Shown here: positions 1-43,664 of the stretch, piece by piece | Layout of the letters: each line of letters opens with the position of its first letter | Position numbering within the stretch: position 1 is the first letter of the stretch | Assembly (NCBI GenBank): GCA_945861765.1 | Contig: CAMAWP010000016.1 | Location: 1 to 43,664, forward strand | From: Akkermansia muciniphila | GTDB taxonomy: Bacteria > Verrucomicrobiota > Verrucomicrobiia > Limisphaerales > SIBE01 | Length of the DNA: 43,664 bases | Direction of reading: 5' to 3' | Position numbers and translations under genes: made by a program | Notes under the pieces: model-generated | Databases searched by the model: none | Seen by the model: the letters and a program-made list of their open reading frames with translations, nothing else | What the model was told of the DNA's origin: nothing

Positions 1-86
1 TTCAGAAAGATCTCATCCTTGTGATCCCTACGATTCATCAGGTGGTAGAGGGCTCCTTCATATTCCAAACGCTGCTTGCGTGGCAT
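1..86 (-). CDS. REP-associated tyrosine transposase (RAYT, Y1_Tnp family), N-terminal part
   Basis: Only the first 28 codons are present; the gene runs off the left edge. Starting from the ATG complementary to 84-86 the peptide begins MPRKQRLEYEGALYHLMNR and continues to KDEIFL. This matches the usual opening of Transposase_17/RAYT proteins (basic start, then EYxGAxYHv.nRg, then a charged stretch ending in IF). Family knowledge: these are HUH-type single-tyrosine transposases related to IS200/IS605 and tied to short palindromic repeats. The catalytic HUH and Tyr residues lie outside the window, so activity cannot be judged. A 60-bp tandem duplication sits immediately upstream of its start. 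Confidence 0.75.
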   Translation of the reverse strand, partial: MPRKQRLEYEGALYHLMNRRDHKDEIFL

Positions 87-90
87 TCCA

Positions 91-210
91 AAATTCTGAA
101 GAAACCCCTTAAATATGTCATTATTCATCTCTGACCCCATGCTGCCGACAAAATTCTGAAGAAACCCCTTAAATATATCATTATTCATCTCTGACCCCAT
201 GCTGCCGACA
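91..210. repeat. 60-bp tandem direct duplication upstream of the RAYT gene
   Basis: Positions 91-150 and 151-210 are two head-to-tail copies of a 60-bp unit that differ at one base (g at 117, a at 177). The array starts 4 bp upstream of the RAYT start codon, so it covers that gene's promoter and leader. On the minus strand each unit includes TGGGGTCAGAGATGAATAAT. The near identity suggests a recent duplication. Confidence 0.95.
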
Positions 211-507
211 ACTGTGCCTTCTGTGAAGGTGTCATCGCTTCGACCGTGGCGCGCACTTGCTCAGGTGTCAGTGGAATCAGTTTCAGGTTTGCTGTTTGAA
301 TGGGTGTTTCGCTCATTGGTGAGTGGCCTAGCGACTCCCATCTGACTGCCCTCTACAGCGGCTTCGATATCGGCTTCGCTTCGGGCGTGAAGAGCTTATT
401 GTTATTGGCAATGAGCACGATGACGAGGGCGCATGGCAAACGAATCATTCTGGAGGGCAGAGTCTCGTCTCTCGCCGGTTGGAAGCCAAAGTGTGAGCTG
501 CGGCGAA
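211..507. other. No gene recognised (about 300 bp)
   Basis: Between the tandem repeat and the pseudopilin-like gene I see only short overlapping open frames on both strands, with no family signature. It holds the 3' flank of the minus-strand gene at 508-1254 and probably part of the RAYT upstream region. Confidence 0.5.
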
Positions 508-1254
508 TCACCACCATTCGTTGGTGGAACTGGGGGTCTTTGTCCAAAACGGATCCGTATCCTTGAGCACCGGAAATTTAAAAGCCCCGGCGTGGCCATC
601 GCCAAAAAGCATGATCACGAGACTCTTGCCTTTGTAGTTGTGCCAGATGCTCTTGGGTCCCGTCCAACCGCGATTCGGATGCCAGATCCAGTCGCCCTGG
701 ATGATCTTGTTCGCAGGGCTTTGCCCTATTTCCGAGGTTTTCATGGACTGTCCATCGTAAGCGGTGCGACTGGCGGCGAGATTGCCAGTCACATGTTTGA
801 CGCGAAACCCATCCGCCGCCCACTCCATGAGGTAGCTATTCCCATATTCCACGTAACAGTTCTTCGAGCCAACAAACTGCGCTCCATCTCCTTTGTCGGA
901 CGGACATTTGAAAATCTCAGGGGTTCCCTGATAAGGATAGAGGGGCTTGTTGGTCATCGCCACAAACAGGTCATATCTGCCGTCTTTTCCGCCCGAGGAC
1001 GCCCAGTCCCGACACAGGGGATACGTGTCCGCGGAGTCGTCGGCGTACATGATAAAGGCCAGCCCAATTTGTTTGTTGTTGCTGACACATTTGATCTGCT
1101 GCGCCTTGCTCTTCGCCCGTGCCAATGCGGGCAGGAGCATGCTAGCCAGGATGGCGATAATGGCAATCACCACCAACAGTTCAATCAGTGTGAACGCCCA
1201 CGCGGTGGAACGGACGGGGGCAGGGGACCGGGTTGACGAAAGCACGGTTGACAT
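508..1254 (-). CDS. Prepilin-type N-terminal methylation domain protein (type II pseudopilin-like, PVC type)
   Basis: The 248-residue protein opens with a short basic leader, then [20 protein letters not shown] from F21, the class III prepilin signal and hydrophobic helix with Glu at +5 of the mature protein. The residue before the presumed cleavage site is Ala20, where prepilin peptidase usually sees Gly. The globular part holds a Cys-Pro-Ser element (FKCPSDKG) and a FGDGHA motif near the C-terminus. Both are typical of the large paralogous families of secreted pseudopilin-like proteins in Verrucomicrobia, Planctomycetes and Lentisphaerae. These are predicted to be exported and anchored in the envelope; their function is largely unknown. 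It stands alone with no secretion-machine genes nearby. Family placement is firm, function open. Confidence 0.88.
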
Positions 1255-1811
1255 GATACTACCTTAGCGGCCCGCAGGATATTGTCATCAGGTTTCTGTT
1301 GCCACCAGCGAGCTCTGGTGGATCCCGAATCGCGCCTCTCACATTGCTCCGGATCGACTCGCAATCCTCGAGATTTTCGTGGTCTAATCGGCGGCTCACG
1401 GAATCAGCATTTAGATCAAGAATGTATCACCCACAGCGTCCCGTGGGCGGTCAATGGGTGTTTAGCACTCCGTTATTGGCACAAGGACGGGAATTGATCC
1501 TCGCCCGCGGACTTGGGAAATCGTCCTGCTTTTTGGATGGGCTCGTCCTAGACAATTCGGATGAGCTCGATAAGCTTTTGCCCCGTGACCTGGATTGTCA
1601 AACCTGACCTTGCTGTCTGCGCTGCCGTGGGGCTTCTGCTCGCGCGCATACAGGCGGGTGGCAAAGTTCTCATCAGCCCATGCATCGTCGATCCGGCTGA
1701 GGTGAAGCTCACCGCCGGAAAGCCCCCTGTGCTGTCCTCCCGGGTTGTGACCTTTGAGGGGGCTCTGCCAATGCGGCAATTGAACTCGGTTGCGGACAGA
1801 TTTTCCCCGAA
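1255..1811. other. Intergenic stretch, no gene recognised (about 560 bp)
   Basis: This is the divergent region between the pseudopilin-like gene (minus) and the giant cytochrome protein (plus), so it should hold both promoters. Short open frames exist on both strands, including one that runs antisense into the next gene, but none shows a family motif, signal peptide or ribosome-binding site I would defend. A decayed gene between about 1460 and 1800 is possible but not demonstrable by eye. Confidence 0.45.
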
Positions 1812-4800
1812 ATGACCATGAGATTTGCGACGATCATCCCTTTCATTCTTGCCGCCGCATCGTTCAGATGTACCGCGGAGGTGCCAACTACATTGCCGGG
1901 TTGGCGCATGGAACTCGTCGCCGAAACCCCGAGAATCAACCATCCTTCGGTCGTCTGCGCGGCACCGGACGGGCGTATTTTCGTCGCGGAAGATCCGATG
2001 GACATCAGCACGAGGCACGCGGATGCGACCGAGGGCCGCATCCTTTGCCTCCATCCCGGCGGGCGCATCACGGTGTTCGCCGAAAAGCTCTACGCCGTTT
2101 TCGGGATGCAATATCTCGAAGGCAAACTTTACGTTCTGCACAACCCGAAGTTCTCCGTCTTCACCGACGACAACGGAGTGGGCGAGGAGCGCGTGGACTT
2201 GATCGAGCAAACGAACCCCAAGCCTTGGGCGCTGGATTGGAACGACCATGTGCCGGCAAACTTCCGTCTTGCCATGGACGGCAATTTCTATGTCGCCATC
2301 GGCGACAAGGGTCTCTACGGAGCGGTGGGTCGAGACGGTTCGCGGGTGGATTTGCAGGGGGGCGGCGTGCTCCGTCTCCGGCCCGATGGCACGAGGCTTG
2401 AAATCTTTTCGCGCGGCGTGCGTAACATTCTTGACGTGGCGATGAATGAGGAGGATGAACTGTTCACCTACGACAACACCGACGAGCACGACTGGATGGG
2501 CCGGCTTACCCACATGGTCGAACGCGGTGAGTATGGTTATCCGCACGACTTCATCCCGCGCCGGCCTTACACGCTCTGGATGATGCACGACTTCGGCGGC
2601 GGCGCGGCGACTGGCACCGAGTGTTACACCGACGACGCTCTGCCAGCGGAGTATCGTGGGAATCTTTTTCTCGCCGACTTTGGCAAGCGTCAGGTGCTGC
2701 GCGCGCAGACGGAGCGCGATGGCGCGACTTGGCGCCTGGTGAAGCATCAGGAGATGTTTCCGAATCCTCCGGAAAGTTTTCATCCCGTCGGCATCGCGTG
2801 GTCCGGCGATGGTCGCAGTCTGCTGATCTGCGACTGGCAGCATCGAGACAGCAAGGAGGATGTGAAGGTCGGGCGTTTGTGGCGGCTAACCTTCACCAAT
2901 GCCGCTGCGGCCCTGCCGAGACCCGCGTGGTATGGGGCAGCCGCGATGGGGCGCAAGTTCACGGCCAGCGACGCGGACTTGCTCCGGGCCTTGGAACATC
3001 CATCGCGAAACGTGCGGCTCACCGCGCAACGTCGTCTGGCGGAGAGAAAGTCGAACGCGGTAATTGCCGCCCTCTCCGAGCTTATTTGGAAGCAGACCGC
3101 ATCCACGAGGGCCCGGCAGCACGCGCTCTGGGCGCTGGATGGGATTGACGAGGGACGGGGCGCGCGCGCGGCCGTCATTGAGTTGGCGCAGAGCGAAGGA
3201 GATGGCGCCCTGCGGCGGCAGGCGATGCGCCAACTCGGGTTGCGCCGCGCATCCGAAGCCGGTCGCGCGCTCGCCACCCTCGTCCGTGATCAAGCGGCTG
3301 ACCCGTCGCTGCGCTTTCAGGCAGCAACCGCGCTGGGTCGCATCGGCGACGTGTCCGCGATCCCTTCATTGCTCGGCGCGCTCGATCAAACAGACGGCTT
3401 CGCGCGCTTCGCAGCGTTCACGGCGTTGAATGTTATTGGGCGCGCGCGGCCAGAATCCTGGGGTGCGATTGCTGAGGGACTGGGGAGCACGAACATCCGT
3501 GTGCGGGAGGCCACGGTGTTTGCGTTGCGCGACACTTTCGATGTGCAACTCGTCACTGTGCTGGCCTCACTAGCAGCTTCGTCAGCGAACGAGAGCACGC
3601 GCGCGACCGCAGTGCGCTTGCTGACGCCCTTGCATCACACACTGCCGTTGTGGGAGGGCGAGTGGGGGGCGTATCATCCGGCGCTCGCGCCGCCGCCCAG
3701 ACGCACCGTGGAGTGGTCAGGCACCGAGCCCGTTCTGGCTGTGCTCGTCGCCGCGCTGGCCGACCCCGCGCCCACCGTGCGATCGGCCGCGGTTGAGGGC
3801 GTGCAAGCCGCCGCGCATCGCGCCGCCGCGCCCCGCCTGATCGCTCTCTTTCCCCGTGAAACCGACTTCGCCGTTCGCCGCGCCGCGCTGCGGACGCTTG
3901 CGGATTTCCGAGATACGAACGCCACGGTGCTGATCACCCGTCTGCTGCGAGAGCCGCCGCAGGATGCCGAGCTTCTGCGAGGAGCCATCCGGGCCGCCGG
4001 CGCGATCGGTGGGAAAGAATTCACCGAGGGTCTGGTTCAACTGGTTCGCTCGCGTCACGTCGCCCGCGCTGAGGCGGTCGCCGCGCTCGGGTCGCTCCGC
4101 GTCGCGGAAGCCATTCCGACACTGGCCTCGGCGCTTGGTGATTCCGACACAGCGGTGCGCCTCGCCACCATCAAATCGCTGGGGGAGATGAATGGCGTGG
4201 AGTCCCTGGCGGCTTTGCAGCCGGTGGCGGCATCGAAATCCGCCGCGGAACGACGCGCACTAGCCCGCGCGCTCGGCGGTTGGTCGTCGCCCGACACCGT
4301 TCCATTGCTGCTAGAACTCTGGCGGGATTCGGAAACACGCCCTGATGCGCTCGAAGGCCTGAGCCGCCGGGGCGACGCTCGTGCCCTCGACGCGTATCTC
4401 GACGGACTCGCCAGCGCCAATCCTGCGGTGCGCGAGCAGTGCCGTAAGGCGCTGAGCGGAATTCGCGAGGCGGTGCTCGCCACCCTCGAGTCGCGCGCGG
4501 TCACACTCACGCCGACGGTGGTCGCCGAGTTGCGCGAGGTGTATCGCGACAACGCCGCCGCCGAAAAGGGCACGCTGTTCACTTCGAAGAACAAAACTCT
4601 TACGAGGGACGATTACGCTCGCTTCGCCCTTGCCACGCCCGGGGACGCCGTGCGCGGGCAGCGTGTGTTCTGGGATGAGACTGGCGTGGCATGTCACAAG
4701 TGCCATCAGGTCGCAGGCCACGGCCGTCAGGTCGGCCCAGACCTCACACTCATTGGCGCGCAATTCCCCCGGCGCGAATTGATCGAGCACGTCCTCGAGC

Positions 4801-5753
4801 CTAGCAAAGTTGTTCGCGAAGGCTACCAGCAGTTGACTTTCGAGACCCGCGACGGGGAGAGTTGGTCGGGATTGCTCAGGAGTGAGAATGCCGAGGCCGT
4901 CACCCTCATCAACGGCGCGGGCGAGTTGCAGAGCATTGTGAAGCAGGACATCAACAGCCGCGCAGCCAGCAAGCTATCGCTCATGCCCGAGGGGCTGCAC
5001 GTCGGGCTGACGCTCGAGCAGTTCACCGATTTGATGGACTTTCTCGAATCGCGCAAGACCGACCCGCGCTTGCCCGGAAACAAGCCGGCACCCGAAGGTT
5101 TTGGTTCCCTCATGAATCGCAACGACCTCGGCGGTTGGCGCGAACTGCCGCCCGGAACCAAGCTCGTCGACCCTCGGGCTCTCAAGCTGGGCATCCCGCC
5201 GGAGCATTGGGCTATGAAGGACGGTGTGCTGGAGCACGATGGACTCACGGGCGACCTCTGGAGCGAGCGTGAATTCTACGACTTCGACCTCAGACTCGAA
5301 TGGCGGTGGGTTGATGCGCCCAAGTGGGAACATTTTCCGCTCATCAACGCTGACGGACTCGAGGCCGGCCCCGACGGACGTGCCGCGACTGCGCGCGTGC
5401 TCGACGCGGGCGACAGCGGCGTGCTCTTGCGCGGACTCCACAAGGCGCAGGCAAGGTTGTTTTGCCATCCTGTCGGCAGCGGTGATCTCTCGGAATACCG
5501 CACCGACGCGAACGCCACCCGCGAGCAACGCCGCGGGTTCATACCGAGGAAAAACGCCGACGGCCCGATCGGCGACTGGAACGGAATGAAAATCCAACTG
5601 CGCGGCAACCGCGTCACTGTCCACGTCAACGGCGTGGAACTTATCACCCGCGCTGAACTCCACGGTCTCCCCGCGCGTGGCCCCATCGGCTTGCAGCACG
5701 ACCGAGGGCGCATTCAATTCCGCAATCTGTACCTTCACGAATCCAGTCCATGA
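1812..5753 (+). CDS. Secreted dehydrogenase-like beta-propeller / HEAT repeat / heme-binding / DUF1080 fusion protein
   Basis: A 1313-residue multidomain protein. It begins with a signal peptide (MTMRFATIIPFILAAASFRC). Residues about 25-365 form a PQQ/sorbosone-dehydrogenase-like propeller of the Pirellula/Verrucomicrobium N-terminal type (HPSVVCAAPDGRIFVAED; later IAWSGDGRSLLICDWQHR). Residues about 380-900 are HEAT-like alpha repeats rich in Ala and Arg. Residues about 935-1090 are the Verrucomicrobium-type heme-binding domain with the CxxCH motif CHKCH at 961-965. Residues about 1105-1310 are a DUF1080 / 3-keto-disaccharide hydrolase-type lectin-like fold (NDLGGWRE, then GDWNGMKIQLRGNRVTVHVN). 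Family knowledge: the first three modules usually occur together in PVC bacteria and are thought to oxidise carbohydrate-type substrates in the periplasm. Fusion to DUF1080 suggests action on glycans. The substrate is unknown and the gene appears monocistronic. Confidence 0.88.
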   Translation: MTMRFATIIPFILAAASFRCTAEVPTTLPGWRMELVAETPRINHPSVVCAAPDGRIFVAEDPMDISTRHADATEGRILCLHPGGRITVFAEKLYAVFGMQYLEGKLYVLHNPKFSVFTDDNGVGEERVDLIEQTNPKPWALDWNDHVPANFRLAMDGNFYVAIGDKGLYGAVGRDGSRVDLQGGGVLRLRPDGTRLEIFSRGVRNILDVAMNEEDELFTYDNTDEHDWMGRLTHMVERGEYGYPHDFIPRRPYTLWMMHDFGGGAATGTECYTDDALPAEYRGNLFLADFGKRQVLRAQTERDGATWRLVKHQEMFPNPPESFHPVGIAWSGDGRSLLICDWQHRDSKEDVKVGRLWRLTFTNAAAALPRPAWYGAAAMGRKFTASDADLLRALEHPSRNVRLTAQRRLAERKSNAVIAALSELIWKQTASTRARQHALWALDGIDEGRGARAAVIELAQSEGDGALRRQAMRQLGLRRASEAGRALATLVRDQAADPSLRFQAATALGRIGDVSAIPSLLGALDQTDGFARFAAFTALNVIGRARPESWGAIAEGLGSTNIRVREATVFALRDTFDVQLVTVLASLAASSANESTRATAVRLLTPLHHTLPLWEGEWGAYHPALAPPPRRTVEWSGTEPVLAVLVAALADPAPTVRSAAVEGVQAAAHRAAAPRLIALFPRETDFAVRRAALRTLADFRDTNATVLITRLLREPPQDAELLRGAIRAAGAIGGKEFTEGLVQLVRSRHVARAEAVAALGSLRVAEAIPTLASALGDSDTAVRLATIKSLGEMNGVESLAALQPVAASKSAAERRALARALGGWSSPDTVPLLLELWRDSETRPDALEGLSRRGDARALDAYLDGLASANPAVREQCRKALSGIREAVLATLESRAVTLTPTVVAELREVYRDNAAAEKGTLFTSKNKTLTRDDYARFALATPGDAVRGQRVFWDETGVACHKCHQVAGHGRQVGPDLTLIGAQFPRRELIEHVLEPSKVVREGYQQLTFETRDGESWSGLLRSENAEAVTLINGAGELQSIVKQDINSRAASKLSLMPEGLHVGLTLEQFTDLMDFLESRKTDPRLPGNKPAPEGFGSLMNRNDLGGWRELPPGTKLVDPRALKLGIPPEHWAMKDGVLEHDGLTGDLWSEREFYDFDLRLEWRWVDAPKWEHFPLINADGLEAGPDGRAATARVLDAGDSGVLLRGLHKAQARLFCHPVGSGDLSEYRTDANATREQRRGFIPRKNADGPIGDWNGMKIQLRGNRVTVHVNGVELITRAELHGLPARGPIGLQHDRGRIQFRNLYLHESSP

Positions 5754-5965
5754 ACATGAATCGAGATCACGCCGGGCGCGGCCGCAGGCAAATGATTGGA
5801 ACCTTCAAACACGGGAGGGTCGATACCACCCGCCGCCGAAATGGCAAAAGAGTTGCGAGAAGATCCGGCATCCGGCATTGCTCCGTCACCTCCCCGCAAC
5901 TTCCATCGCGGTCTGGTTCCCGTCGTTGACTTGATCGTGAGTCGGCATTACACATCGAACACATC

Positions 5966-6331
5966 ATGCAACAAGACGACATCGCTATTCCGATTCTACC
6001 GAGCCGGTTCTTGGATGACACACTGACTTTTTTTCGGCGGTTGGGTTTCGACGGTAAGATTCATGGTCACGGTGACTACGCCATCCTTACGCGGGGGACA
6101 GTGGAGCTTCACTTCTTCACTCACCGTGAGCTTATTCCCGCTGAATCGTCGGCGATGTGCTACATCAGGGTTTCAGACGTGGACACCCTTTACCGGGCAT
6201 TTGCTTCGGCAGAGTTGCCACTAAGAGGCATCCCGCGTTTGGATGCCGTGGAAGACAAGCCGTGGGGGATGAGAGAGTTTGCTATCGTTGATTCAGACGG
6301 CAATCTGATACGCATCGGGCAGACGCTCTGA
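5966..6331 (+). CDS. VOC superfamily protein (glyoxalase / bleomycin-resistance type)
   Basis: A 121-residue protein with the vicinal-oxygen-chelate layout: an N-terminal IPILPSRFLDDTLTFFRRLGF unit, a central segment ILTRGTVELHFFTH with a metal-ligand-like His, and a C-terminal half ending MREFAIVDSDGNLIRIGQ, the usual closing strand with the Glu-type ligand. The length fits single-domain bleomycin-resistance-like proteins, which bind ligands as dimers. It may bind and sequester a toxic molecule or catalyse an isomerisation; the sequence does not distinguish these. The flanking 5754-5965 stretch holds no gene I can support. Confidence 0.85.
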   Translation: MQQDDIAIPILPSRFLDDTLTFFRRLGFDGKIHGHGDYAILTRGTVELHFFTHRELIPAESSAMCYIRVSDVDTLYRAFASAELPLRGIPRLDAVEDKPWGMREFAIVDSDGNLIRIGQTL

Positions 6332-6532
6332 CAGTGAGGAAGTGAGTAAGAGACTCTCCATGGTGCGGCACAATCGGGTCGTGTCGAACCGCAGCCCGGC
6401 GTCTCGGTTGCGGAGTTGGTGCGGCCCGTTCACGGGACGGAGCGAGCTTGCTTGAATGAGTCCAAAATGCGGCCTGACAGCCGGGTCCGAGTCCGTTTGC
6501 CACGAATCCAGAAAGAGCGGACGCATGGGCAG

Positions 6533-7076
6533 TTATTTGCCTCCATCTGCTTCCGCAAACCAACAATTGTCGATGGCCCATGCCAGGCAGGCGGCAACAA
6601 TGGCGACGGAACCCCACGGAATCCCAGCTCCCGGGTGGCCTGTCCAAGACAGCGCAAGCCCGCCCAGCGTGATAAGCGCCATTCCGAGTGCAATGCGCCG
6701 GTCGAAGTTCTCCTTGAAGACGAACCACGCCAGCAGCGCCGTCAGCACCCCTTCAAGATTCAGCAAGAGCGAGGGGCTTGCCGCAGGTGTCACCGCGAGT
6801 CCCCACATAAGCAGCACCGGTGCGGCGGCTCCGCCGGTGGCAGGCGATTGCGCCCGCGAGCCAGGGCCAGTCCGCGCGCGTCAGTGCGGCCTCCTTTGAC
6901 CGCAGTCTCCTGCTACGCGAACGAATCAGCGCAAATACCCCAAGTCCGACGCCGGAGCCAAGGTAAAGCAGTCCAGCCAGCATCAGCGGCGTCATCTGCG
7001 GGAGCAGCGACTTCGCCAGTGGCGTGCTCGCGCCGAAGAGCAGCGCGGCCAGCAGTGCATAGAAGGCACCTTTCAT
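6533..7076 (-). pseudogene. EamA/DMT-family exporter, frameshifted and truncated
   Basis: The N-terminal piece starts at the ATG complementary to 7074-7076 (MKGAFYALLAALLFGASTP) and shows the first membrane helices of a drug/metabolite transporter. Near 6830 the frame changes. The continuing homologous reading (LLMWGLAVTPAASPSLLLNLEGVL, with WFVFKENFDRRIALGMALI) lies in another minus-strand frame down to 6533. There it stops soon after AWAIDN, where the second EamA repeat should begin. So roughly the N-terminal half remains, split by an indel, and the second EamA domain is missing. A functional transporter is unlikely unless the frameshift is an assembly error, and even then the truncation stands. 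Confidence 0.8.
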
Positions 7077-7098
7077 ACGCTGTGACGTTCACCTCGAC

Positions 7099-7725
7099 TC
7101 ATTTTGAATTGATCCCACTCCGTGCGAAGCGGAAGTAGGTGAACCGCTGCTCCGTGCTCCAAGGCGTGACGTGCGTTTCGTTCACTTGCTCCAACAGTTG
7201 GAACCCAGCGCCAAGTTCAGCGCTGATGGCCGTGGCATCGTAGCGGCATACGCTGAGTCGGCTGCACTTCTCCGGGCCGTCAATGGCGAACGTGGAGATG
7301 ACAGCATGGCCGTCCGCACTCAACGTCCGCTTCATCGTCTCCACGTATTTCTGTCGGTCGGCTTTCTCGGTCAGAAAGTGGAACACAGCGCGGTCGTGCC
7401 AGAGTCCAAACTCGCGCGGCGAGGCAAACTGGGTGACATCGGCTGCAAACCAATCGACTTCACTGGCGCGTGCGCCTAACCGACGCTTGGTTTGGTCGAG
7501 TGCGGAGGCGGAAATGTCGAGCACCGCCAGTTTGCTGAAACCAGCAGCGAGCAGAAAATCCACGAGCACGGAAGCGCCACCTCCCACGTCGATGATTCCA
7601 TCGCCTTGGGCAACGCCACACGTCCCGATGAGATCGAGCGAAGTCGTGGGCCGGTTTTGAAACCAACTCACGTCAGCGCTGTCATTGGTTTGATAAACGT
7701 GGTTCCAATGTTCTGTGAGGTTCAT
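7099..7725 (-). CDS. Class I SAM-dependent methyltransferase
   Basis: A 208-residue Rossmann-fold methyltransferase. Motif I is IIDVGGGAS at about residues 44-52, followed by VLDISASAL (acidic residue contacting the SAM ribose) and WFAADVTQF (motif II region). It belongs with small methyltransferases annotated as methyltransferase type 12 or thiopurine-S-methyltransferase-like; the opening HWNHVYQTND..VSWFQ is typical of that group. The substrate is not known. It lies just upstream of the broken EamA gene on the same strand, so it may once have been cotranscribed with an export function. Confidence 0.85.
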   Translation of the reverse strand: MNLTEHWNHVYQTNDSADVSWFQNRPTTSLDLIGTCGVAQGDGIIDVGGGASVLVDFLLAAGFSKLAVLDISASALDQTKRRLGARASEVDWFAADVTQFASPREFGLWHDRAVFHFLTEKADRQKYVETMKRTLSADGHAVISTFAIDGPEKCSRLSVCRYDATAISAELGAGFQLLEQVNETHVTPWSTEQRFTYFRFARSGINSK

Positions 7726-7799
7726 TTCAACTTTGTCCGAACATGTTCCGACTGTCGCATCATGCCGCGAGAATCAATGTGATGGGCATCCCGCCGCTC

Positions 7800-8258
7800 T
7801 CATTTGGCCTTGAGGCTGGCCTGTAGCGCGGTAATGGCTGCCTCCATTTTCTTCACATTTGCTTCGGTGGCCTTTTGCGCTCCTGCCGCGCCTGACTTGT
7901 CGATGTCGGTGGCGATTTTCGTGATTTTCTTGGAGGCCGTTTCTGTCTTGGCTTTGTTTTCAGCCGGGACTTTGGCAGGCAAGGCTTTCACGAGGTCGCG
8001 AATGGCGAAGGCGTGGTCGTGCGCCTCACCCAAATCCTTTTTGGCCACCACACTGAGCAGCTTGCCGTGTTGTTTGTGAATTTGCTTCCAGATCTCGTCC
8101 ACGGTCGCAGGGATTGTGGTGAAATGACTGTGTCCTTCACCGCTTTCCTCCTTTGGCGGCTGCTTGTCCTTCGCTTCCTGAGCCAGGATCGGAGTTGCGG
8201 TGAAAGCGATGAAGGCCGAGACGCTCATCGCGAGTAACGTTGGTTTGTTCATAATCAT
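7800..8258 (-). CDS. Secreted helical His-containing protein of unknown function, last gene of efflux unit 1
   Basis: A 152-residue protein with a signal peptide (MNKPTLLAMSVSAFIAFTATPILAQ; the second ATG, complementary to 8250-8252, is a good alternative start). The mature part is charged and mostly helical: an N-terminal Gly/His patch (SGEGHSHF), a conserved-looking KQHGKLLSVVAKKDLGEAHDH segment, and a Lys/Ala-rich C-terminal helix. I do not recognise a named family. It follows the HupE and CzcA-1 genes on the same strand. The His residues (GHSH, EAHDHAF) would suit a periplasmic metal-binding role in efflux. That role is inferred from context and composition only. Confidence 0.75.
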   Translation of the reverse strand: MIMNKPTLLAMSVSAFIAFTATPILAQEAKDKQPPKEESGEGHSHFTTIPATVDEIWKQIHKQHGKLLSVVAKKDLGEAHDHAFAIRDLVKALPAKVPAENKAKTETASKKITKIATDIDKSGAAGAQKATEANVKKMEAAITALQASLKAK

Positions 8259-8319
8259 GGTTTTGTTTGTTGACTGATTTTGCTGCCCGGTGGCAAAGCG
8301 GTGAAATTCTCAAGGGTGG

Positions 8320-9087
8320 TCATTGCGTTTCGACCTTGGAGTCGGGATCGCGGTTGTTCTCCATGTTTTGGTGAATCTGGAAGTGCTCGTCCTTGTTCAA
8401 CGGAAATTCGTCGGTGAACTGTGAGTGCTGGTATCCGTGAAGTTGCATCAGCAGCAGGAGCAACCCGGCGAACATCAAGGCCGCGTTTGCCACTTTGCTG
8501 AATTTGGTGAACGAAGCCGTCGTGCGCCAGCCCGCCAGAACAATCCACATGCCGGACAGCGCCACGATTTGTCCCAACTCGACGCCGAGGTTGAAGGAGA
8601 GAATCCGCAGCACCAGCCCATCCTGGCCAAGCGGCAGTTGCTGCAATCGGGTGGAGAGGCCGAAGCCATGAATCAATCCGAACAACGTCACCGCGCCGAG
8701 AAGATGTGGAGATTGGACACCAATGTATTGTTTGAACCCATCAAGGTTATCGAACGCCTTGTAACAAACAGTCAATGCGATGACGGCATCGACAAGGTAG
8801 TAGTTGGCTCTGATGTGGAGCAGCGTGGCAAAAACGAGAGTGACGCAATGGCCCAAAGTGAACGCGGTGATGAACTTCACGATGTCGCCCAATCGCGTCA
8901 GGAAGAACATCACGCCGAACAGGAACAACAGATGATCATAGCCGGTCAGCATGTGGGTCGCGCCGAGCTTGATGTATTCCAGGTTGCCGCCCTCCAGAAT
9001 GCCCTGTTTGTCCGCATCGGAGATGCCGTGGGCGAAAGTGGTCAGCGTTGCCAGCCAGAGCGCGGTGACGATGAGAACGTATTTCAT
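8320..9087 (-). CDS. HupE/UreJ_2 family membrane protein
   Basis: The ATG complementary to 9085-9087 gives a signal sequence (MKYVLIVTALWLATLTTFAHG) and a 255-residue protein with about six membrane helices. The family hallmark is GATHMLTGYDHLLFLFGV (His and Asp in the first helix), followed by FTLGHCVTLV and GLIHGFGLS. HupE/UreJ proteins are linked to nickel or cobalt uptake; the UreJ_2 branch is often encoded beside RND metal-efflux genes. Upstream in-frame codons up to 9153 overlap the end of the czcA-1 gene and lack signal-peptide character, so the shorter start is preferred. The C-terminus is a His-bearing soluble tail (HGYQHSQF ... HFQIHQNMEN). It probably handles the same metal as pump 1. 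Confidence 0.85.
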   Translation of the reverse strand: MKYVLIVTALWLATLTTFAHGISDADKQGILEGGNLEYIKLGATHMLTGYDHLLFLFGVMFFLTRLGDIVKFITAFTLGHCVTLVFATLLHIRANYYLVDAVIALTVCYKAFDNLDGFKQYIGVQSPHLLGAVTLFGLIHGFGLSTRLQQLPLGQDGLVLRILSFNLGVELGQIVALSGMWIVLAGWRTTASFTKFSKVANAALMFAGLLLLLMQLHGYQHSQFTDEFPLNKDEHFQIHQNMENNRDPDSKVETQ

Positions 9088-9118
9088 GGGTGGAGCTTTC
9101 AGGCGGTTGTAGTGCGGC

Positions 9119-12373
<3,255 letters not shown>

Positions 12374-13642
12374 TTAATGGTCGTGGCTGGCGCCGGATTT
12401 CAGGACGTCGGCTTTGATGATGAAACTGTTTTCGGCGGCGTATTTCTGGCCGGGCTTCAGACCAGACACGACTTCGGCCCATTCTCCATCGCGTCGGCCT
12501 AATTCGAGAATCGCGATTTCAAACATTCCGCCGTCCGCCATAAACACCACCTGCCAATCGCGGAAGGTCTGGAGCGCGCTCGCTTTCACGGCCACAGGCA
12601 CTTCAGCTTCCTCCACCACAATTTCTCCGGTCACGAACAAGCCGGGACGCCATACACCCTGGGAGTTTGGCAACTCGACCCGCGCCAGCATCGTTTGCGT
12701 GTCTTCCGCGCCGAAGGGCGATATGTAGCTGACCGAGCCCGTCGCGTTGGTCTTGTTCTCGCCCGCGAAGATGGTCACGGTCTGACCGACTTTCAGTTTG
12801 TCGAAGTCTTTCCGGTTCACATTCAAGTCCACCCACACCGTGCCGAGGTCGGCCACGCTGTAAATCGCCTCGCCTTCCTTCACGAATTCGCCCTGCGTCA
12901 CGTCCTTCTTGATGACTGTTCCGGCGATGGATGACTTCACTTCGTACGGCTGCAAGCTTTCGTTGCTCTCGACAACAGCCACGACCTCATCCTTGGCTAC
13001 GGCGTCACCCAGGCGTTTGTTGATTTTCTTCACGATGCCCGGATAGCGGGGAATGACGTGCGTCATGTGGTCCTCGTTTGGCAGCACGCGACCATTGACT
13101 TTGATGATTGTTTTGATTTTGGCCGAGCCAGCCGATTCGATGACGATGCCCGAATTCTTCACCGCTTCGGGTGTCATGACCGTGCGGCCTTCGTAGGAAT
13201 CGTATTCCCAGCGATGGGTTTTGCCGTTGCGCTCCGCGATGACCTTCACGTCGAACGAGTGCGGTTCGACAATTTCCTGGTCGCCGAGCAGGTAGTCTTC
13301 GCGTTTCGTAAAGCCGATCTTGTCCACGGGCCCGCCGAAGCGGTGAAGTTCAATCGTCAGCTTCACTCCGGCTGGATCAATCGGCTTGTCCTTCTCGTAG
13401 AAGAACACGCGGAACTCCGGTGGAACTCCGCTCTCGAAGATGGTCACTTCCGTTCCAAAATCGCCTTCGCGCAACAGGCGTCCGCCATGCGGACCTTTCG
13501 CAGCCTCGGCGACGGCTTCGGCGCCGTGGCCGCCCTCGCCGGAAACGTCGGACGCGGGTTTCGCGTTTCGCAGCACAAACCAAGTGAGGGCAGTTCCGGC
13601 CAGAAGCACGAGAATTACCGCTGTAAATTGTTTCTTGTTCAT
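12374..13642 (-). CDS. CzcB-type periplasmic adaptor (membrane fusion protein), unit 1
   Basis: With the ATG complementary to 13640-13642 the protein has 422 residues and an N-terminal anchor (MNKKQFTAVILVLLAGTALTW). Residues about 50-160 form an extra N-terminal domain opening GPHGGRLLREGDFGTEV, as in CzcB-like adaptors. The core has the lipoyl and barrel signatures (VIPRYPGIVKKINKRLGDAVAKDEVVAVVES, split by a short hairpin, then SIAGTVIKKDVTQGEFVKEGEAIYSVADL). A beta-barrel and membrane-proximal domain follow, and the protein ends in SGASHDH. It links the CzcA-1 pump to the TolC protein encoded upstream. This is the only full-length adaptor in the window; the other two are much shorter. Confidence 0.93.
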   Translation of the reverse strand: MNKKQFTAVILVLLAGTALTWFVLRNAKPASDVSGEGGHGAEAVAEAAKGPHGGRLLREGDFGTEVTIFESGVPPEFRVFFYEKDKPIDPAGVKLTIELHRFGGPVDKIGFTKREDYLLGDQEIVEPHSFDVKVIAERNGKTHRWEYDSYEGRTVMTPEAVKNSGIVIESAGSAKIKTIIKVNGRVLPNEDHMTHVIPRYPGIVKKINKRLGDAVAKDEVVAVVESNESLQPYEVKSSIAGTVIKKDVTQGEFVKEGEAIYSVADLGTVWVDLNVNRKDFDKLKVGQTVTIFAGENKTNATGSVSYISPFGAEDTQTMLARVELPNSQGVWRPGLFVTGEIVVEEAEVPVAVKASALQTFRDWQVVFMADGGMFEIAILELGRRDGEWAEVVSGLKPGQKYAAENSFIIKADVLKSGASHDH

Positions 13643-13691
13643 AGGCAAAGAGTCGTTCAGTTCGTAATGGAGTGTTTGCAGGCCGGGCGGA

Positions 13692-15068
13692 TCACGGATG
13701 TGAGTTGCCTCCCTCGATGGGCTGACCAATTAGCCGCTCCAACTCCACGAGGAATTGATGATAGGCAGTGGCCGTTTGAATGTATTCCTGCTTGATGTCG
13801 AAGAGCGTGCGTTGCGCGTCGAGGACTTCGAGATAGGAGAACCTTCCCTGGGCAAAGCCGTCCCGCGAAAGTGCCAGCGCGTCCTCCGCTTTTGGCACAA
13901 TCTCCTTTTGCAATCCGTCCATGACCTGAACGGCCCGCGCCATTTCTTCGTAGAGGCCGAGCAGGACCGTGCCGAGGCGAACTTCCGCCGCCTTCTGTTC
14001 CGCCTCCGTCCGGCCCAGCAACGCCCGCGCTTCCGCCATGCCGCCCTGATTGCGGTCAAAGAGTCGCAGCGGCATGGAGAAGCCAAGAACAAGCGCCATG
14101 TCTCCCGGCCCGGCCAGATGGCGAATGCCGCCGCCCACCGCCACGTTGGGAACTCGCCGCGCATCGGCCAGTTTGATTTCCGCTTCGCGCAGTTTTGTTT
14201 CCGAGACCCAGCGGGCGATTTCTGGGCTTCTGGAAATACGATCCACGAGACCTTCAAAAGGCGGGACTGGTTTGCGGGCGAACAAGTCCGCTTCCGCCCG
14301 GTTGAACAACGGTTGGGCATTCCGCCAGCTTGCCGACAATTTCTTGCGCGAGGCATCCAGAATATGGCGGGCGCTTCCCACCAGCATTTCGCCACGAGCC
14401 AACGCGACTTGCGCTTTGCGATCCTCCAAAGCCGAGCCTTTCCCGGCGGTCACGCGTTCCTGCACGATTCGGAGTGCGTCCTCCGCCAACTGCCGATTCG
14501 TCAGCGCCAAATCCAAAGCGTGCTGGTTCGCGACGACTTGAATGAAGCGTTGTGTCACATCCCCCAAGACTTCCACCCGCTTCAATTCATACTCGGATTT
14601 GGTGATGTCTCGCGCCTGCGAGGCGACCGCCGCTCGTGCCGCTCGTTTGCCGCCGAGTTCAATCACCTGGCTCAGTTGCAGCGTGGTCTGAGCCTCACGA
14701 AAACCTCGGGTGTCGCCTGTGCCAAGCACGTCTTCCACTTCCAATCCCAATTCGGGATTCAGCCACAGCCCCGCTTGCAAGACGCGCGCCTCATTGGCCC
14801 GCGTCTGCCATGCAAACGGCGCAAGTTCCGGATTCTCCGTCAATGCCAGCGCCAGCGCCGCGCGCAGTGTTAGCACGCCGGTCGGCTCTCGCATCGGCGC
14901 GGAAGGTTCTCGTTGCTTCGGAATTTCGACTGGCCCTCTAGACGCGGCGCTTTGTGCCTGAGACTCCGGCTGGGAGTGGCTTTCGGCAGGCGGTTTCGTG
15001 ACGCAGCCGGCCATGCCGAAAATCAAACCGGCCACAAACAGGTTTCTGACGGACACAATTCTCTTCAT
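13692..15068 (-). CDS. TolC/CzcC-family outer-membrane efflux lipoprotein, unit 1
   Basis: Starting at the ATG complementary to 15066-15068, the 458-residue protein has a lipoprotein signal peptide ending FGMAGC (lipid-modified Cys22) and a Ser/Gln/Pro-rich linker. Two outer_membrane efflux repeats follow. The first begins LTLRAALALALTENPELAPF and the second about SPEIARWVSETKLREAEIKLAD. Typical markers are LNPELGLEVEDVLG, SQVIELGGKRAARAAVA and FSYLEVLDAQRTLFDI. It forms the trimeric exit duct for the CzcA-1/CzcB-1 pair encoded downstream. Efflux unit 2 has no TolC gene of its own, so this protein may serve both. The small leader-type gene 15169-15552 lies 100 bp upstream. Confidence 0.92.
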   Translation of the reverse strand: MKRIVSVRNLFVAGLIFGMAGCVTKPPAESHSQPESQAQSAASRGPVEIPKQREPSAPMREPTGVLTLRAALALALTENPELAPFAWQTRANEARVLQAGLWLNPELGLEVEDVLGTGDTRGFREAQTTLQLSQVIELGGKRAARAAVASQARDITKSEYELKRVEVLGDVTQRFIQVVANQHALDLALTNRQLAEDALRIVQERVTAGKGSALEDRKAQVALARGEMLVGSARHILDASRKKLSASWRNAQPLFNRAEADLFARKPVPPFEGLVDRISRSPEIARWVSETKLREAEIKLADARRVPNVAVGGGIRHLAGPGDMALVLGFSMPLRLFDRNQGGMAEARALLGRTEAEQKAAEVRLGTVLLGLYEEMARAVQVMDGLQKEIVPKAEDALALSRDGFAQGRFSYLEVLDAQRTLFDIKQEYIQTATAYHQFLVELERLIGQPIEGGNSHP

Positions 15069-15148
15069 AAAACGGACTTTCAACGGACACAATGGATCAA
15101 GGAAACAGAATCAGGGCGTGCGAGCAGACCGTGCGAACGGGGAAGGAA

Positions 15149-15163
15149 TCCTCGGAAAGAGGA
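15149..15163 (-). promoter_or_regulatory. Hairpin directly after the stop codon of small protein A
   Basis: On the minus strand TCCTC TTTCC GAGGA forms a 5-bp stem with a 5-nt loop, beginning 5 nt after the TAA of the upstream small gene. Equivalent hairpins follow small proteins B (19702-19713) and C (29441-29457) at 4-5 nt. In all three leaders a pyrimidine-rich TTCCCCG-like stretch follows. No U-tract follows, so it does not look like a Rho-independent terminator. A role in regulating the downstream efflux genes is inference. Confidence 0.5.
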
Positions 15164-15168
15164 CTCAG

Positions 15169-15552
15169 TTAGGAAGCAAGCGAAGGAGCGCGAACAGGGA
15201 GAGCAGCGCGGAAGGCGAACTGCCAGCTTGTGCCGAGTTCAGGTGGAGGTGGACTCAAGCTTCCACCACCGGGATCGGCATCCGGGTCTGCATTGAGCAA
15301 CAGGACGCACAACAACTCAAGGCTGTGCGAGAGGTCGAGGGAATTGCTTAAAGGGCGCTGAAGTTCCTCGTGGCTGGATTCGATGCGACAGACCCCGTCA
15401 GCAGCCTCGTGGTTCTTGTCCGAATGATCAGACCCGTCGGCATGGGCATGGTCCTGATGAATCAGTCCCAAGCTTTCCAATAGCGGATGCGATGATGCAA
15501 ACGCGAACAGCGTCAACATCAGAATTGCCACTATGGGCTTGAGACATCTCAC
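15169..15552 (-). CDS. Small secreted His-rich protein A, head of efflux unit 1
   Basis: The GTG complementary to 15550-15552 gives a 127-residue protein with a good signal peptide (MRCLKPIVAILMLTLFAFAS). A TTG at 15594 would add 14 residues that weaken it. The mature protein has a metal-binding-like cluster (IHQDHAHADGSDHSDKNH), then a Cys (GVCRIE), a short hydrophobic stretch and a Pro-rich segment. The tail, SWQFAFRAALPVRAPSLAS, is shared almost exactly with small proteins B (19718-20125) and C (29463-29840). All three precede efflux genes on the same strand. I do not recognise an established family; Cys/His-rich DUF2946/CopL-type upstream proteins are the nearest idea. Possible roles are periplasmic metal chaperone or regulatory leader protein. 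Confidence 0.72.
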   Translation of the reverse strand: MRCLKPIVAILMLTLFAFASSHPLLESLGLIHQDHAHADGSDHSDKNHEAADGVCRIESSHEELQRPLSNSLDLSHSLELLCVLLLNADPDADPGGGSLSPPPPELGTSWQFAFRAALPVRAPSLAS

Positions 15553-15642
15553 AACGTTAAAGGTATGGGCAAGGGCAACCCCGCGCAACGACAATTTACG
15601 CGGAGCCGTCCCGCAAAACCGAATCCACTTGGGTGTCCTTTA

Positions 15643-18600
15643 TCATGAGTCTGCGGGGTGAACGGACGATACGCGACTCGGAGATTCGATCCCTCTGCGC
15701 TCCACCCACTCGTAGAGCACGGGCAGCAGGACGAGCGTAAGAAAAGTTGAAGTGATGATGCCGCCGATGACGACGGTCGCGAGCGGGCGCTGGACTTCTG
15801 CACCTGCGCCGGAAGCAATCGCCATCGGCACGAAGCCAAAGCTGGCGACTAGCGCGGTCATCAACTTCGGGCGCAGCCGGGTCAGTGTGCCCTCGATGAC
15901 AGCTTCGCGCACAGTGCGACCTTCACGCCTCAACTGGTTGATGAAGCTGATGAGCATGATGCCGTTCAGGACGGCGATGCCACTGAGCGCGATGAATCCC
16001 ACACCCGCGCTGATGGTGAAAGGCATGTCGCGCACCCACAGCGCGAAAATGCCGCCCGTGACGGCAAGCGGCACGCAGACGAAAATGAGAGCGGCCTGCC
16101 GGAAGCTGCCGAAGCTCAGAAAAATCAGGATGAAGATGAACACCAACGCCATCGGCACGATGATGGCGAGCCGCAGCCGCGCCCGTTGCAGGTTCTCGAA
16201 CTGCCCACCGAACTCGAAGTAGTAGCCGGGCGGAAACTTCACCTCGGCCTTGATGCCAGCGAGAGCCTCTTTTACGAAACCTTCCACGTCGCGTCCACGC
16301 AGGTTCACGAGCACGGCGGCGCGACGCTGGCCGGATTCACGAGTGACTGCGCCGACAGCTTCTAGCATCTCGAAGCGGGCAACTTGACCGAGCGTTAGCA
16401 AGCCGCCTTCGTCCGTCCGCACCGGCAACCGCTTCATCGTGTCCACACTTTGACGGGCAGCTTCGGCAAGACGCACGACGATGGGGAAGCGCCGGTTGCC
16501 CTCGATGATGGTGCCCACTTCCTCGCCCGCCAGCGCCGTGGCAATGGCGCGATTCAGGTCTTCGGTTTGCAGACTGTAGCGGCGGAGCGCGTCGCGGTCG
16601 GGTTTGATTTCCAGCAGTGGCGAGCGACCGAAGGCGTCGAATTCCACGTCGCCGCTGCCGGGAAGTTTGCGGAGCAAGTCGCGAACTTCCGTGGCCAGCC
16701 GCTCCAACTCCTTGAAATCGTCGCCGTAAATCTTCACCGCGATGTCGGCGCGGACGCCCGCCATCATTTCGTTGAAGCGCATCTGAATCGGTTGGGTGAA
16801 CAGATACGTCTGCCCCGGCACATGCACCGCGAGATCGCGGCGCATCAGTTCGATGAGTTCCTCCTTGGTCGCGGGACGGCCATTGATTTTGCGCCACTGG
16901 TTGCGCGGTTTGAATTCAACATAGGTGTCGCACAGGTTTGGCCCCATCGGGTCCACGGCGATTTCCGCCGTGCCGATCAGGCCAAATATGCGGTCGATTT
17001 CGGGGAACTTTTCCAGCAGCCGTTTCTCGGACTGACGCTGCAATTCGGTGGACGCGCCCAGCCCGGCGCTGCTGCTGCGGATGAATTGCAGGAGCATCGT
17101 GCCCTCTTCGAGTTGCGGGATAAACTCCGCGCCCAGCCGCGTCAAGACCAACAGCGACGAGCCGAACAGAACTACGGCGGCTGTGACAACGACCAGTTTG
17201 AACTGGAGCGCCCACGCGAGCAGCGGTGTGTAAACCGCCTTGAAGAAACGCACGAGCCAGTTGTCGTCCTCCTTGATTTTGCCGCGCAGGAAATAGGAAC
17301 AAAGCACCGGCATAAGCGTGAGCGCCAGGACGAGCGAACCGGCGAGCGCGAAGATGACGGTGAGCGCCATCGGGCGGAACATTTTTCCTTCGATGCCGGT
17401 GAGCGCGAGGATTGGGATGTAAACGACTGTGATGATGAGCACCCCAAAGAACATCGGGCTGGCGACTTCCTTCGCCGAGAAACGCACTTCGTCGAAGCGT
17501 TCGGCGGCGGTGAGTTCGCGGCCCAGTGCCTTCTGCTTGTGCGCGAGATGACGGATGATGTTTTCCACCATCACCACCGCGCCGTCGATGATGAGTCCAA
17601 AGTCGATGGCCCCGAGGCTCATCAGGTTCCCTGACACGCGGCTCTCCACCATTCCGGTAACGGCGAAGAGCATCGACAGAGGAATCGCCAACGCAACAAT
17701 CAGCGCTGCCCGCAGATTGCCGAGCAGCGCGAACAGCACGACCACGACGAGCAACGCGCCCTCGAACAGACTTGTCTCGACCGTGTGCAGGGTGCGGTTC
17801 ACCAGGTCGGAACGATTGTAGAGCGGGCGCACCTCCACGCCGGGCGGCAGCTTCTCCTGGATGTGTTTCAGCTTCGCCGCCACGTCTCGGGCCACGATGC
17901 GGCTGTTCCCACCCGCCAGCATCAAAGCGCCGCCGACCACGCCCTCTTCACCATTCACCGTGGCCGCGCCGGTGCGGAAACTCGACCCGATTCCAACCTG
18001 GGCCACGTCTTGCACGAGAAGCGCCTTCGCCGCCCCGGCGAACTTGAGCGGGATGTTCGCAATCTCATCGGTGGTGCTCACTCGGCTGTTGGCGCGGATG
18101 ACGATCTGTTCGCCGCCGATTTCGACCAGCCCTCCGCCGACGTTCTGGGTGTTCTCACCGATAGTGTGCGCTAGTTCATCCATCGTCAGGCCGACGCTCG
18201 TCAGACGCGCCGGATCGGGCATGACGACGATTTGCTTTTCATAGCCGCCGCTCGTGTTCACCTCAGCGACGCCGGGCGTAGCACGGAGTAGTGGGCTGAT
18301 GATGTATTCCTGAATCTGCTTGAGGGTCATCAGTTGCCCCGTTCGCGTCATCGTGGCAGCCGAGGTAACGAGGCTCTGAGTTTCCGCGTTCGTTGGTTTG
18401 AGCCTCCTCACGTCGGATGCAGGAGAGTTGGACGCAAAATCGACCGTGTAGTAGAAAATCTCACCGAGCGCGGTGCTGATGGGTGCAAGCCTGGGGTGCA
18501 GGCCGGGCGGGAGTTTTTCCGCCGCGACCAGCAGTCGCTCGCTCACCAGTTGCCGCGTGCGGTAGAGGTCAACGTCGTCCTCGAACGTCATGCGGATTTG

Positions 18601-18873
18601 CGAGAGGCCGAACTTCGAGAGCGAGCGCAGTTCGATCATGCCGGGCAGTCCGGCCATCTGGCTTTCGAGCGGGAGCGTGACGAGCTTCTCGATTTCCTCC
18701 GGCGCAAGCGCGGGCACGGCAGTGTTCAATAGCACCTGGGGATTGGTGATGTCCGGCACCGCGTCAATCGGCAGGCGTAGGGCCGACCATGCGCCGACAC
18801 CAACAAGGACGAGCGCGGCCAGCAATACGAGCGGCCGTTGGCGGAGCGACCACTCGACGGTCTTGAGTATCAT
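15643..18873 (-). CDS. CzcA-type heavy-metal RND efflux pump, copy 2, with an in-frame palindromic-element insertion
   Basis: A 1076-residue RND pump with helix-4 motif DFGLIIDGAVVMVEN, here D424, D430 and E437. The roughly 20-residue shift relative to copies 1 and 3 comes from an extra segment at residues about 154-174 (DVRRLKPTNAETQSLVTSAAT), encoded by the palindromic element at 18353-18420. The segment lies in the first periplasmic domain just before LMTLKQIQEYIISPLLR and keeps the frame. Otherwise the protein is complete, ending soon after the last membrane helix. It is preceded by its adaptor gene with a 4-bp gap and followed by small gene A. The metal is likely a divalent cation on the same grounds as copy 1. 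Confidence 0.94.
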   Translation of the reverse strand: MILKTVEWSLRQRPLVLLAALVLVGVGAWSALRLPIDAVPDITNPQVLLNTAVPALAPEEIEKLVTLPLESQMAGLPGMIELRSLSKFGLSQIRMTFEDDVDLYRTRQLVSERLLVAAEKLPPGLHPRLAPISTALGEIFYYTVDFASNSPASDVRRLKPTNAETQSLVTSAATMTRTGQLMTLKQIQEYIISPLLRATPGVAEVNTSGGYEKQIVVMPDPARLTSVGLTMDELAHTIGENTQNVGGGLVEIGGEQIVIRANSRVSTTDEIANIPLKFAGAAKALLVQDVAQVGIGSSFRTGAATVNGEEGVVGGALMLAGGNSRIVARDVAAKLKHIQEKLPPGVEVRPLYNRSDLVNRTLHTVETSLFEGALLVVVVLFALLGNLRAALIVALAIPLSMLFAVTGMVESRVSGNLMSLGAIDFGLIIDGAVVMVENIIRHLAHKQKALGRELTAAERFDEVRFSAKEVASPMFFGVLIITVVYIPILALTGIEGKMFRPMALTVIFALAGSLVLALTLMPVLCSYFLRGKIKEDDNWLVRFFKAVYTPLLAWALQFKLVVVTAAVVLFGSSLLVLTRLGAEFIPQLEEGTMLLQFIRSSSAGLGASTELQRQSEKRLLEKFPEIDRIFGLIGTAEIAVDPMGPNLCDTYVEFKPRNQWRKINGRPATKEELIELMRRDLAVHVPGQTYLFTQPIQMRFNEMMAGVRADIAVKIYGDDFKELERLATEVRDLLRKLPGSGDVEFDAFGRSPLLEIKPDRDALRRYSLQTEDLNRAIATALAGEEVGTIIEGNRRFPIVVRLAEAARQSVDTMKRLPVRTDEGGLLTLGQVARFEMLEAVGAVTRESGQRRAAVLVNLRGRDVEGFVKEALAGIKAEVKFPPGYYFEFGGQFENLQRARLRLAIIVPMALVFIFILIFLSFGSFRQAALIFVCVPLAVTGGIFALWVRDMPFTISAGVGFIALSGIAVLNGIMLISFINQLRREGRTVREAVIEGTLTRLRPKLMTALVASFGFVPMAIASGAGAEVQRPLATVVIGGIITSTFLTLVLLPVLYEWVERRGIESPSRVSSVHPADS
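18353..18420. repeat. Palindromic element, copy 1, inserted in frame inside czcA copy 2
   Basis: The plus strand starts GTGGCAGCCGAGGTAACGAG and ends AGCCTCCTCACGTCGGATGC, imperfect inverted repeats of the same terminus found in copies at 23494-23575 and 27927-28012. The interior (TTCGTTGGTTTGAGCCTCC) also resembles the 23494 copy. It is 68 bp, shorter and more diverged than the other two. It is translated as DVRRLKPTNAETQSLVTSAAT in the pump. Confidence 0.82.
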
Positions 18874-18877
18874 GCGG

Positions 18878-19627
18878 CTATTTCCCCTTCGCTGGCATGA
18901 CGCAGCACGCCTGCCCGCCTTTGACCGCCGCCAGTTCCGTCATCCACAGCGACATCACAGGCTGCAACACAACTTGGTCGCCGGAGTAAAGGCCGTCGGT
19001 GATTTCCACGAGGTCGGCGTTCGCCGCGCCCACCTTGACCGGAGTGCGAACCAGATGTTCACCGCTCACCGTGTAGACGGAGTAGCCATCGCTGCATTGG
19101 AGCAACGCGGCGGCGGGAATGGACACGACGTTCGTGGCGTCGTCGCGGGTGATGCGGGCTTGAAGAAACGCTCCGGCCAACACGCCATCCGGCACGGGAC
19201 GAAACTCGACGAGGACTTCGAGCGTGCCCGTGGCCCTCCGCAACTCGTCGGTCAACCGCGTTACTTTACCGTTGAACGGCTGACCGTCCGCTGACTGCAA
19301 CTCCACAGGCTGACCGGCTCTCAGCTTTTCGGCTTGCTCCGGCGTCAAGGTGCCGCTGGCCTTTCCGTCGCCTTCGCCCACTTGATACACGCGCAGCGGC
19401 AGGTCAAGTGTCGCGCTCACTCGTTGCTCGGTGACTTCGGCGATCCGCACGCCCAGGGACTGCCGCGTGTCCTCCGGCAACAGCAGCCCTTTTTTGCTGT
19501 GTTGCGGGCCGAGGACGACGGCTTCGCCCTCGCTGGCGGTCACGGAACTTCTAGGTTTGCACGCGGTCATCGTCGCGCTCGCGAGCACCGCTGCCAGGAT
19601 GGGGATGTAGAAATTGTTTTGCTTCAT
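18878..19627 (-). CDS. Short periplasmic adaptor lipoprotein (HlyD/CzcB-like), unit 2
   Basis: The ATG complementary to 19625-19627 gives 249 residues with a lipoprotein-type signal (ILAAVLASATMTAC, Cys23). The mature part keeps the barrel and membrane-proximal parts of membrane fusion proteins (LPEDTRQSLGVRIAEVT; LRAGQPVELQSADGQPFNGKV; VVSIPAAALLQCSDGYSVYTV; LVEITDGLYSGDQVVLQPV). The lipoyl halves and alpha-hairpin that normally reach TolC are missing. A Cys pair sits near the C-terminus (GGQACCVMPAKGK). It resembles the unit 3 adaptor (27191-28027). It is encoded 4 bp upstream of czcA copy 2. Docking to TolC without a hairpin would need another partner. Confidence 0.85.
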   Translation of the reverse strand: MKQNNFYIPILAAVLASATMTACKPRSSVTASEGEAVVLGPQHSKKGLLLPEDTRQSLGVRIAEVTEQRVSATLDLPLRVYQVGEGDGKASGTLTPEQAEKLRAGQPVELQSADGQPFNGKVTRLTDELRRATGTLEVLVEFRPVPDGVLAGAFLQARITRDDATNVVSIPAAALLQCSDGYSVYTVSGEHLVRTPVKVGAANADLVEITDGLYSGDQVVLQPVMSLWMTELAAVKGGQACCVMPAKGK

Positions 19628-19701
19628 AACGGACCAAACGGGTTTTACCGACCAAGGGAACACACGCGGCGTGCGACAGGCACACCGCGACCGTGGGAAC
19701 C

Positions 19702-19713
19702 TCCCGAACGGGA
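19702..19713 (-). promoter_or_regulatory. Hairpin directly after the stop codon of small protein B
   Basis: TCCCG TT CGGGA on the minus strand pairs as a 5-bp stem closing a 2-nt loop (or a 4-bp stem with a GUUC loop). It starts 4 nt after the TAA of small gene B and is followed by GGTTCCCACGGTC. Position and context match the hairpins after small proteins A and C. No U-tract follows. Confidence 0.5.
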
Positions 19714-19717
19714 TTCG

Positions 19718-20125
19718 TTACGAAGCGAGGGAAGGCGCACGCGGCGGAAGCGCGGCGCGGAAGGAAAACTGCCAGGAGACGGGCAAATCTGGTGGAGCGG
19801 TGGCGGTTTGAAGGGGTCCAATTTTACCGTGCCGTTGAACCTTCATGATAGAGGTGGTGCAATCGAACAACAGCACACCGGGTGGCGCGATGAGGAGCAA
19901 CTGGTCTTGCTGTGAGATGTAATTGGCGGAAGCCAGAGCGCCGCACGGCTTGTCGCAGTTGCCTGGACCGGGAACGGAATGAGAATGCTCTTTGGAGCAG
20001 CAATCCCGCTTGCCCAGCAAGCCCGATGCGTCAATCAAACAACATGAAGCCGCTGGCACCCAAAGGAGCGCCAGCACCAACGCGACAAATGCCTTGAACC
20101 GCTGCACGGAAAAGCAATACCACAT
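19718..20125 (-). CDS. Small secreted Cys-rich protein B, head of efflux unit 2
   Basis: From the ATG complementary to 20123-20125 the protein is 135 residues. It opens with a signal peptide (VQRFKAFVALVLALLWVPAAS) followed by a cysteine-rich region: CCLIDASG, KRDCCSKEHSHS and NCDKPCGALASANY. The C-terminus is a Pro-containing linker and the conserved tail SWQFSFRAALPPRAPSLAS. It aligns with protein C over most of its length (LAxxWVPxxSxCxLxAxxG, later a C-x-x-x-C element and a YxSxxxQ segment) and with protein A in the tail. The open frame continues upstream to 20557, but that part is antisense to the cupin gene and not signal-like. Probably exported and metal-binding; see findings for a regulatory reading. 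Confidence 0.78.
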   Translation of the reverse strand: MWYCFSVQRFKAFVALVLALLWVPAASCCLIDASGLLGKRDCCSKEHSHSVPGPGNCDKPCGALASANYISQQDQLLLIAPPGVLLFDCTTSIMKVQRHGKIGPLQTATAPPDLPVSWQFSFRAALPPRAPSLAS

Positions 20126-20266
20126 CGGCAGTGCCGAAGCAATGCGGGAGATTGGTAGAGCGAGACGGGGTGGGGCCATGCGCGAAGCCAAGAGCCGGGA
20201 CAGATGTGAAATTGATCCAATTGACTGGCGTTGCTTGCCGGTCCTCTTTGAAGGACAATTACCAAC
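20126..20266. promoter_or_regulatory. Divergent intergenic region between small gene B and the cupin gene
   Basis: These 141 bp separate two outward-facing genes and must hold promoters for efflux unit 2 (minus) and the cupin (plus). A TTGACT at 20221-20226 could be a -35 element for the cupin, but no convincing -10 follows. AAGGA at 20251-20255 is a plausible ribosome-binding site 11 bp before the cupin ATG. No clear operator palindrome was found. Confidence 0.4.
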
Positions 20267-20761
20267 ATGAAACGAAACCATTTTCTTACGATCCTGATTT
20301 CCATTGTTGTGCCGTCCGCCTTGCTGCTCGCCCAGCAAGGCGCTCATGACGCGAAATCCACTCAGGCGAACCTTTACCCGCCTGCGAATATTCAATGGAA
20401 GAATGGCCCTGCTTCGCTCTCGCCGGGCGCGAAGATCGCCGTCCTCGAAGGTGACCCGGCCAAGGATGGAATGTTTGTCATGCGCGTGCGCGTGCCCGAT
20501 GGTTTCCACATCCCGCCGCATACCCATCCCAAACCGGAGCGTGTGACCATCATTCAAGGCAAGTTCCTACTGGCGATGGGTGACAATCCGAAGCGCGCCA
20601 ATGCCGAAGCCTTGCCCGCTGGAACCTACGGAGTCTGGCCGCCGGGAATGGTTCACGCCGTGTGGACTGAGGGCGAAACCATCGTGCAGTTTCACGGTAT
20701 AGGACCTTGGGTCATCAATTACGTCAATCTTGCTGACGACCCGCGCAACGCGAAGAAGTAG
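20267..20761 (+). CDS. Secreted cupin-domain protein
   Basis: A 164-residue protein with a signal peptide (MKRNHFLTILISIVVPSALLLAQQ) and one cupin barrel. Cupin motif 1 is HIPPHTHPKPERVTIIQGKF (His, His, Glu metal ligands) and motif 2 is LPAGTYGVWPPGMVHAVWT with the last ligand His. Such single-domain exported cupins bind a metal and are often annotated as cupin_2 or DUF4437-like; the reaction is unknown. It is the only plus-strand gene in this part of the metal island apart from the four-helix-bundle gene, and it diverges from small gene B, so it may share its regulation. Confidence 0.85.
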   Translation: MKRNHFLTILISIVVPSALLLAQQGAHDAKSTQANLYPPANIQWKNGPASLSPGAKIAVLEGDPAKDGMFVMRVRVPDGFHIPPHTHPKPERVTIIQGKFLLAMGDNPKRANAEALPAGTYGVWPPGMVHAVWTEGETIVQFHGIGPWVINYVNLADDPRNAKK

Positions 20762-20871
20762 CACGACTCGCGAGCAACGCTGGGCACGTTCGTTGTGTGA
20801 CGCAATCACGCCTGGGCGGGATCTCCATTGATGTGCGCAAAGTCCGCGAATGATTCCCTTTAAAATGATGC

Positions 20872-23016
20872 TCACTTCGACTTCAACAATCGCAGTGCGT
20901 TCGCAATGACGACGAGCGTTGCGCCCGTGTCCGCCAGAATCGCCAGCCAGAGGCTCGTGTAGCCGGACAACGCGAGCGCCAGGAACACGGCCTTCACGCC
21001 AAGCGCGAAGGCGATGTTCGCTTGAATGATGCGGACGGTGCGCCGGCCAAGTTGAATGGCTTCGGCCACCTTGCTCAAATCATCCTGCATCAGCGCGATG
21101 TCGGCTGTTTCAATCGCCGTGTCTGTGCCCACGCCGCCCATTGCGATGCCGATGCTGGCCGCGGCCATCGCGGGAGCGTCGTTCACGCCGTCCCCGATCA
21201 TGCCGACGTGTTTGTGCAGTGCGAGCAGTTCACGGACACGCTCGATTTTCTGGTCGGGCAGCAAATCACCTTTAGCCTCGTCAATCCCAACCTGTTCGGA
21301 AATTGCGTCCACCGTTCGCTGATTGTCGCCGCTTAACATGACGACCTTTTCCACCCCGGCGGCGTGCAGGGCTTTGATGGCTTCGATGGCGTTGGGGCGG
21401 ATGGTGTCGGCAATAGCGAGAATTCCCAGCACTTCGCCTTTGCAATCTTGGTGCGGTTTGTCGCCGACGATGACAACTGACATTGCTTGCGCTTCTAATT
21501 CGGCAAGTTTCTTTTCGAGTTCATCCGAACAGACGGCGGATTCGTGCGCAAAGCGGTGATTGCCGACGAAATACAGGTGGCCGGCAATCTGCGCCTCCGC
21601 GCCCCGACCGGTTTTGGATTGATAGCTCTCGCTACGCGGGAACTGAATCTTCTTTTCCTCCGCATACTTCACGACGGCTTGCGCCAGCGGATGCTCGGAG
21701 TGAGTGTCAATCGCAGCGGCGACGCGCAGGATTTCTTCCTCGGCTTTCCCGTTCCACGGAATCACCTGTTGGACGCGAGGTTTGCCTTCGGTGATCGTGC
21801 TGGTCTTGTCCACGGCGAGAGCCTTGAGCTTTCCAATTTCTTCCAGGAACACTCCGCCCTTGATGAGCACGCCGCGCCGCGCCATCGCGGTCAGGCCGGA
21901 GACAATCGAGACGGGCGTGGCAATCACCAGTGCGCACGGACAGGCGATGACAAGTAGAACCAGCGCGCGATACGTCCACTCCAACCATGCGCCATTGAAA
22001 AGCAACGGGCCGGACAGCAGGACTAGAATCGCCACGACGAAAACCGCAGGCGTGTAAATCTTGGCGAAGCGGTCAACGAAGCGTTGTGAGGGCGCTTTCT
22101 GGCCTTGCGCGTCGCCGAGAAGCTTGATGATTTTGGCCAGCGTGGTGTGGGTCGAAGCCTTGGTCACTTTCACTTCAAGCGAGCCTTCGCCGTTGATTGT
22201 TCCCGCGAAGACGGTGTCACCCGCTTTCTTTTCCACCGGCATGGATTCGCCAGTGATGGGCGCTTGGTTGATAGCGGATTCACCGGAAGTGACAACGCCA
22301 TCCAGCGGCACGCGCGCTCCCGATTTGATGACGATGGTTTCATCCACTTTGACTTCTTCAACTCGCACATCCTGAATCTGATCCCTTCGTTTCACCAGCG
22401 TGGTATCCGGGGTGAGTTCGAGCAGCGATTGGATTGCCCTGCGAGCGCGGCCGACACTGAATCCTTCCAGCAGTTCCGACAGCTCGAACAGAAACACGAC
22501 TGCCGCTGCCTCCGTCCATTCGCCGATGCACGCCGCGCCGATCACCGCGACACTCATCAGCACATTCATGTCGAGCGAGAAGTGGCGCAGGGCGCGAACC
22601 GCCTTCGGGAGAATGAACCAGCCTCCAGCGAGTATGGCGACGACAGCGGCGGTGGCTTTGCCGTAGGGCGCAAAAAGATTCTGGCATTGCAACAGAAGTG
22701 AAACTCCCGTGAAGACGGCGGAGATGCTGACTAGAACTACGCGAACCTTGTTAAAATCAGCGGTGTGTTCCTCCTCCGTTTCGTTTCCACCCATCGCCGG
22801 TGAAGCCTTCAATCCTGCCGTGGCGATGGCTTTGATGAGTTGTTCTGGCGTAACCGATTTGTCGTGGATAATCGTCGCCGTCCCCGCCATGAGGTTGACA
22901 TTGACCTCGCCAACCCCGGAGAGCGGTTTAAGCGCCCTTTCAATCGCGGCGATTTCATCGGGACAGTCCATCCCAGCGACGCGCAAGGTCGTCGCCGAGT
23001 TTGCGATGTTGCCCAC
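20872..23016 (-). CDS. P1B-type heavy-metal-transporting ATPase (ZntA/CadA-like) with DKTST phosphorylation motif
   Basis: A 714-residue pump starting at a GTG (complement of 23014-23016). Residues about 10-75 form one HMA domain with GMDCPDE in place of the common GMxCxxC. The membrane part carries CPC at 359-361 and the end of the protein has DTGATLVVIANALRLL, as in Zn/Cd/Pb pumps of the ZntA group. TGES, a HSEHPLAQA nucleotide-binding element and GDGVNDAP are intact. The phosphorylation loop reads DKTSTIT: D403 is present but the normally invariant Gly is Ser406 (codon 21799-21801, AGC versus GGC). It follows the small CGGC-tailed gene on the same strand and probably exports divalent metal from the cytoplasm if active. 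Confidence 0.93.
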   Translation of the reverse strand: MGNIANSATTLRVAGMDCPDEIAAIERALKPLSGVGEVNVNLMAGTATIIHDKSVTPEQLIKAIATAGLKASPAMGGNETEEEHTADFNKVRVVLVSISAVFTGVSLLLQCQNLFAPYGKATAAVVAILAGGWFILPKAVRALRHFSLDMNVLMSVAVIGAACIGEWTEAAAVVFLFELSELLEGFSVGRARRAIQSLLELTPDTTLVKRRDQIQDVRVEEVKVDETIVIKSGARVPLDGVVTSGESAINQAPITGESMPVEKKAGDTVFAGTINGEGSLEVKVTKASTHTTLAKIIKLLGDAQGQKAPSQRFVDRFAKIYTPAVFVVAILVLLSGPLLFNGAWLEWTYRALVLLVIACPCALVIATPVSIVSGLTAMARRGVLIKGGVFLEEIGKLKALAVDKTSTITEGKPRVQQVIPWNGKAEEEILRVAAAIDTHSEHPLAQAVVKYAEEKKIQFPRSESYQSKTGRGAEAQIAGHLYFVGNHRFAHESAVCSDELEKKLAELEAQAMSVVIVGDKPHQDCKGEVLGILAIADTIRPNAIEAIKALHAAGVEKVVMLSGDNQRTVDAISEQVGIDEAKGDLLPDQKIERVRELLALHKHVGMIGDGVNDAPAMAAASIGIAMGGVGTDTAIETADIALMQDDLSKVAEAIQLGRRTVRIIQANIAFALGVKAVFLALALSGYTSLWLAILADTGATLVVIANALRLLKSK

Positions 23017-23039
23017 CCCTCGGCGGACGTCCTCACCGC

Positions 23040-23486
23040 TCAGTGGTCGCAGGTGCAGCCGTACTCGGCGCGCTTGCAGCCGCCGCAGAGGCTCATGTCC
23101 AGTTTGAAGCGGAGATTAAACGGTTTGGCGTCGGCGGTCTGCTTGAACTGCACCACGACGTTGTAGCCTTCGCCATCCGGCAGCTTCGTCTTGCTGACGA
23201 GTGAATCGCCATTCTTCTCGAACGCCAGCGTTGCCTTGCCGCTCTTGGCGTCAGCGATCACCGTGACGTTTTGGTCAGCGGCAGGAACCGGTTTCAAGTT
23301 CGCGTCGTAGAACGCGATGGTGACAGTGCGGTCTTTCTCGACGTAGAACTCAGCTTTCGGGCTGGTCTTGTCGAGAATGCGACCACCCTTGGGGCCGCCT
23401 TCGACCTTCTTCTCGGCGGCAGTGGCGGTGAACAGGCCGACGCAGAGCGCGACGGCGACGGTGAGGATGTGGATGCGTGTTTTCAT
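23040..23486 (-). CDS. Secreted stand-alone CzcB-N-like domain protein with Cys-rich C-terminal metal site
   Basis: A 148-residue protein with a signal peptide (MKTRIHILTVAVALCVGLFTATAA). The mature part opens EGGPKGGRILDKTSPKAEFYVEKD, like the extra N-terminal domain of the CzcB-1 adaptor in this window (GPHGGRLL.. then acidic/aromatic strand). It seems to be the same beta-sandwich as a free protein. It ends in CGGCKRAEYGCTCDH, with four Cys and a His, a likely metal site. It lies between czcA copy 3 and the ATPase on the same strand, 23 bp before the ATPase start. A periplasmic metal carrier feeding the pumps is the best inference. Confidence 0.8.
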   Translation of the reverse strand: MKTRIHILTVAVALCVGLFTATAAEKKVEGGPKGGRILDKTSPKAEFYVEKDRTVTIAFYDANLKPVPAADQNVTVIADAKSGKATLAFEKNGDSLVSKTKLPDGEGYNVVVQFKQTADAKPFNLRFKLDMSLCGGCKRAEYGCTCDH

Positions 23487-23493
23487 TTTATTG

Positions 23494-23575
23494 GTAGCAG
23501 ACGACGTGAGGAGGCTCTATCCCTCCGTCGCTTCGGTTGGTGTTTCAGTTAGAGCCTCCTCACGTCGGCTGCTAC
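23494..23575. repeat. Palindromic element, copy 2, forming the 3' end of czcA copy 3
   Basis: An 82-bp element with 25-bp imperfect inverted termini: the plus strand begins GTAGCAGACGACGTGAGGAG and its other end is the complement (CACGTCGGCTGCTAC). The czcA copy 3 frame enters it and reads KRSSRREEALTETPTEATEG before stopping at TAG (complement of 23517-23519) inside the element. It ends 8 bp from the start codon of the next gene (23486), so it also fills most of the gap between the two genes. Confidence 0.9.
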
Positions 23576-26500
23576 GTTTAGTTTCAAGCCACTCGTAAAG
23601 CGTCGGGAGCAAAACGAGAGTGAGGAAAGTGGAGGATAGGATGCCGCCGATCACGACGGTGGCGAGCGGGCGTTGGACTTCCGCGCCCGCGCCACTGGCA
23701 ATCGCCATCGGCAGGAAGCCGAGCGAGGCTACGAGCGCCGTCATGAGTTTGGGACGCAAGCGCAGCAGAGAGCCGTCCCAGACGGCAGTGCGCACGTCGG
23801 CGCCGCGCTCCCGCAACTGGTTGAAGAAAGTGATGATCATGAGTCCGTTGAGGACAGCGATGCCGGAAAGCGCGATGAAGCCCACGCCCGCCGAAATGCT
23901 GAACGGCAGGTCGCGCGCCCACAGCGCAAAGACGCCGCCGGTCACGGCGAGCGGCACGGCCAGGAACACCAGCAGGGATTGCCGCACGCTTTGCAGGGCC
24001 ATGAAGATGAGGATGAAAATCAGCGCCATCGCAACAGGCACGACGATGGTGAGCCGTTTCCGCGCTTCCATCAGGTTCTTGAACTGGCCGCCGAACTCGA
24101 TGGTGTAGCCGTCCGGCAGCTTGATTTGCTCCGTGATCTTCTTTTGCGCTTCGAGGACGAAGCTTTCCACGTCGCGTCCGCGCAGGTTCACCATGATGGC
24201 GGCGCGGCGTTGGCTGAACTCACGGGCGATGGCGGCGACTTGTTCGACCACGCGGAAGTCGGCGACCTGGCCAAGCGTGAGCAAGCCGCCGTCGTCCACC
24301 CGCACGGGCAGACGCTTGAGATCGTCGATTTTCTCGCGCAATTCCTCGCTCAAGCGAATCACAATGTCGAAGCGGCGGTTGCCTTCGATGAGCTTGCCCA
24401 CTTCCTGCCCGGCGAGCGCGGCGGTGACCACGCGGTTCAACTCGGCGGCGTGCAGGTTGTATTGGCTCATCGCCTCGCGCTTGGGAACTATTTCGAGCAA
24501 AGGTGATTTGCCGAGCGCATCGAACTCCACGTCCGCCGCGCCGGGAACTTTTTCCAAAATGTCCCGCGCCTCGCTGGCAATCCTCTCAATCACCGCGAAG
24601 TCCTCACCAAAGACTTTCACCGCGATGTCGGCGCGGGTGCCTTCGAGAATTTCGTTGAAGCGCATTTCAATGGGTTGGCTGAACAAATGGCCTTCGCCGG
24701 GAAGGTGCTTGCCCAACTCCTCGGTCATCAGCGCGGCGAGGGCTTCCTTGCCGATGGGTTTGCCGTCCACTTTGCGCCACTTATCCAGCGGATTGAACAT
24801 GATGTAGGTGTCCGCGACGTTCACGCCCATCGGGTCGCTCGCGATTTCCGCCGTTCCGAGGCGGCTGAAGGTGTAGGAAACTTCGGGAAATTTCTCCAGT
24901 AGCAGCTTCTCGCCGCGTTTCTGCATTTCCACGCTGGCATCAATGCCGATGCTCGTCGTGCGAATCATGTGGGTGGCGAACGAACCTTCGTCCAATTGGG
25001 GCACGAATTCCGCCCCCAGCCGGTTGAACACAGAAACCGCCAGGATGAACAAAACCAGCGCCGCGCCGGTGACGACCCAGCGGAAGCCCAGCGCGAAGCG
25101 CAGGATGGGCGTATAGACGATCTTGGCCCAGTTCACGAGGAAGCTGTCCTTCTCCTTGATGTTACCGCCGAGCAGATACGAGCAAAGCGCAGGCATGAAC
25201 GTGAGTGCCAGAGCCATCGAACCGACGAGCGCGAAGATGACGGTGATCGCCATCGGCTTGAACATTTTTCCCTCGATGCCAGTGAGCGCGAGAATCGGGA
25301 AATAGACGACGGTGATGATGCACACGCCGAAGAACATTGGGCTGGCGACCTCCTTGGCGCTGACGAGCACTTCCTGGGCTCGCTCCAGCGCGGTTAACCG
25401 GCGTCCGAGCTTGTGCTGTTTCTCCGCGAGATGACGGATGATGTTTTCCACCATCACGACCGCGCCATCCACGATCAGACCGAAGTCAATCGCGCCCAGG
25501 CTCATCAAATTGCCGGAGACTCGGCTCTGCACCATGCCGGTCATAGCGAAGAGCAGTGACAGCGGAATGGCCAACGCGACGATGAAGGCCGCACGCCAGT
25601 TAGCGAGCATGACGAGCAGCACGACGACGACTAGGATCGCGCCCTCAAACAAACTTGTTTCCACCGTGCGGATGGTGCGATCCACCAGCACGGTGCGGTC
25701 ATAGACCGGGATGATTTGCACGCCCGCCGGGAGTTTGGTCTGAATCTCCTTGAGCTTTTCATCCACACGTTTGGCGACGATGCGGCTGTTTTCACCGGCC
25801 AGCATCAGGGCGGAGCCGAGCACAGCTTCTTCGCCGTTGTAAGTCGCCGTGCCGGTGCGAACGGCTTTCCCGATGCCCACGTCCGCAACGTCTTTGACGC
25901 GCAACGGCGTGGCGCGCGAACCGAACTTGAGCGGCAGCCGCTCGATTTCCTCCACGGTTTGCACCCGGCCCGCCGCGCGCACCGTGACCGATTCGCCGCC
26001 GAGTTGGATCAGGCCACCACCTGCATTCTCGACGTTCTCGCCGATGGCTTCGGCAATTTCACTAAACGACATGCCGACGCTCTTGAGCTTGTCGGGATTG
26101 GGCTGAATGACGATTTGCTTTTCGTAACCGCCGGTGGTGTTGACTTCGGCGAGGCCGGGTGTGGAACGCAGGCGCGGCTTGATGACGTAATCGTGCAGGA
26201 GCTTGAGTTCCATCAACTGCGCCTCGCGCGTGGCGGGCTTGTTCGTAGCGCCCACCGCGTATTCGACGACGTAGTAATAAATCTCGCCGAGGCCGGTGCT
26301 GATGGGCGCGAGCTTGGGCGTGAGGCCGGGTGGCAATTCATCAATCACCGTCTGCAAGCGTTCGCTAACGAGTTGGCGCGAGCGATAGATGTCTGTGCCA
26401 TCCTCGAAGATGATGTTCACTTGCGAGAGTCCGAACTTGGAGAGCGACCTCAACTCCGTCAGGCCGGGGATGCCCGCCATCTCGTTCTCAATCGGAAAGG

Positions 26501-26696
26501 TGACGAGCTTTTCGATTTCCTCCGGGGCCAGAGCGCGGATCGCAGTGTTGATCTGCACCTGGACGTTGGTGATGTCCGGCACGGCGTCAATCGGCAGGCG
26601 CAGCGCGGAGTAAAGGCCGATGCCAACCATGACCACGGTGGCGAGCAGCACGACCACGCGCTGGCGGACGGAGAATTCAAGGAGACGGTTGAGCAT
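23517..26696 (-). CDS. CzcA-type heavy-metal RND efflux pump, copy 3
   Basis: A 1059-residue RND pump, closer to copy 2 than to copy 1. Helix 4 reads [15 protein letters not shown] with D404, D410 and E417, the CzcA proton-relay set. The periplasmic segment EYAVGATNKPATREAQLMELK is the uninterrupted version of the place where copy 2 has its insertion. The last 19 or so residues (RSSRREEALTETPTEATEG) and the stop codon come from the palindromic element at 23494-23575; the native C-terminus probably ended near EWLETK. Unit 3 also has a TolC (28024-29349) and a short adaptor (27191-28027), but a plus-strand four-helix-bundle gene separates them from this pump. Confidence 0.94.
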   Translation of the reverse strand: MLNRLLEFSVRQRVVVLLATVVMVGIGLYSALRLPIDAVPDITNVQVQINTAIRALAPEEIEKLVTFPIENEMAGIPGLTELRSLSKFGLSQVNIIFEDGTDIYRSRQLVSERLQTVIDELPPGLTPKLAPISTGLGEIYYYVVEYAVGATNKPATREAQLMELKLLHDYVIKPRLRSTPGLAEVNTTGGYEKQIVIQPNPDKLKSVGMSFSEIAEAIGENVENAGGGLIQLGGESVTVRAAGRVQTVEEIERLPLKFGSRATPLRVKDVADVGIGKAVRTGTATYNGEEAVLGSALMLAGENSRIVAKRVDEKLKEIQTKLPAGVQIIPVYDRTVLVDRTIRTVETSLFEGAILVVVVLLVMLANWRAAFIVALAIPLSLLFAMTGMVQSRVSGNLMSLGAIDFGLIVDGAVVMVENIIRHLAEKQHKLGRRLTALERAQEVLVSAKEVASPMFFGVCIITVVYFPILALTGIEGKMFKPMAITVIFALVGSMALALTFMPALCSYLLGGNIKEKDSFLVNWAKIVYTPILRFALGFRWVVTGAALVLFILAVSVFNRLGAEFVPQLDEGSFATHMIRTTSIGIDASVEMQKRGEKLLLEKFPEVSYTFSRLGTAEIASDPMGVNVADTYIMFNPLDKWRKVDGKPIGKEALAALMTEELGKHLPGEGHLFSQPIEMRFNEILEGTRADIAVKVFGEDFAVIERIASEARDILEKVPGAADVEFDALGKSPLLEIVPKREAMSQYNLHAAELNRVVTAALAGQEVGKLIEGNRRFDIVIRLSEELREKIDDLKRLPVRVDDGGLLTLGQVADFRVVEQVAAIAREFSQRRAAIMVNLRGRDVESFVLEAQKKITEQIKLPDGYTIEFGGQFKNLMEARKRLTIVVPVAMALIFILIFMALQSVRQSLLVFLAVPLAVTGGVFALWARDLPFSISAGVGFIALSGIAVLNGLMIITFFNQLRERGADVRTAVWDGSLLRLRPKLMTALVASLGFLPMAIASGAGAEVQRPLATVVIGGILSSTFLTLVLLPTLYEWLETKRSSRREEALTETPTEATEG

Positions 26697-26706
26697 GGTC
26701 AGGAGT

Positions 26707-26741
26707 CAGGGGACAGGGGACAGGGGACAGGGGACAGGGGA
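26707..26741. repeat. Tandem 7-bp repeat (5 x cagggga)
   Basis: Five perfect head-to-tail copies of cagggga lie just upstream of czcA copy 3 and beside the inserted four-helix-bundle gene. Related CCTGACCCCT-like words occur on both sides of that gene (about 26771 and 27174). The repeat occupies the leader of the pump gene and may vary in copy number by slippage. Confidence 0.92.
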
Positions 26742-26799
26742 GGGAGTCGGGGCCTCCTGAACTCTGGCGCCTGACCCTTGTTCCTTGTAATCTTTGGAC

Positions 26800-27174
26800 A
26801 TGCAAATCAGATCGGCGAAGAAATTGATGGCTTACAAGAAGGGTTATGAACTCGCGATGCGAGTGTTCCGGTTGAGCAAGGCATTCCCGGCAGAGGAACG
26901 ATTCGCGCTCACGAGCCAGATTCGCCGCGCGTCGCGATCGGTGTGCCTCAATCTTCGAGATGCGTGGGCGAAGCCCCGCTATGAGGCGCATTTCGTTTCC
27001 AAGCTGACCGATTGCGACGGTGAGAATGCGGAAACCGACTCGGGCCTCGATTTCGCCCTCGATTGCGGCTACATCACGGCCGCCGAGCACAGCGAGTTGG
27101 TCGCGCTCAGCGCCGAGGTCCGCAAACTGCTTGGTTCTATGCTGCTTCATCCTGAAAAGTGGCTTCAAAGCTGA
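26800..27174 (+). CDS. Four-helix-bundle protein (23S rRNA intervening-sequence / S23 family)
   Basis: From the ATG at 26800 the protein is 124 residues. It has the family's layout: KLMAYKKGYELAMRVFRLSKAFP, then a basic helix SQIRRASRSVCLNLRDAW, then KLTDCDGENAETDSGLDFAL (E-TxxxLxxA region) and a C-terminal helix ending in KWL. S23/four-helix-bundle proteins were first found inside 23S rRNA intervening sequences and also occur widely as free-standing genes; their function is uncertain. Here the gene lies on the opposite strand between two genes of an otherwise co-directional efflux unit, flanked by short repeats, as if inserted. Confidence 0.88.
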   Translation: MQIRSAKKLMAYKKGYELAMRVFRLSKAFPAEERFALTSQIRRASRSVCLNLRDAWAKPRYEAHFVSKLTDCDGENAETDSGLDFALDCGYITAAEHSELVALSAEVRKLLGSMLLHPEKWLQS

Positions 27175-27190
27175 CCCCTGACGCCTGCCT

Positions 27191-28027
27191 TCAGTGGCTA
27201 TGCCCACCGCCTTTGGTCGCGCGGAGTTCAATGAGCCAGAGGGTTTGCACGGGCTTGGTCACGACTTGGTCGCCCGCGAGAAGACCGTCGGTGATCTCCA
27301 CCCAGCCGTCGGCTTCCGACCCGACTTTGACCGCCGTGCGGAAATACGCGTCGCCGTTGACGGCATAGACGAACGTGCCTTCGGAAGTGCGCAACAAAGC
27401 CGCTTGCGGAATCGCCGCTACGGCTTTCTCGCGTGGCAGATTGATGCGGGCCGGGACGAACTCCCCGGACTTGAGCGCCGTCGTCGCATTGGACACACCG
27501 ATGACGACTTCGGATTCACCCAGGGCCAGCGCCTTTTGCACGGCTAGAACGACCCCGCTCAGCGGGCTGTCGGTGTCCTTGAGAACATGCACGGACTGGC
27601 CGGCTTTGACCACGGCGGCGCTCTCCGAAGAAAGAAACGCGGAGCCATGCACGTCGCAGCCGGAATGCACTTCCGGATTCAGCAGGTGATGGTGCTTCTC
27701 GCCGAAGATCTGAACGGTGAGGTGGATTTGGTTCGAGAGCTTCCGCTCCGTCACGTCCGCCGTTTCCAACCCGAGAATCTTCCGAGTCTCCTCCGTGAGG
27801 CTGACGCCCTTGCCCGCCTTGAACGAAGCGCCGGAAGGCGATTCCTCACCGTGATTGTGACCATCGTGCTTGCCGTGAGCCTCTCCCTTTTTGCCGCAGC
27901 CTGCCAGGGCGAGCGCCAGGATCAACGTAGCAGCCAACGTGAGGAGGCTCTGAATCCCCCGCCTCCTCGACCGCCGCGAGTCAATCCGGAGCCTCCTTAC
28001 GTCGGCTGCTACAATATTGGCTTTCAC
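27191..28027 (-). CDS. Short periplasmic adaptor lipoprotein (HlyD/CzcB-like), unit 3, with element-derived N-terminus
   Basis: A 278-residue protein starting at a GTG (complement of 28025-28027) that overlaps the upstream tolC stop by GTGA, implying coupled translation. Residues about 6-34 are encoded by the palindromic element at 27927-28012 (AADVRRLRIDSRRSRRRG, then QSLLTLAAT). The hydrophobic core continues into a perfect lipobox (LALAGC, Cys44). The mature start is His-rich (AHGKHDGHNHGEE), with more His at KHHH and GCDVHG. The rest keeps barrel and membrane-proximal parts (AAIPQAALLRTSEGTFVYAV; WVEITDGLLAGDQVV) but no recognisable alpha-hairpin. It ends KGGGHSH. It partners CzcA copy 3. 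Confidence 0.88.
   Translation of the reverse strand: MKANIVAADVRRLRIDSRRSRRRGIQSLLTLAATLILALALAGCGKKGEAHGKHDGHNHGEESPSGASFKAGKGVSLTEETRKILGLETADVTERKLSNQIHLTVQIFGEKHHHLLNPEVHSGCDVHGSAFLSSESAAVVKAGQSVHVLKDTDSPLSGVVLAVQKALALGESEVVIGVSNATTALKSGEFVPARINLPREKAVAAIPQAALLRTSEGTFVYAVNGDAYFRTAVKVGSEADGWVEITDGLLAGDQVVTKPVQTLWLIELRATKGGGHSH
27927..28012. repeat. Palindromic element, copy 3, at the tolC/adaptor junction of unit 3
   Basis: An 86-bp element starting GTAGCAGCCAACGTGAGGAG and ending CCTTACGTCGGCTGCTAC on the plus strand, imperfect inverted repeats of each other and of copies 18353-18420 and 23494-23575. It begins 12 bp past the tolC stop and is read in the same phase as the copy inside czcA copy 2 (AADVRRL ... 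QSLLTLAAT), supplying the N-terminus and the start of the signal-peptide core of the adaptor. Confidence 0.9.
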
Positions 28028-29349
28028 TTCGGATCCTCCGGCGCGGCGGTCTTGGTCAATGGCAACGGCAGGCCAGTTAGCAGTTCCAATTGCGCTGCGG
28101 ATTCGAGGGCCTCTTTCTTCGTGTCAAGCAAGCCCTCGACGGCATCTAGGTATTGCTTCTGCAACTCGACGTAGGTGGAAATTGGCACTGCGCCGAGCCG
28201 GTAATGGCGATCCGCCACTTCAGCAGCTTGCTGGAAATGGTGCACCGCGTCGGGGCGCCAATTCGCCATCTCACGCAAATGTGTTTCGTAGGTCAGCGCG
28301 GCTTCGATGACTTTGCGCTGAATCTCGCGCTCAGCGACGTTGAGTGAAACTTCGGCCTGCGTCTGTCTTGCGACGGCGGCTTCGACCGTGCCCTTGTTCC
28401 GATTCCACAGCGGCAATGGCAGCGACAACCCAATGCCCGCCTGGGTCTCTCGGTCGCCGCCCGCGCGCTCCTGCGCGACAAACGGGCCAACGGAAATCGC
28501 CGGATAACGCTCGTTTTTTGCGAGGTTCACTCGGAAGCCCTGTTGCGCCAGTTCAACGGCGCGGACGCGCAACTCAAAGTTGTTGGTCCTGGCCATCGAC
28601 ATCAGCGCGTTCCTGTCCGCTGGCGCTTGGAAGGTCAGATGTGTTTGGCCAATCGACAGGTGCGTGTCCGGAGGATTGCCACGAAGCTGGTTCAACTCTA
28701 GCAGCGCCGATTGGGCGGCGAGCCGCGCCCCGCTCGCCTTACGCTGCGCATTCAACTCGGTTGCCTCGATGACACGTGTTTCGAGGAGCGGAGTCAGGCC
28801 CGCCGGGTCGCGTTGCACCAGCACTTCGCGCAATGCCTTGAACCGTTCGGCGACCTCACTGGCTGCGGCGGACTTCTCCTGCGCCGCGAACAGGCCGTAG
28901 GCGAGAGTCCGCACCCGCCCGGCGAGCGCGACCTTGAATCGTTCGTAGCCAAGCTTCGCGAGTTCGATGTCGTGATTCGCGATGGCCTTGCGCAACCCCA
29001 TGCGCCCCGGCCACTCGAAAGGCTGCGCCACGGATACAGACCAGGCCACGCCCTCGGCGCTGAATCCACCTCCTCGCGCGGATTTTTGGCCGACGCCGCC
29101 GCTCAATTCTGGATTGGCGAACGAGCCAGCGGTCATTCGTCCAGCCTTCGCCGCGCTGATTTCAGCGTCATAGAATTTGAGTTCGGGATTCTTCTCCAAC
29201 GCCTCCGCCACGAGCGCGTCGAGCGTTTGCGAGACGTTTGTCGCGACGTTGGCGGAAACGGCTTCCTGCCCTTGCGCGATAGGCGCGATCTGGGATGCAG
29301 CGAGCGCCGCCACAGCGAATTGGCGACACCAAAGACTTGATAGCTTCAT
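28024..29349 (-). CDS. TolC/CzcC-family outer-membrane efflux protein, unit 3
   Basis: The ATG complementary to 29347-29349 gives 441 residues with a signal peptide (MKLSSLWCRQFAVAALAASQ, ending near AQGQ). The open frame runs on to 29628, but that part overlaps small gene C and is not signal-like. Two efflux repeats are seen: LVAEALEKNPELKFYDAEIS with FANPELSGGVGQ and VAQPFEWPGRMGLRKAIA, then NNFELRVRAVELAQQGFRVN with LPLWNRNKGTVEAAVAR. Near the end ISTYVELQKQYLDAVEGLLD is the usual second coiled-coil signature. It gives unit 3 its outer-membrane duct. The gene end overlaps the adaptor start by 4 nt. Confidence 0.92.
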   Translation of the reverse strand: MKLSSLWCRQFAVAALAASQIAPIAQGQEAVSANVATNVSQTLDALVAEALEKNPELKFYDAEISAAKAGRMTAGSFANPELSGGVGQKSARGGGFSAEGVAWSVSVAQPFEWPGRMGLRKAIANHDIELAKLGYERFKVALAGRVRTLAYGLFAAQEKSAAASEVAERFKALREVLVQRDPAGLTPLLETRVIEATELNAQRKASGARLAAQSALLELNQLRGNPPDTHLSIGQTHLTFQAPADRNALMSMARTNNFELRVRAVELAQQGFRVNLAKNERYPAISVGPFVAQERAGGDRETQAGIGLSLPLPLWNRNKGTVEAAVARQTQAEVSLNVAEREIQRKVIEAALTYETHLREMANWRPDAVHHFQQAAEVADRHYRLGAVPISTYVELQKQYLDAVEGLLDTKKEALESAAQLELLTGLPLPLTKTAAPEDPK

Positions 29350-29440
29350 AGATTCAAAACGGTCGGAACACGGACACGGCAAACCACGACGGAATGAGAA
29401 ACGTGGGCGCGACGAAGCGCCTGTTGAACCGGGGAAATGC

Positions 29441-29457
29441 CCTCGGCGGAAGCGAGG
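29441..29457 (-). promoter_or_regulatory. Hairpin directly after the stop codon of small protein C
   Basis: CCTCG and CGAGG on the minus strand form a 5-bp stem with a 7-nt loop, starting 5 nt after the TAA of small gene C. It is followed by GCATTTCCCCGGTTC, similar to the pyrimidine-rich stretches after the hairpins of units 1 and 2. No U-tract follows. Confidence 0.5.
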
Positions 29458-29462
29458 ACTAA

Positions 29463-29840
29463 TTACGAAGCGAGGGAAGGAGCACGGACAGGAAGAGCCG
29501 TGCGACGGGAAAACTGCCAGGATGTGGGTAGATCTGGGGGCGCCGACGTAAGGATGCCGAGACTCACCTCGACGGGAAGCGATTTTTCGACAGCCCCGAA
29601 ATTGTCTGCTGGCAGAATAGCGACGCAAATGATCGGGACACTTTTCTGTTGCCGAAACGATTGATATTTGGCGGATTCAACCGAGCAGCAATGACCCTCC
29701 TTGCAGGGGTCGCTTCCGCTGGATGTTGTCATCTCCGCGGAGCAACGAAGGAACTCGAAGCCTGGCATGGCTTCGAGTTGGCAATGGGACGTGAGTGGCA
29801 CCCACGCGAATGCCAGCAACATTACCCAAACTGTTCTCAT
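29463..29840 (-). CDS. Small secreted Cys-rich protein C, head of efflux unit 3
   Basis: The ATG complementary to 29838-29840 gives 125 residues with a signal peptide (MRTVWVMLLAFAWVPLTSHC); a GTG at 29852 is the only longer choice. The mature region has Cys/His positions at SHCQLEA, FLRCSAEM and DPCKEGHCCSVES, aligned with those of protein B. The C-terminus is APPDLPT followed by SWQFSRRTALPVRAPSLAS. The 113 bp between this gene and tolC include the stop-proximal hairpin. No promoter is apparent. It is a convincing homolog of B and shares the tail with A. Export and metal binding are inferred from signal peptide, Cys/His content and location. Confidence 0.78.
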   Translation of the reverse strand: MRTVWVMLLAFAWVPLTSHCQLEAMPGFEFLRCSAEMTTSSGSDPCKEGHCCSVESAKYQSFRQQKSVPIICVAILPADNFGAVEKSLPVEVSLGILTSAPPDLPTSWQFSRRTALPVRAPSLAS

Positions 29841-29985
29841 AAACGGCCGCACAGAATGATGAATATGCCATCGTATGGAATTGTCAACTGAAGTTTGGTG
29901 TGAATATCGGCATGGCCGCGCTTACCAGGGCGGTGTCTATTCGTTGGTGGACCCGCACCACAACGATCTGCTATACATGTCACCC

Positions 29986-32361
29986 ATGAAAAATCGAATA
30001 CATGCCTGCCTCCTGTTGATCGGCCTCACTCTGCCGACCTTCGGTCAGCCCTATTTCGTCGCCCCTGCCGGCAAAGACTCGAATCCTGGCACGTTGGAAA
30101 AACCCTTCGCCAACCTCCAACGCGCACAACAAGCGGTACGCCAGAAACCAGGCGCCGTGTTTGTGCGCGGCGGCACCTACTATCTGCCGAAGACCTTGGT
30201 TTTCACCGCTCTGGATTCCGGTAGGGAGGGCGCGCCGGTTGTTTACCAAGCCTACGAAAACGAGCAGCCGGTCATCAGCGGTGGCGTCGGGCTGGAGAAT
30301 CTCGACTGGCAGCCCGCCAAGGGTGGCATCTTTCAGGCGAAAGTGCCGGCGGATCTGCGCACCGAGGAAATCTTCGTGAACGGCGAGCGCCAGATCCTGG
30401 CGCGCTACCCGAACTTCGATCCCGCCGCGAAGTATTTTGACGGTTTTGCTGCCGACGCGATCTCCGCGAATCGCATCGCGCGGTGGGCCGATCCGGCGGG
30501 CGGTTATTTCCACGCCATGCACCCATCGCTCTGGGGCGATTTCACCTGGCGCATCACCGGAAAGGACGCGAACGGGGAAGTCACGAAGGAAGGCGGCTGG
30601 CAGAACAATCGGGGCGGGGCGGTGCATCGGACCATTCGTTTCGTGGAAAATATTTTCGAGGAGCTGGACGCGCCGGGCGAGTGGTTCCTCGAGGCGAAGA
30701 CGCACACGCTCTATTTCTATCCCCCGACCGGGCTGGACCTGAAAAGCGCTCAAGTGGAGGCCACGCGGTTGCGCAGCCTGGTCGAGTTTCACGGCAACGA
30801 GGCAAATCCCGTGCGCTTCGTCACGTTGCGCGGGCTGACGTTTCGTCACGCGGCGCGCACGGTGATGGACACGAAGGAACCGATGCTGCGCTCCGACTGG
30901 GCCATCTATCGCGGCGGAGCGATCTTCTTTGAGGGCGCGGAGGATTGCGCGGTGGAGGACAGCTTCATCGATCAGGTGGGCGGCAACGCGGTGTTCATCA
31001 ACCACTATAATCGCCGCATCGCGGTGCGGGGCTGTCGGATCGCCAAAGCCGGTGCCAGCGGTGTTTGCTTCTTCGGCGACCCGCAAGCGGCGCGGAATCC
31101 GTTGTTCCACTACGATCAGGTGAACAAACTTGAGGACCTTGACCGCACGCCTGGACCGAAGAGCAATAGTTATCCTGCTGACTGCCTTGTGGATAATTGC
31201 CTGATCTACCTGACTGGCCGCGTGGAAAAGCAAACCGCTGGCGTGGCCATTGATCTCGCCCAGAGCATCACGGTGCGGAGTTGCTCGATTTACGACATGC
31301 CTCGTTCGGGCATCAACATTGGCGACGGCTGCTGGGGCGGTCACGTCATTGAATTTTGCGACATCTTCGACACGGTGAAAGAGACCGGCGATCACGGCTC
31401 GTTCAATTCCTGGGGCCGGGACCGGTTCTGGCGTCCCAAGATCGCCGAGGTCAACGAATGGGTGAAGGAAGTTCCCGATCTGCCGCGCCTGGACGCCGTC
31501 AAGCCTGTCATCCTGCGGAACAACCGGTGGCGTTGCGATCACGGTTGGGACATCGATCTCGACGACGGCTCTTCCAACTACATCATCACCAACAATCTTT
31601 GTCTGCGCGGCGGCATCAAGAACCGCGAGGGCTACGGGCGCATCGTCGAGAACAACGTCACCGTCAGCTCGGGGCTGCACCCGCACGTTTGGTATGCCGC
31701 GAGCGGCGACATTTTCCGGCGCAACATTGTCTGGACAGACTATCGTCCCGCGTTGATGCCCCCGGCACCGTGGGGTGTCGAGATGGATCACAATCTCATG
31801 CACCAGGAAGGCGCGACCAAGGGGCCCGCCGTCCGTTTGCAACGCCACAGCGGACGCGACGAACATTCCATCGTAGCGGACGCCCAGTTCATGGATCCCG
31901 CGAAAGGCGATTACCGCGTGAAGGACGGTTCGCCCGCGCTGGCTCTAGGTTTTGTGAATTTTCCAATGGACCAATTCGGCGTTCGAAAACCGGGGCTGAA
32001 GGCTCTCGCCCGTACGCCCGTCCTTCCGGGCTCAAAACTCATCGCCGACCCGTCCGCCAAGCGAGACATCGCGCCCCGCAAATGGCTGGGCGCCAGCGTC
32101 CGCAACATTGCGGATCAAGGGGAGATGTCAGCCTTTGGCCTCCCCGGTGTGACTGGTGTGCTCGTGCTGGAAGTGCCCGCCGCTTCGGCCTTGGCGAGAG
32201 CCGGGTTGCAACGGAACGATGTGATCCTCTCTGTCAACGGAACCAAAGCCGCTGCAGTGACCACCTTGCTGCAAGAAGCGCCCGCGCTCGCTGACTTCCA
32301 AACACTCGCACTGGGCATCTTACGCCAGCAAAAGGAAAGTGTTCTAAACGTCACGCCGTGA
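29986..32361 (+). CDS. Secreted right-handed parallel beta-helix protein with C-terminal PDZ domain
   Basis: The ATG at 29986 yields 791 residues with a signal peptide (MKNRIHACLLLIGLTLPTFG). In-frame codons back to 29875 do not look like a signal peptide. Residues about 17-110 are the usual cap (YFVAPAGKDSNPGTLEKPF; VRGGTYYLPKTLVF). The middle is a pectate-lyase-like beta helix (VEDSFIDQVGGNAVFINHYN; VRSCSIYDMPRSGINIGDG; DHGSFNSWGRDRFW). The layout resembles GH141-like and related glycan-active enzymes, though I cannot assign catalytic residues. Residues about 700-785 read as a PDZ domain (GVLVLEVPAASALARAGLQR, then NDVILSVNGTKA). Probably a periplasmic or surface polysaccharide-degrading enzyme. 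The 32362-32642 gap after it holds no gene I can support. Confidence 0.85.
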   Translation: MKNRIHACLLLIGLTLPTFGQPYFVAPAGKDSNPGTLEKPFANLQRAQQAVRQKPGAVFVRGGTYYLPKTLVFTALDSGREGAPVVYQAYENEQPVISGGVGLENLDWQPAKGGIFQAKVPADLRTEEIFVNGERQILARYPNFDPAAKYFDGFAADAISANRIARWADPAGGYFHAMHPSLWGDFTWRITGKDANGEVTKEGGWQNNRGGAVHRTIRFVENIFEELDAPGEWFLEAKTHTLYFYPPTGLDLKSAQVEATRLRSLVEFHGNEANPVRFVTLRGLTFRHAARTVMDTKEPMLRSDWAIYRGGAIFFEGAEDCAVEDSFIDQVGGNAVFINHYNRRIAVRGCRIAKAGASGVCFFGDPQAARNPLFHYDQVNKLEDLDRTPGPKSNSYPADCLVDNCLIYLTGRVEKQTAGVAIDLAQSITVRSCSIYDMPRSGINIGDGCWGGHVIEFCDIFDTVKETGDHGSFNSWGRDRFWRPKIAEVNEWVKEVPDLPRLDAVKPVILRNNRWRCDHGWDIDLDDGSSNYIITNNLCLRGGIKNREGYGRIVENNVTVSSGLHPHVWYAASGDIFRRNIVWTDYRPALMPPAPWGVEMDHNLMHQEGATKGPAVRLQRHSGRDEHSIVADAQFMDPAKGDYRVKDGSPALALGFVNFPMDQFGVRKPGLKALARTPVLPGSKLIADPSAKRDIAPRKWLGASVRNIADQGEMSAFGLPGVTGVLVLEVPAASALARAGLQRNDVILSVNGTKAAAVTTLLQEAPALADFQTLALGILRQQKESVLNVTP

Positions 32362-32642
32362 AAATGAGGCTTTAACTCGCTATCGCACTTTTGTGCGGCA
32401 GATCGACTTTCCGGGCGCTTGCAGCCGCGCCGCTTCGGGTTTTCCTTCGCGGCAGACCCAAGACACACAGGCCGAACCAGCACGATCATCCTCGCTTTCT
32501 TGCGGAGTGGACCAGGCTCCTCGGCGAGCGCGGTCTCAAGGTCGATGGCGCCTTGGAGTTTCCGACCACTGAGCAGCTCAACCATCCGCTCGACCGCGTT
32601 CAAGAGCGGCGAGGGTTTTCAGGAGTGGAGTTTCTTCCTCCG

Positions 32643-34634
32643 TTACGGATCGAGTCGGTAGCGCCGGTGCATGTAGAGATCGTCGGCCACCTGGTAAATT
32701 GCCGCGCTGTTTCGCTCCAGGATTTCCTCTCGATTGGTTGGTTTCGTGATTCGCTTTATCTCGACGAGATTGGGGTCGCCCTCGTAAAACTCAACGGTGT
32801 GTCGGAGGCCAAACACGACCATCTGTTCCTTGGTGTAGAGACCGATGTCGCGGTTGTGGTGCAGCAGCACGCGCCCGTCGTCAACGCGACTCTTCAGGAG
32901 GTCACGACCAAAAAACAGGGTCTCGTATGGCCTGCCTAGTAATCCCATTACCGTGGGTGCGACATCCAACGAGCAGCCCAGTTGCGGCAATCGAGCCGGA
33001 GTTGTTACCGCTGCCGGTCCAAGGATAACGAATGGGATTTCGTAAGAGTGGATCGGAATGCTCTGGCTGCCATACACTCGCGCGCCATGGTCCGCAATAA
33101 CGACAAACACTGTATTGGTCCGGAACGGCTCTTTCTTGGCTGCCTTGAAGAACTCGCCCAGGCTGTAATCGGAATACTCGACCGCGTTCTCGCGCTTCCG
33201 CTCGTCGGGATCTTCGGCGATGCGGCCTTTGGGATACGTGAAGGGTTTATGGTTCGACACGGAAAGGATGGTGCCGAGAAAGGGTTTTCCCGTTGCGGCT
33301 AACGCACGAAATTCTTCGATGGATCGCGCCATCAAGTCCTCGTCGGCCACACCCCAAATGGTGGTGAAGGTCGGTTTGGCAAAGTGCTTCTGCTCAATGA
33401 AACGATCCCACCCGTTCCGGATCGCGTAGGAGCGCATCCCGTCGAAAACACCGCGCCCGCCGTAGAGAAAGACGGTCTCGTAGCCGTCGCGTTTGAGAAG
33501 ACGCGCGATGGTTTCCACGTTCTCGGATTGATCGCGCCTAACGATGGAGTCTCCGGGCAGCGGCGGGAACGAGGACAGCACGGCTTCCAACCCCCTCACC
33601 GTGCGGTTGCCCGAGGCATAGATGTGGGTGAACAGCAGTCCTTCCTGGGTGGCCAGTTTATCCATCTCCGGCGTGAGCGTGGGCTCTTTCCGGCCCAGTG
33701 AACCCCAAAACTCCGATCCCAGAGCCTCCTCAAGGATGATCACCACATTCAGCTTGGGACGGCTTGGGTCGCCGGCGACGCGTCGGCGGATCGAGTGTCC
33801 GGCCTCCACAAATTCTGTGCCCGGTTCCTTCAGTAGCTGCCGTGTGCGCTCGTAGGCCTCGTCCAGGGGAATCGTGCGGTAAAAGGCGGCGTAGTCCAGA
33901 TGATGGGTCAGCAGGGCGGCGGCGAAGGAGAGCGTACCGTTGTTCCCCATCTCATTGAGAATTCGTTCCTTGCTGAAACGGTTTTCCTTGAGCGAAACCG
34001 AGCGGCTCAGCAGCGCACAGGCGACCATCACGACCGCCAAGATTCCGCCGCGCGCTTTGGCGCTGACGGGTTCGGTCCACATGGCGTGGAACACCCTGCC
34101 CGTGCCCCAAACCCACAGGGCGCTCACGACCGCGCAACCTAGCAGCACCTTGCCGACAGGATAGGAGTCCCAGATGTTGATGAAGACCTCATGGGGAAAA
34201 AGCAGGTACTCCACCGCCACGGTGTTGAAACGAGAGCGGAATTCATCAAAGAAAAAATACTCCGTGAAGAGCAGAAATGACTGCACCACCCAGTGGAGTG
34301 AAAACGCTGTCTGGAGCAGAACCCGATGCCACGGCCGGCCAAAGGTGCGGTTTGAAACGACCAAAAACCAGCCTAGCAAAGGCAACGAATACAGAAGGCT
34401 CACGAACAAATCGCGGTAGGTTCCGATCAGGAAAGTCTGGGCGACATCGCCGATGGGAACGTTCTCGGGCCGGAACTGGGTGAACAACACCCACCGCAGT
34501 CCCGCCCAAAAGAGCATCGAGGACATGACGAAAAAGACGGCCAAACCATACCGGCTTCGCCACCAGATAGTCGGAGTGGTCTCGACCGGAGGTTTTCTGG
34601 GGCAGAAATCGCTTGTGACTTGTTCGTGAGCCAT
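32643..34634 (-). CDS. LtaS/MdoB-type membrane sulfatase-fold phosphoglycerol (or phosphoethanolamine) transferase
   Basis: From the ATG complementary to 34632-34634 the protein has 663 residues: about five N-terminal membrane helices (residues about 35-215) and an extracytoplasmic alkaline-phosphatase/sulfatase domain. Key elements are VVIILEEALGSEFWG (metal-ligand Glu), SGNRTVRGLEAVLSSFPPLP with the presumed nucleophile Thr, an ILSVSNHKPFTYP segment and VFVVIADHGARVYG with the Asp/His metal ligands. Family members transfer phosphoglycerol or similar groups to glycans or lipids; in Gram-negatives the MdoB type modifies periplasmic glucans. The actual acceptor is unknown. It is the last gene of the minus-strand cluster, 98 bp after the PTS gene, and may belong to that transcript. 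Confidence 0.88.
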   Translation of the reverse strand: MAHEQVTSDFCPRKPPVETTPTIWWRSRYGLAVFFVMSSMLFWAGLRWVLFTQFRPENVPIGDVAQTFLIGTYRDLFVSLLYSLPLLGWFLVVSNRTFGRPWHRVLLQTAFSLHWVVQSFLLFTEYFFFDEFRSRFNTVAVEYLLFPHEVFINIWDSYPVGKVLLGCAVVSALWVWGTGRVFHAMWTEPVSAKARGGILAVVMVACALLSRSVSLKENRFSKERILNEMGNNGTLSFAAALLTHHLDYAAFYRTIPLDEAYERTRQLLKEPGTEFVEAGHSIRRRVAGDPSRPKLNVVIILEEALGSEFWGSLGRKEPTLTPEMDKLATQEGLLFTHIYASGNRTVRGLEAVLSSFPPLPGDSIVRRDQSENVETIARLLKRDGYETVFLYGGRGVFDGMRSYAIRNGWDRFIEQKHFAKPTFTTIWGVADEDLMARSIEEFRALAATGKPFLGTILSVSNHKPFTYPKGRIAEDPDERKRENAVEYSDYSLGEFFKAAKKEPFRTNTVFVVIADHGARVYGSQSIPIHSYEIPFVILGPAAVTTPARLPQLGCSLDVAPTVMGLLGRPYETLFFGRDLLKSRVDDGRVLLHHNRDIGLYTKEQMVVFGLRHTVEFYEGDPNLVEIKRITKPTNREEILERNSAAIYQVADDLYMHRRYRLDP

Positions 34635-34732
34635 CTTAGAGACTTTTGGGCACGCGATCGAGCGCGTCAAAGCTTCATTTGGGTCACTTTGGCTTGCAGA
34701 CGGTGAACGGGATGTTCCACTGCGGTATCAAG

Positions 34733-35980
34733 CTATTGGTGCTCGGGTTGCGCGGCCTCGGCTTTCAAGCGCTGTCGTTCCCCGGCTTTCGCAAACGGAT
34801 AATAGACTAACATCGCTATCACAATCGAGATCCCTCCCCAAAGGGCGGCTTTCCAGTCACCACCCGAAACCAGGTAGTGTCCGATGATCGGCGGGGTGGT
34901 CCATGGAACGTTGACGAAAGGTTTTTGAATGATATCCCAGTGCATCAACAGATAGCTGCCGGCAGTCAGGATGAGAGCGTTGAGGATGTATGGAATCATG
35001 AAAATAGGATTCAAAACGATCGGGAAACCGAAGAAGATGGGTTCGTTGATCTGGAAAATTTGGGTCGGCAGGGATAGGCGGCTGATCTTTCGGAAGCCCG
35101 GCTCTTTGGAGTTCCACATGATCAGCGCAAGAGCAATGGTGGCCCCAGTCCCCCCGACGTTCACGAAGGTGGTAAAGAATCCGTAAGCAGTCACGTAAGG
35201 CAGGGGTTGGCCTAACCCCCTCGCTGCGACGTTTTCGGCCAAGTATTGGAGGAAAATCGGTGCCACGATGGCGTCCATCGCGTTGTCGCCATTGATGCCG
35301 ACGGACCACAGGAGGGTTACCAGAAAGGCATACACCAGAATCCCGGGCAGGGTGTTCAGAGCAAAAACCAGGGGTTTGAAAGCGGTTTGCACGAGGTGAT
35401 CGATATCCACCCCCAACACGAAACGAATAACCCAGAAAACCACGACGAGGAAGAACAGAGGACTGAGAGAGAGAAAGGACTCGTAAACAACCGGTGGCAC
35501 ATTCGCGGGCAGCTTGATAACGAACTTCTTGTCCGTGAAGAATTTCTGAACGCGGACGGAGATCAGAGCGATGAGGATCGCGGTGAAGAGCCCTTTGGAG
35601 CCGAGGCTGTCCATCGAAAAGGTCAGATCCTCTAGCTTTAGAGAAATCATCAGAAAAATCACGGTGGCCATCGAAGCACTCACAATGGCTTCCTGTTTCA
35701 ATTGTTTTCCAAGGTCGTAGCCGATCGCAAAGCAGACAAAAATGCCGAGGAGCCCGAAGGTGGCAGTCACCGGCACCTGCAAAAGCTGAAGGTAGGGGGC
35801 GATCAGCTTGTCCCAGCCAGTTATTGGCAGGTAAGACAAGACTGTAAACAGGCCTCCGATGATGGTCAGCGGCACCACCGACACCATGCCGGCACGGATG
35901 GCAGACATGTAGGTGTTCTCACTCACCGCAGTCAACGCAGGGACGACGTGAGTGTTGAGGAATTGGGTCGGTTGGGTCAC
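34733..35980 (-). CDS. PTS sugar transporter EIIC (cellobiose/lichenan CelB type), orphan
   Basis: A 415-residue polytopic protein that starts with GTG overlapping the stop of the DegT gene by 4 nt (GTGA), so translation is probably coupled. It shows EIIC-Lac family features: FLNTHVVPALTAVSENTYMSAIRAGMVSVVPLTIIGGLF at the start (given in shorter pieces in the family motif: VVPLTIIGG), a central LWSVGINGDNAMDAIVAP, FVNVGGTGATIALAL, and FQINEPIFFGFPIVLNP, the conserved sugar-site region. No EIIA, EIIB, EI or HPr gene lies in the window. The gene neighbours a GH84 N-acetylglucosaminidase-like enzyme, so an N-acetylglucosamine-containing sugar is a reasonable substrate guess. Without EIIB it could act as a facilitator. 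Confidence 0.9.
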   Translation of the reverse strand: MTQPTQFLNTHVVPALTAVSENTYMSAIRAGMVSVVPLTIIGGLFTVLSYLPITGWDKLIAPYLQLLQVPVTATFGLLGIFVCFAIGYDLGKQLKQEAIVSASMATVIFLMISLKLEDLTFSMDSLGSKGLFTAILIALISVRVQKFFTDKKFVIKLPANVPPVVYESFLSLSPLFFLVVVFWVIRFVLGVDIDHLVQTAFKPLVFALNTLPGILVYAFLVTLLWSVGINGDNAMDAIVAPIFLQYLAENVAARGLGQPLPYVTAYGFFTTFVNVGGTGATIALALIMWNSKEPGFRKISRLSLPTQIFQINEPIFFGFPIVLNPIFMIPYILNALILTAGSYLLMHWDIIQKPFVNVPWTTPPIIGHYLVSGGDWKAALWGGISIVIAMLVYYPFAKAGERQRLKAEAAQPEHQ

Positions 35981-37227
35981 ATCGGCTGGTTATTAAACCA
36001 CGCGTTCAGCCCTTCGCGATTCTCATGAATCTTCTCAAAGGCTCGGCCGATATCGTCCATATCCGCCCGAGATCCGAGCAGCAGGCTCTGTTCGAGCCAA
36101 ACACATTGTTCGCGGCAGATGAGGTCGCTGTTAGGGCAACGGGTCTTGGCGTAGTTCTGTTTCGTGGAGGCTATCGGCAGGAAAGGATGGAAAGCCTTTT
36201 TTTGGAATAACGGTTGGTGGTGCAGGGATAACACGTAGCCGCCGGAGCAGGGGACTCCCTCGGCTTGGAGAGCCTTGATCACGGCGGCGCGGGGCGCGCC
36301 AAACGCTCGACCGTCCACCCGCAGCATGAACAAGTGGTAACTGTGGCGTGTGCAATCGGGGGGACGCTTTTGAGGATGAATGCCGGGCAGTTGAGCGATG
36401 CGAGACGCCAGGTGCTGGCCGTTGCGGTCGCGCGTTTTGGTCTGCGACTCGAGCCGTTCCAACTGGCAGTTGAGGATGGCACCCTGGAATTCGCCTAGCC
36501 GGTAATTGCCCGAGATGACGTGGTGCTCGTACCACGCGCCGCTTGGGATCCGTCCGCAATTGTGAATGGAGCGGCAGGCCTCAGCCATGGTCTCATCGTT
36601 CGTGATGAGGAGGCCGCCCTCGCCACATGTGAGGTTCTTGCTGGACTGGAACGAGAATGATGCCACGTGTCCCAGGGAACCTGCCGGACGGTTCCGGGTG
36701 CTCGCCCCGTGCGCGTGGGCGGCGTCCTCGATGACGACGAGGTTGTGCTTTTTCGCGATGTCCATCAGCGATCGCATGTCGGCTGGTTGACCCGCGAAAT
36801 GAACCGGGATGAGAGCCTTTGTGCGCGGCGTGAGGACGGCCTCCACGGACCTGGGATCCAGGTTGAAAGTTTCCAGGTCAATGTCCGCGAAGATTGGAAC
36901 CGCGTTGGCTTCCACCACCGCAGAGGCGGTCGACAAGAACGTATAGCACGGAACAATCACCTCGTCCTCGGCGCGGATGCCGGCCGCCATCAGGGCGATG
37001 CGCAAGGAGACGGTGCCATTCACAACGCCAACGCCGTGTCTGCAGCCATGCATCGTTGCGAACCGGTTTTCGAATGTGGACACTTCCGATCCGGCGAGCT
37101 TGCCCCATTTGCCGCTGCGCAACACACGGAGCAGCCCTCTTTCCTCCGGCCTTCCGAAGATGGGCCACGACGTGAAGGGCCGAGTGCGAATGGGCTTTCC
37201 TCCAAGAAGAGCGAGTGCTTTTGACAT
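35977..37227 (-). CDS. DegT/DnrJ/EryC1/StrS family PLP-dependent aminotransferase
   Basis: From the ATG complementary to 37225-37227 the protein has 416 residues. The PLP site is complete: GVVNGTVSLRIALMAAGIRA, EDEVIVPCYTFLSTASAVV, VVIEDAAHAHGA (Asp168 contacting the pyridine nitrogen) and SFSFQSSKNLTCGEGG with Lys197 as the Schiff-base lysine. Family members transaminate keto-sugars or act on related cyclic ketones (AHBA and 2-deoxy-scyllo-inosose types). The substrate cannot be read from sequence. It is 31 bp downstream of the GNAT gene and overlaps the PTS EIIC gene, so amino-sugar or inositol-type metabolism is likely for the whole cluster. Confidence 0.92.
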   Translation of the reverse strand: MSKALALLGGKPIRTRPFTSWPIFGRPEERGLLRVLRSGKWGKLAGSEVSTFENRFATMHGCRHGVGVVNGTVSLRIALMAAGIRAEDEVIVPCYTFLSTASAVVEANAVPIFADIDLETFNLDPRSVEAVLTPRTKALIPVHFAGQPADMRSLMDIAKKHNLVVIEDAAHAHGASTRNRPAGSLGHVASFSFQSSKNLTCGEGGLLITNDETMAEACRSIHNCGRIPSGAWYEHHVISGNYRLGEFQGAILNCQLERLESQTKTRDRNGQHLASRIAQLPGIHPQKRPPDCTRHSYHLFMLRVDGRAFGAPRAAVIKALQAEGVPCSGGYVLSLHHQPLFQKKAFHPFLPIASTKQNYAKTRCPNSDLICREQCVWLEQSLLLGSRADMDDIGRAFEKIHENREGLNAWFNNQPM

Positions 37228-37258
37228 CGTGAGGTGGTGATGGTTGTGCGATTGTCGT

Positions 37259-37888
37259 TCAGTCTCCCAGTGTCCTGCCCATGTAGGCGCAACCTCCATC
37301 CAAGGCGCCGACGCGGATCAACTCCCGGAACCCTAGACGAAGGTAGAATCCGAATGCGGGTGTGTTGGCCGCGCTCACGCCAAGATGTGCGCCCGGAGAA
37401 CCACGGTCACGGAGCCGCTTCATCACCTGCTCAAGCATGCGTCGGCCATAGCCACGTCCTTGGGCGCGCGGCAGGAGATCGATGTGCAGATGAGAGGGAT
37501 AAGCCTCGTAAGGCTCAGGGCAGAAATAATCGGGGTGATGATACCCATCATAAACACTTTGAACCCGCGTCCATTGTCCAGGATGCCCTTGAGGGGCGGG
37601 AAAACGGGCGCATAAATCCTGGCGCCACTCGCTCTCATAGCGGGCGAAGAAGGCGTGTGAATCGAAGGCGCCAAGGGCGTAGCCGCAGACGCCCCGCTCG
37701 TCCTCCAGGGTGAGGCTCAGATCCGGCTCGAAGGCCAGGTATGGGCCGACAAAGATTCGACCCAATGCGTCGGGGTCATCCCTGTAATACGGCTCGCCGT
37801 CCTTGCCGTAGTCGCCCGTCTTGAGGCAAACATAGTAAGCTCCCCGCTCATCGTCAGGCCGGGCAGGACGGATTACGCAATCATTCAC
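37259..37888 (-). CDS. GNAT-family acetyltransferase homologous to the C-terminal HAT-like domain of eukaryotic OGA
   Basis: A 209-residue protein starting at a GTG (complement of 37886-37888). Its N-terminal half (VIRPARPDDERGAYYVCLKT; LTLEDERGVCGYALGAFDSH; FFARYESEW) follows the pattern of the C-terminal domain of human O-GlcNAcase as I recall it. The C-terminal half has the acetyl-CoA loop RAQGRGYGRRML (R141-x-x-G144-x-G146) and NTPAFGFYLRLGFREL. In human OGA the domain is reported not to bind acetyl-CoA; here the loop looks intact, so true N-acetyltransfer (for example to an amino sugar) is plausible. It sits 119 bp downstream of the GH84 gene and 31 bp upstream of the aminotransferase gene, same strand. 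Confidence 0.88.
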   Translation of the reverse strand: MNDCVIRPARPDDERGAYYVCLKTGDYGKDGEPYYRDDPDALGRIFVGPYLAFEPDLSLTLEDERGVCGYALGAFDSHAFFARYESEWRQDLCARFPAPQGHPGQWTRVQSVYDGYHHPDYFCPEPYEAYPSHLHIDLLPRAQGRGYGRRMLEQVMKRLRDRGSPGAHLGVSAANTPAFGFYLRLGFRELIRVGALDGGCAYMGRTLGD

Positions 37889-37924
37889 AGTTTAAAAAAA
37901 GTTCGATGAGTTGTTATCACAACC

Positions 37925-37936
37925 GTTACCGGTACC
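37925..37936. promoter_or_regulatory. Imperfect palindrome, candidate operator upstream of the GNAT-DegT-PTS genes
   Basis: GTTACCGGTACC reads the same on both strands at 10 of 12 positions with a central CG, the style of LacI-family operators. It lies in the 119-bp gap between the GH84 stop and the GNAT start, next to an A-tract (37892-37899 region). No LacI-type regulator gene is in the window. Weak evidence. Confidence 0.3.
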
Positions 37937-38007
37937 GTGTTCTCCGTCGCGACTGAGTCTTATCTTGATCGTTGATTGAGACAAGTCTCCTCTGAGGTTG
38001 ATGATTC

Positions 38008-39396
38008 CTAGGCAGCATGGGTCGGAGCAAATCCTCCGTTCGCTTGTTGAACCAGCAGACCTTGCAGCCCGGCAACGATCCCGCCACGGTAGGTGCCGGG
38101 CAAATGAAAATCAGAACTGCCAAGGATCCCGGGGCTCGGGTTTTCAGATTTCATTCGCACATAGCGGTCCAGCAAATCCAGTTCCTCTCGAAGTTCCCAG
38201 AGCCGACGGTTGAGCGCATAAAAAAGCGGGCGCTGCCGAAGTTCTGACAACCGGACGCAGAAGTCCCGCAACCTGGCTGCGCGGGCCTGGAAAAGGGCTG
38301 CCTGATCACCCCACTCCGAGGGATTCTGAGCTAACAAACTCCGGGCGCTGGCATAAAGCGATCTCCCCTCAGGACCCTCTTCGTAGGGCAGGTAGTAGCA
38401 GTCCCCGAAGCAGATCAGATCCTCGAGAGTGACCTGTCTGCCAACCGTCTCGAAATACGGCAACCACTCCTGGATCGCGGCCAAGTAGGCCGCACGAGCA
38501 TCCCATGCGCCACGGCAACGCGCGAATTCTGCCAGAGTTCGGAGTGGCACATAATTCAGTGGAAACTCGGTGTTCGGGTTACACATCAAACCGCTCACCT
38601 CCGCCCGCAGTTCCGGCGCGCGTCCGCTGTAAGGTCCGCAGAAGAACCGATGCCCGTCATAATCGTTGGCATGGAGGTTATCCCAGATCAGCGGCTTCCG
38701 CCGAAGCACCTCACGCAGCGCCTGAACGTGGTTGACCGTTATCTCCCTCGAGATGATTTCTGGCCCGGTCCAAAAGATATCAATCTCTCTCAAAAGCTCG
38801 CGGCCGATCGTTGCGAGGTATCCTTCTCCACCCAGTTTTCCGTCGGCCATCCGTCCGCAATAGGCTGTAGGACAGAAAAGGAAACGGGCGTCTGGACATC
38901 TCCCAAGGATCCACTTGAACAAGGAATTCGCCACATGGCATTGTGCCGACGCAAGCGAGCCCAATCGCCCAGTATCCTCAGTCTCCAAGCCATCTGGGAT
39001 GTCGTCGAAAAAGAGCGAGAAATGCTGGCAGCCCAAGCCGTTCATCTGTTCAAAACGCTTTTTGAGATGATCCAACTCATCTTCATTCGAGTAACGGATG
39101 TCCAGTCCTGGGCTCAGGGCATAAATGAATCGGATCTGGCTCTGCTGGCAGGCCTCGATCAATTGTCCGAGCGTTTTAGCTTCCGATGGGGAGTAAAGTT
39201 GACGCCAGAGGGCTCGATGGTTCAGGTCGTCTTTTGGAGCGTACAAATAGGTGTTTAATCCCCACCGTGCCATCCATCCGAACAGCTCGAATCGTTCCGC
39301 CATGGTCCAAGGCTGCCCATAGAAGCCTTCTATCACTCCGACCATAAAACTTGTTGTCTCGCGCGTTTCCATGCGTTCGTCGGATTGAATGAGCAT
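38008..39396 (-). CDS. GH84 protein O-GlcNAcase-like beta-N-acetylglucosaminidase
   Basis: A 462-residue protein from the ATG complementary to 39394-39396 (a second ATG at 39372 is possible). The catalytic barrel is strikingly like eukaryotic OGA: GVIEGFYGQPWTMAERFELF, NTYLYAPKDDLNHRALWRQ, FIYALSPGLDI, FSLFFDDIPDG with the catalytic Asp pair D131-D132, FCPTAYCG, IFWTGPEIIS and IWDNLHANDYDGHRFFCGPY with the Asn and Asp that bind the N-acetyl group. A helical segment follows (about 300-440). No signal peptide is seen, so a cytoplasmic enzyme is likely, acting on imported GlcNAc-containing sugars or on glycosylated protein. It heads the cluster with GNAT, DegT, PTS EIIC and the sulfatase. Confidence 0.93.
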   Translation of the reverse strand: MLIQSDERMETRETTSFMVGVIEGFYGQPWTMAERFELFGWMARWGLNTYLYAPKDDLNHRALWRQLYSPSEAKTLGQLIEACQQSQIRFIYALSPGLDIRYSNEDELDHLKKRFEQMNGLGCQHFSLFFDDIPDGLETEDTGRLGSLASAQCHVANSLFKWILGRCPDARFLFCPTAYCGRMADGKLGGEGYLATIGRELLREIDIFWTGPEIISREITVNHVQALREVLRRKPLIWDNLHANDYDGHRFFCGPYSGRAPELRAEVSGLMCNPNTEFPLNYVPLRTLAEFARCRGAWDARAAYLAAIQEWLPYFETVGRQVTLEDLICFGDCYYLPYEEGPEGRSLYASARSLLAQNPSEWGDQAALFQARAARLRDFCVRLSELRQRPLFYALNRRLWELREELDLLDRYVRMKSENPSPGILGSSDFHLPGTYRGGIVAGLQGLLVQQANGGFAPTHAA

Positions 39397-39473
39397 TCCC
39401 TACACGGCAGGTTGGCCCTCTGGCACGGCTTGCCAAGGGCTGGTCCATCCTTCGGTTCAGCCGGGTCCTGGGT

Positions 39474-39692
39474 TCAGCGTTGGCAGTACTCCCCCAGCGC
39501 CTCGGTGAAAACCGCATCACGAACGAGCGATGGATCGAGGTTCATGGCGCACTGGTCCTCGTCGGTTAACGCCACGACCTCGACCCCCTGCAGCTTGCCC
39601 TGGAGCACCTCGCAGAAATCCTCCAAGTCAAAGTCCTCAGGCAGCTCTTCGCCGCCGCACATCGCCAAGTCAACGTAGTAAATGTTCTTCAT
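39474..39692 (-). CDS. Small acidic protein, unknown function
   Basis: The ATG complementary to 39690-39692 gives 72 residues beginning MKNIYYVDLAMCGGEELPED, acidic throughout (EDFDLEDFCEVLQGKLQG, ALTDEDQCAMN), with no signal peptide or membrane segment. It lies 14 bp downstream of the aldolase gene on the same strand and is probably cotranscribed. I do not recognise the family. The upstream continuation of the frame to 39926 overlaps the aldolase gene and is not used. Confidence 0.65.
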   Translation of the reverse strand: MKNIYYVDLAMCGGEELPEDFDLEDFCEVLQGKLQGVEVVALTDEDQCAMNLDPSLVRDAVFTEALGEYCQR

Positions 39693-39706
39693 ATCCGGGG
39701 TTCTCT

Positions 39707-40753
39707 CTAGGGACCGGTTTCGTTGGTAAATCGCTCGCGATGCGCCTCCATCGCGTCTGAGTAACTGCGGCAGCGAGCCGCGCTGTTGCATTTTGAGCGG
39801 TGCAACAATTCTTGCTGCGCGGCCCCCGCATTTGCTGGCAGGCCGGCCCATGCTTTTAGAGCCGGTGCTTGCAACGCCCGACCAAAGGAGAAACTCAGCT
39901 CCCACGGTGCCGCGTCGAGTTGGCACATGGCGCTGAGATGCTGGGTGGCCCGCACGTCGCTCTGGCCGCCGGACAGGAAGACTAGGCCGGGCACTGCGGC
40001 GGGAACCGTCCGTCTCATGCAGCGCAACGTCGAGGCGGCCACCTCGGGCACGCTGGCTTGCTGCGGGCAGTCCTTGCCCGAAAGAACCATGTTGGGCTTG
40101 AGCAGCATCGCCTCAAGACGGACGCGGTACGCCGCCAGCTCTTCGAAGACGATTCGCAGCGTGCGTTGCGTCACTTCGGCATGACGCTCGATGGTATGGT
40201 CGCCGTCCATCAAGACCTCGGGCTCGACGATAGGCACCAAGCCTGCCTCCTGGCTCAATGACGCAAAACGTGCCAGGCCGTGGGCGTTAGCCCGAATGCA
40301 GAGGTCCGTCGGAACGTTCGATCCGATGGTGATGACTGCGCGCCACTTGGTGAATCGCGCTCCGAGTTCCCTGTATTCCATCAGCCGTTCGCGCAATCCA
40401 TCGAGGCCCTCGGTGATTTTCTCCCCCGCGAAACCAGCGAGCGCCTTCGCACCCTTGTCCACCTTGATTCCCGGCACGATTCCCTGGCGCTTGAGCGCAT
40501 CGATCAGCGCCGTGCCATCCGCAGCCCTTTGACGGATAGTTTCGTCGAACAGGATGACACCACTGATGAATTCGCCCAGCCCAGGGGCCGTGAACAGGAG
40601 CTCGCGGTAATCCCGGCGGTTCCCCTCCCCGCAGGCTGCACCCACGGATTTGAAACGTTTCTCAATGGTGCCTGTGCTTTCGTCCGCGGCGAGAATGCCT
40701 TTGCCATGCGCGACCAGCACGCGGGCGGTGGTTTCCATTTGGATCTCAAACAT
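39707..40753 (-). CDS. Class I fructose-bisphosphate aldolase (eukaryote-like family)
   Basis: The ATG complementary to 40751-40753 gives 348 residues. It carries HGKGILAADESTGTIEKRF near the N-terminus, FTKWRAVITIG, LVPIVEPEVLMDGDHT and EAMLLKPNMVLSG with the Schiff-base lysine at K219, then VPGLVFLSGGQSDVRATQHL. It cleaves fructose 1,6-bisphosphate to dihydroxyacetone phosphate and glyceraldehyde 3-phosphate in the cytoplasm. The C-terminus reaches the usual length (NETGP at the end rather than the animal-type Tyr). It is followed by a small acidic gene. Upstream codons to 40813 are not needed. Confidence 0.94.
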   Translation of the reverse strand: MFEIQMETTARVLVAHGKGILAADESTGTIEKRFKSVGAACGEGNRRDYRELLFTAPGLGEFISGVILFDETIRQRAADGTALIDALKRQGIVPGIKVDKGAKALAGFAGEKITEGLDGLRERLMEYRELGARFTKWRAVITIGSNVPTDLCIRANAHGLARFASLSQEAGLVPIVEPEVLMDGDHTIERHAEVTQRTLRIVFEELAAYRVRLEAMLLKPNMVLSGKDCPQQASVPEVAASTLRCMRRTVPAAVPGLVFLSGGQSDVRATQHLSAMCQLDAAPWELSFSFGRALQAPALKAWAGLPANAGAAQQELLHRSKCNSAARCRSYSDAMEAHRERFTNETGP

Positions 40754-41181
40754 GATGCGCCTTTGTTTAATGCACGGTTCTTGGTTTGCCTCAGGTGAGG
40801 GTGAAGGGGGCATGTGACATCACAAGCACAATTATTGCTTTTGGTTCGATTTTGGAGCGACCCGAATCGCTTGGGTCGCCTGCACAAATCAGAATTCAGC
40901 AGATTGGAGAGGGAGTCTGCTCGGAAATTGGCAATGGCTGGTCCAAACTTGCCACCGCGGAGCGCGAGCCGCGACTCAGCCCAATGCCAGCTTCCGGGAC
41001 GCCAAGCCGAACCGTCCGCGCATCATGGAGGAACGCGGACCGACAGAGGAGCAAGAAACGGCCAGCATTCCCCAAGGCCCGCGTAGGCAACGCGCTGCGG
41101 CCAGGGCACATTGGGCCACAGCGAAGCAGTCGATGAGACTGATCTTGGCTCCATGAACCACTCGTGAACTCAGGGCCTAGC
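40754..41181. other. Divergent intergenic stretch, no gene recognised (about 430 bp)
   Basis: It separates the aldolase (minus) and the broken radical SAM gene (plus) and should hold both promoters. Overlapping open frames of up to about 115 codons occur on both strands but show no motif, and their composition follows the local GC bias. No repeat or hairpin stood out. Confidence 0.45.
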
Positions 41182-42140
41182 ATGAACTTGCAAATCGACA
41201 CCAACGCCGAACTAAATGGAGCGAAGAGTTCTGCGGCCAGCACAGGGAGGGAGTTCGGCTGCGCGCGCGACTTTTTCGAGAACCGATTTGTTTACTGCCT
41301 GATCTCGCCACGCGCTCGCGGACTGTCTGTGGGAGTGAATATGAATCCGGACCAGCGCTGCAACTTCGACTGCGCGTATTGCGAGGTGAACCGAAACGAA
41401 CCGCCGCGAGAGTCTCGGCTGGAGCCATCGGTTGGTGGATGAGCTGGAGCGGACGCTGGCCCTGGTCCACACAGGTCGCATCCGCCAGAGAGCGTCCTAC
41501 CAGAACGCGCCTCCTGAACTGCTGTTGCTGCGCCATGTCGCGCTGAGCGGCGATGGCGAACCGACTCTTTGCCCAAACTTTGGCGAAGCGATGGAGGCAG
41601 TCATCCACCTTCGCGCGCGCGGGCGCTCCGCACGGCATGGAGCCGTCAGACGCGATGGAGATCATCCACCTTCGCGCGCGCGGGCGCTCCCCTTCCTTCA
41701 AGCTTGTGCTCATCACCAACGCCAGCGGCCTCGACCGGCCTGAGGTCGCAGACAGGTTGCGGCTTTTGACGGCTCACGACGAGGTTTGGGCCAAGTTAGA
41801 TGCCGGCACCCAGGAATCGATGGATCGGGTCAACCGCCCCGACTGTTCTCTGGAAAAGATTCTCGCGAACATCCTAGCCTTAGCCCGGAGACGGCCCGTG
41901 GTGATCCAGACATTGTTCCCATCTATCAATGGCGAAGGTCCGACCCCGTCAACGATCGAAGCCTACGCGCAGCGTTTATGCGAGTTGCGCAACTCGGGCG
42001 CTCAGATTCCGCTGGTGCAGATCTACTCCGCCACTCGGCCTACCGTTCACTCCGAGTGCGGTCATCTGCCCCTGCGGACGCTTTCACATATCGCTCAGCG
42101 CGTTCGTGACGCCACCGGGTTGGTTGCGGAGGTATTCTGA
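41182..42140 (+). pseudogene. Radical SAM protein, broken by two frameshifts
   Basis: The first frame (from the ATG at 41182; a GTG at 41164 is also possible) gives the cluster motif: LSVGVNMNPDQRCNFDCAYC, that is CxxxCxxC binding a 4Fe-4S cluster and SAM. It ends at a stop near 41440. From about 41432 a second frame continues the homologous sequence (LVDELERTLALVHTGRI, HVALSGDGEPTLCPNFGEAM). A third frame takes over after the duplicated segment near 41601-41690 (FKLVLITNASGLDRPEVADR, VWAKLDAGTQESMDRVNRPD) and runs to 42140. Pieced together it is a near-complete member of the radical SAM group with GDGEPTL and WAKLDAG signatures. Two independent lesions suggest a real pseudogene, although indel errors in the assembly could mimic it. 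Confidence 0.85.
41601..41690. repeat. Short direct duplication inside the radical SAM gene
   Basis: A 29-bp sequence at 41601-41629 (starting tcatccaccttcgcgcgcgc) is repeated exactly at 41662-41690, 61 bp further on, each preceded by gcgatggag. Since 61 is not a multiple of three, the duplication changes the frame and explains the second frameshift of the gene. Confidence 0.93.
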
Positions 42141-42311
42141 GTTTCTGGGGACGGCTTGTGCTGATCCATCAGCGATCGTTGGCGGTGGCCTATTCCGATC
42201 GGATGTGAAGGAAGCCCGGCAGAGCGAGGCGTCCCCGCCGAGCCGGGTGAATCTAAGGCACTCAACAGTTTCTCAGCTCGCCACAAGGATGCGGCTTCTC
42301 AGCGAAATCCC

Positions 42312-43259
42312 TCATTTCACCTGCAGTAATGCGGCAGCTTGGTTTGTTGGGCCGGATGGAAATAAAGCCCCGTTCCGAATCCAGTGCAACAAGGTCATGA
42401 TTTCCTCCAACGTGAGCGGTTGTTTTCCTGCGGGCGGCATCACGTCGTCGTGTTGCGGTGGCAAGAGAATGAGGCGTGCAAGGTGGCTGCTCATCGGGTC
42501 GCCTGGCTTGATGGCGACGAGGCCGCTCGCGCCGGCTTTGAGGGCCAGTTCAGGCTGATCGAGCCGGTAGCTGCCTTTTTGTTTGTCCGCGCCGTGACAT
42601 TTGTAGCACTTGGCTTCGAGCAAGGGTTGAACTTTCTCGATGTAATAGAGCTGATTCGCGTCGAGTGCTGTGGAATTTGATATGGATGGAGACACGGGGT
42701 CGTCATCCAGCAGTTCGCGCACGAACTCTGGCGCGTTTTCAACGAGGTACTTTGAGCCATGTGTCAGATTGCCACCAAAATGTCCCGCCACGACCACGAG
42801 TGCCAATGTGGTTGATAACACGGCCCGATAACCGCGAGCCCAGCCGCGTGCTGTTTCGTCCCGATAGGAGAGTCTTTGCAGTAGAATCGTCGCTGCGGTG
42901 AGGAGAAAGACGGCAAGGCCGTAAAGCCGGTGGATTTTTAGCATCTTTGCGTCATAGTCGCTCCCGTCAGCCCGCATGAGTCCGAACGTGGCGGAGACGA
43001 TTCCCGTCAGCAAGCCCAGCTACAGCACCAGCACGGTGATCCGCCGCACTTCGCTGCTGGGCCGCAGCGCGCGATACATTTCCAGGATGCCCGCCATCGT
43101 CAGGAACCCGATGGGGAAGTGCAGCACCACCGAGTGGAATGGCGCGAAGAACGGACGCCAGTGGAAGAGTTTGTGCGCGACGCCTGGAGAGGCATCGGCC
43201 GCCACCGCCGTGGCGGCTGAGATCAACAGAAGACTCGCGATGCTGCCCAGTTTTTTCAT
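42312..43259 (-). pseudogene. DUF2231 membrane / planctomycete-type cytochrome c protein with internal TAG
   Basis: From the ATG complementary to 43257-43259 the frame gives a signal sequence (MKKLGSIASLLLISAATAVA) and the first DUF2231 helix (FHSVVLHFPIGFLTMAGILE). It then meets an in-frame TAG (complement of 43020-43022) after TVLVL. Reading continues in the same frame with LGLLTGIVSATFG, further helices, and a cytochrome c domain with the heme motif CYKCHGADKQKGSYRLD near residues 220-240, closing at 42312. The break falls inside a membrane helix; TGG (Trp) to TAG would be a single change. If intact it would be a membrane-bound electron-transfer protein common in PVC bacteria. Called a pseudogene, with a sequencing error as the alternative. 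Confidence 0.8.
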
Positions 43260-43357
43260 CAGGAGGTTTTGTTTCGTCTCACCCACGGCCGCCAACAGGC
43301 CTGCAGGGTTTCAATGCACGACTGGCAACAGAGAACGTCAGGGTCCTGTTGTGAAGA

Positions 43358-43664
43358 TCACCCATGATCATGTTTCAGTTGACCGCAGTTTGCGGCAGAG
43401 GTCATTACGGTTCTTGGTGAAGGCTCATCATTTCTTGTCCAAGATGCCGCGGTCCGACCCCCTGCGTTGGGACGCGCGTCGATGGAGCATGGCTCTAAGC
43501 CAAGGCGTGCCTCACACCGCCAGGCCGCGGCGCCGAAAAGCCAGGCCGCCAGCGGACGATCCTGCTGGGTGCATAGCAGATACTTGAGGTTCTCACCCAC
43601 CGGGCTGCGGTAGCCCAGGTAGTGCTCCCGGGCCAGGAGGCTTTCAAACACCCCTCGGCGGAGC
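43358..43664 (-). pseudogene. DUF4338 (DruA-type) gene fragment at the window edge
   Basis: The minus-strand frame entering from the right edge reads FESLLAREHYLGYRSPVGEN, then LKYLLCTQQDRPLAAWLFGA and AAWRCEARLG. This is the recognisable DUF4338 core (HYLGY..PVG, then RPLA..LFGAAAWRC). After AWRCEARL the family pattern is lost and the frame stops at 43358, so the C-terminal part is missing or frameshifted. DUF4338 proteins occur as single genes with mobile-element-like behaviour and as DruA in the Druantia defence system. No other Druantia gene is seen here. Probably a decayed remnant; the N-terminus lies outside the window. Confidence 0.7.

Follow-up and report, generated by a model that had tools for sequence, protein, structure and literature searches.

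Small exported-type leader proteins with an arrest-like tail precede metal-efflux genes in Verrucomicrobiia

The window, a stretch of 43,664 nucleotides, carries three small open reading frames, A, B and C, which belong to a class-wide family of Verrucomicrobiia defined by a shared C-terminal tail and head three CzcA-type metal-efflux units. The sequence of the tail speaks for a putative ribosome-arrest signal rather than for a metal site or a chaperone feature. Given this resemblance to a stalling signal, the leaders are probably in-line metal sensors and not metal carriers. We consider it likely that A, B and C act as cis-acting, co-translational nascent-chain metal sensors encoded by upstream open reading frames (uORFs), in which metal would prolong a stall and the stalled ribosome would free the start codon of the pump gene. 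A preliminary description of this DNA had proposed an undescribed family of metal sensors or chaperones. The family is real and the sensor idea survives, recast as a cis-acting nascent chain, whereas the chaperone idea has become improbable, and systems of this kind have already been described (CutF, CruR and the RAPP class).

The three genes, first noticed for a common tail followed by TAA, are real and lie on the minus strand (15552..15169, 20125..19718 and 29840..29463); reading the same intervals on the plus strand meets internal stops. uORF A, with a GTG start, encodes an exported-type His-rich protein of 127 aa ending in SWQFAFRAALPVRAPSLAS, whereas uORFs B and C encode exported-type Cys-rich proteins of 135 aa ending in SWQFSFRAALPPRAPSLAS and 125 aa ending in SWQFSRRTALPVRAPSLAS, respectively. 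The arrest-like tail and its TAA occupy 15169..15228 in A (19 codons plus the stop), 19718..19777 in B and 29463..29522 in C. The signal peptides reported earlier correspond to a hydrophobic, export-signal-like N-terminal stretch in A, B, C and other members. As also claimed, each leader directly precedes, on the same strand, an OEP/TolC gene (A and C) or an adaptor-like gene (B) of a CzcA unit, all on the minus strand. In unit A, the putative regulated OEP/TolC gene (13692..15068, ATG at 15068; PF02321, E 3.7e-36) is followed by an RND adaptor gene of uncertain start codon (12374..13651; PF16576), a CzcA-type RND pump gene (9119..12361; PF00873) and, at the end of the unit, a HupE/UreJ-type gene (8320..9081; PF13795, E 1.9e-51). 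The putative regulated gene of unit B encodes a short adaptor-like protein without a Pfam hit (18878..19627, ATG at 19627) and precedes a CzcA-type RND pump gene (15643..18873; PF00873). Unit C comprises an OEP/TolC gene, again the putative regulated one (28024..29349, ATG at 29349; PF02321, E 8.2e-34), a CzcA-type RND pump gene (23517..26696) and, at its end, a P1B-type metal ATPase gene with HMA and E1-E2 domains (20872..23016; PF00403, PF00122).

Searching Pfam and NCBIfam with A, B and C revealed no fitting family, in agreement with the first impression that no named family carries this tail. A single-sequence search with the tail recovered few relatives, and the family was collected by a profile built from the tail alone, which yielded 101 distinct members in Verrucomicrobiia; a contig scan with closer alignment gave 22 loci. 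Tabulating the neighbors, a test set by the preliminary description, showed that the next gene encodes an efflux OEP/TolC or an RND adaptor of an HME-RND/tolC unit in 99/101 members, and a downstream metal gene lies on the same strand within 1000 nt in 99/101, with a median spacer of 103 nt; chance is far from explaining this recurrence, and almost no neighbor is anything other than an efflux gene. The bodies are divergent; those of A, B, C and the majority of members have Cys or His clusters as putative metal motifs. Structure prediction of C gave a confident N-terminal helix and was uninformative for the remainder, the bodies being mostly without predicted structure.

The tail follows the consensus (PPEL)xxxWQFxxR(T/A)ALPxRAPSxxS, in which the Phe and the Pro of RAP are invariant across 89 non-redundant members. 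The distance from RAP to the stop is exactly four residues in 86 of the 101 members, and the core reads RAPS in 80, RAPA in 6 and RAPD in 4, among other variants. A family selection test gave a pN/pS of 0.248 for the tail against 0.405 for the body, which bears out the earlier view that the tail is under the stronger protein-level constraint; the frames are under purifying selection, and the suggestion that selection might be absent failed. Furthermore, the codons after RAPS have a pN/pS of 0.66 with a low pS and seem to be RNA-constrained. An origin of the tail as a dispersed DNA repeat was ruled out, since the codons of A, B and C differ, pN/pS is low and the sole extra DNA copy is a truncated remnant.

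Small exported-type uORF products with RAP close to the C-terminal end fit the arrangement of the RAPP-class arrest peptides (ApcA, ApdA, ApdP, the RQH family and SecM; PMC10987492, PMC12992588), which are likewise small exported proteins with an R-A-P/G core near the C terminus, encoded before a regulated gene. The core is RAGP in SecM and RAPP in CruR, in the same arrangement as in the A/B/C family. RAPS itself is among the motifs of ApcA-type uORFs, and stalling in the RAPP-like class occurs when the third residue occupies the P site (PMC10987492). One point stands against the model: RAPP and RGPP are the cores that arrest most readily (PMC12992588), whereas the family core is RAPS. Unlike this family, the RAPP-class peptides sense export or insertion capacity and their arrest is established, while here it is predicted; no relationship extends beyond the core.

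Among the known metal-responsive leaders, CruR of Bordetella pertussis is a DUF2946 uORF with a Cys metal motif and RAPP at residues 139-142, three before the C terminus, which controls a TonB receptor and is switched off by metal via Rho (PMC9426467). The present leaders share with it the uORF with a Cys motif and an equal distance from RAP to the stop, and differ in the target, which is efflux genes instead of a TonB receptor. The preliminary description had pointed to DUF2946/CopL-type proteins; this holds for the layout but not for the sequence. The DUF2946 model (PF11162) gave no match to A, B or C up to E 10 and matched only 3/82 family members (best E 4.7e-5), and membership of the A/B/C family in DUF2946 was rejected on these grounds. 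True DUF2946 genes with RAPP/RGPP ends also occur in Verrucomicrobia (L120, L121). The CopL/CzcI leaders of Pseudomonadota metal operons similarly place a small exported Cys/His-rich product before metal-resistance genes; A, B and C have no sequence match to them, CopL_fam matched 1/82 members (E 0.0019), and CzcI is without a C-terminal Pro motif (PMC9973294).

A further close layout is that of CutF of Rhodobacter capsulatus and the CutF-like proteins, small exported proteins that carry a Cys or His motif and, at the C terminus, a stalling-like sequence with Pro, and whose genes precede metal-homeostasis genes, most commonly an OEP gene, with an mRNA stem-loop in the spacer (PMC9973294). Most of those described belong to Pseudomonadota, Bacteroidota and Actinomycetota, with a minor share from other phyla, and stalling through the C terminus of CutF alone could not be demonstrated (PMC9973294). 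The A/B/C family shares the export-type N terminus, the putative Cys/His motif, a Pro motif within the last 15 residues and the downstream metal gene. Its differences from CutF are the conserved tail of about 19 aa ending in RAPS plus three residues, and the element that is masked. In CutF the Shine-Dalgarno (SD) sequence is masked; here the predicted helix would hold the start codon of an SD-less gene, its 5' arm being made up of the final uORF codons and the stop.

The spacers of A (15069..15168, 100 nt, z -2.0), B (19628..19717, 90 nt, z -1.15) and C (29350..29462, 113 nt, z -1.6), all on the minus strand, are structured and without an SD. Across the family, spacers show more structure than control segments do (mean z -1.4 vs -0.1, p 1e-11), and an SD-like motif occurs in 2/84. 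A stem-loop masking a downstream SD, the CutF-like trait, was not found; the pairing instead lies at the start codon region, to which the last uORF codons and the stop are complementary. On the minus strand, the 5' arm of B (19716..19726) forms 11 contiguous pairs, one of them G-U, with 19621..19631, which holds the adaptor start codon (19627-19625). That of C (29464..29471) forms 8 contiguous pairs, including one G-U, with 29343..29350 and the tolC start codon (29349-29347). The helix of A is weak, 15169..15176 making 4 + 3 pairs, interrupted by one C-U mismatch, with 15063..15070 and the tolC start codon (15068-15066). Pairing between stop and start regions is stronger for cognate than for permuted partners (dG -9.3 vs -6.9, permutation z = -8.3), and the signal concentrates on one register and one place (GC-stratified z 4.7). 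Among 35 independent pairs there are 29 compensatory double changes, where 17.3 +- 3.8 are expected (p = 0.001, independent contrasts). In an own-locus energy control, however, the 5' arm does not as a rule find its energetically best partner in the start window (median quantile 0.62), and 12/85 start windows fall in the top 5%, about 4 being expected. The helix is weak by this control, and thus the comparisons support a covarying start-codon helix only in a subset of the family. Covariation of the stop codon with the preceding base gave a Fisher p of 1.2e-5, but stood at 7:2 on independent pairs, which is not significant. An Rfam search of the window matched no known RNA element.

These features enable us to propose a putative model. 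The leader chain would be exported co-translationally, and its Cys- or His-rich segment would encounter metal beyond the cytoplasm at a time when the C-terminal tail (W-F-R-A-P-RAP|S) still occupies the ribosome tunnel. This tail would bring the ribosome to a halt, the Pro codon of RAP, four codons ahead of the stop, lying in the P site. In metal-free conditions, the pull of export would free the stalled chain; bound metal would weaken this pull and lengthen the stall. The stalled ribosome would then sit on the 5' arm and open the helix, allowing the SD-less tolC or adaptor gene, and hence efflux, to be translated. We let metal prolong, not relieve, the stall on the expectation that metal raises the level of an efflux pump, as in CutF. 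Judging from the neighboring genes, one might guess at Cu/Ag or Zn/Cd as the metals of the Cys-rich B and C, unit C having a P1B-ATPase, and at Ni/Co or Zn for the His-rich A with its HupE gene. What the sequences show is the family, its tail, the fixed stop distance, the neighbors, the selection acting on the frames and, for a subset of members, the covarying helix; arrest, metal binding and the direction of control are inferred, not observed, for the A/B/C family. It is improbable that the same arrest leader works with the opposite logic, metal relieving the stall and the ribosome acting on Rho-dependent termination in the spacer. CruR (DUF2946, RAPP) does so for a copper-repressed operon (PMC9426467), and spacers of about 100 nt offer space enough for Rho; nevertheless, relief by metal would shut an efflux operon off under metal, which makes little sense, the covariation points at the start codon, and the A, B and C spacers contain no intrinsic terminator-like site, with no clear excess of such sites.

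Relatives outside Verrucomicrobiia bear on whether metal is the signal at all. In two of them (L158 and L159) the tail follows a body that lacks a Cys/His cluster, and the next gene is an S30AE (ribosome-hibernation-type) gene; a third (L160) ends in HAPP, is followed by an OEP gene and has the same helix. The former two, together with SecM-like monitors that sense export only, would suit a simple leader ORF whose translation is coupled to that of the next gene and which reports export or ribosome status instead of metal, a reading we regard as about as doubtful as the reversed logic. Almost all bodies, however, have Cys or His clusters and stand before metal-type efflux units, and the His-rich body of A pairs with the HupE gene in its unit, as CutF-like His-only clusters are linked to HupE/UreJ (PMC9973294). 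Least probable of all, the leaders would be secreted metal chaperones or buffers whose tail docks on TolC, adaptor or pump, as exported-type products with Cys/His clusters encoded beside pump genes might suggest, against which stand a tail fixed at four residues from the stop, its presence upstream of a Ribosomal_S30AE gene where the body has no metal cluster, a poorly conserved body predicted to be mostly unstructured, and apparently RNA-constrained codons after RAPS.

Its occurrence on another body with another output makes the tail a separable module. Tentatively, and with less confidence than in the sensor model itself, we envisage a modular arrest-leader system of Verrucomicrobiota, in which one RAPS-type tail might combine with interchangeable bodies, be they Cys-rich, His-rich or devoid of a metal cluster, and with either HME-RND efflux or a ribosome-hibernation-type gene as the output, the leader's own last codons and stop might serve as the anti-start strand gating an SD-less gene, and each paralogous pump might have its own in-line metal sensor. 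Metal sensing by a nascent exported chain is known from two tested examples of opposite logic, CutF and CruR, and about 100 natural variants with a constant tail and swapped sensor bodies could let arrest, sensing and output be separated. The family could also explain translational control of HME-RND pumps in Verrucomicrobia, and start-codon masking in SD-less genes, if true, would enlarge the range of outputs known for arrest peptides. In the same assembly, a fourth leader copy on contig C69 heads a further tolC-czcA unit, and a leader of the A/B/C kind is present at 4/4 CzcA-type pumps detected there. A truncated leader remnant was also observed at the overlap of contigs C191 and C171 of this assembly.

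The three small uORFs A (15169-15552), B (19718-20125) and C (29463-29840) lie at the coordinates of the preliminary description, but the strand is to be read as minus for all three. As described there, each ends in a common C-terminal tail followed by TAA, and the remaining body is His-rich in A and Cys-rich in B and C. The next same-strand gene encodes an outer membrane efflux protein (OEP/TolC) for A and C, and a short adaptor-like protein before CzcA for B. In addition, contig C69 of the same assembly carries a fourth tail gene, heading another tolC-czcA unit. A CzcA-type N-terminal motif is present in the three window pumps and the C69 pump, but absent from the other RND genes examined (on C150, C116, C9, C337, C39 and, judged by eye, C219). 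Thus, all four CzcA-type pumps found belong to units headed by a tail gene.

Searching a tail profile (A1, built from seven tails) against 384 genomes of the class Verrucomicrobiia and 97 of the order Limisphaerales gave a family of 101 distinct proteins, chosen by the 25-residue tail alone (E < 1e-3, duplicates removed). Comparison with the window proteins revealed a TolC-like downstream gene in 86 and an adaptor/CzcA-type gene in 5, and Pfam assigned OEP to 6 and HlyD to 2 of the remaining 10. Thus, an efflux OEP or adaptor gene comes next in 99 of 101, bearing out the proposed preference for efflux genes; the median stop-to-start distance is 103 nt. In named species genomes, a search with a closer alignment found 22 loci, 21 titled Verrucomicrobiota and one titled only 'bacterium'. 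A protein identical to C is also encoded on a 44,032-base MAG contig that carries the doubtful label Akkermansia muciniphila. Separately, window positions 13160-31132 (contig C16) are 99.8% identical across 18 kb to contig C25 of genome G631 (L066), which is placed in another family of the same order; a contig has probably been mis-binned in one of the two MAGs.

Among 89 members below 70% identity, the Phe of WQF and the Pro of RAP never vary; 88 members retain both conserved Arg residues and 83 the Trp. The core reads RAPS in 80 of 101 members and is followed after RAP by exactly four residues in 86; since the profile is blind to stop codons, this fixed position provides independent information. 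Cores of this kind are also located close to the C terminus in SecM (RAGP), ApcA (RAPG), ApdA/ApdP and CruR (RAPP), the last at residues 139-142, three residues before the end (PMC9426467). At RAPP-like sequences, the stalled ribosome has the third residue in its P site, and the motifs of ApcA-type uORFs include RAPS (PMC10987492). RAPP-like sequences are underrepresented in proteomes and often lie close to the end of a small exported or membrane protein, in some cases one encoded before metal genes (PMC12992588). The body starts with an export signal ending ...LWLPATSHCxLE..., followed by scattered Cys (His in A type) and a C..VE...Y element, the remainder being highly variable. AlphaFold2 (20 rows) gave a mean pLDDT of 59, with the N-terminal helix as the sole confident part. 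As previously suggested, the tail is under stronger constraint than the body (pN/pS 0.248 versus 0.405, 16 pairs). In the same pairs, the three codons after RAPS have a pN/pS of 0.66 at a low pS, which would follow from constraint by RNA rather than protein.

Outside the class, genome G748 (L160) encodes a Cys-rich uORF with the C-terminal PPWQFLLRTALPSHAPPFAS, located upstream of an OEP gene and showing the same pairing between uORF end and downstream start; HAPP is among the published RAPP-like motifs (PMC10987492). Two further genomes outside the class, G118 and G745 (L158, L159), carry the tails TWQFRLRAAPQPRAPSCLS and TWQFRLRAALHPRAPTRLS on exported bodies in which no Cys/His cluster was found. 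These uORFs lie about 140 nt upstream of a Ribosomal_S30AE (hibernation-factor-type) gene, which has its own SD-like sequence. With neither metal cluster nor pump gene, the tail thus occurs independently of both, a pattern to be expected for an arrest module rather than for a metal chaperone. L158 and L159 may be arrest leaders that control a ribosome hibernation factor.

Compared with shuffled sequences and with next-gene control segments, the spacers carry more structure (mean z -1.4 versus -0.1), and an SD-like motif is rare in them (2 of 84). Folding revealed base pairing between the uORF end (in B, CGCTTCGTAACG) and the start of the downstream gene (GTTATGAAGC). In 85 non-redundant loci, the mean duplex energy is -9.3 kcal/mol for the cognate pairs and -6.9 when partners are permuted (z -8.3). 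Stop region against ATG is the sole standout of the offset map, with one register 59% paired and the others 34-43%, and GC-stratified permutation still gives a z of 4.7. Furthermore, 35 phylogenetically independent pairs contain 29 compensatory double changes against 17.3 +- 3.8 expected (p 0.001). However, in most loci another partner is energetically more favourable than the start window, and covariation of the stop codon with its preceding base is just 7:2 on independent pairs. The helix is therefore considered supported for part of the family. Contiguous pairs number 11 in B and 8 in C, and just 4 + 3 in A. The distance from the start of the RAP Pro codon to the end of the stop is 18 nt. 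With this Pro codon in its P site, a ribosome would cover about 15 nt onward, corresponding to the 5' arm of the helix, and would free the downstream start codon; upon release and termination, the helix would re-form.

Of the known classes, the CutF-like proteins come closest, and the window uORFs fit most of their functional definition: exported, with Cys/His, a Pro-containing C terminus and OEP as the most frequent neighbour (PMC9973294). His-only CutF-like proteins are found near HupE/UreJ (PMC9973294), and the His-rich unit A likewise has a terminal HupE gene. The tail family does not belong to the sequence family DUF2946. True DUF2946 genes also occur in Verrucomicrobia (L120 in G134, L121 in G426), so the two coexist there; these end in SRAPPVQIAA and DRGPPTDRA (RAPP/RGPP), precede large ORFs resembling TonB receptors (read by eye), and look like CruR-like leaders outside Pseudomonadota. 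No description of a comparable Verrucomicrobial family turned up in the literature searched, which covered few subscription journals and main texts without supplements. The tail family is thus best described as a variant of the known arrest-leader/CutF-like kind, with putative arrest and metal response.

Elsewhere in the assembly, a 149-bp overlap between two contig ends (C191:13084-13232 and C171:14398-14546; L005, L006) carries a 132-bp C-type gene remnant, 86% identical and broken off directly after ...VRA, reflecting either the decay of a copy or a rearrangement at this point. The unit C operon is interrupted between the adaptor and CzcA genes by a small opposite-strand ORF (26794-27174, plus strand), four-helix-bundle-like by eye. 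Two small exported-looking proteins without a Pfam match end units A and C (7800-8258 and 23040-23486, minus strand), one with a GHSH stretch and the other with the C-terminal CGGCKRAEYGCTCDH.

Follow-up and report, generated by a model that had tools for sequence, protein, structure and literature searches.

Putative RAPS-tailed arrest leaders with post-stop hairpins upstream of heavy-metal efflux genes in Verrucomicrobiota

The window (the whole stretch of DNA analysed, 43,664 nt) carries a metal island with three pump units, here called A, B and C, each headed by a small leader open reading frame (ORF) whose stop codon is followed by two hairpins, P1 and P2. A heavy-metal P-type ATPase is also found near the window's pumps. 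The features are listed below:

8320..9153, minus strand: HupE/UreJ protein after unit A, of a Ni/Co-type family
9119..12361, minus strand: unit A CusA/CzcA heavy-metal RND pump
12374..13729, minus strand: unit A HlyD/CzcB-type adaptor
13692..15068, minus strand: unit A OEP (CzcC/IhpA-like outer-membrane efflux protein)
15115..15130, minus strand: unit A hairpin P2, imperfect (GGTCTG-CTCG-CACGCC), below the model threshold
15146..15166, minus strand: unit A hairpin P1, 8 bp, 2 nt past the stop
15169..15552, minus strand: unit A leader ORF, putative GTG start taken from the alignment column, 127 aa
15181..15225, minus strand: unit A tail resembling arrest peptides, W through RAPS (WQFAFRAALPVRAPS)
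15643..18873, minus strand: CusA/CzcA RND pump downstream of the unit B leader
19665..19689, minus strand: unit B hairpin P2, CGCGGTGTG..CACGCCGCG (covariance model 34.2 bits, E 2.8e-7)
19702..19713, minus strand: unit B hairpin P1, TCCC-GTTC-GGGA
19718..20107, minus strand: unit B leader ORF, putative GTG start, 129 aa, Cys-rich body, C-terminus SWQFSFRAALPPRAPSLAS
23517..26696, minus strand: CusA/CzcA RND pump downstream of the unit C leader
29406..29421, minus strand: unit C hairpin P2, GGCGC..GCGCC
29439..29459, minus strand: unit C hairpin P1
29463..29852, minus strand: unit C leader ORF, putative GTG start, 129 aa, Cys-rich body, C-terminus SWQFSRRTALPVRAPSLAS

The three leaders (127-129 aa) most likely start at GTG (positions 15552, 20107 and 29852), as judged from the leader alignment; in the start column of the leader alignment, V, M and L account for 77, 15 and 5%, fitting GTG, ATG and TTG starts. 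They share the C-terminus ...SWQFxxR(A/T)ALPxRAPSLAS-stop, and when the three are aligned the tail is invariant and the bodies are hypervariable; in each unit a hairpin begins 2-5 nt past the stop. In unit A, RAPS-LAS-stop lies at 15192-15169, and the stop codon TAA (15171-15169) is followed by CTGAGTCCTCTTTCCGAGGATTC. A sequence-only reading of this locus had placed RAPS five residues from the end; read directly, three residues (LAS) follow it. The same reading had described a 5-bp hairpin 5 nt after the unit A stop, of which the TCCTC/GAGGA core was confirmed by script and is lengthened to 8 bp in the fold by the outer pairs GAG/UUC (15166-15146), and the same order at 5 nt spacing in unit C, where the hairpin CCTCG/CGAGG is indeed seen. 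For unit B the 4-nt spacing stands, whereas the fifth pair claimed there would leave a 2-nt loop, the hairpin read here being TCCC-GTTC-GGGA. The second hairpin, P2, about 30-60 nt past the stop, had been missed. No Pfam regulator was found in the window ORFs scanned (the scan was not exhaustive), in agreement with the remark that the island has no visible metal regulator gene.

The unit A leader has a signal-like hydrophobic N-terminus, a His-rich body and a Cys 66 residues before RAPS, and the ATG of its OEP gene lies ~100 nt past the leader stop. Its abundance of His and scarcity of Cys contrast with units B and C, and, taken with the adjoining HupE/UreJ gene, the His-rich body may suggest that Ni/Co, and not Cu, is the substrate. 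Outside the metal island, window positions 89-208 consist of two tandem 60-nt copies that are 98% identical.

In all, 157 distinct leaders were found in Verrucomicrobiota, for which Pfam and NCBIfam name no family. A tail profile finds matches in many genomes from the source's order: by this profile, a leader is present in 120 of 320 genomes of the order and in 12 of 288 sampled across the whole phylum. When contigs of 84,980 species were scanned, matches were almost exclusively labelled Verrucomicrobiota; the few labelled Caulobacteraceae, Rhodospirillales or Gordonia are taken to be mislabelled metagenome bins, an assumption made without a check. Used as a DNA pattern on 313 genomes, the tail gave ~135 matches versus 1 for the reversed control, and the joint observation of tail and hairpin is far beyond chance. 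The genome search was repeated without RAPS because RAPS was in the query that gathered the loci, and about 107 of the 111 motif-free matches fell at places already known, with RAP; the four exceptions are two RAA fragments, one RSPS leader and one match within a 413-aa open frame, where the tail is not shown. When the loci were re-scored with a profile ending ahead of RAPS, 160 distinct leaders emerged; the tail is complete in 157. Two near-identical leader fragments with RAA for RAP (L002, L003; G000:C171, G000:C191) stand at contig ends of the window's own genome and represent either an assembly break or a decayed copy.

In the alignment, the leader start is followed by a basic stretch, a hydrophobic segment ending W-x-P-A-T-S-H-C-x-L-E and, later in the body, the motif D-G-x-C...E-S...Y. 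A hydrophobic N-terminus is present in 87 of 103 leaders, and at least two Cys in 87% of leaders. Counted by distance before RAP, Cys peak at 67/68, 85/86 and 99/100, and 67.8 +/- 2.2 residues separate the conserved Cys from RAP (68 non-redundant leaders). The 38-residue Cys-RAP linker shows 22% identity versus 20% when shuffled; its sequence is thus nearly random and its distance fixed, so that length, not sequence, is conserved. Membrane entry of a helix takes place when it is ~45 residues away from the peptidyl transferase centre (PMC7886326); at 68 residues the ligand would accordingly be periplasmic, as we infer. AlphaFold models a single N-terminal helix in the leader and renders most of the remainder as coil of low confidence (pTM 0.30).

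No part of the leader is better conserved than its tail. RAP is kept in 154 of the 157 distinct leaders, the rest having RSP or RTP (L031, a true RAPS missed by the pattern used, is outside the 154), and the next residue is S in 137, A in 7-8, D in 3, and T, P, C or N in 2 each (n=157). A-site residues that support arrest in ApcA are P, C, N, T, S, G, D and A (PMC7897499), and all seven fourth residues of the leaders fall in this eight-residue permissive set. As far as sequence can tell, the RAPP-like criterion of R-A-P in the P site and an arrest-permissive residue in the A site would be met; the strength of such an arrest is another matter, for in ApdA and ApdP arrest became weaker whichever residue replaced the A-site Pro (PMC7897499), so that RAPS arrest may be weak or tail-dependent. 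The stop codon comes three codons past RAPx in 144-145 of 157 leaders (92%). Many synonymous forms of the Arg, Ala, Pro and Ser codons of RAPS are in use, and selection therefore acts at the peptide level. In proteins of the leader loci, RAPS occurs 5 times versus 9.2 expected, at most a weak hint of under-representation.

Selection on the tail as protein is also what one would expect if the leader were an ordinary exported metal-binding accessory (CzcI/CusF-like) whose tail docks the pump without any arrest, a possibility to which the conserved Cys/His, the pump linkage, and the conservation of W, F and inner R in the manner of a possible binding motif lend some weight. Such a protein would give no reason, however, for a linker random in sequence and conserved in length, for a fourth-residue spectrum that fits A-site chemistry, or for fixed distances from RAP to the stop and from the stop to the covarying hairpins; nor does it explain why the tail recurs by secA, Kef and S30AE genes (see below) that have no pump in common. 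We consider it unlikely, and favour an arrest leader.

Past the stop, 75% of 126 non-redundant loci have a stable P1 (dG < -5), as do only 19% of shuffles and 27% of coding windows, and P1 usually begins 0-3 nt from the stop; P2 is a 9-bp stem ~13 nt downstream of P1, weak in unit A. A covariance model built on 16 loci and searched against both strands of 94 sources matches almost only directly after leader stops, unit B among these. The sequence-only reading had asked for hairpin covariation in homologs, and P1 and P2 do covary: in a sequence-only alignment, both sides change in 7 of 15 pairs (equalled by 1 of 500 shuffles) and 90% of cells pair versus 34-53% when slid, and in a larger, structure-fitted alignment both sides change in 12 of 15 pairs. 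Its prediction that tail and hairpin would be conserved in homologous loci is borne out phylum-wide for both elements.

The leading edge of a stalled ribosome lies at about +15 to +17, and in most loci P1 begins 18-21 nt downstream of the first nucleotide of the Pro codon in RAP. Given this footprint and spacing, P1 would stay folded in front of a ribosome held with RAP in the P site and S in the A site, and be opened by a ribosome that has reached the stop codon; the distance thus fits the earlier suggestion of a paused ribosome with its leading edge at the hairpin base, the arrest itself being inferred. No Shine-Dalgarno (SD)-like sequence precedes the OEP start in 89 of 93 loci. The stretch separating P2 from that start (e.g. 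15068-15110) is strongly enriched in two 6-mers, GTCCGT and TGTCCG, which occur in 22 and 21 of the 93 loci versus ~2 expected. A pairing between TGTCCGT and the 3' side of P1 was weighed and discarded, since presence of the motif does not follow the sequence of that arm: in loci whose arm differs (L036, L019) it may be kept or missing.

The presence of two covarying hairpins in constant positions past the stop could suggest that the RNA alone exerts control, as an attenuator or a protein-binding site, with a leader that only couples ribosomes and an incidental tail. This would leave unexplained the invariance of RAP at the amino-acid level with free codons; moreover, neither P1 nor P2 is called as an intrinsic terminator (the tracts downstream are only ~40% T), and the unit A region has no Rfam family match. 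We regard control by the hairpins alone as very unlikely, and the arrest leader, in which peptide and hairpins act together, remains our preferred reading.

The proteins encoded downstream, 104 once redundancy is removed, include 81 OEP, 12 HlyD and 2 RND, and one Cys-bearing leader (L302) precedes a Zn-ribbon gene. Other targets occur as well, although few loci lie near secA and HPF genes. One Cys-poor leader (L216; G540:C110) ends WQFSLRAALNPRAPCLA-stop 453 nt upstream of secA, which is a SecM-like arrangement in Verrucomicrobiota. Cys-poor leaders with RAPC endings are found upstream of a Kef-type Na+/H+ exchanger at three loci in three genomes (L248, L256, L305), with 0-2 further residues after RAPC. 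Leaders with RAPS or RAPA tails stand upstream of S30AE/HPF-like genes (L306, L233, L237, L240, L196); this assignment has Pfam support for L306 only and rests on resemblance for L233, L240 and L237. The leaders L306, L233, L237 and L240 are likewise Cys-poor.

Tails on Cys-poor bodies near secA and Kef genes could also mean that the leaders do arrest, yet monitor Sec export or membrane state, pump control being a side effect of envelope stress. Against this, the pump-linked leaders keep Cys at -67/68, -85/86 and -99/100 and the D-x-C/E-S/Y motif, while the Cys-poor bodies accompany other genes, so that the body tracks the target gene; we find this account hardly credible, the least so of all, and retain metal as the probable signal read by the pump-linked leaders. 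That one tail is joined to different bodies and different targets is what an arrest module would lead one to expect. It is conceivable, and we propose it only tentatively with the balance slightly against it, that a modular arrest tail, WxF..R[AT]A...RAP[S/C/A]xx-stop, serves on varied bodies as a phylum-wide signalling device that arose in parallel to CruR and SecM and not from them. Cys/His bodies with their 68-residue ruler would then read periplasmic metal for RND pumps, and Cys-poor bodies would serve secA, Kef-type antiporters and hibernation factors.

By combining these observations, we hypothesize, with good though incomplete confidence, that the leader is a nascent-chain metal sensor whose RAP arrest steers the pump genes via P1 and P2. 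The hydrophobic N-terminus would direct the nascent chain to the Sec translocon (inferred), and the Cys/His body would form a metal-ligand site, whose observed spacing of ~68 residues from the arrest motif would let it just emerge periplasmically, by inference, when the P site holds RAP and the A site Ser. The tail, W-x-F-x2-R-[AT]-A-x3-RAP-S, may slow peptide-bond formation there as RAPP/RAPG peptides do, an inference from the shared motif and the residue spectrum, and metal occupancy would alter the dwell time of the ribosome. While the ribosome waits, its leading edge would be just before or on the stop codon with P1 folded; on advancing to the stop codon it would melt P1. Its position would thus be read through P1, P2 and the SD-less OEP start, deciding pump transcription or translation, and metal is expected, by the logic of CutF, to prolong arrest and turn the operon on. 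That the leaders are arrest leaders is likely, the arrest being inferred from their sequences, and a metal response of the pump genes is probable, again by inference; because exported leaders carry stall-like tails and conserved hairpins, the cell probably senses metal through ribosome pausing on the leader. The nascent-chain-arrest idea of the sequence-only reading is in this way supported by comparative evidence, with arrest, metal modulation and the role of P1 and P2 all inferred. To our knowledge, only two worked examples of metal-sensing arrest leaders exist, both for copper; if our hypothesis is true, this leader family extends metal-sensing arrest to CzcA-type efflux and perhaps to further metals.

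Several known systems invite comparison. ApcA (RAPG) and ApdA/ApdP (RAPP) are likewise export-directed leaders that control the next gene with RAP in the P site, but their targets are Sec/YidC and they have no metal body (PMC7897499, PMC10951233); RAPS itself is on record there merely as a natural variant that ApcA shows now and then, with Ser replacing Gly, and as a permissive substitution (PMC7897499). SecM (FxxxxWIxxxxGIRAGP) resembles the leaders in placing a W and an F ahead of R-A close to where arrest occurs and in having a hairpin downstream, and one tail relative (L216) shares its position upstream of secA; it differs in its W-R spacing (8 versus 11 in the leaders) and in RAGP versus RAPS. 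A literature search found no description of RAPS leaders, or of Verrucomicrobiota leaders, of this kind. Such leaders would have escaped a published proteome scan for metal uORFs, which relied on RAPP and RGPP alone.

CutF of Rhodobacter capsulatus is similar in being a Sec-exported Cys leader with a stalling-like C-terminus, metal genes downstream and a stem-loop, and members of the CutF-like set are often found upstream of the OEP of an RND system; they are listed mainly from Pseudomonadota and Bacteroidota, Verrucomicrobiota not being named in the main text (PMC9973294). The leaders meet a loose CutF-like description (N-terminus, Cys, tail and metal gene, with the Sec signal inferred from sequence), but CutF has CxxxC and a proline-rich end in place of WxF..R.A..RAPS. 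The cutF stem-loop hides the Shine-Dalgarno site (PMC9973294), and here such sequestration does not apply: the stem-loops are conserved, and only 4 of 93 starts have an SD-like sequence.

CruR of Bordetella pertussis (DUF2946, PF11162) has RAPP three residues before its end and arrests in vitro; expression downstream requires the arrest tail, and a TonB receptor is regulated through Rho (PMC9426467, PMC12992588). Its Cys motif is 45 residues from RAPP, and its signal peptide is dispensable (PMC9426467). Like the leaders, CruR is a small leader heading a metal operon, with a Cys motif at a fixed spacing from RAP and a long intergenic region; it differs in its RAPP, in a CxxC at 45 rather than about 68 residues, and in lacking the WxF..R tail. 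The combination of CxxC, ~45 residues and RAPP is not met by the leaders, only 2 of 157 of which have RAPP. The PF11162 profile did not match the three window leaders, gave one match at E 0.28 only among 52 leaders, and found none at leader places in relatives; in a profile comparison of leaders with DUF2946, only the signal region aligns (30% probability), and the leaders are therefore not DUF2946 by sequence. Genuine DUF2946 proteins do occur in the phylum (L246, L320-L324, L327), with CxxC and RAPP or RGPP ends. The leaders would thus work like CruR and CutF, with arrest predicted from sequence, yet stand outside DUF2946, and with about 68 residues versus 45 in CruR they offer a test of whether linker length sets the compartment in which metal is sensed.

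Follow-up and report, generated by a model that had tools for sequence, protein, structure and literature searches.

The 43,664 nucleotide stretch of DNA analysed in this work (the window) carries on its minus strand the parts of an O-GlcNAcase as two neighbouring genes, one for a predicted beta-N-acetylglucosaminidase of family GH84 and one for a GNAT acetyltransferase which resembles the HAT domain of eukaryotic OGA and keeps the residues of the acetyl-CoA site. We give a probability of about 0.55 to the reading that this GNAT N-acetylates imported glucosaminides so that the GH84 enzyme, which needs a 2-acetamido group, can cut them. The features of the locus are the following.

38008..39396, minus strand: GH84 OGA-type beta-N-acetylglucosaminidase, 462 aa (open reading frame, Pfam, solved relatives)
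38461-39339, minus strand: GH84 catalytic domain, with the helical stalk domain at about 38035-38440
39001..39006, minus strand: catalytic Asp-Asp pair D131-D132 within LFFDDIPD, matching D174-D175 of human OGA in the alignment
37889..38007, minus strand: spacer between GH84 and GNAT, 119 nt
37259..37888, minus strand: OGA-HAT-like GNAT acetyltransferase, 209 aa, GTG start (open reading frame, Pfam, solved relatives, predicted structure)
37484..37486, minus strand: H135 of the GNAT, equivalent of OgpAT His135, the proposed general base (alignment)
37445..37462, minus strand: acetyl-CoA pyrophosphate loop Q143-G-R-G146-Y-G148 of the GNAT (alignment)
35977..37227, minus strand: DegT/DnrJ/EryC1/StrS aminotransferase, likely ATG start at 37227
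34733..35980, minus strand: orphan PTS EIIC of the lactose/cellobiose/chitobiose family (nearest solved protein 3qnq, E 2e-66)

The initial annotation had taken the two proteins for the two parts of eukaryotic OGA, lying next to each other on one strand, and both statements hold. The assignment to GH84 is based on the Pfam NAGidase domain (278.8 bits, E 6.8e-83, cut-off 25 bits) and on the catalytic Asp pair. Human OGA is the best solved relative of this protein (E 1.5e-102), and OgOGA (2xsa/11lh, E 2e-85) aligns with residues 16-454, which correspond to the catalytic and the stalk domain. The enzyme is the sole GH84 of the genome and has no apparent signal peptide. Its gene is located upstream of the GNAT gene, and no terminator-like site is found on the minus strand of the spacer. 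With a stop, the 119 nt gap and a start of its own for the GNAT, the window pair is not the single polypeptide of eukaryotic O-GlcNAcase.

The best solved relatives of the GNAT are SsAT (4bmh, E 8e-42) and OgpAT (3zj0, E 1e-41), followed by the HAT domains of Trichoplax and human OGA (E 3e-24 to 3e-19), all other solved proteins being at E > 1e-5; we looked for a placement of the GNAT outside the OGA-HAT clade and saw none. The predicted structure (pLDDT 96) superposes on OgpAT 3zj0 with Z 30.9 and an rmsd of 1.5 A over 202 residues (44% identity over the whole protein), on SsAT with Z 28.1 (39% identity) and on the Trichoplax OGA HAT domain with Z 25.7. The nearest GNAT outside the OGA-HAT family reaches Z 17.8 over 152 residues, and GNATs at this level are devoid of about 50 residues. 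Judged from the model, the whole-length match and the fold with its two family-specific insertions argue for membership of the OgpAT/SsAT family.

The window GNAT and OgpAT share one residue numbering, and in OgpAT Rao et al. 2013 (PMC3814719) considered H135 (proposed base), G144-R145-G146, N175 and Y182. In the alignment the acetyl-CoA loop, Thr24/25, Asn175 and His135 are all kept. The initial annotation was right that the site is preserved, unlike in human OGA, but its R-x-x-G-x-G register was wrong: the canonical loop is Q143-x-x-G146-x-G148, which aligns with OgpAT G144-R145-G146. H133, H135 and G148 never vary among 109 aligned bacterial GNAT sequences; T24 and N175 are kept in 108 and G146 in 103. 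Human OGA has M, K, S and D at the positions of T24, H135, G146 and N175, and the four equivalents are lost in Trichoplax too, with a Glu at H135; H133 and G148 are both lost in human, and Trichoplax keeps H133 and has lost G148. OgpAT binds acetyl-CoA, an ability that was lost when G144-R145-G146 was replaced by the human residues (PMC3814719). Binding of acetyl-CoA and acetyl transfer are predicted for the window GNAT.

The block continues, as was left out of the initial annotation, into the genes of the DegT aminotransferase and the EIIC permease. DegT starts 31 nt past the GNAT stop (its longest open reading frame begins at 37299), and EIIC overlaps the DegT stop by 4 nt. The permease is the only EIIC in the genome, where HPr is present; neither PTS_IIB (PF02302) nor lac-type PTS_IIA (PF02255) was found in this 96%-complete genome, control profiles having matched. 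The window EIIC does not belong to a canonical EIIABC system and is therefore an orphan, probably a PTS permease used without phosphorylation. Its nearest solved relative 3qnq we take to be the chitobiose-type EIIC of B. cereus (the entry title gives cellobiose).

The fructose-bisphosphate aldolase gene upstream of the block and the LTA-synthase-like gene downstream of it are not conserved with the block in relatives. The latter gene (32643-34670), directly 3' of EIIC, encodes a membrane protein of sulfatase fold that resembles phosphoglycerol transferase/lipoteichoic acid synthase. Elsewhere in the window, 9119-29628 looks like a metal-efflux island, with three AcrB-type RND pumps (9119-12361, 15643-18873, 23517-26696), two outer-membrane efflux proteins, a HlyD-type fusion protein and a heavy-metal P-type ATPase (20872-23016). 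At 1812-5753 a protein of 1313 aa combines DUF7133 and HEAT repeats with a 3-keto-disaccharide hydrolase domain at its C-terminus, and 29875-32361 encodes a right-handed beta-helix protein that has PDZ as its C-terminal domain.

We propose that the block may constitute a cytoplasmic amino-sugar salvage operon. The EIIC permease would import beta-linked glucosamine-containing oligosaccharides of the chitin/chitosan or peptidoglycan type, a transport substrate assigned by homology. The GNAT would use acetyl-CoA to N-acetylate the free non-reducing glucosamine ends of these oligosaccharides, GH84 would then hydrolyse the acetylated glucosaminides to GlcNAc and the aglycone, and the DegT aminotransferase may process a different amino or keto sugar from that material. 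The nucleophile in GH84 enzymes is the substrate's own 2-acetamido group (PMC4683255, PMC10636738), so that a non-acetylated glucosaminide is not expected as a substrate; the simplest task for a cytoplasmic acetyl-CoA-dependent GNAT tied to GH84 would be to restore the acetyl group. Gene identity and order, the conserved catalytic and cofactor residues, strict co-occurrence and the operon partners are observed; the acceptor, the order of acetylation before cutting, the cargo of EIIC and the role of DegT are our inference. In the window operon there is no sugar kinase, deacetylase or deaminase, and the fate of the GlcNAc must therefore rest on genes elsewhere.

Co-occurrence was analysed in 286 genomes of the class to which the window belongs, OGA-type GH84s being defined as same-order matches with E < 1e-75. 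The GNAT is present in 23 of these genomes and an OGA-type GH84 in 15, all fifteen of which carry the GNAT (Fisher p 1e-19, only indicative since the class genomes are related to each other). Both genes are adjacent or fused in 13 of the fifteen, including one where the contig ends inside the GNAT, and on different contigs in two. The 32 class genomes with other GH84s are all without the GNAT. Conservation of the adjacency, on which the initial annotation had made its reading depend, is also evident in the 80 closest GNAT loci of GTDB genomes, a set ranked by similarity and hence biased: GH84 is just upstream of the GNAT or fused to it in 41, EIIC is just downstream in 27 and DegT in 11. In relatives L027, L028 and L032 GH84 and GNAT overlap by 4 nt. 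The adjacency spans Verrucomicrobiota, Planctomycetota, Acidobacteriota-labelled metagenome-assembled genomes and Trueperaceae; in Actinomycetota, Alphaproteobacteria and Meiothermus many members of the GNAT family have no GH84 nearby. No relative was found in the viral contigs searched. That the two genes are chance neighbours, for which the 119 nt gap in the window could be quoted, is already refuted by conservation over several phyla, the 4 nt overlaps and the fusions.

Four bacterial frames join GH84, stalk and GNAT in one polypeptide, an OGA-like architecture outside eukaryotes:

L036:6058-8427: Verrucomicrobiota fusion, matching human OGA over both halves (E 3e-130)
L098:2961-5489: Planctomycetota fusion
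L109:2-1984: Planctomycetota fusion, cut by the contig end
L186:3489-5534: Planctomycete fusion, complete frame of about 680 aa

Their sources include metagenome-assembled genomes. Acetyl-CoA loops and His residues are intact in all four, and EIIC is also the next gene after the fusions L098, L109 and L186. A 691-aa frame in L047 was rejected as a fifth fusion, its N-terminal part corresponding to no Pfam family and looking like an out-of-frame reading.

In the tree of the GH84 catalytic domain, a phylogeny which the initial annotation had called for, human and Trichoplax OGA group with the GNAT-linked bacterial GH84s, that of the window included (support 99/98), apart from those of Streptomyces and Deinococcus taeanensis and from other GH84s. 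In the GNAT tree the metazoan HAT domains are long branches whose placement shifts between quick and careful trees, and because of this instability it is not used as evidence. In a concatenated tree the Planctomycete fusions form a clade of their own inside a group of split pairs (support 100/99 within 98/94), the branch supports keeping this trio, L036 and metazoan OGA apart. Repeated fusion rather than a single one is favoured, and is not proven since a single origin of all fusions is not rejected by AU tests (p 0.098-0.26 over all tests, 0.098-0.22 for those on the concatenated data).

Two operon types are found among the relatives. Type A, that of the window, is GH84-GNAT-(DegT aminotransferase)-orphan ChbC-like EIIC. 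EIIC is also conserved beside the GNAT in loci that have no GH84 (L061, L063, L065, L071, L079-L081). Type B is ABC permeases-GH84-GNAT-BadF kinase-SIS protein (L095, L104, L108, L122 and, in part, L101). Its BadF kinase is nearest to MurNAc/GlcNAc kinase (2e-25), and its SIS protein belongs to the UPF0309/SCO4393 family (8.7e-34, the protein searched being that of L042), which recent work has identified as the GlcNAc-6P dehydratase NagS (PMC12680351). A second OGA-HAT-like GNAT of the window's own genome (L042:6637-7299, contig C172), without GH84, overlaps by 4 nt a gene of this NagS family (UPF0309, L042:5903-6640). On plasmids, the GNAT lies between BadF kinase/ROK and nagB-nagA in Falsirhodobacter, and in Duffyella its neighbours are a sugar ABC transporter, BadF kinase and ROK. 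By predicted gene function all these neighbourhoods are those of amino-sugar catabolism, and the operon partners support the amino-sugar metabolism at which the initial annotation had hinted. A distant family member on the Deinococcus radiodurans megaplasmid (L057:6986-7618) is convergent to a PIG-L-type de-N-acetylase (7638-8690), which has the opposite reaction, and nagA is nearby.

These neighbourhoods also provide the closest rival to our mechanism, in which acetylation follows hydrolysis. The GNAT would acetylate free glucosamine or glucosamine-6-phosphate, feeding a GlcNAc kinase/NagS or NagA route, and never an oligosaccharide, and its link to GH84 would be that of a shared pathway only. 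GNATs without GH84 do adjoin NagS, NagB/NagA and BadF kinases, and the substrates of NagS are GlcNAc-6P and ManNAc-6P (PMC12680351). We nevertheless consider this explanation rather unlikely, as the window operon has no kinase and as OGA-type GH84 is never without the GNAT in the class sample. This strict pairing, and the fusion of the two in Planctomycetes and in one Verrucomicrobium, suggest that the substrate or product of GH84 itself is involved.

A second alternative starts from the DegT protein, which among solved proteins is closest to AHBA synthase and 2-deoxy-scyllo-inosose aminotransferases. DegT and GNAT could build or detoxify an aminocyclitol or amino-sugar compound, from which GH84 would remove GlcNAc; GNATs often modify aminoglycosides. 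However, DegT is dispensable, many of the 80 closest loci keeping GH84-GNAT-EIIC without it, no other biosynthesis genes are present in the block, and type B operons are plainly catabolic. A pathway of this kind appears improbable.

Still less credit is given to bacterial protein O-GlcNAc cycling or protein acetylation, where GH84 would strip O-GlcNAc from proteins and the GNAT would acetylate proteins or regulate GH84. The family resemblance to OGA invites this explanation, and the structural neighbours of the GNAT model beyond the OGA-HAT family are N-terminal acetyltransferases. An O-GlcNAc system has been proposed for T. terrenum (PMC4683255), and the genome carries one GT41 (OGT-like) gene (C397:3747-4880, 647-aa frame). 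This gene is, however, on another contig and unlinked to GH84, and the pair is accompanied by transporters and GlcNAc-6P enzymes rather than by genes for protein modification. We rejected O-GlcNAc cycling since GT41, the OGT family, is not associated with the GNAT in the 286 class genomes (2/23 with the GNAT versus 34/263 without, p 0.82).

Acetylation before hydrolysis by GH84 is favoured by the intact sites, the 15/15 co-occurrence, the type B partners, the NagS overlap, the fusions and the ChbC-like EIIC. Against it counts that an acceptor has been shown for no protein of the OgpAT/SsAT family, that DegT is left unexplained and is frequently missing from the loci, and that so many family members have no GH84 nearby, from which it follows that the GNAT reaction is not bound to GH84.

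Rao et al. described in 2013 (PMC3814719) the split OgOGA-OgpAT operon in Oceanicola granulosus, together with the intact site in bacteria and the human pseudo-domain, and assigned no function to the operon. As in the window, a stalked GH84 is followed there by an adjacent OGA-HAT-like GNAT with an intact acetyl-CoA site; the window pair differs by continuing into DegT and the orphan ChbC-like EIIC. SsAT of Streptomyces sviceus, reported independently (PMC3919268), shares family and fold with the window GNAT, but in the Streptomyces loci examined no GH84 adjoins the GNAT. Metazoan O-GlcNAcase (human, Trichoplax) has the same GH84 catalytic, stalk and HAT-like parts and keeps the DD pair; it is one gene and not two, it has lost both the acetyl-CoA loop and the base which the window keeps, and its stalk carries a disordered insert which is absent from the window GH84. 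Work on several species confirmed in 2025 that acetyl-CoA is not bound by the HAT domains of metazoans (PMC12494797).

Precedents exist for acetylation before cutting. The fungal GH3 N-acetylglucosaminidase RmNag is fused to an assayed glucosamine N-acetyltransferase, and the same rescue of terminal GlcN was proposed (PMC4680927); in contrast to the window, the hydrolase family is unrelated and the GNAT is a different, tandem one at the C-terminus. The glucosaminide N-acetyltransferase of C. acetobutylicum, as far as its citation in PMC4680927 goes, acts before hexosaminidase cleavage. Its likeness to our proposal, that GlcN ends are acetylated ahead of the hexosaminidase cut, is one of proposed role. 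To our knowledge the hexosaminidase associated with it is not a GH84. In the open-access literature we found no function given to bacterial OGA-HAT-like GNATs and no account of type A or B operons. While the split GH84-GNAT pair is already known, the class-wide co-occurrence, the two operon types, the four fusions with intact sites and the second GNAT overlapping NagS are new.

The original purpose of the acetyltransferase-like domain in O-GlcNAcase is a long-standing question. The salvage reading suggests that the metazoan pseudo-HAT domain is a relic of an amino-sugar N-acetyltransferase. A wider reading, to which we give somewhat less than an even chance, is that bacteria possess catalytically complete bifunctional relatives of O-GlcNAcase, split here and fused in Planctomycetes and one Verrucomicrobium, which would N-acetylate and then hydrolyse glucosaminides that an orphan, non-phosphorylating ChbC-like permease delivers. 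In that case the pseudo-HAT domain of metazoans would be the dead remnant of this amino-sugar acetyltransferase. Intact bacterial counterparts in catabolic operons, together with the intact-site fusions, make the ancestral function of the HAT domain testable. If true, the origin of the human HAT domain would be explained, and a new enzyme pair for the breakdown of chitosan or peptidoglycan would be at hand.
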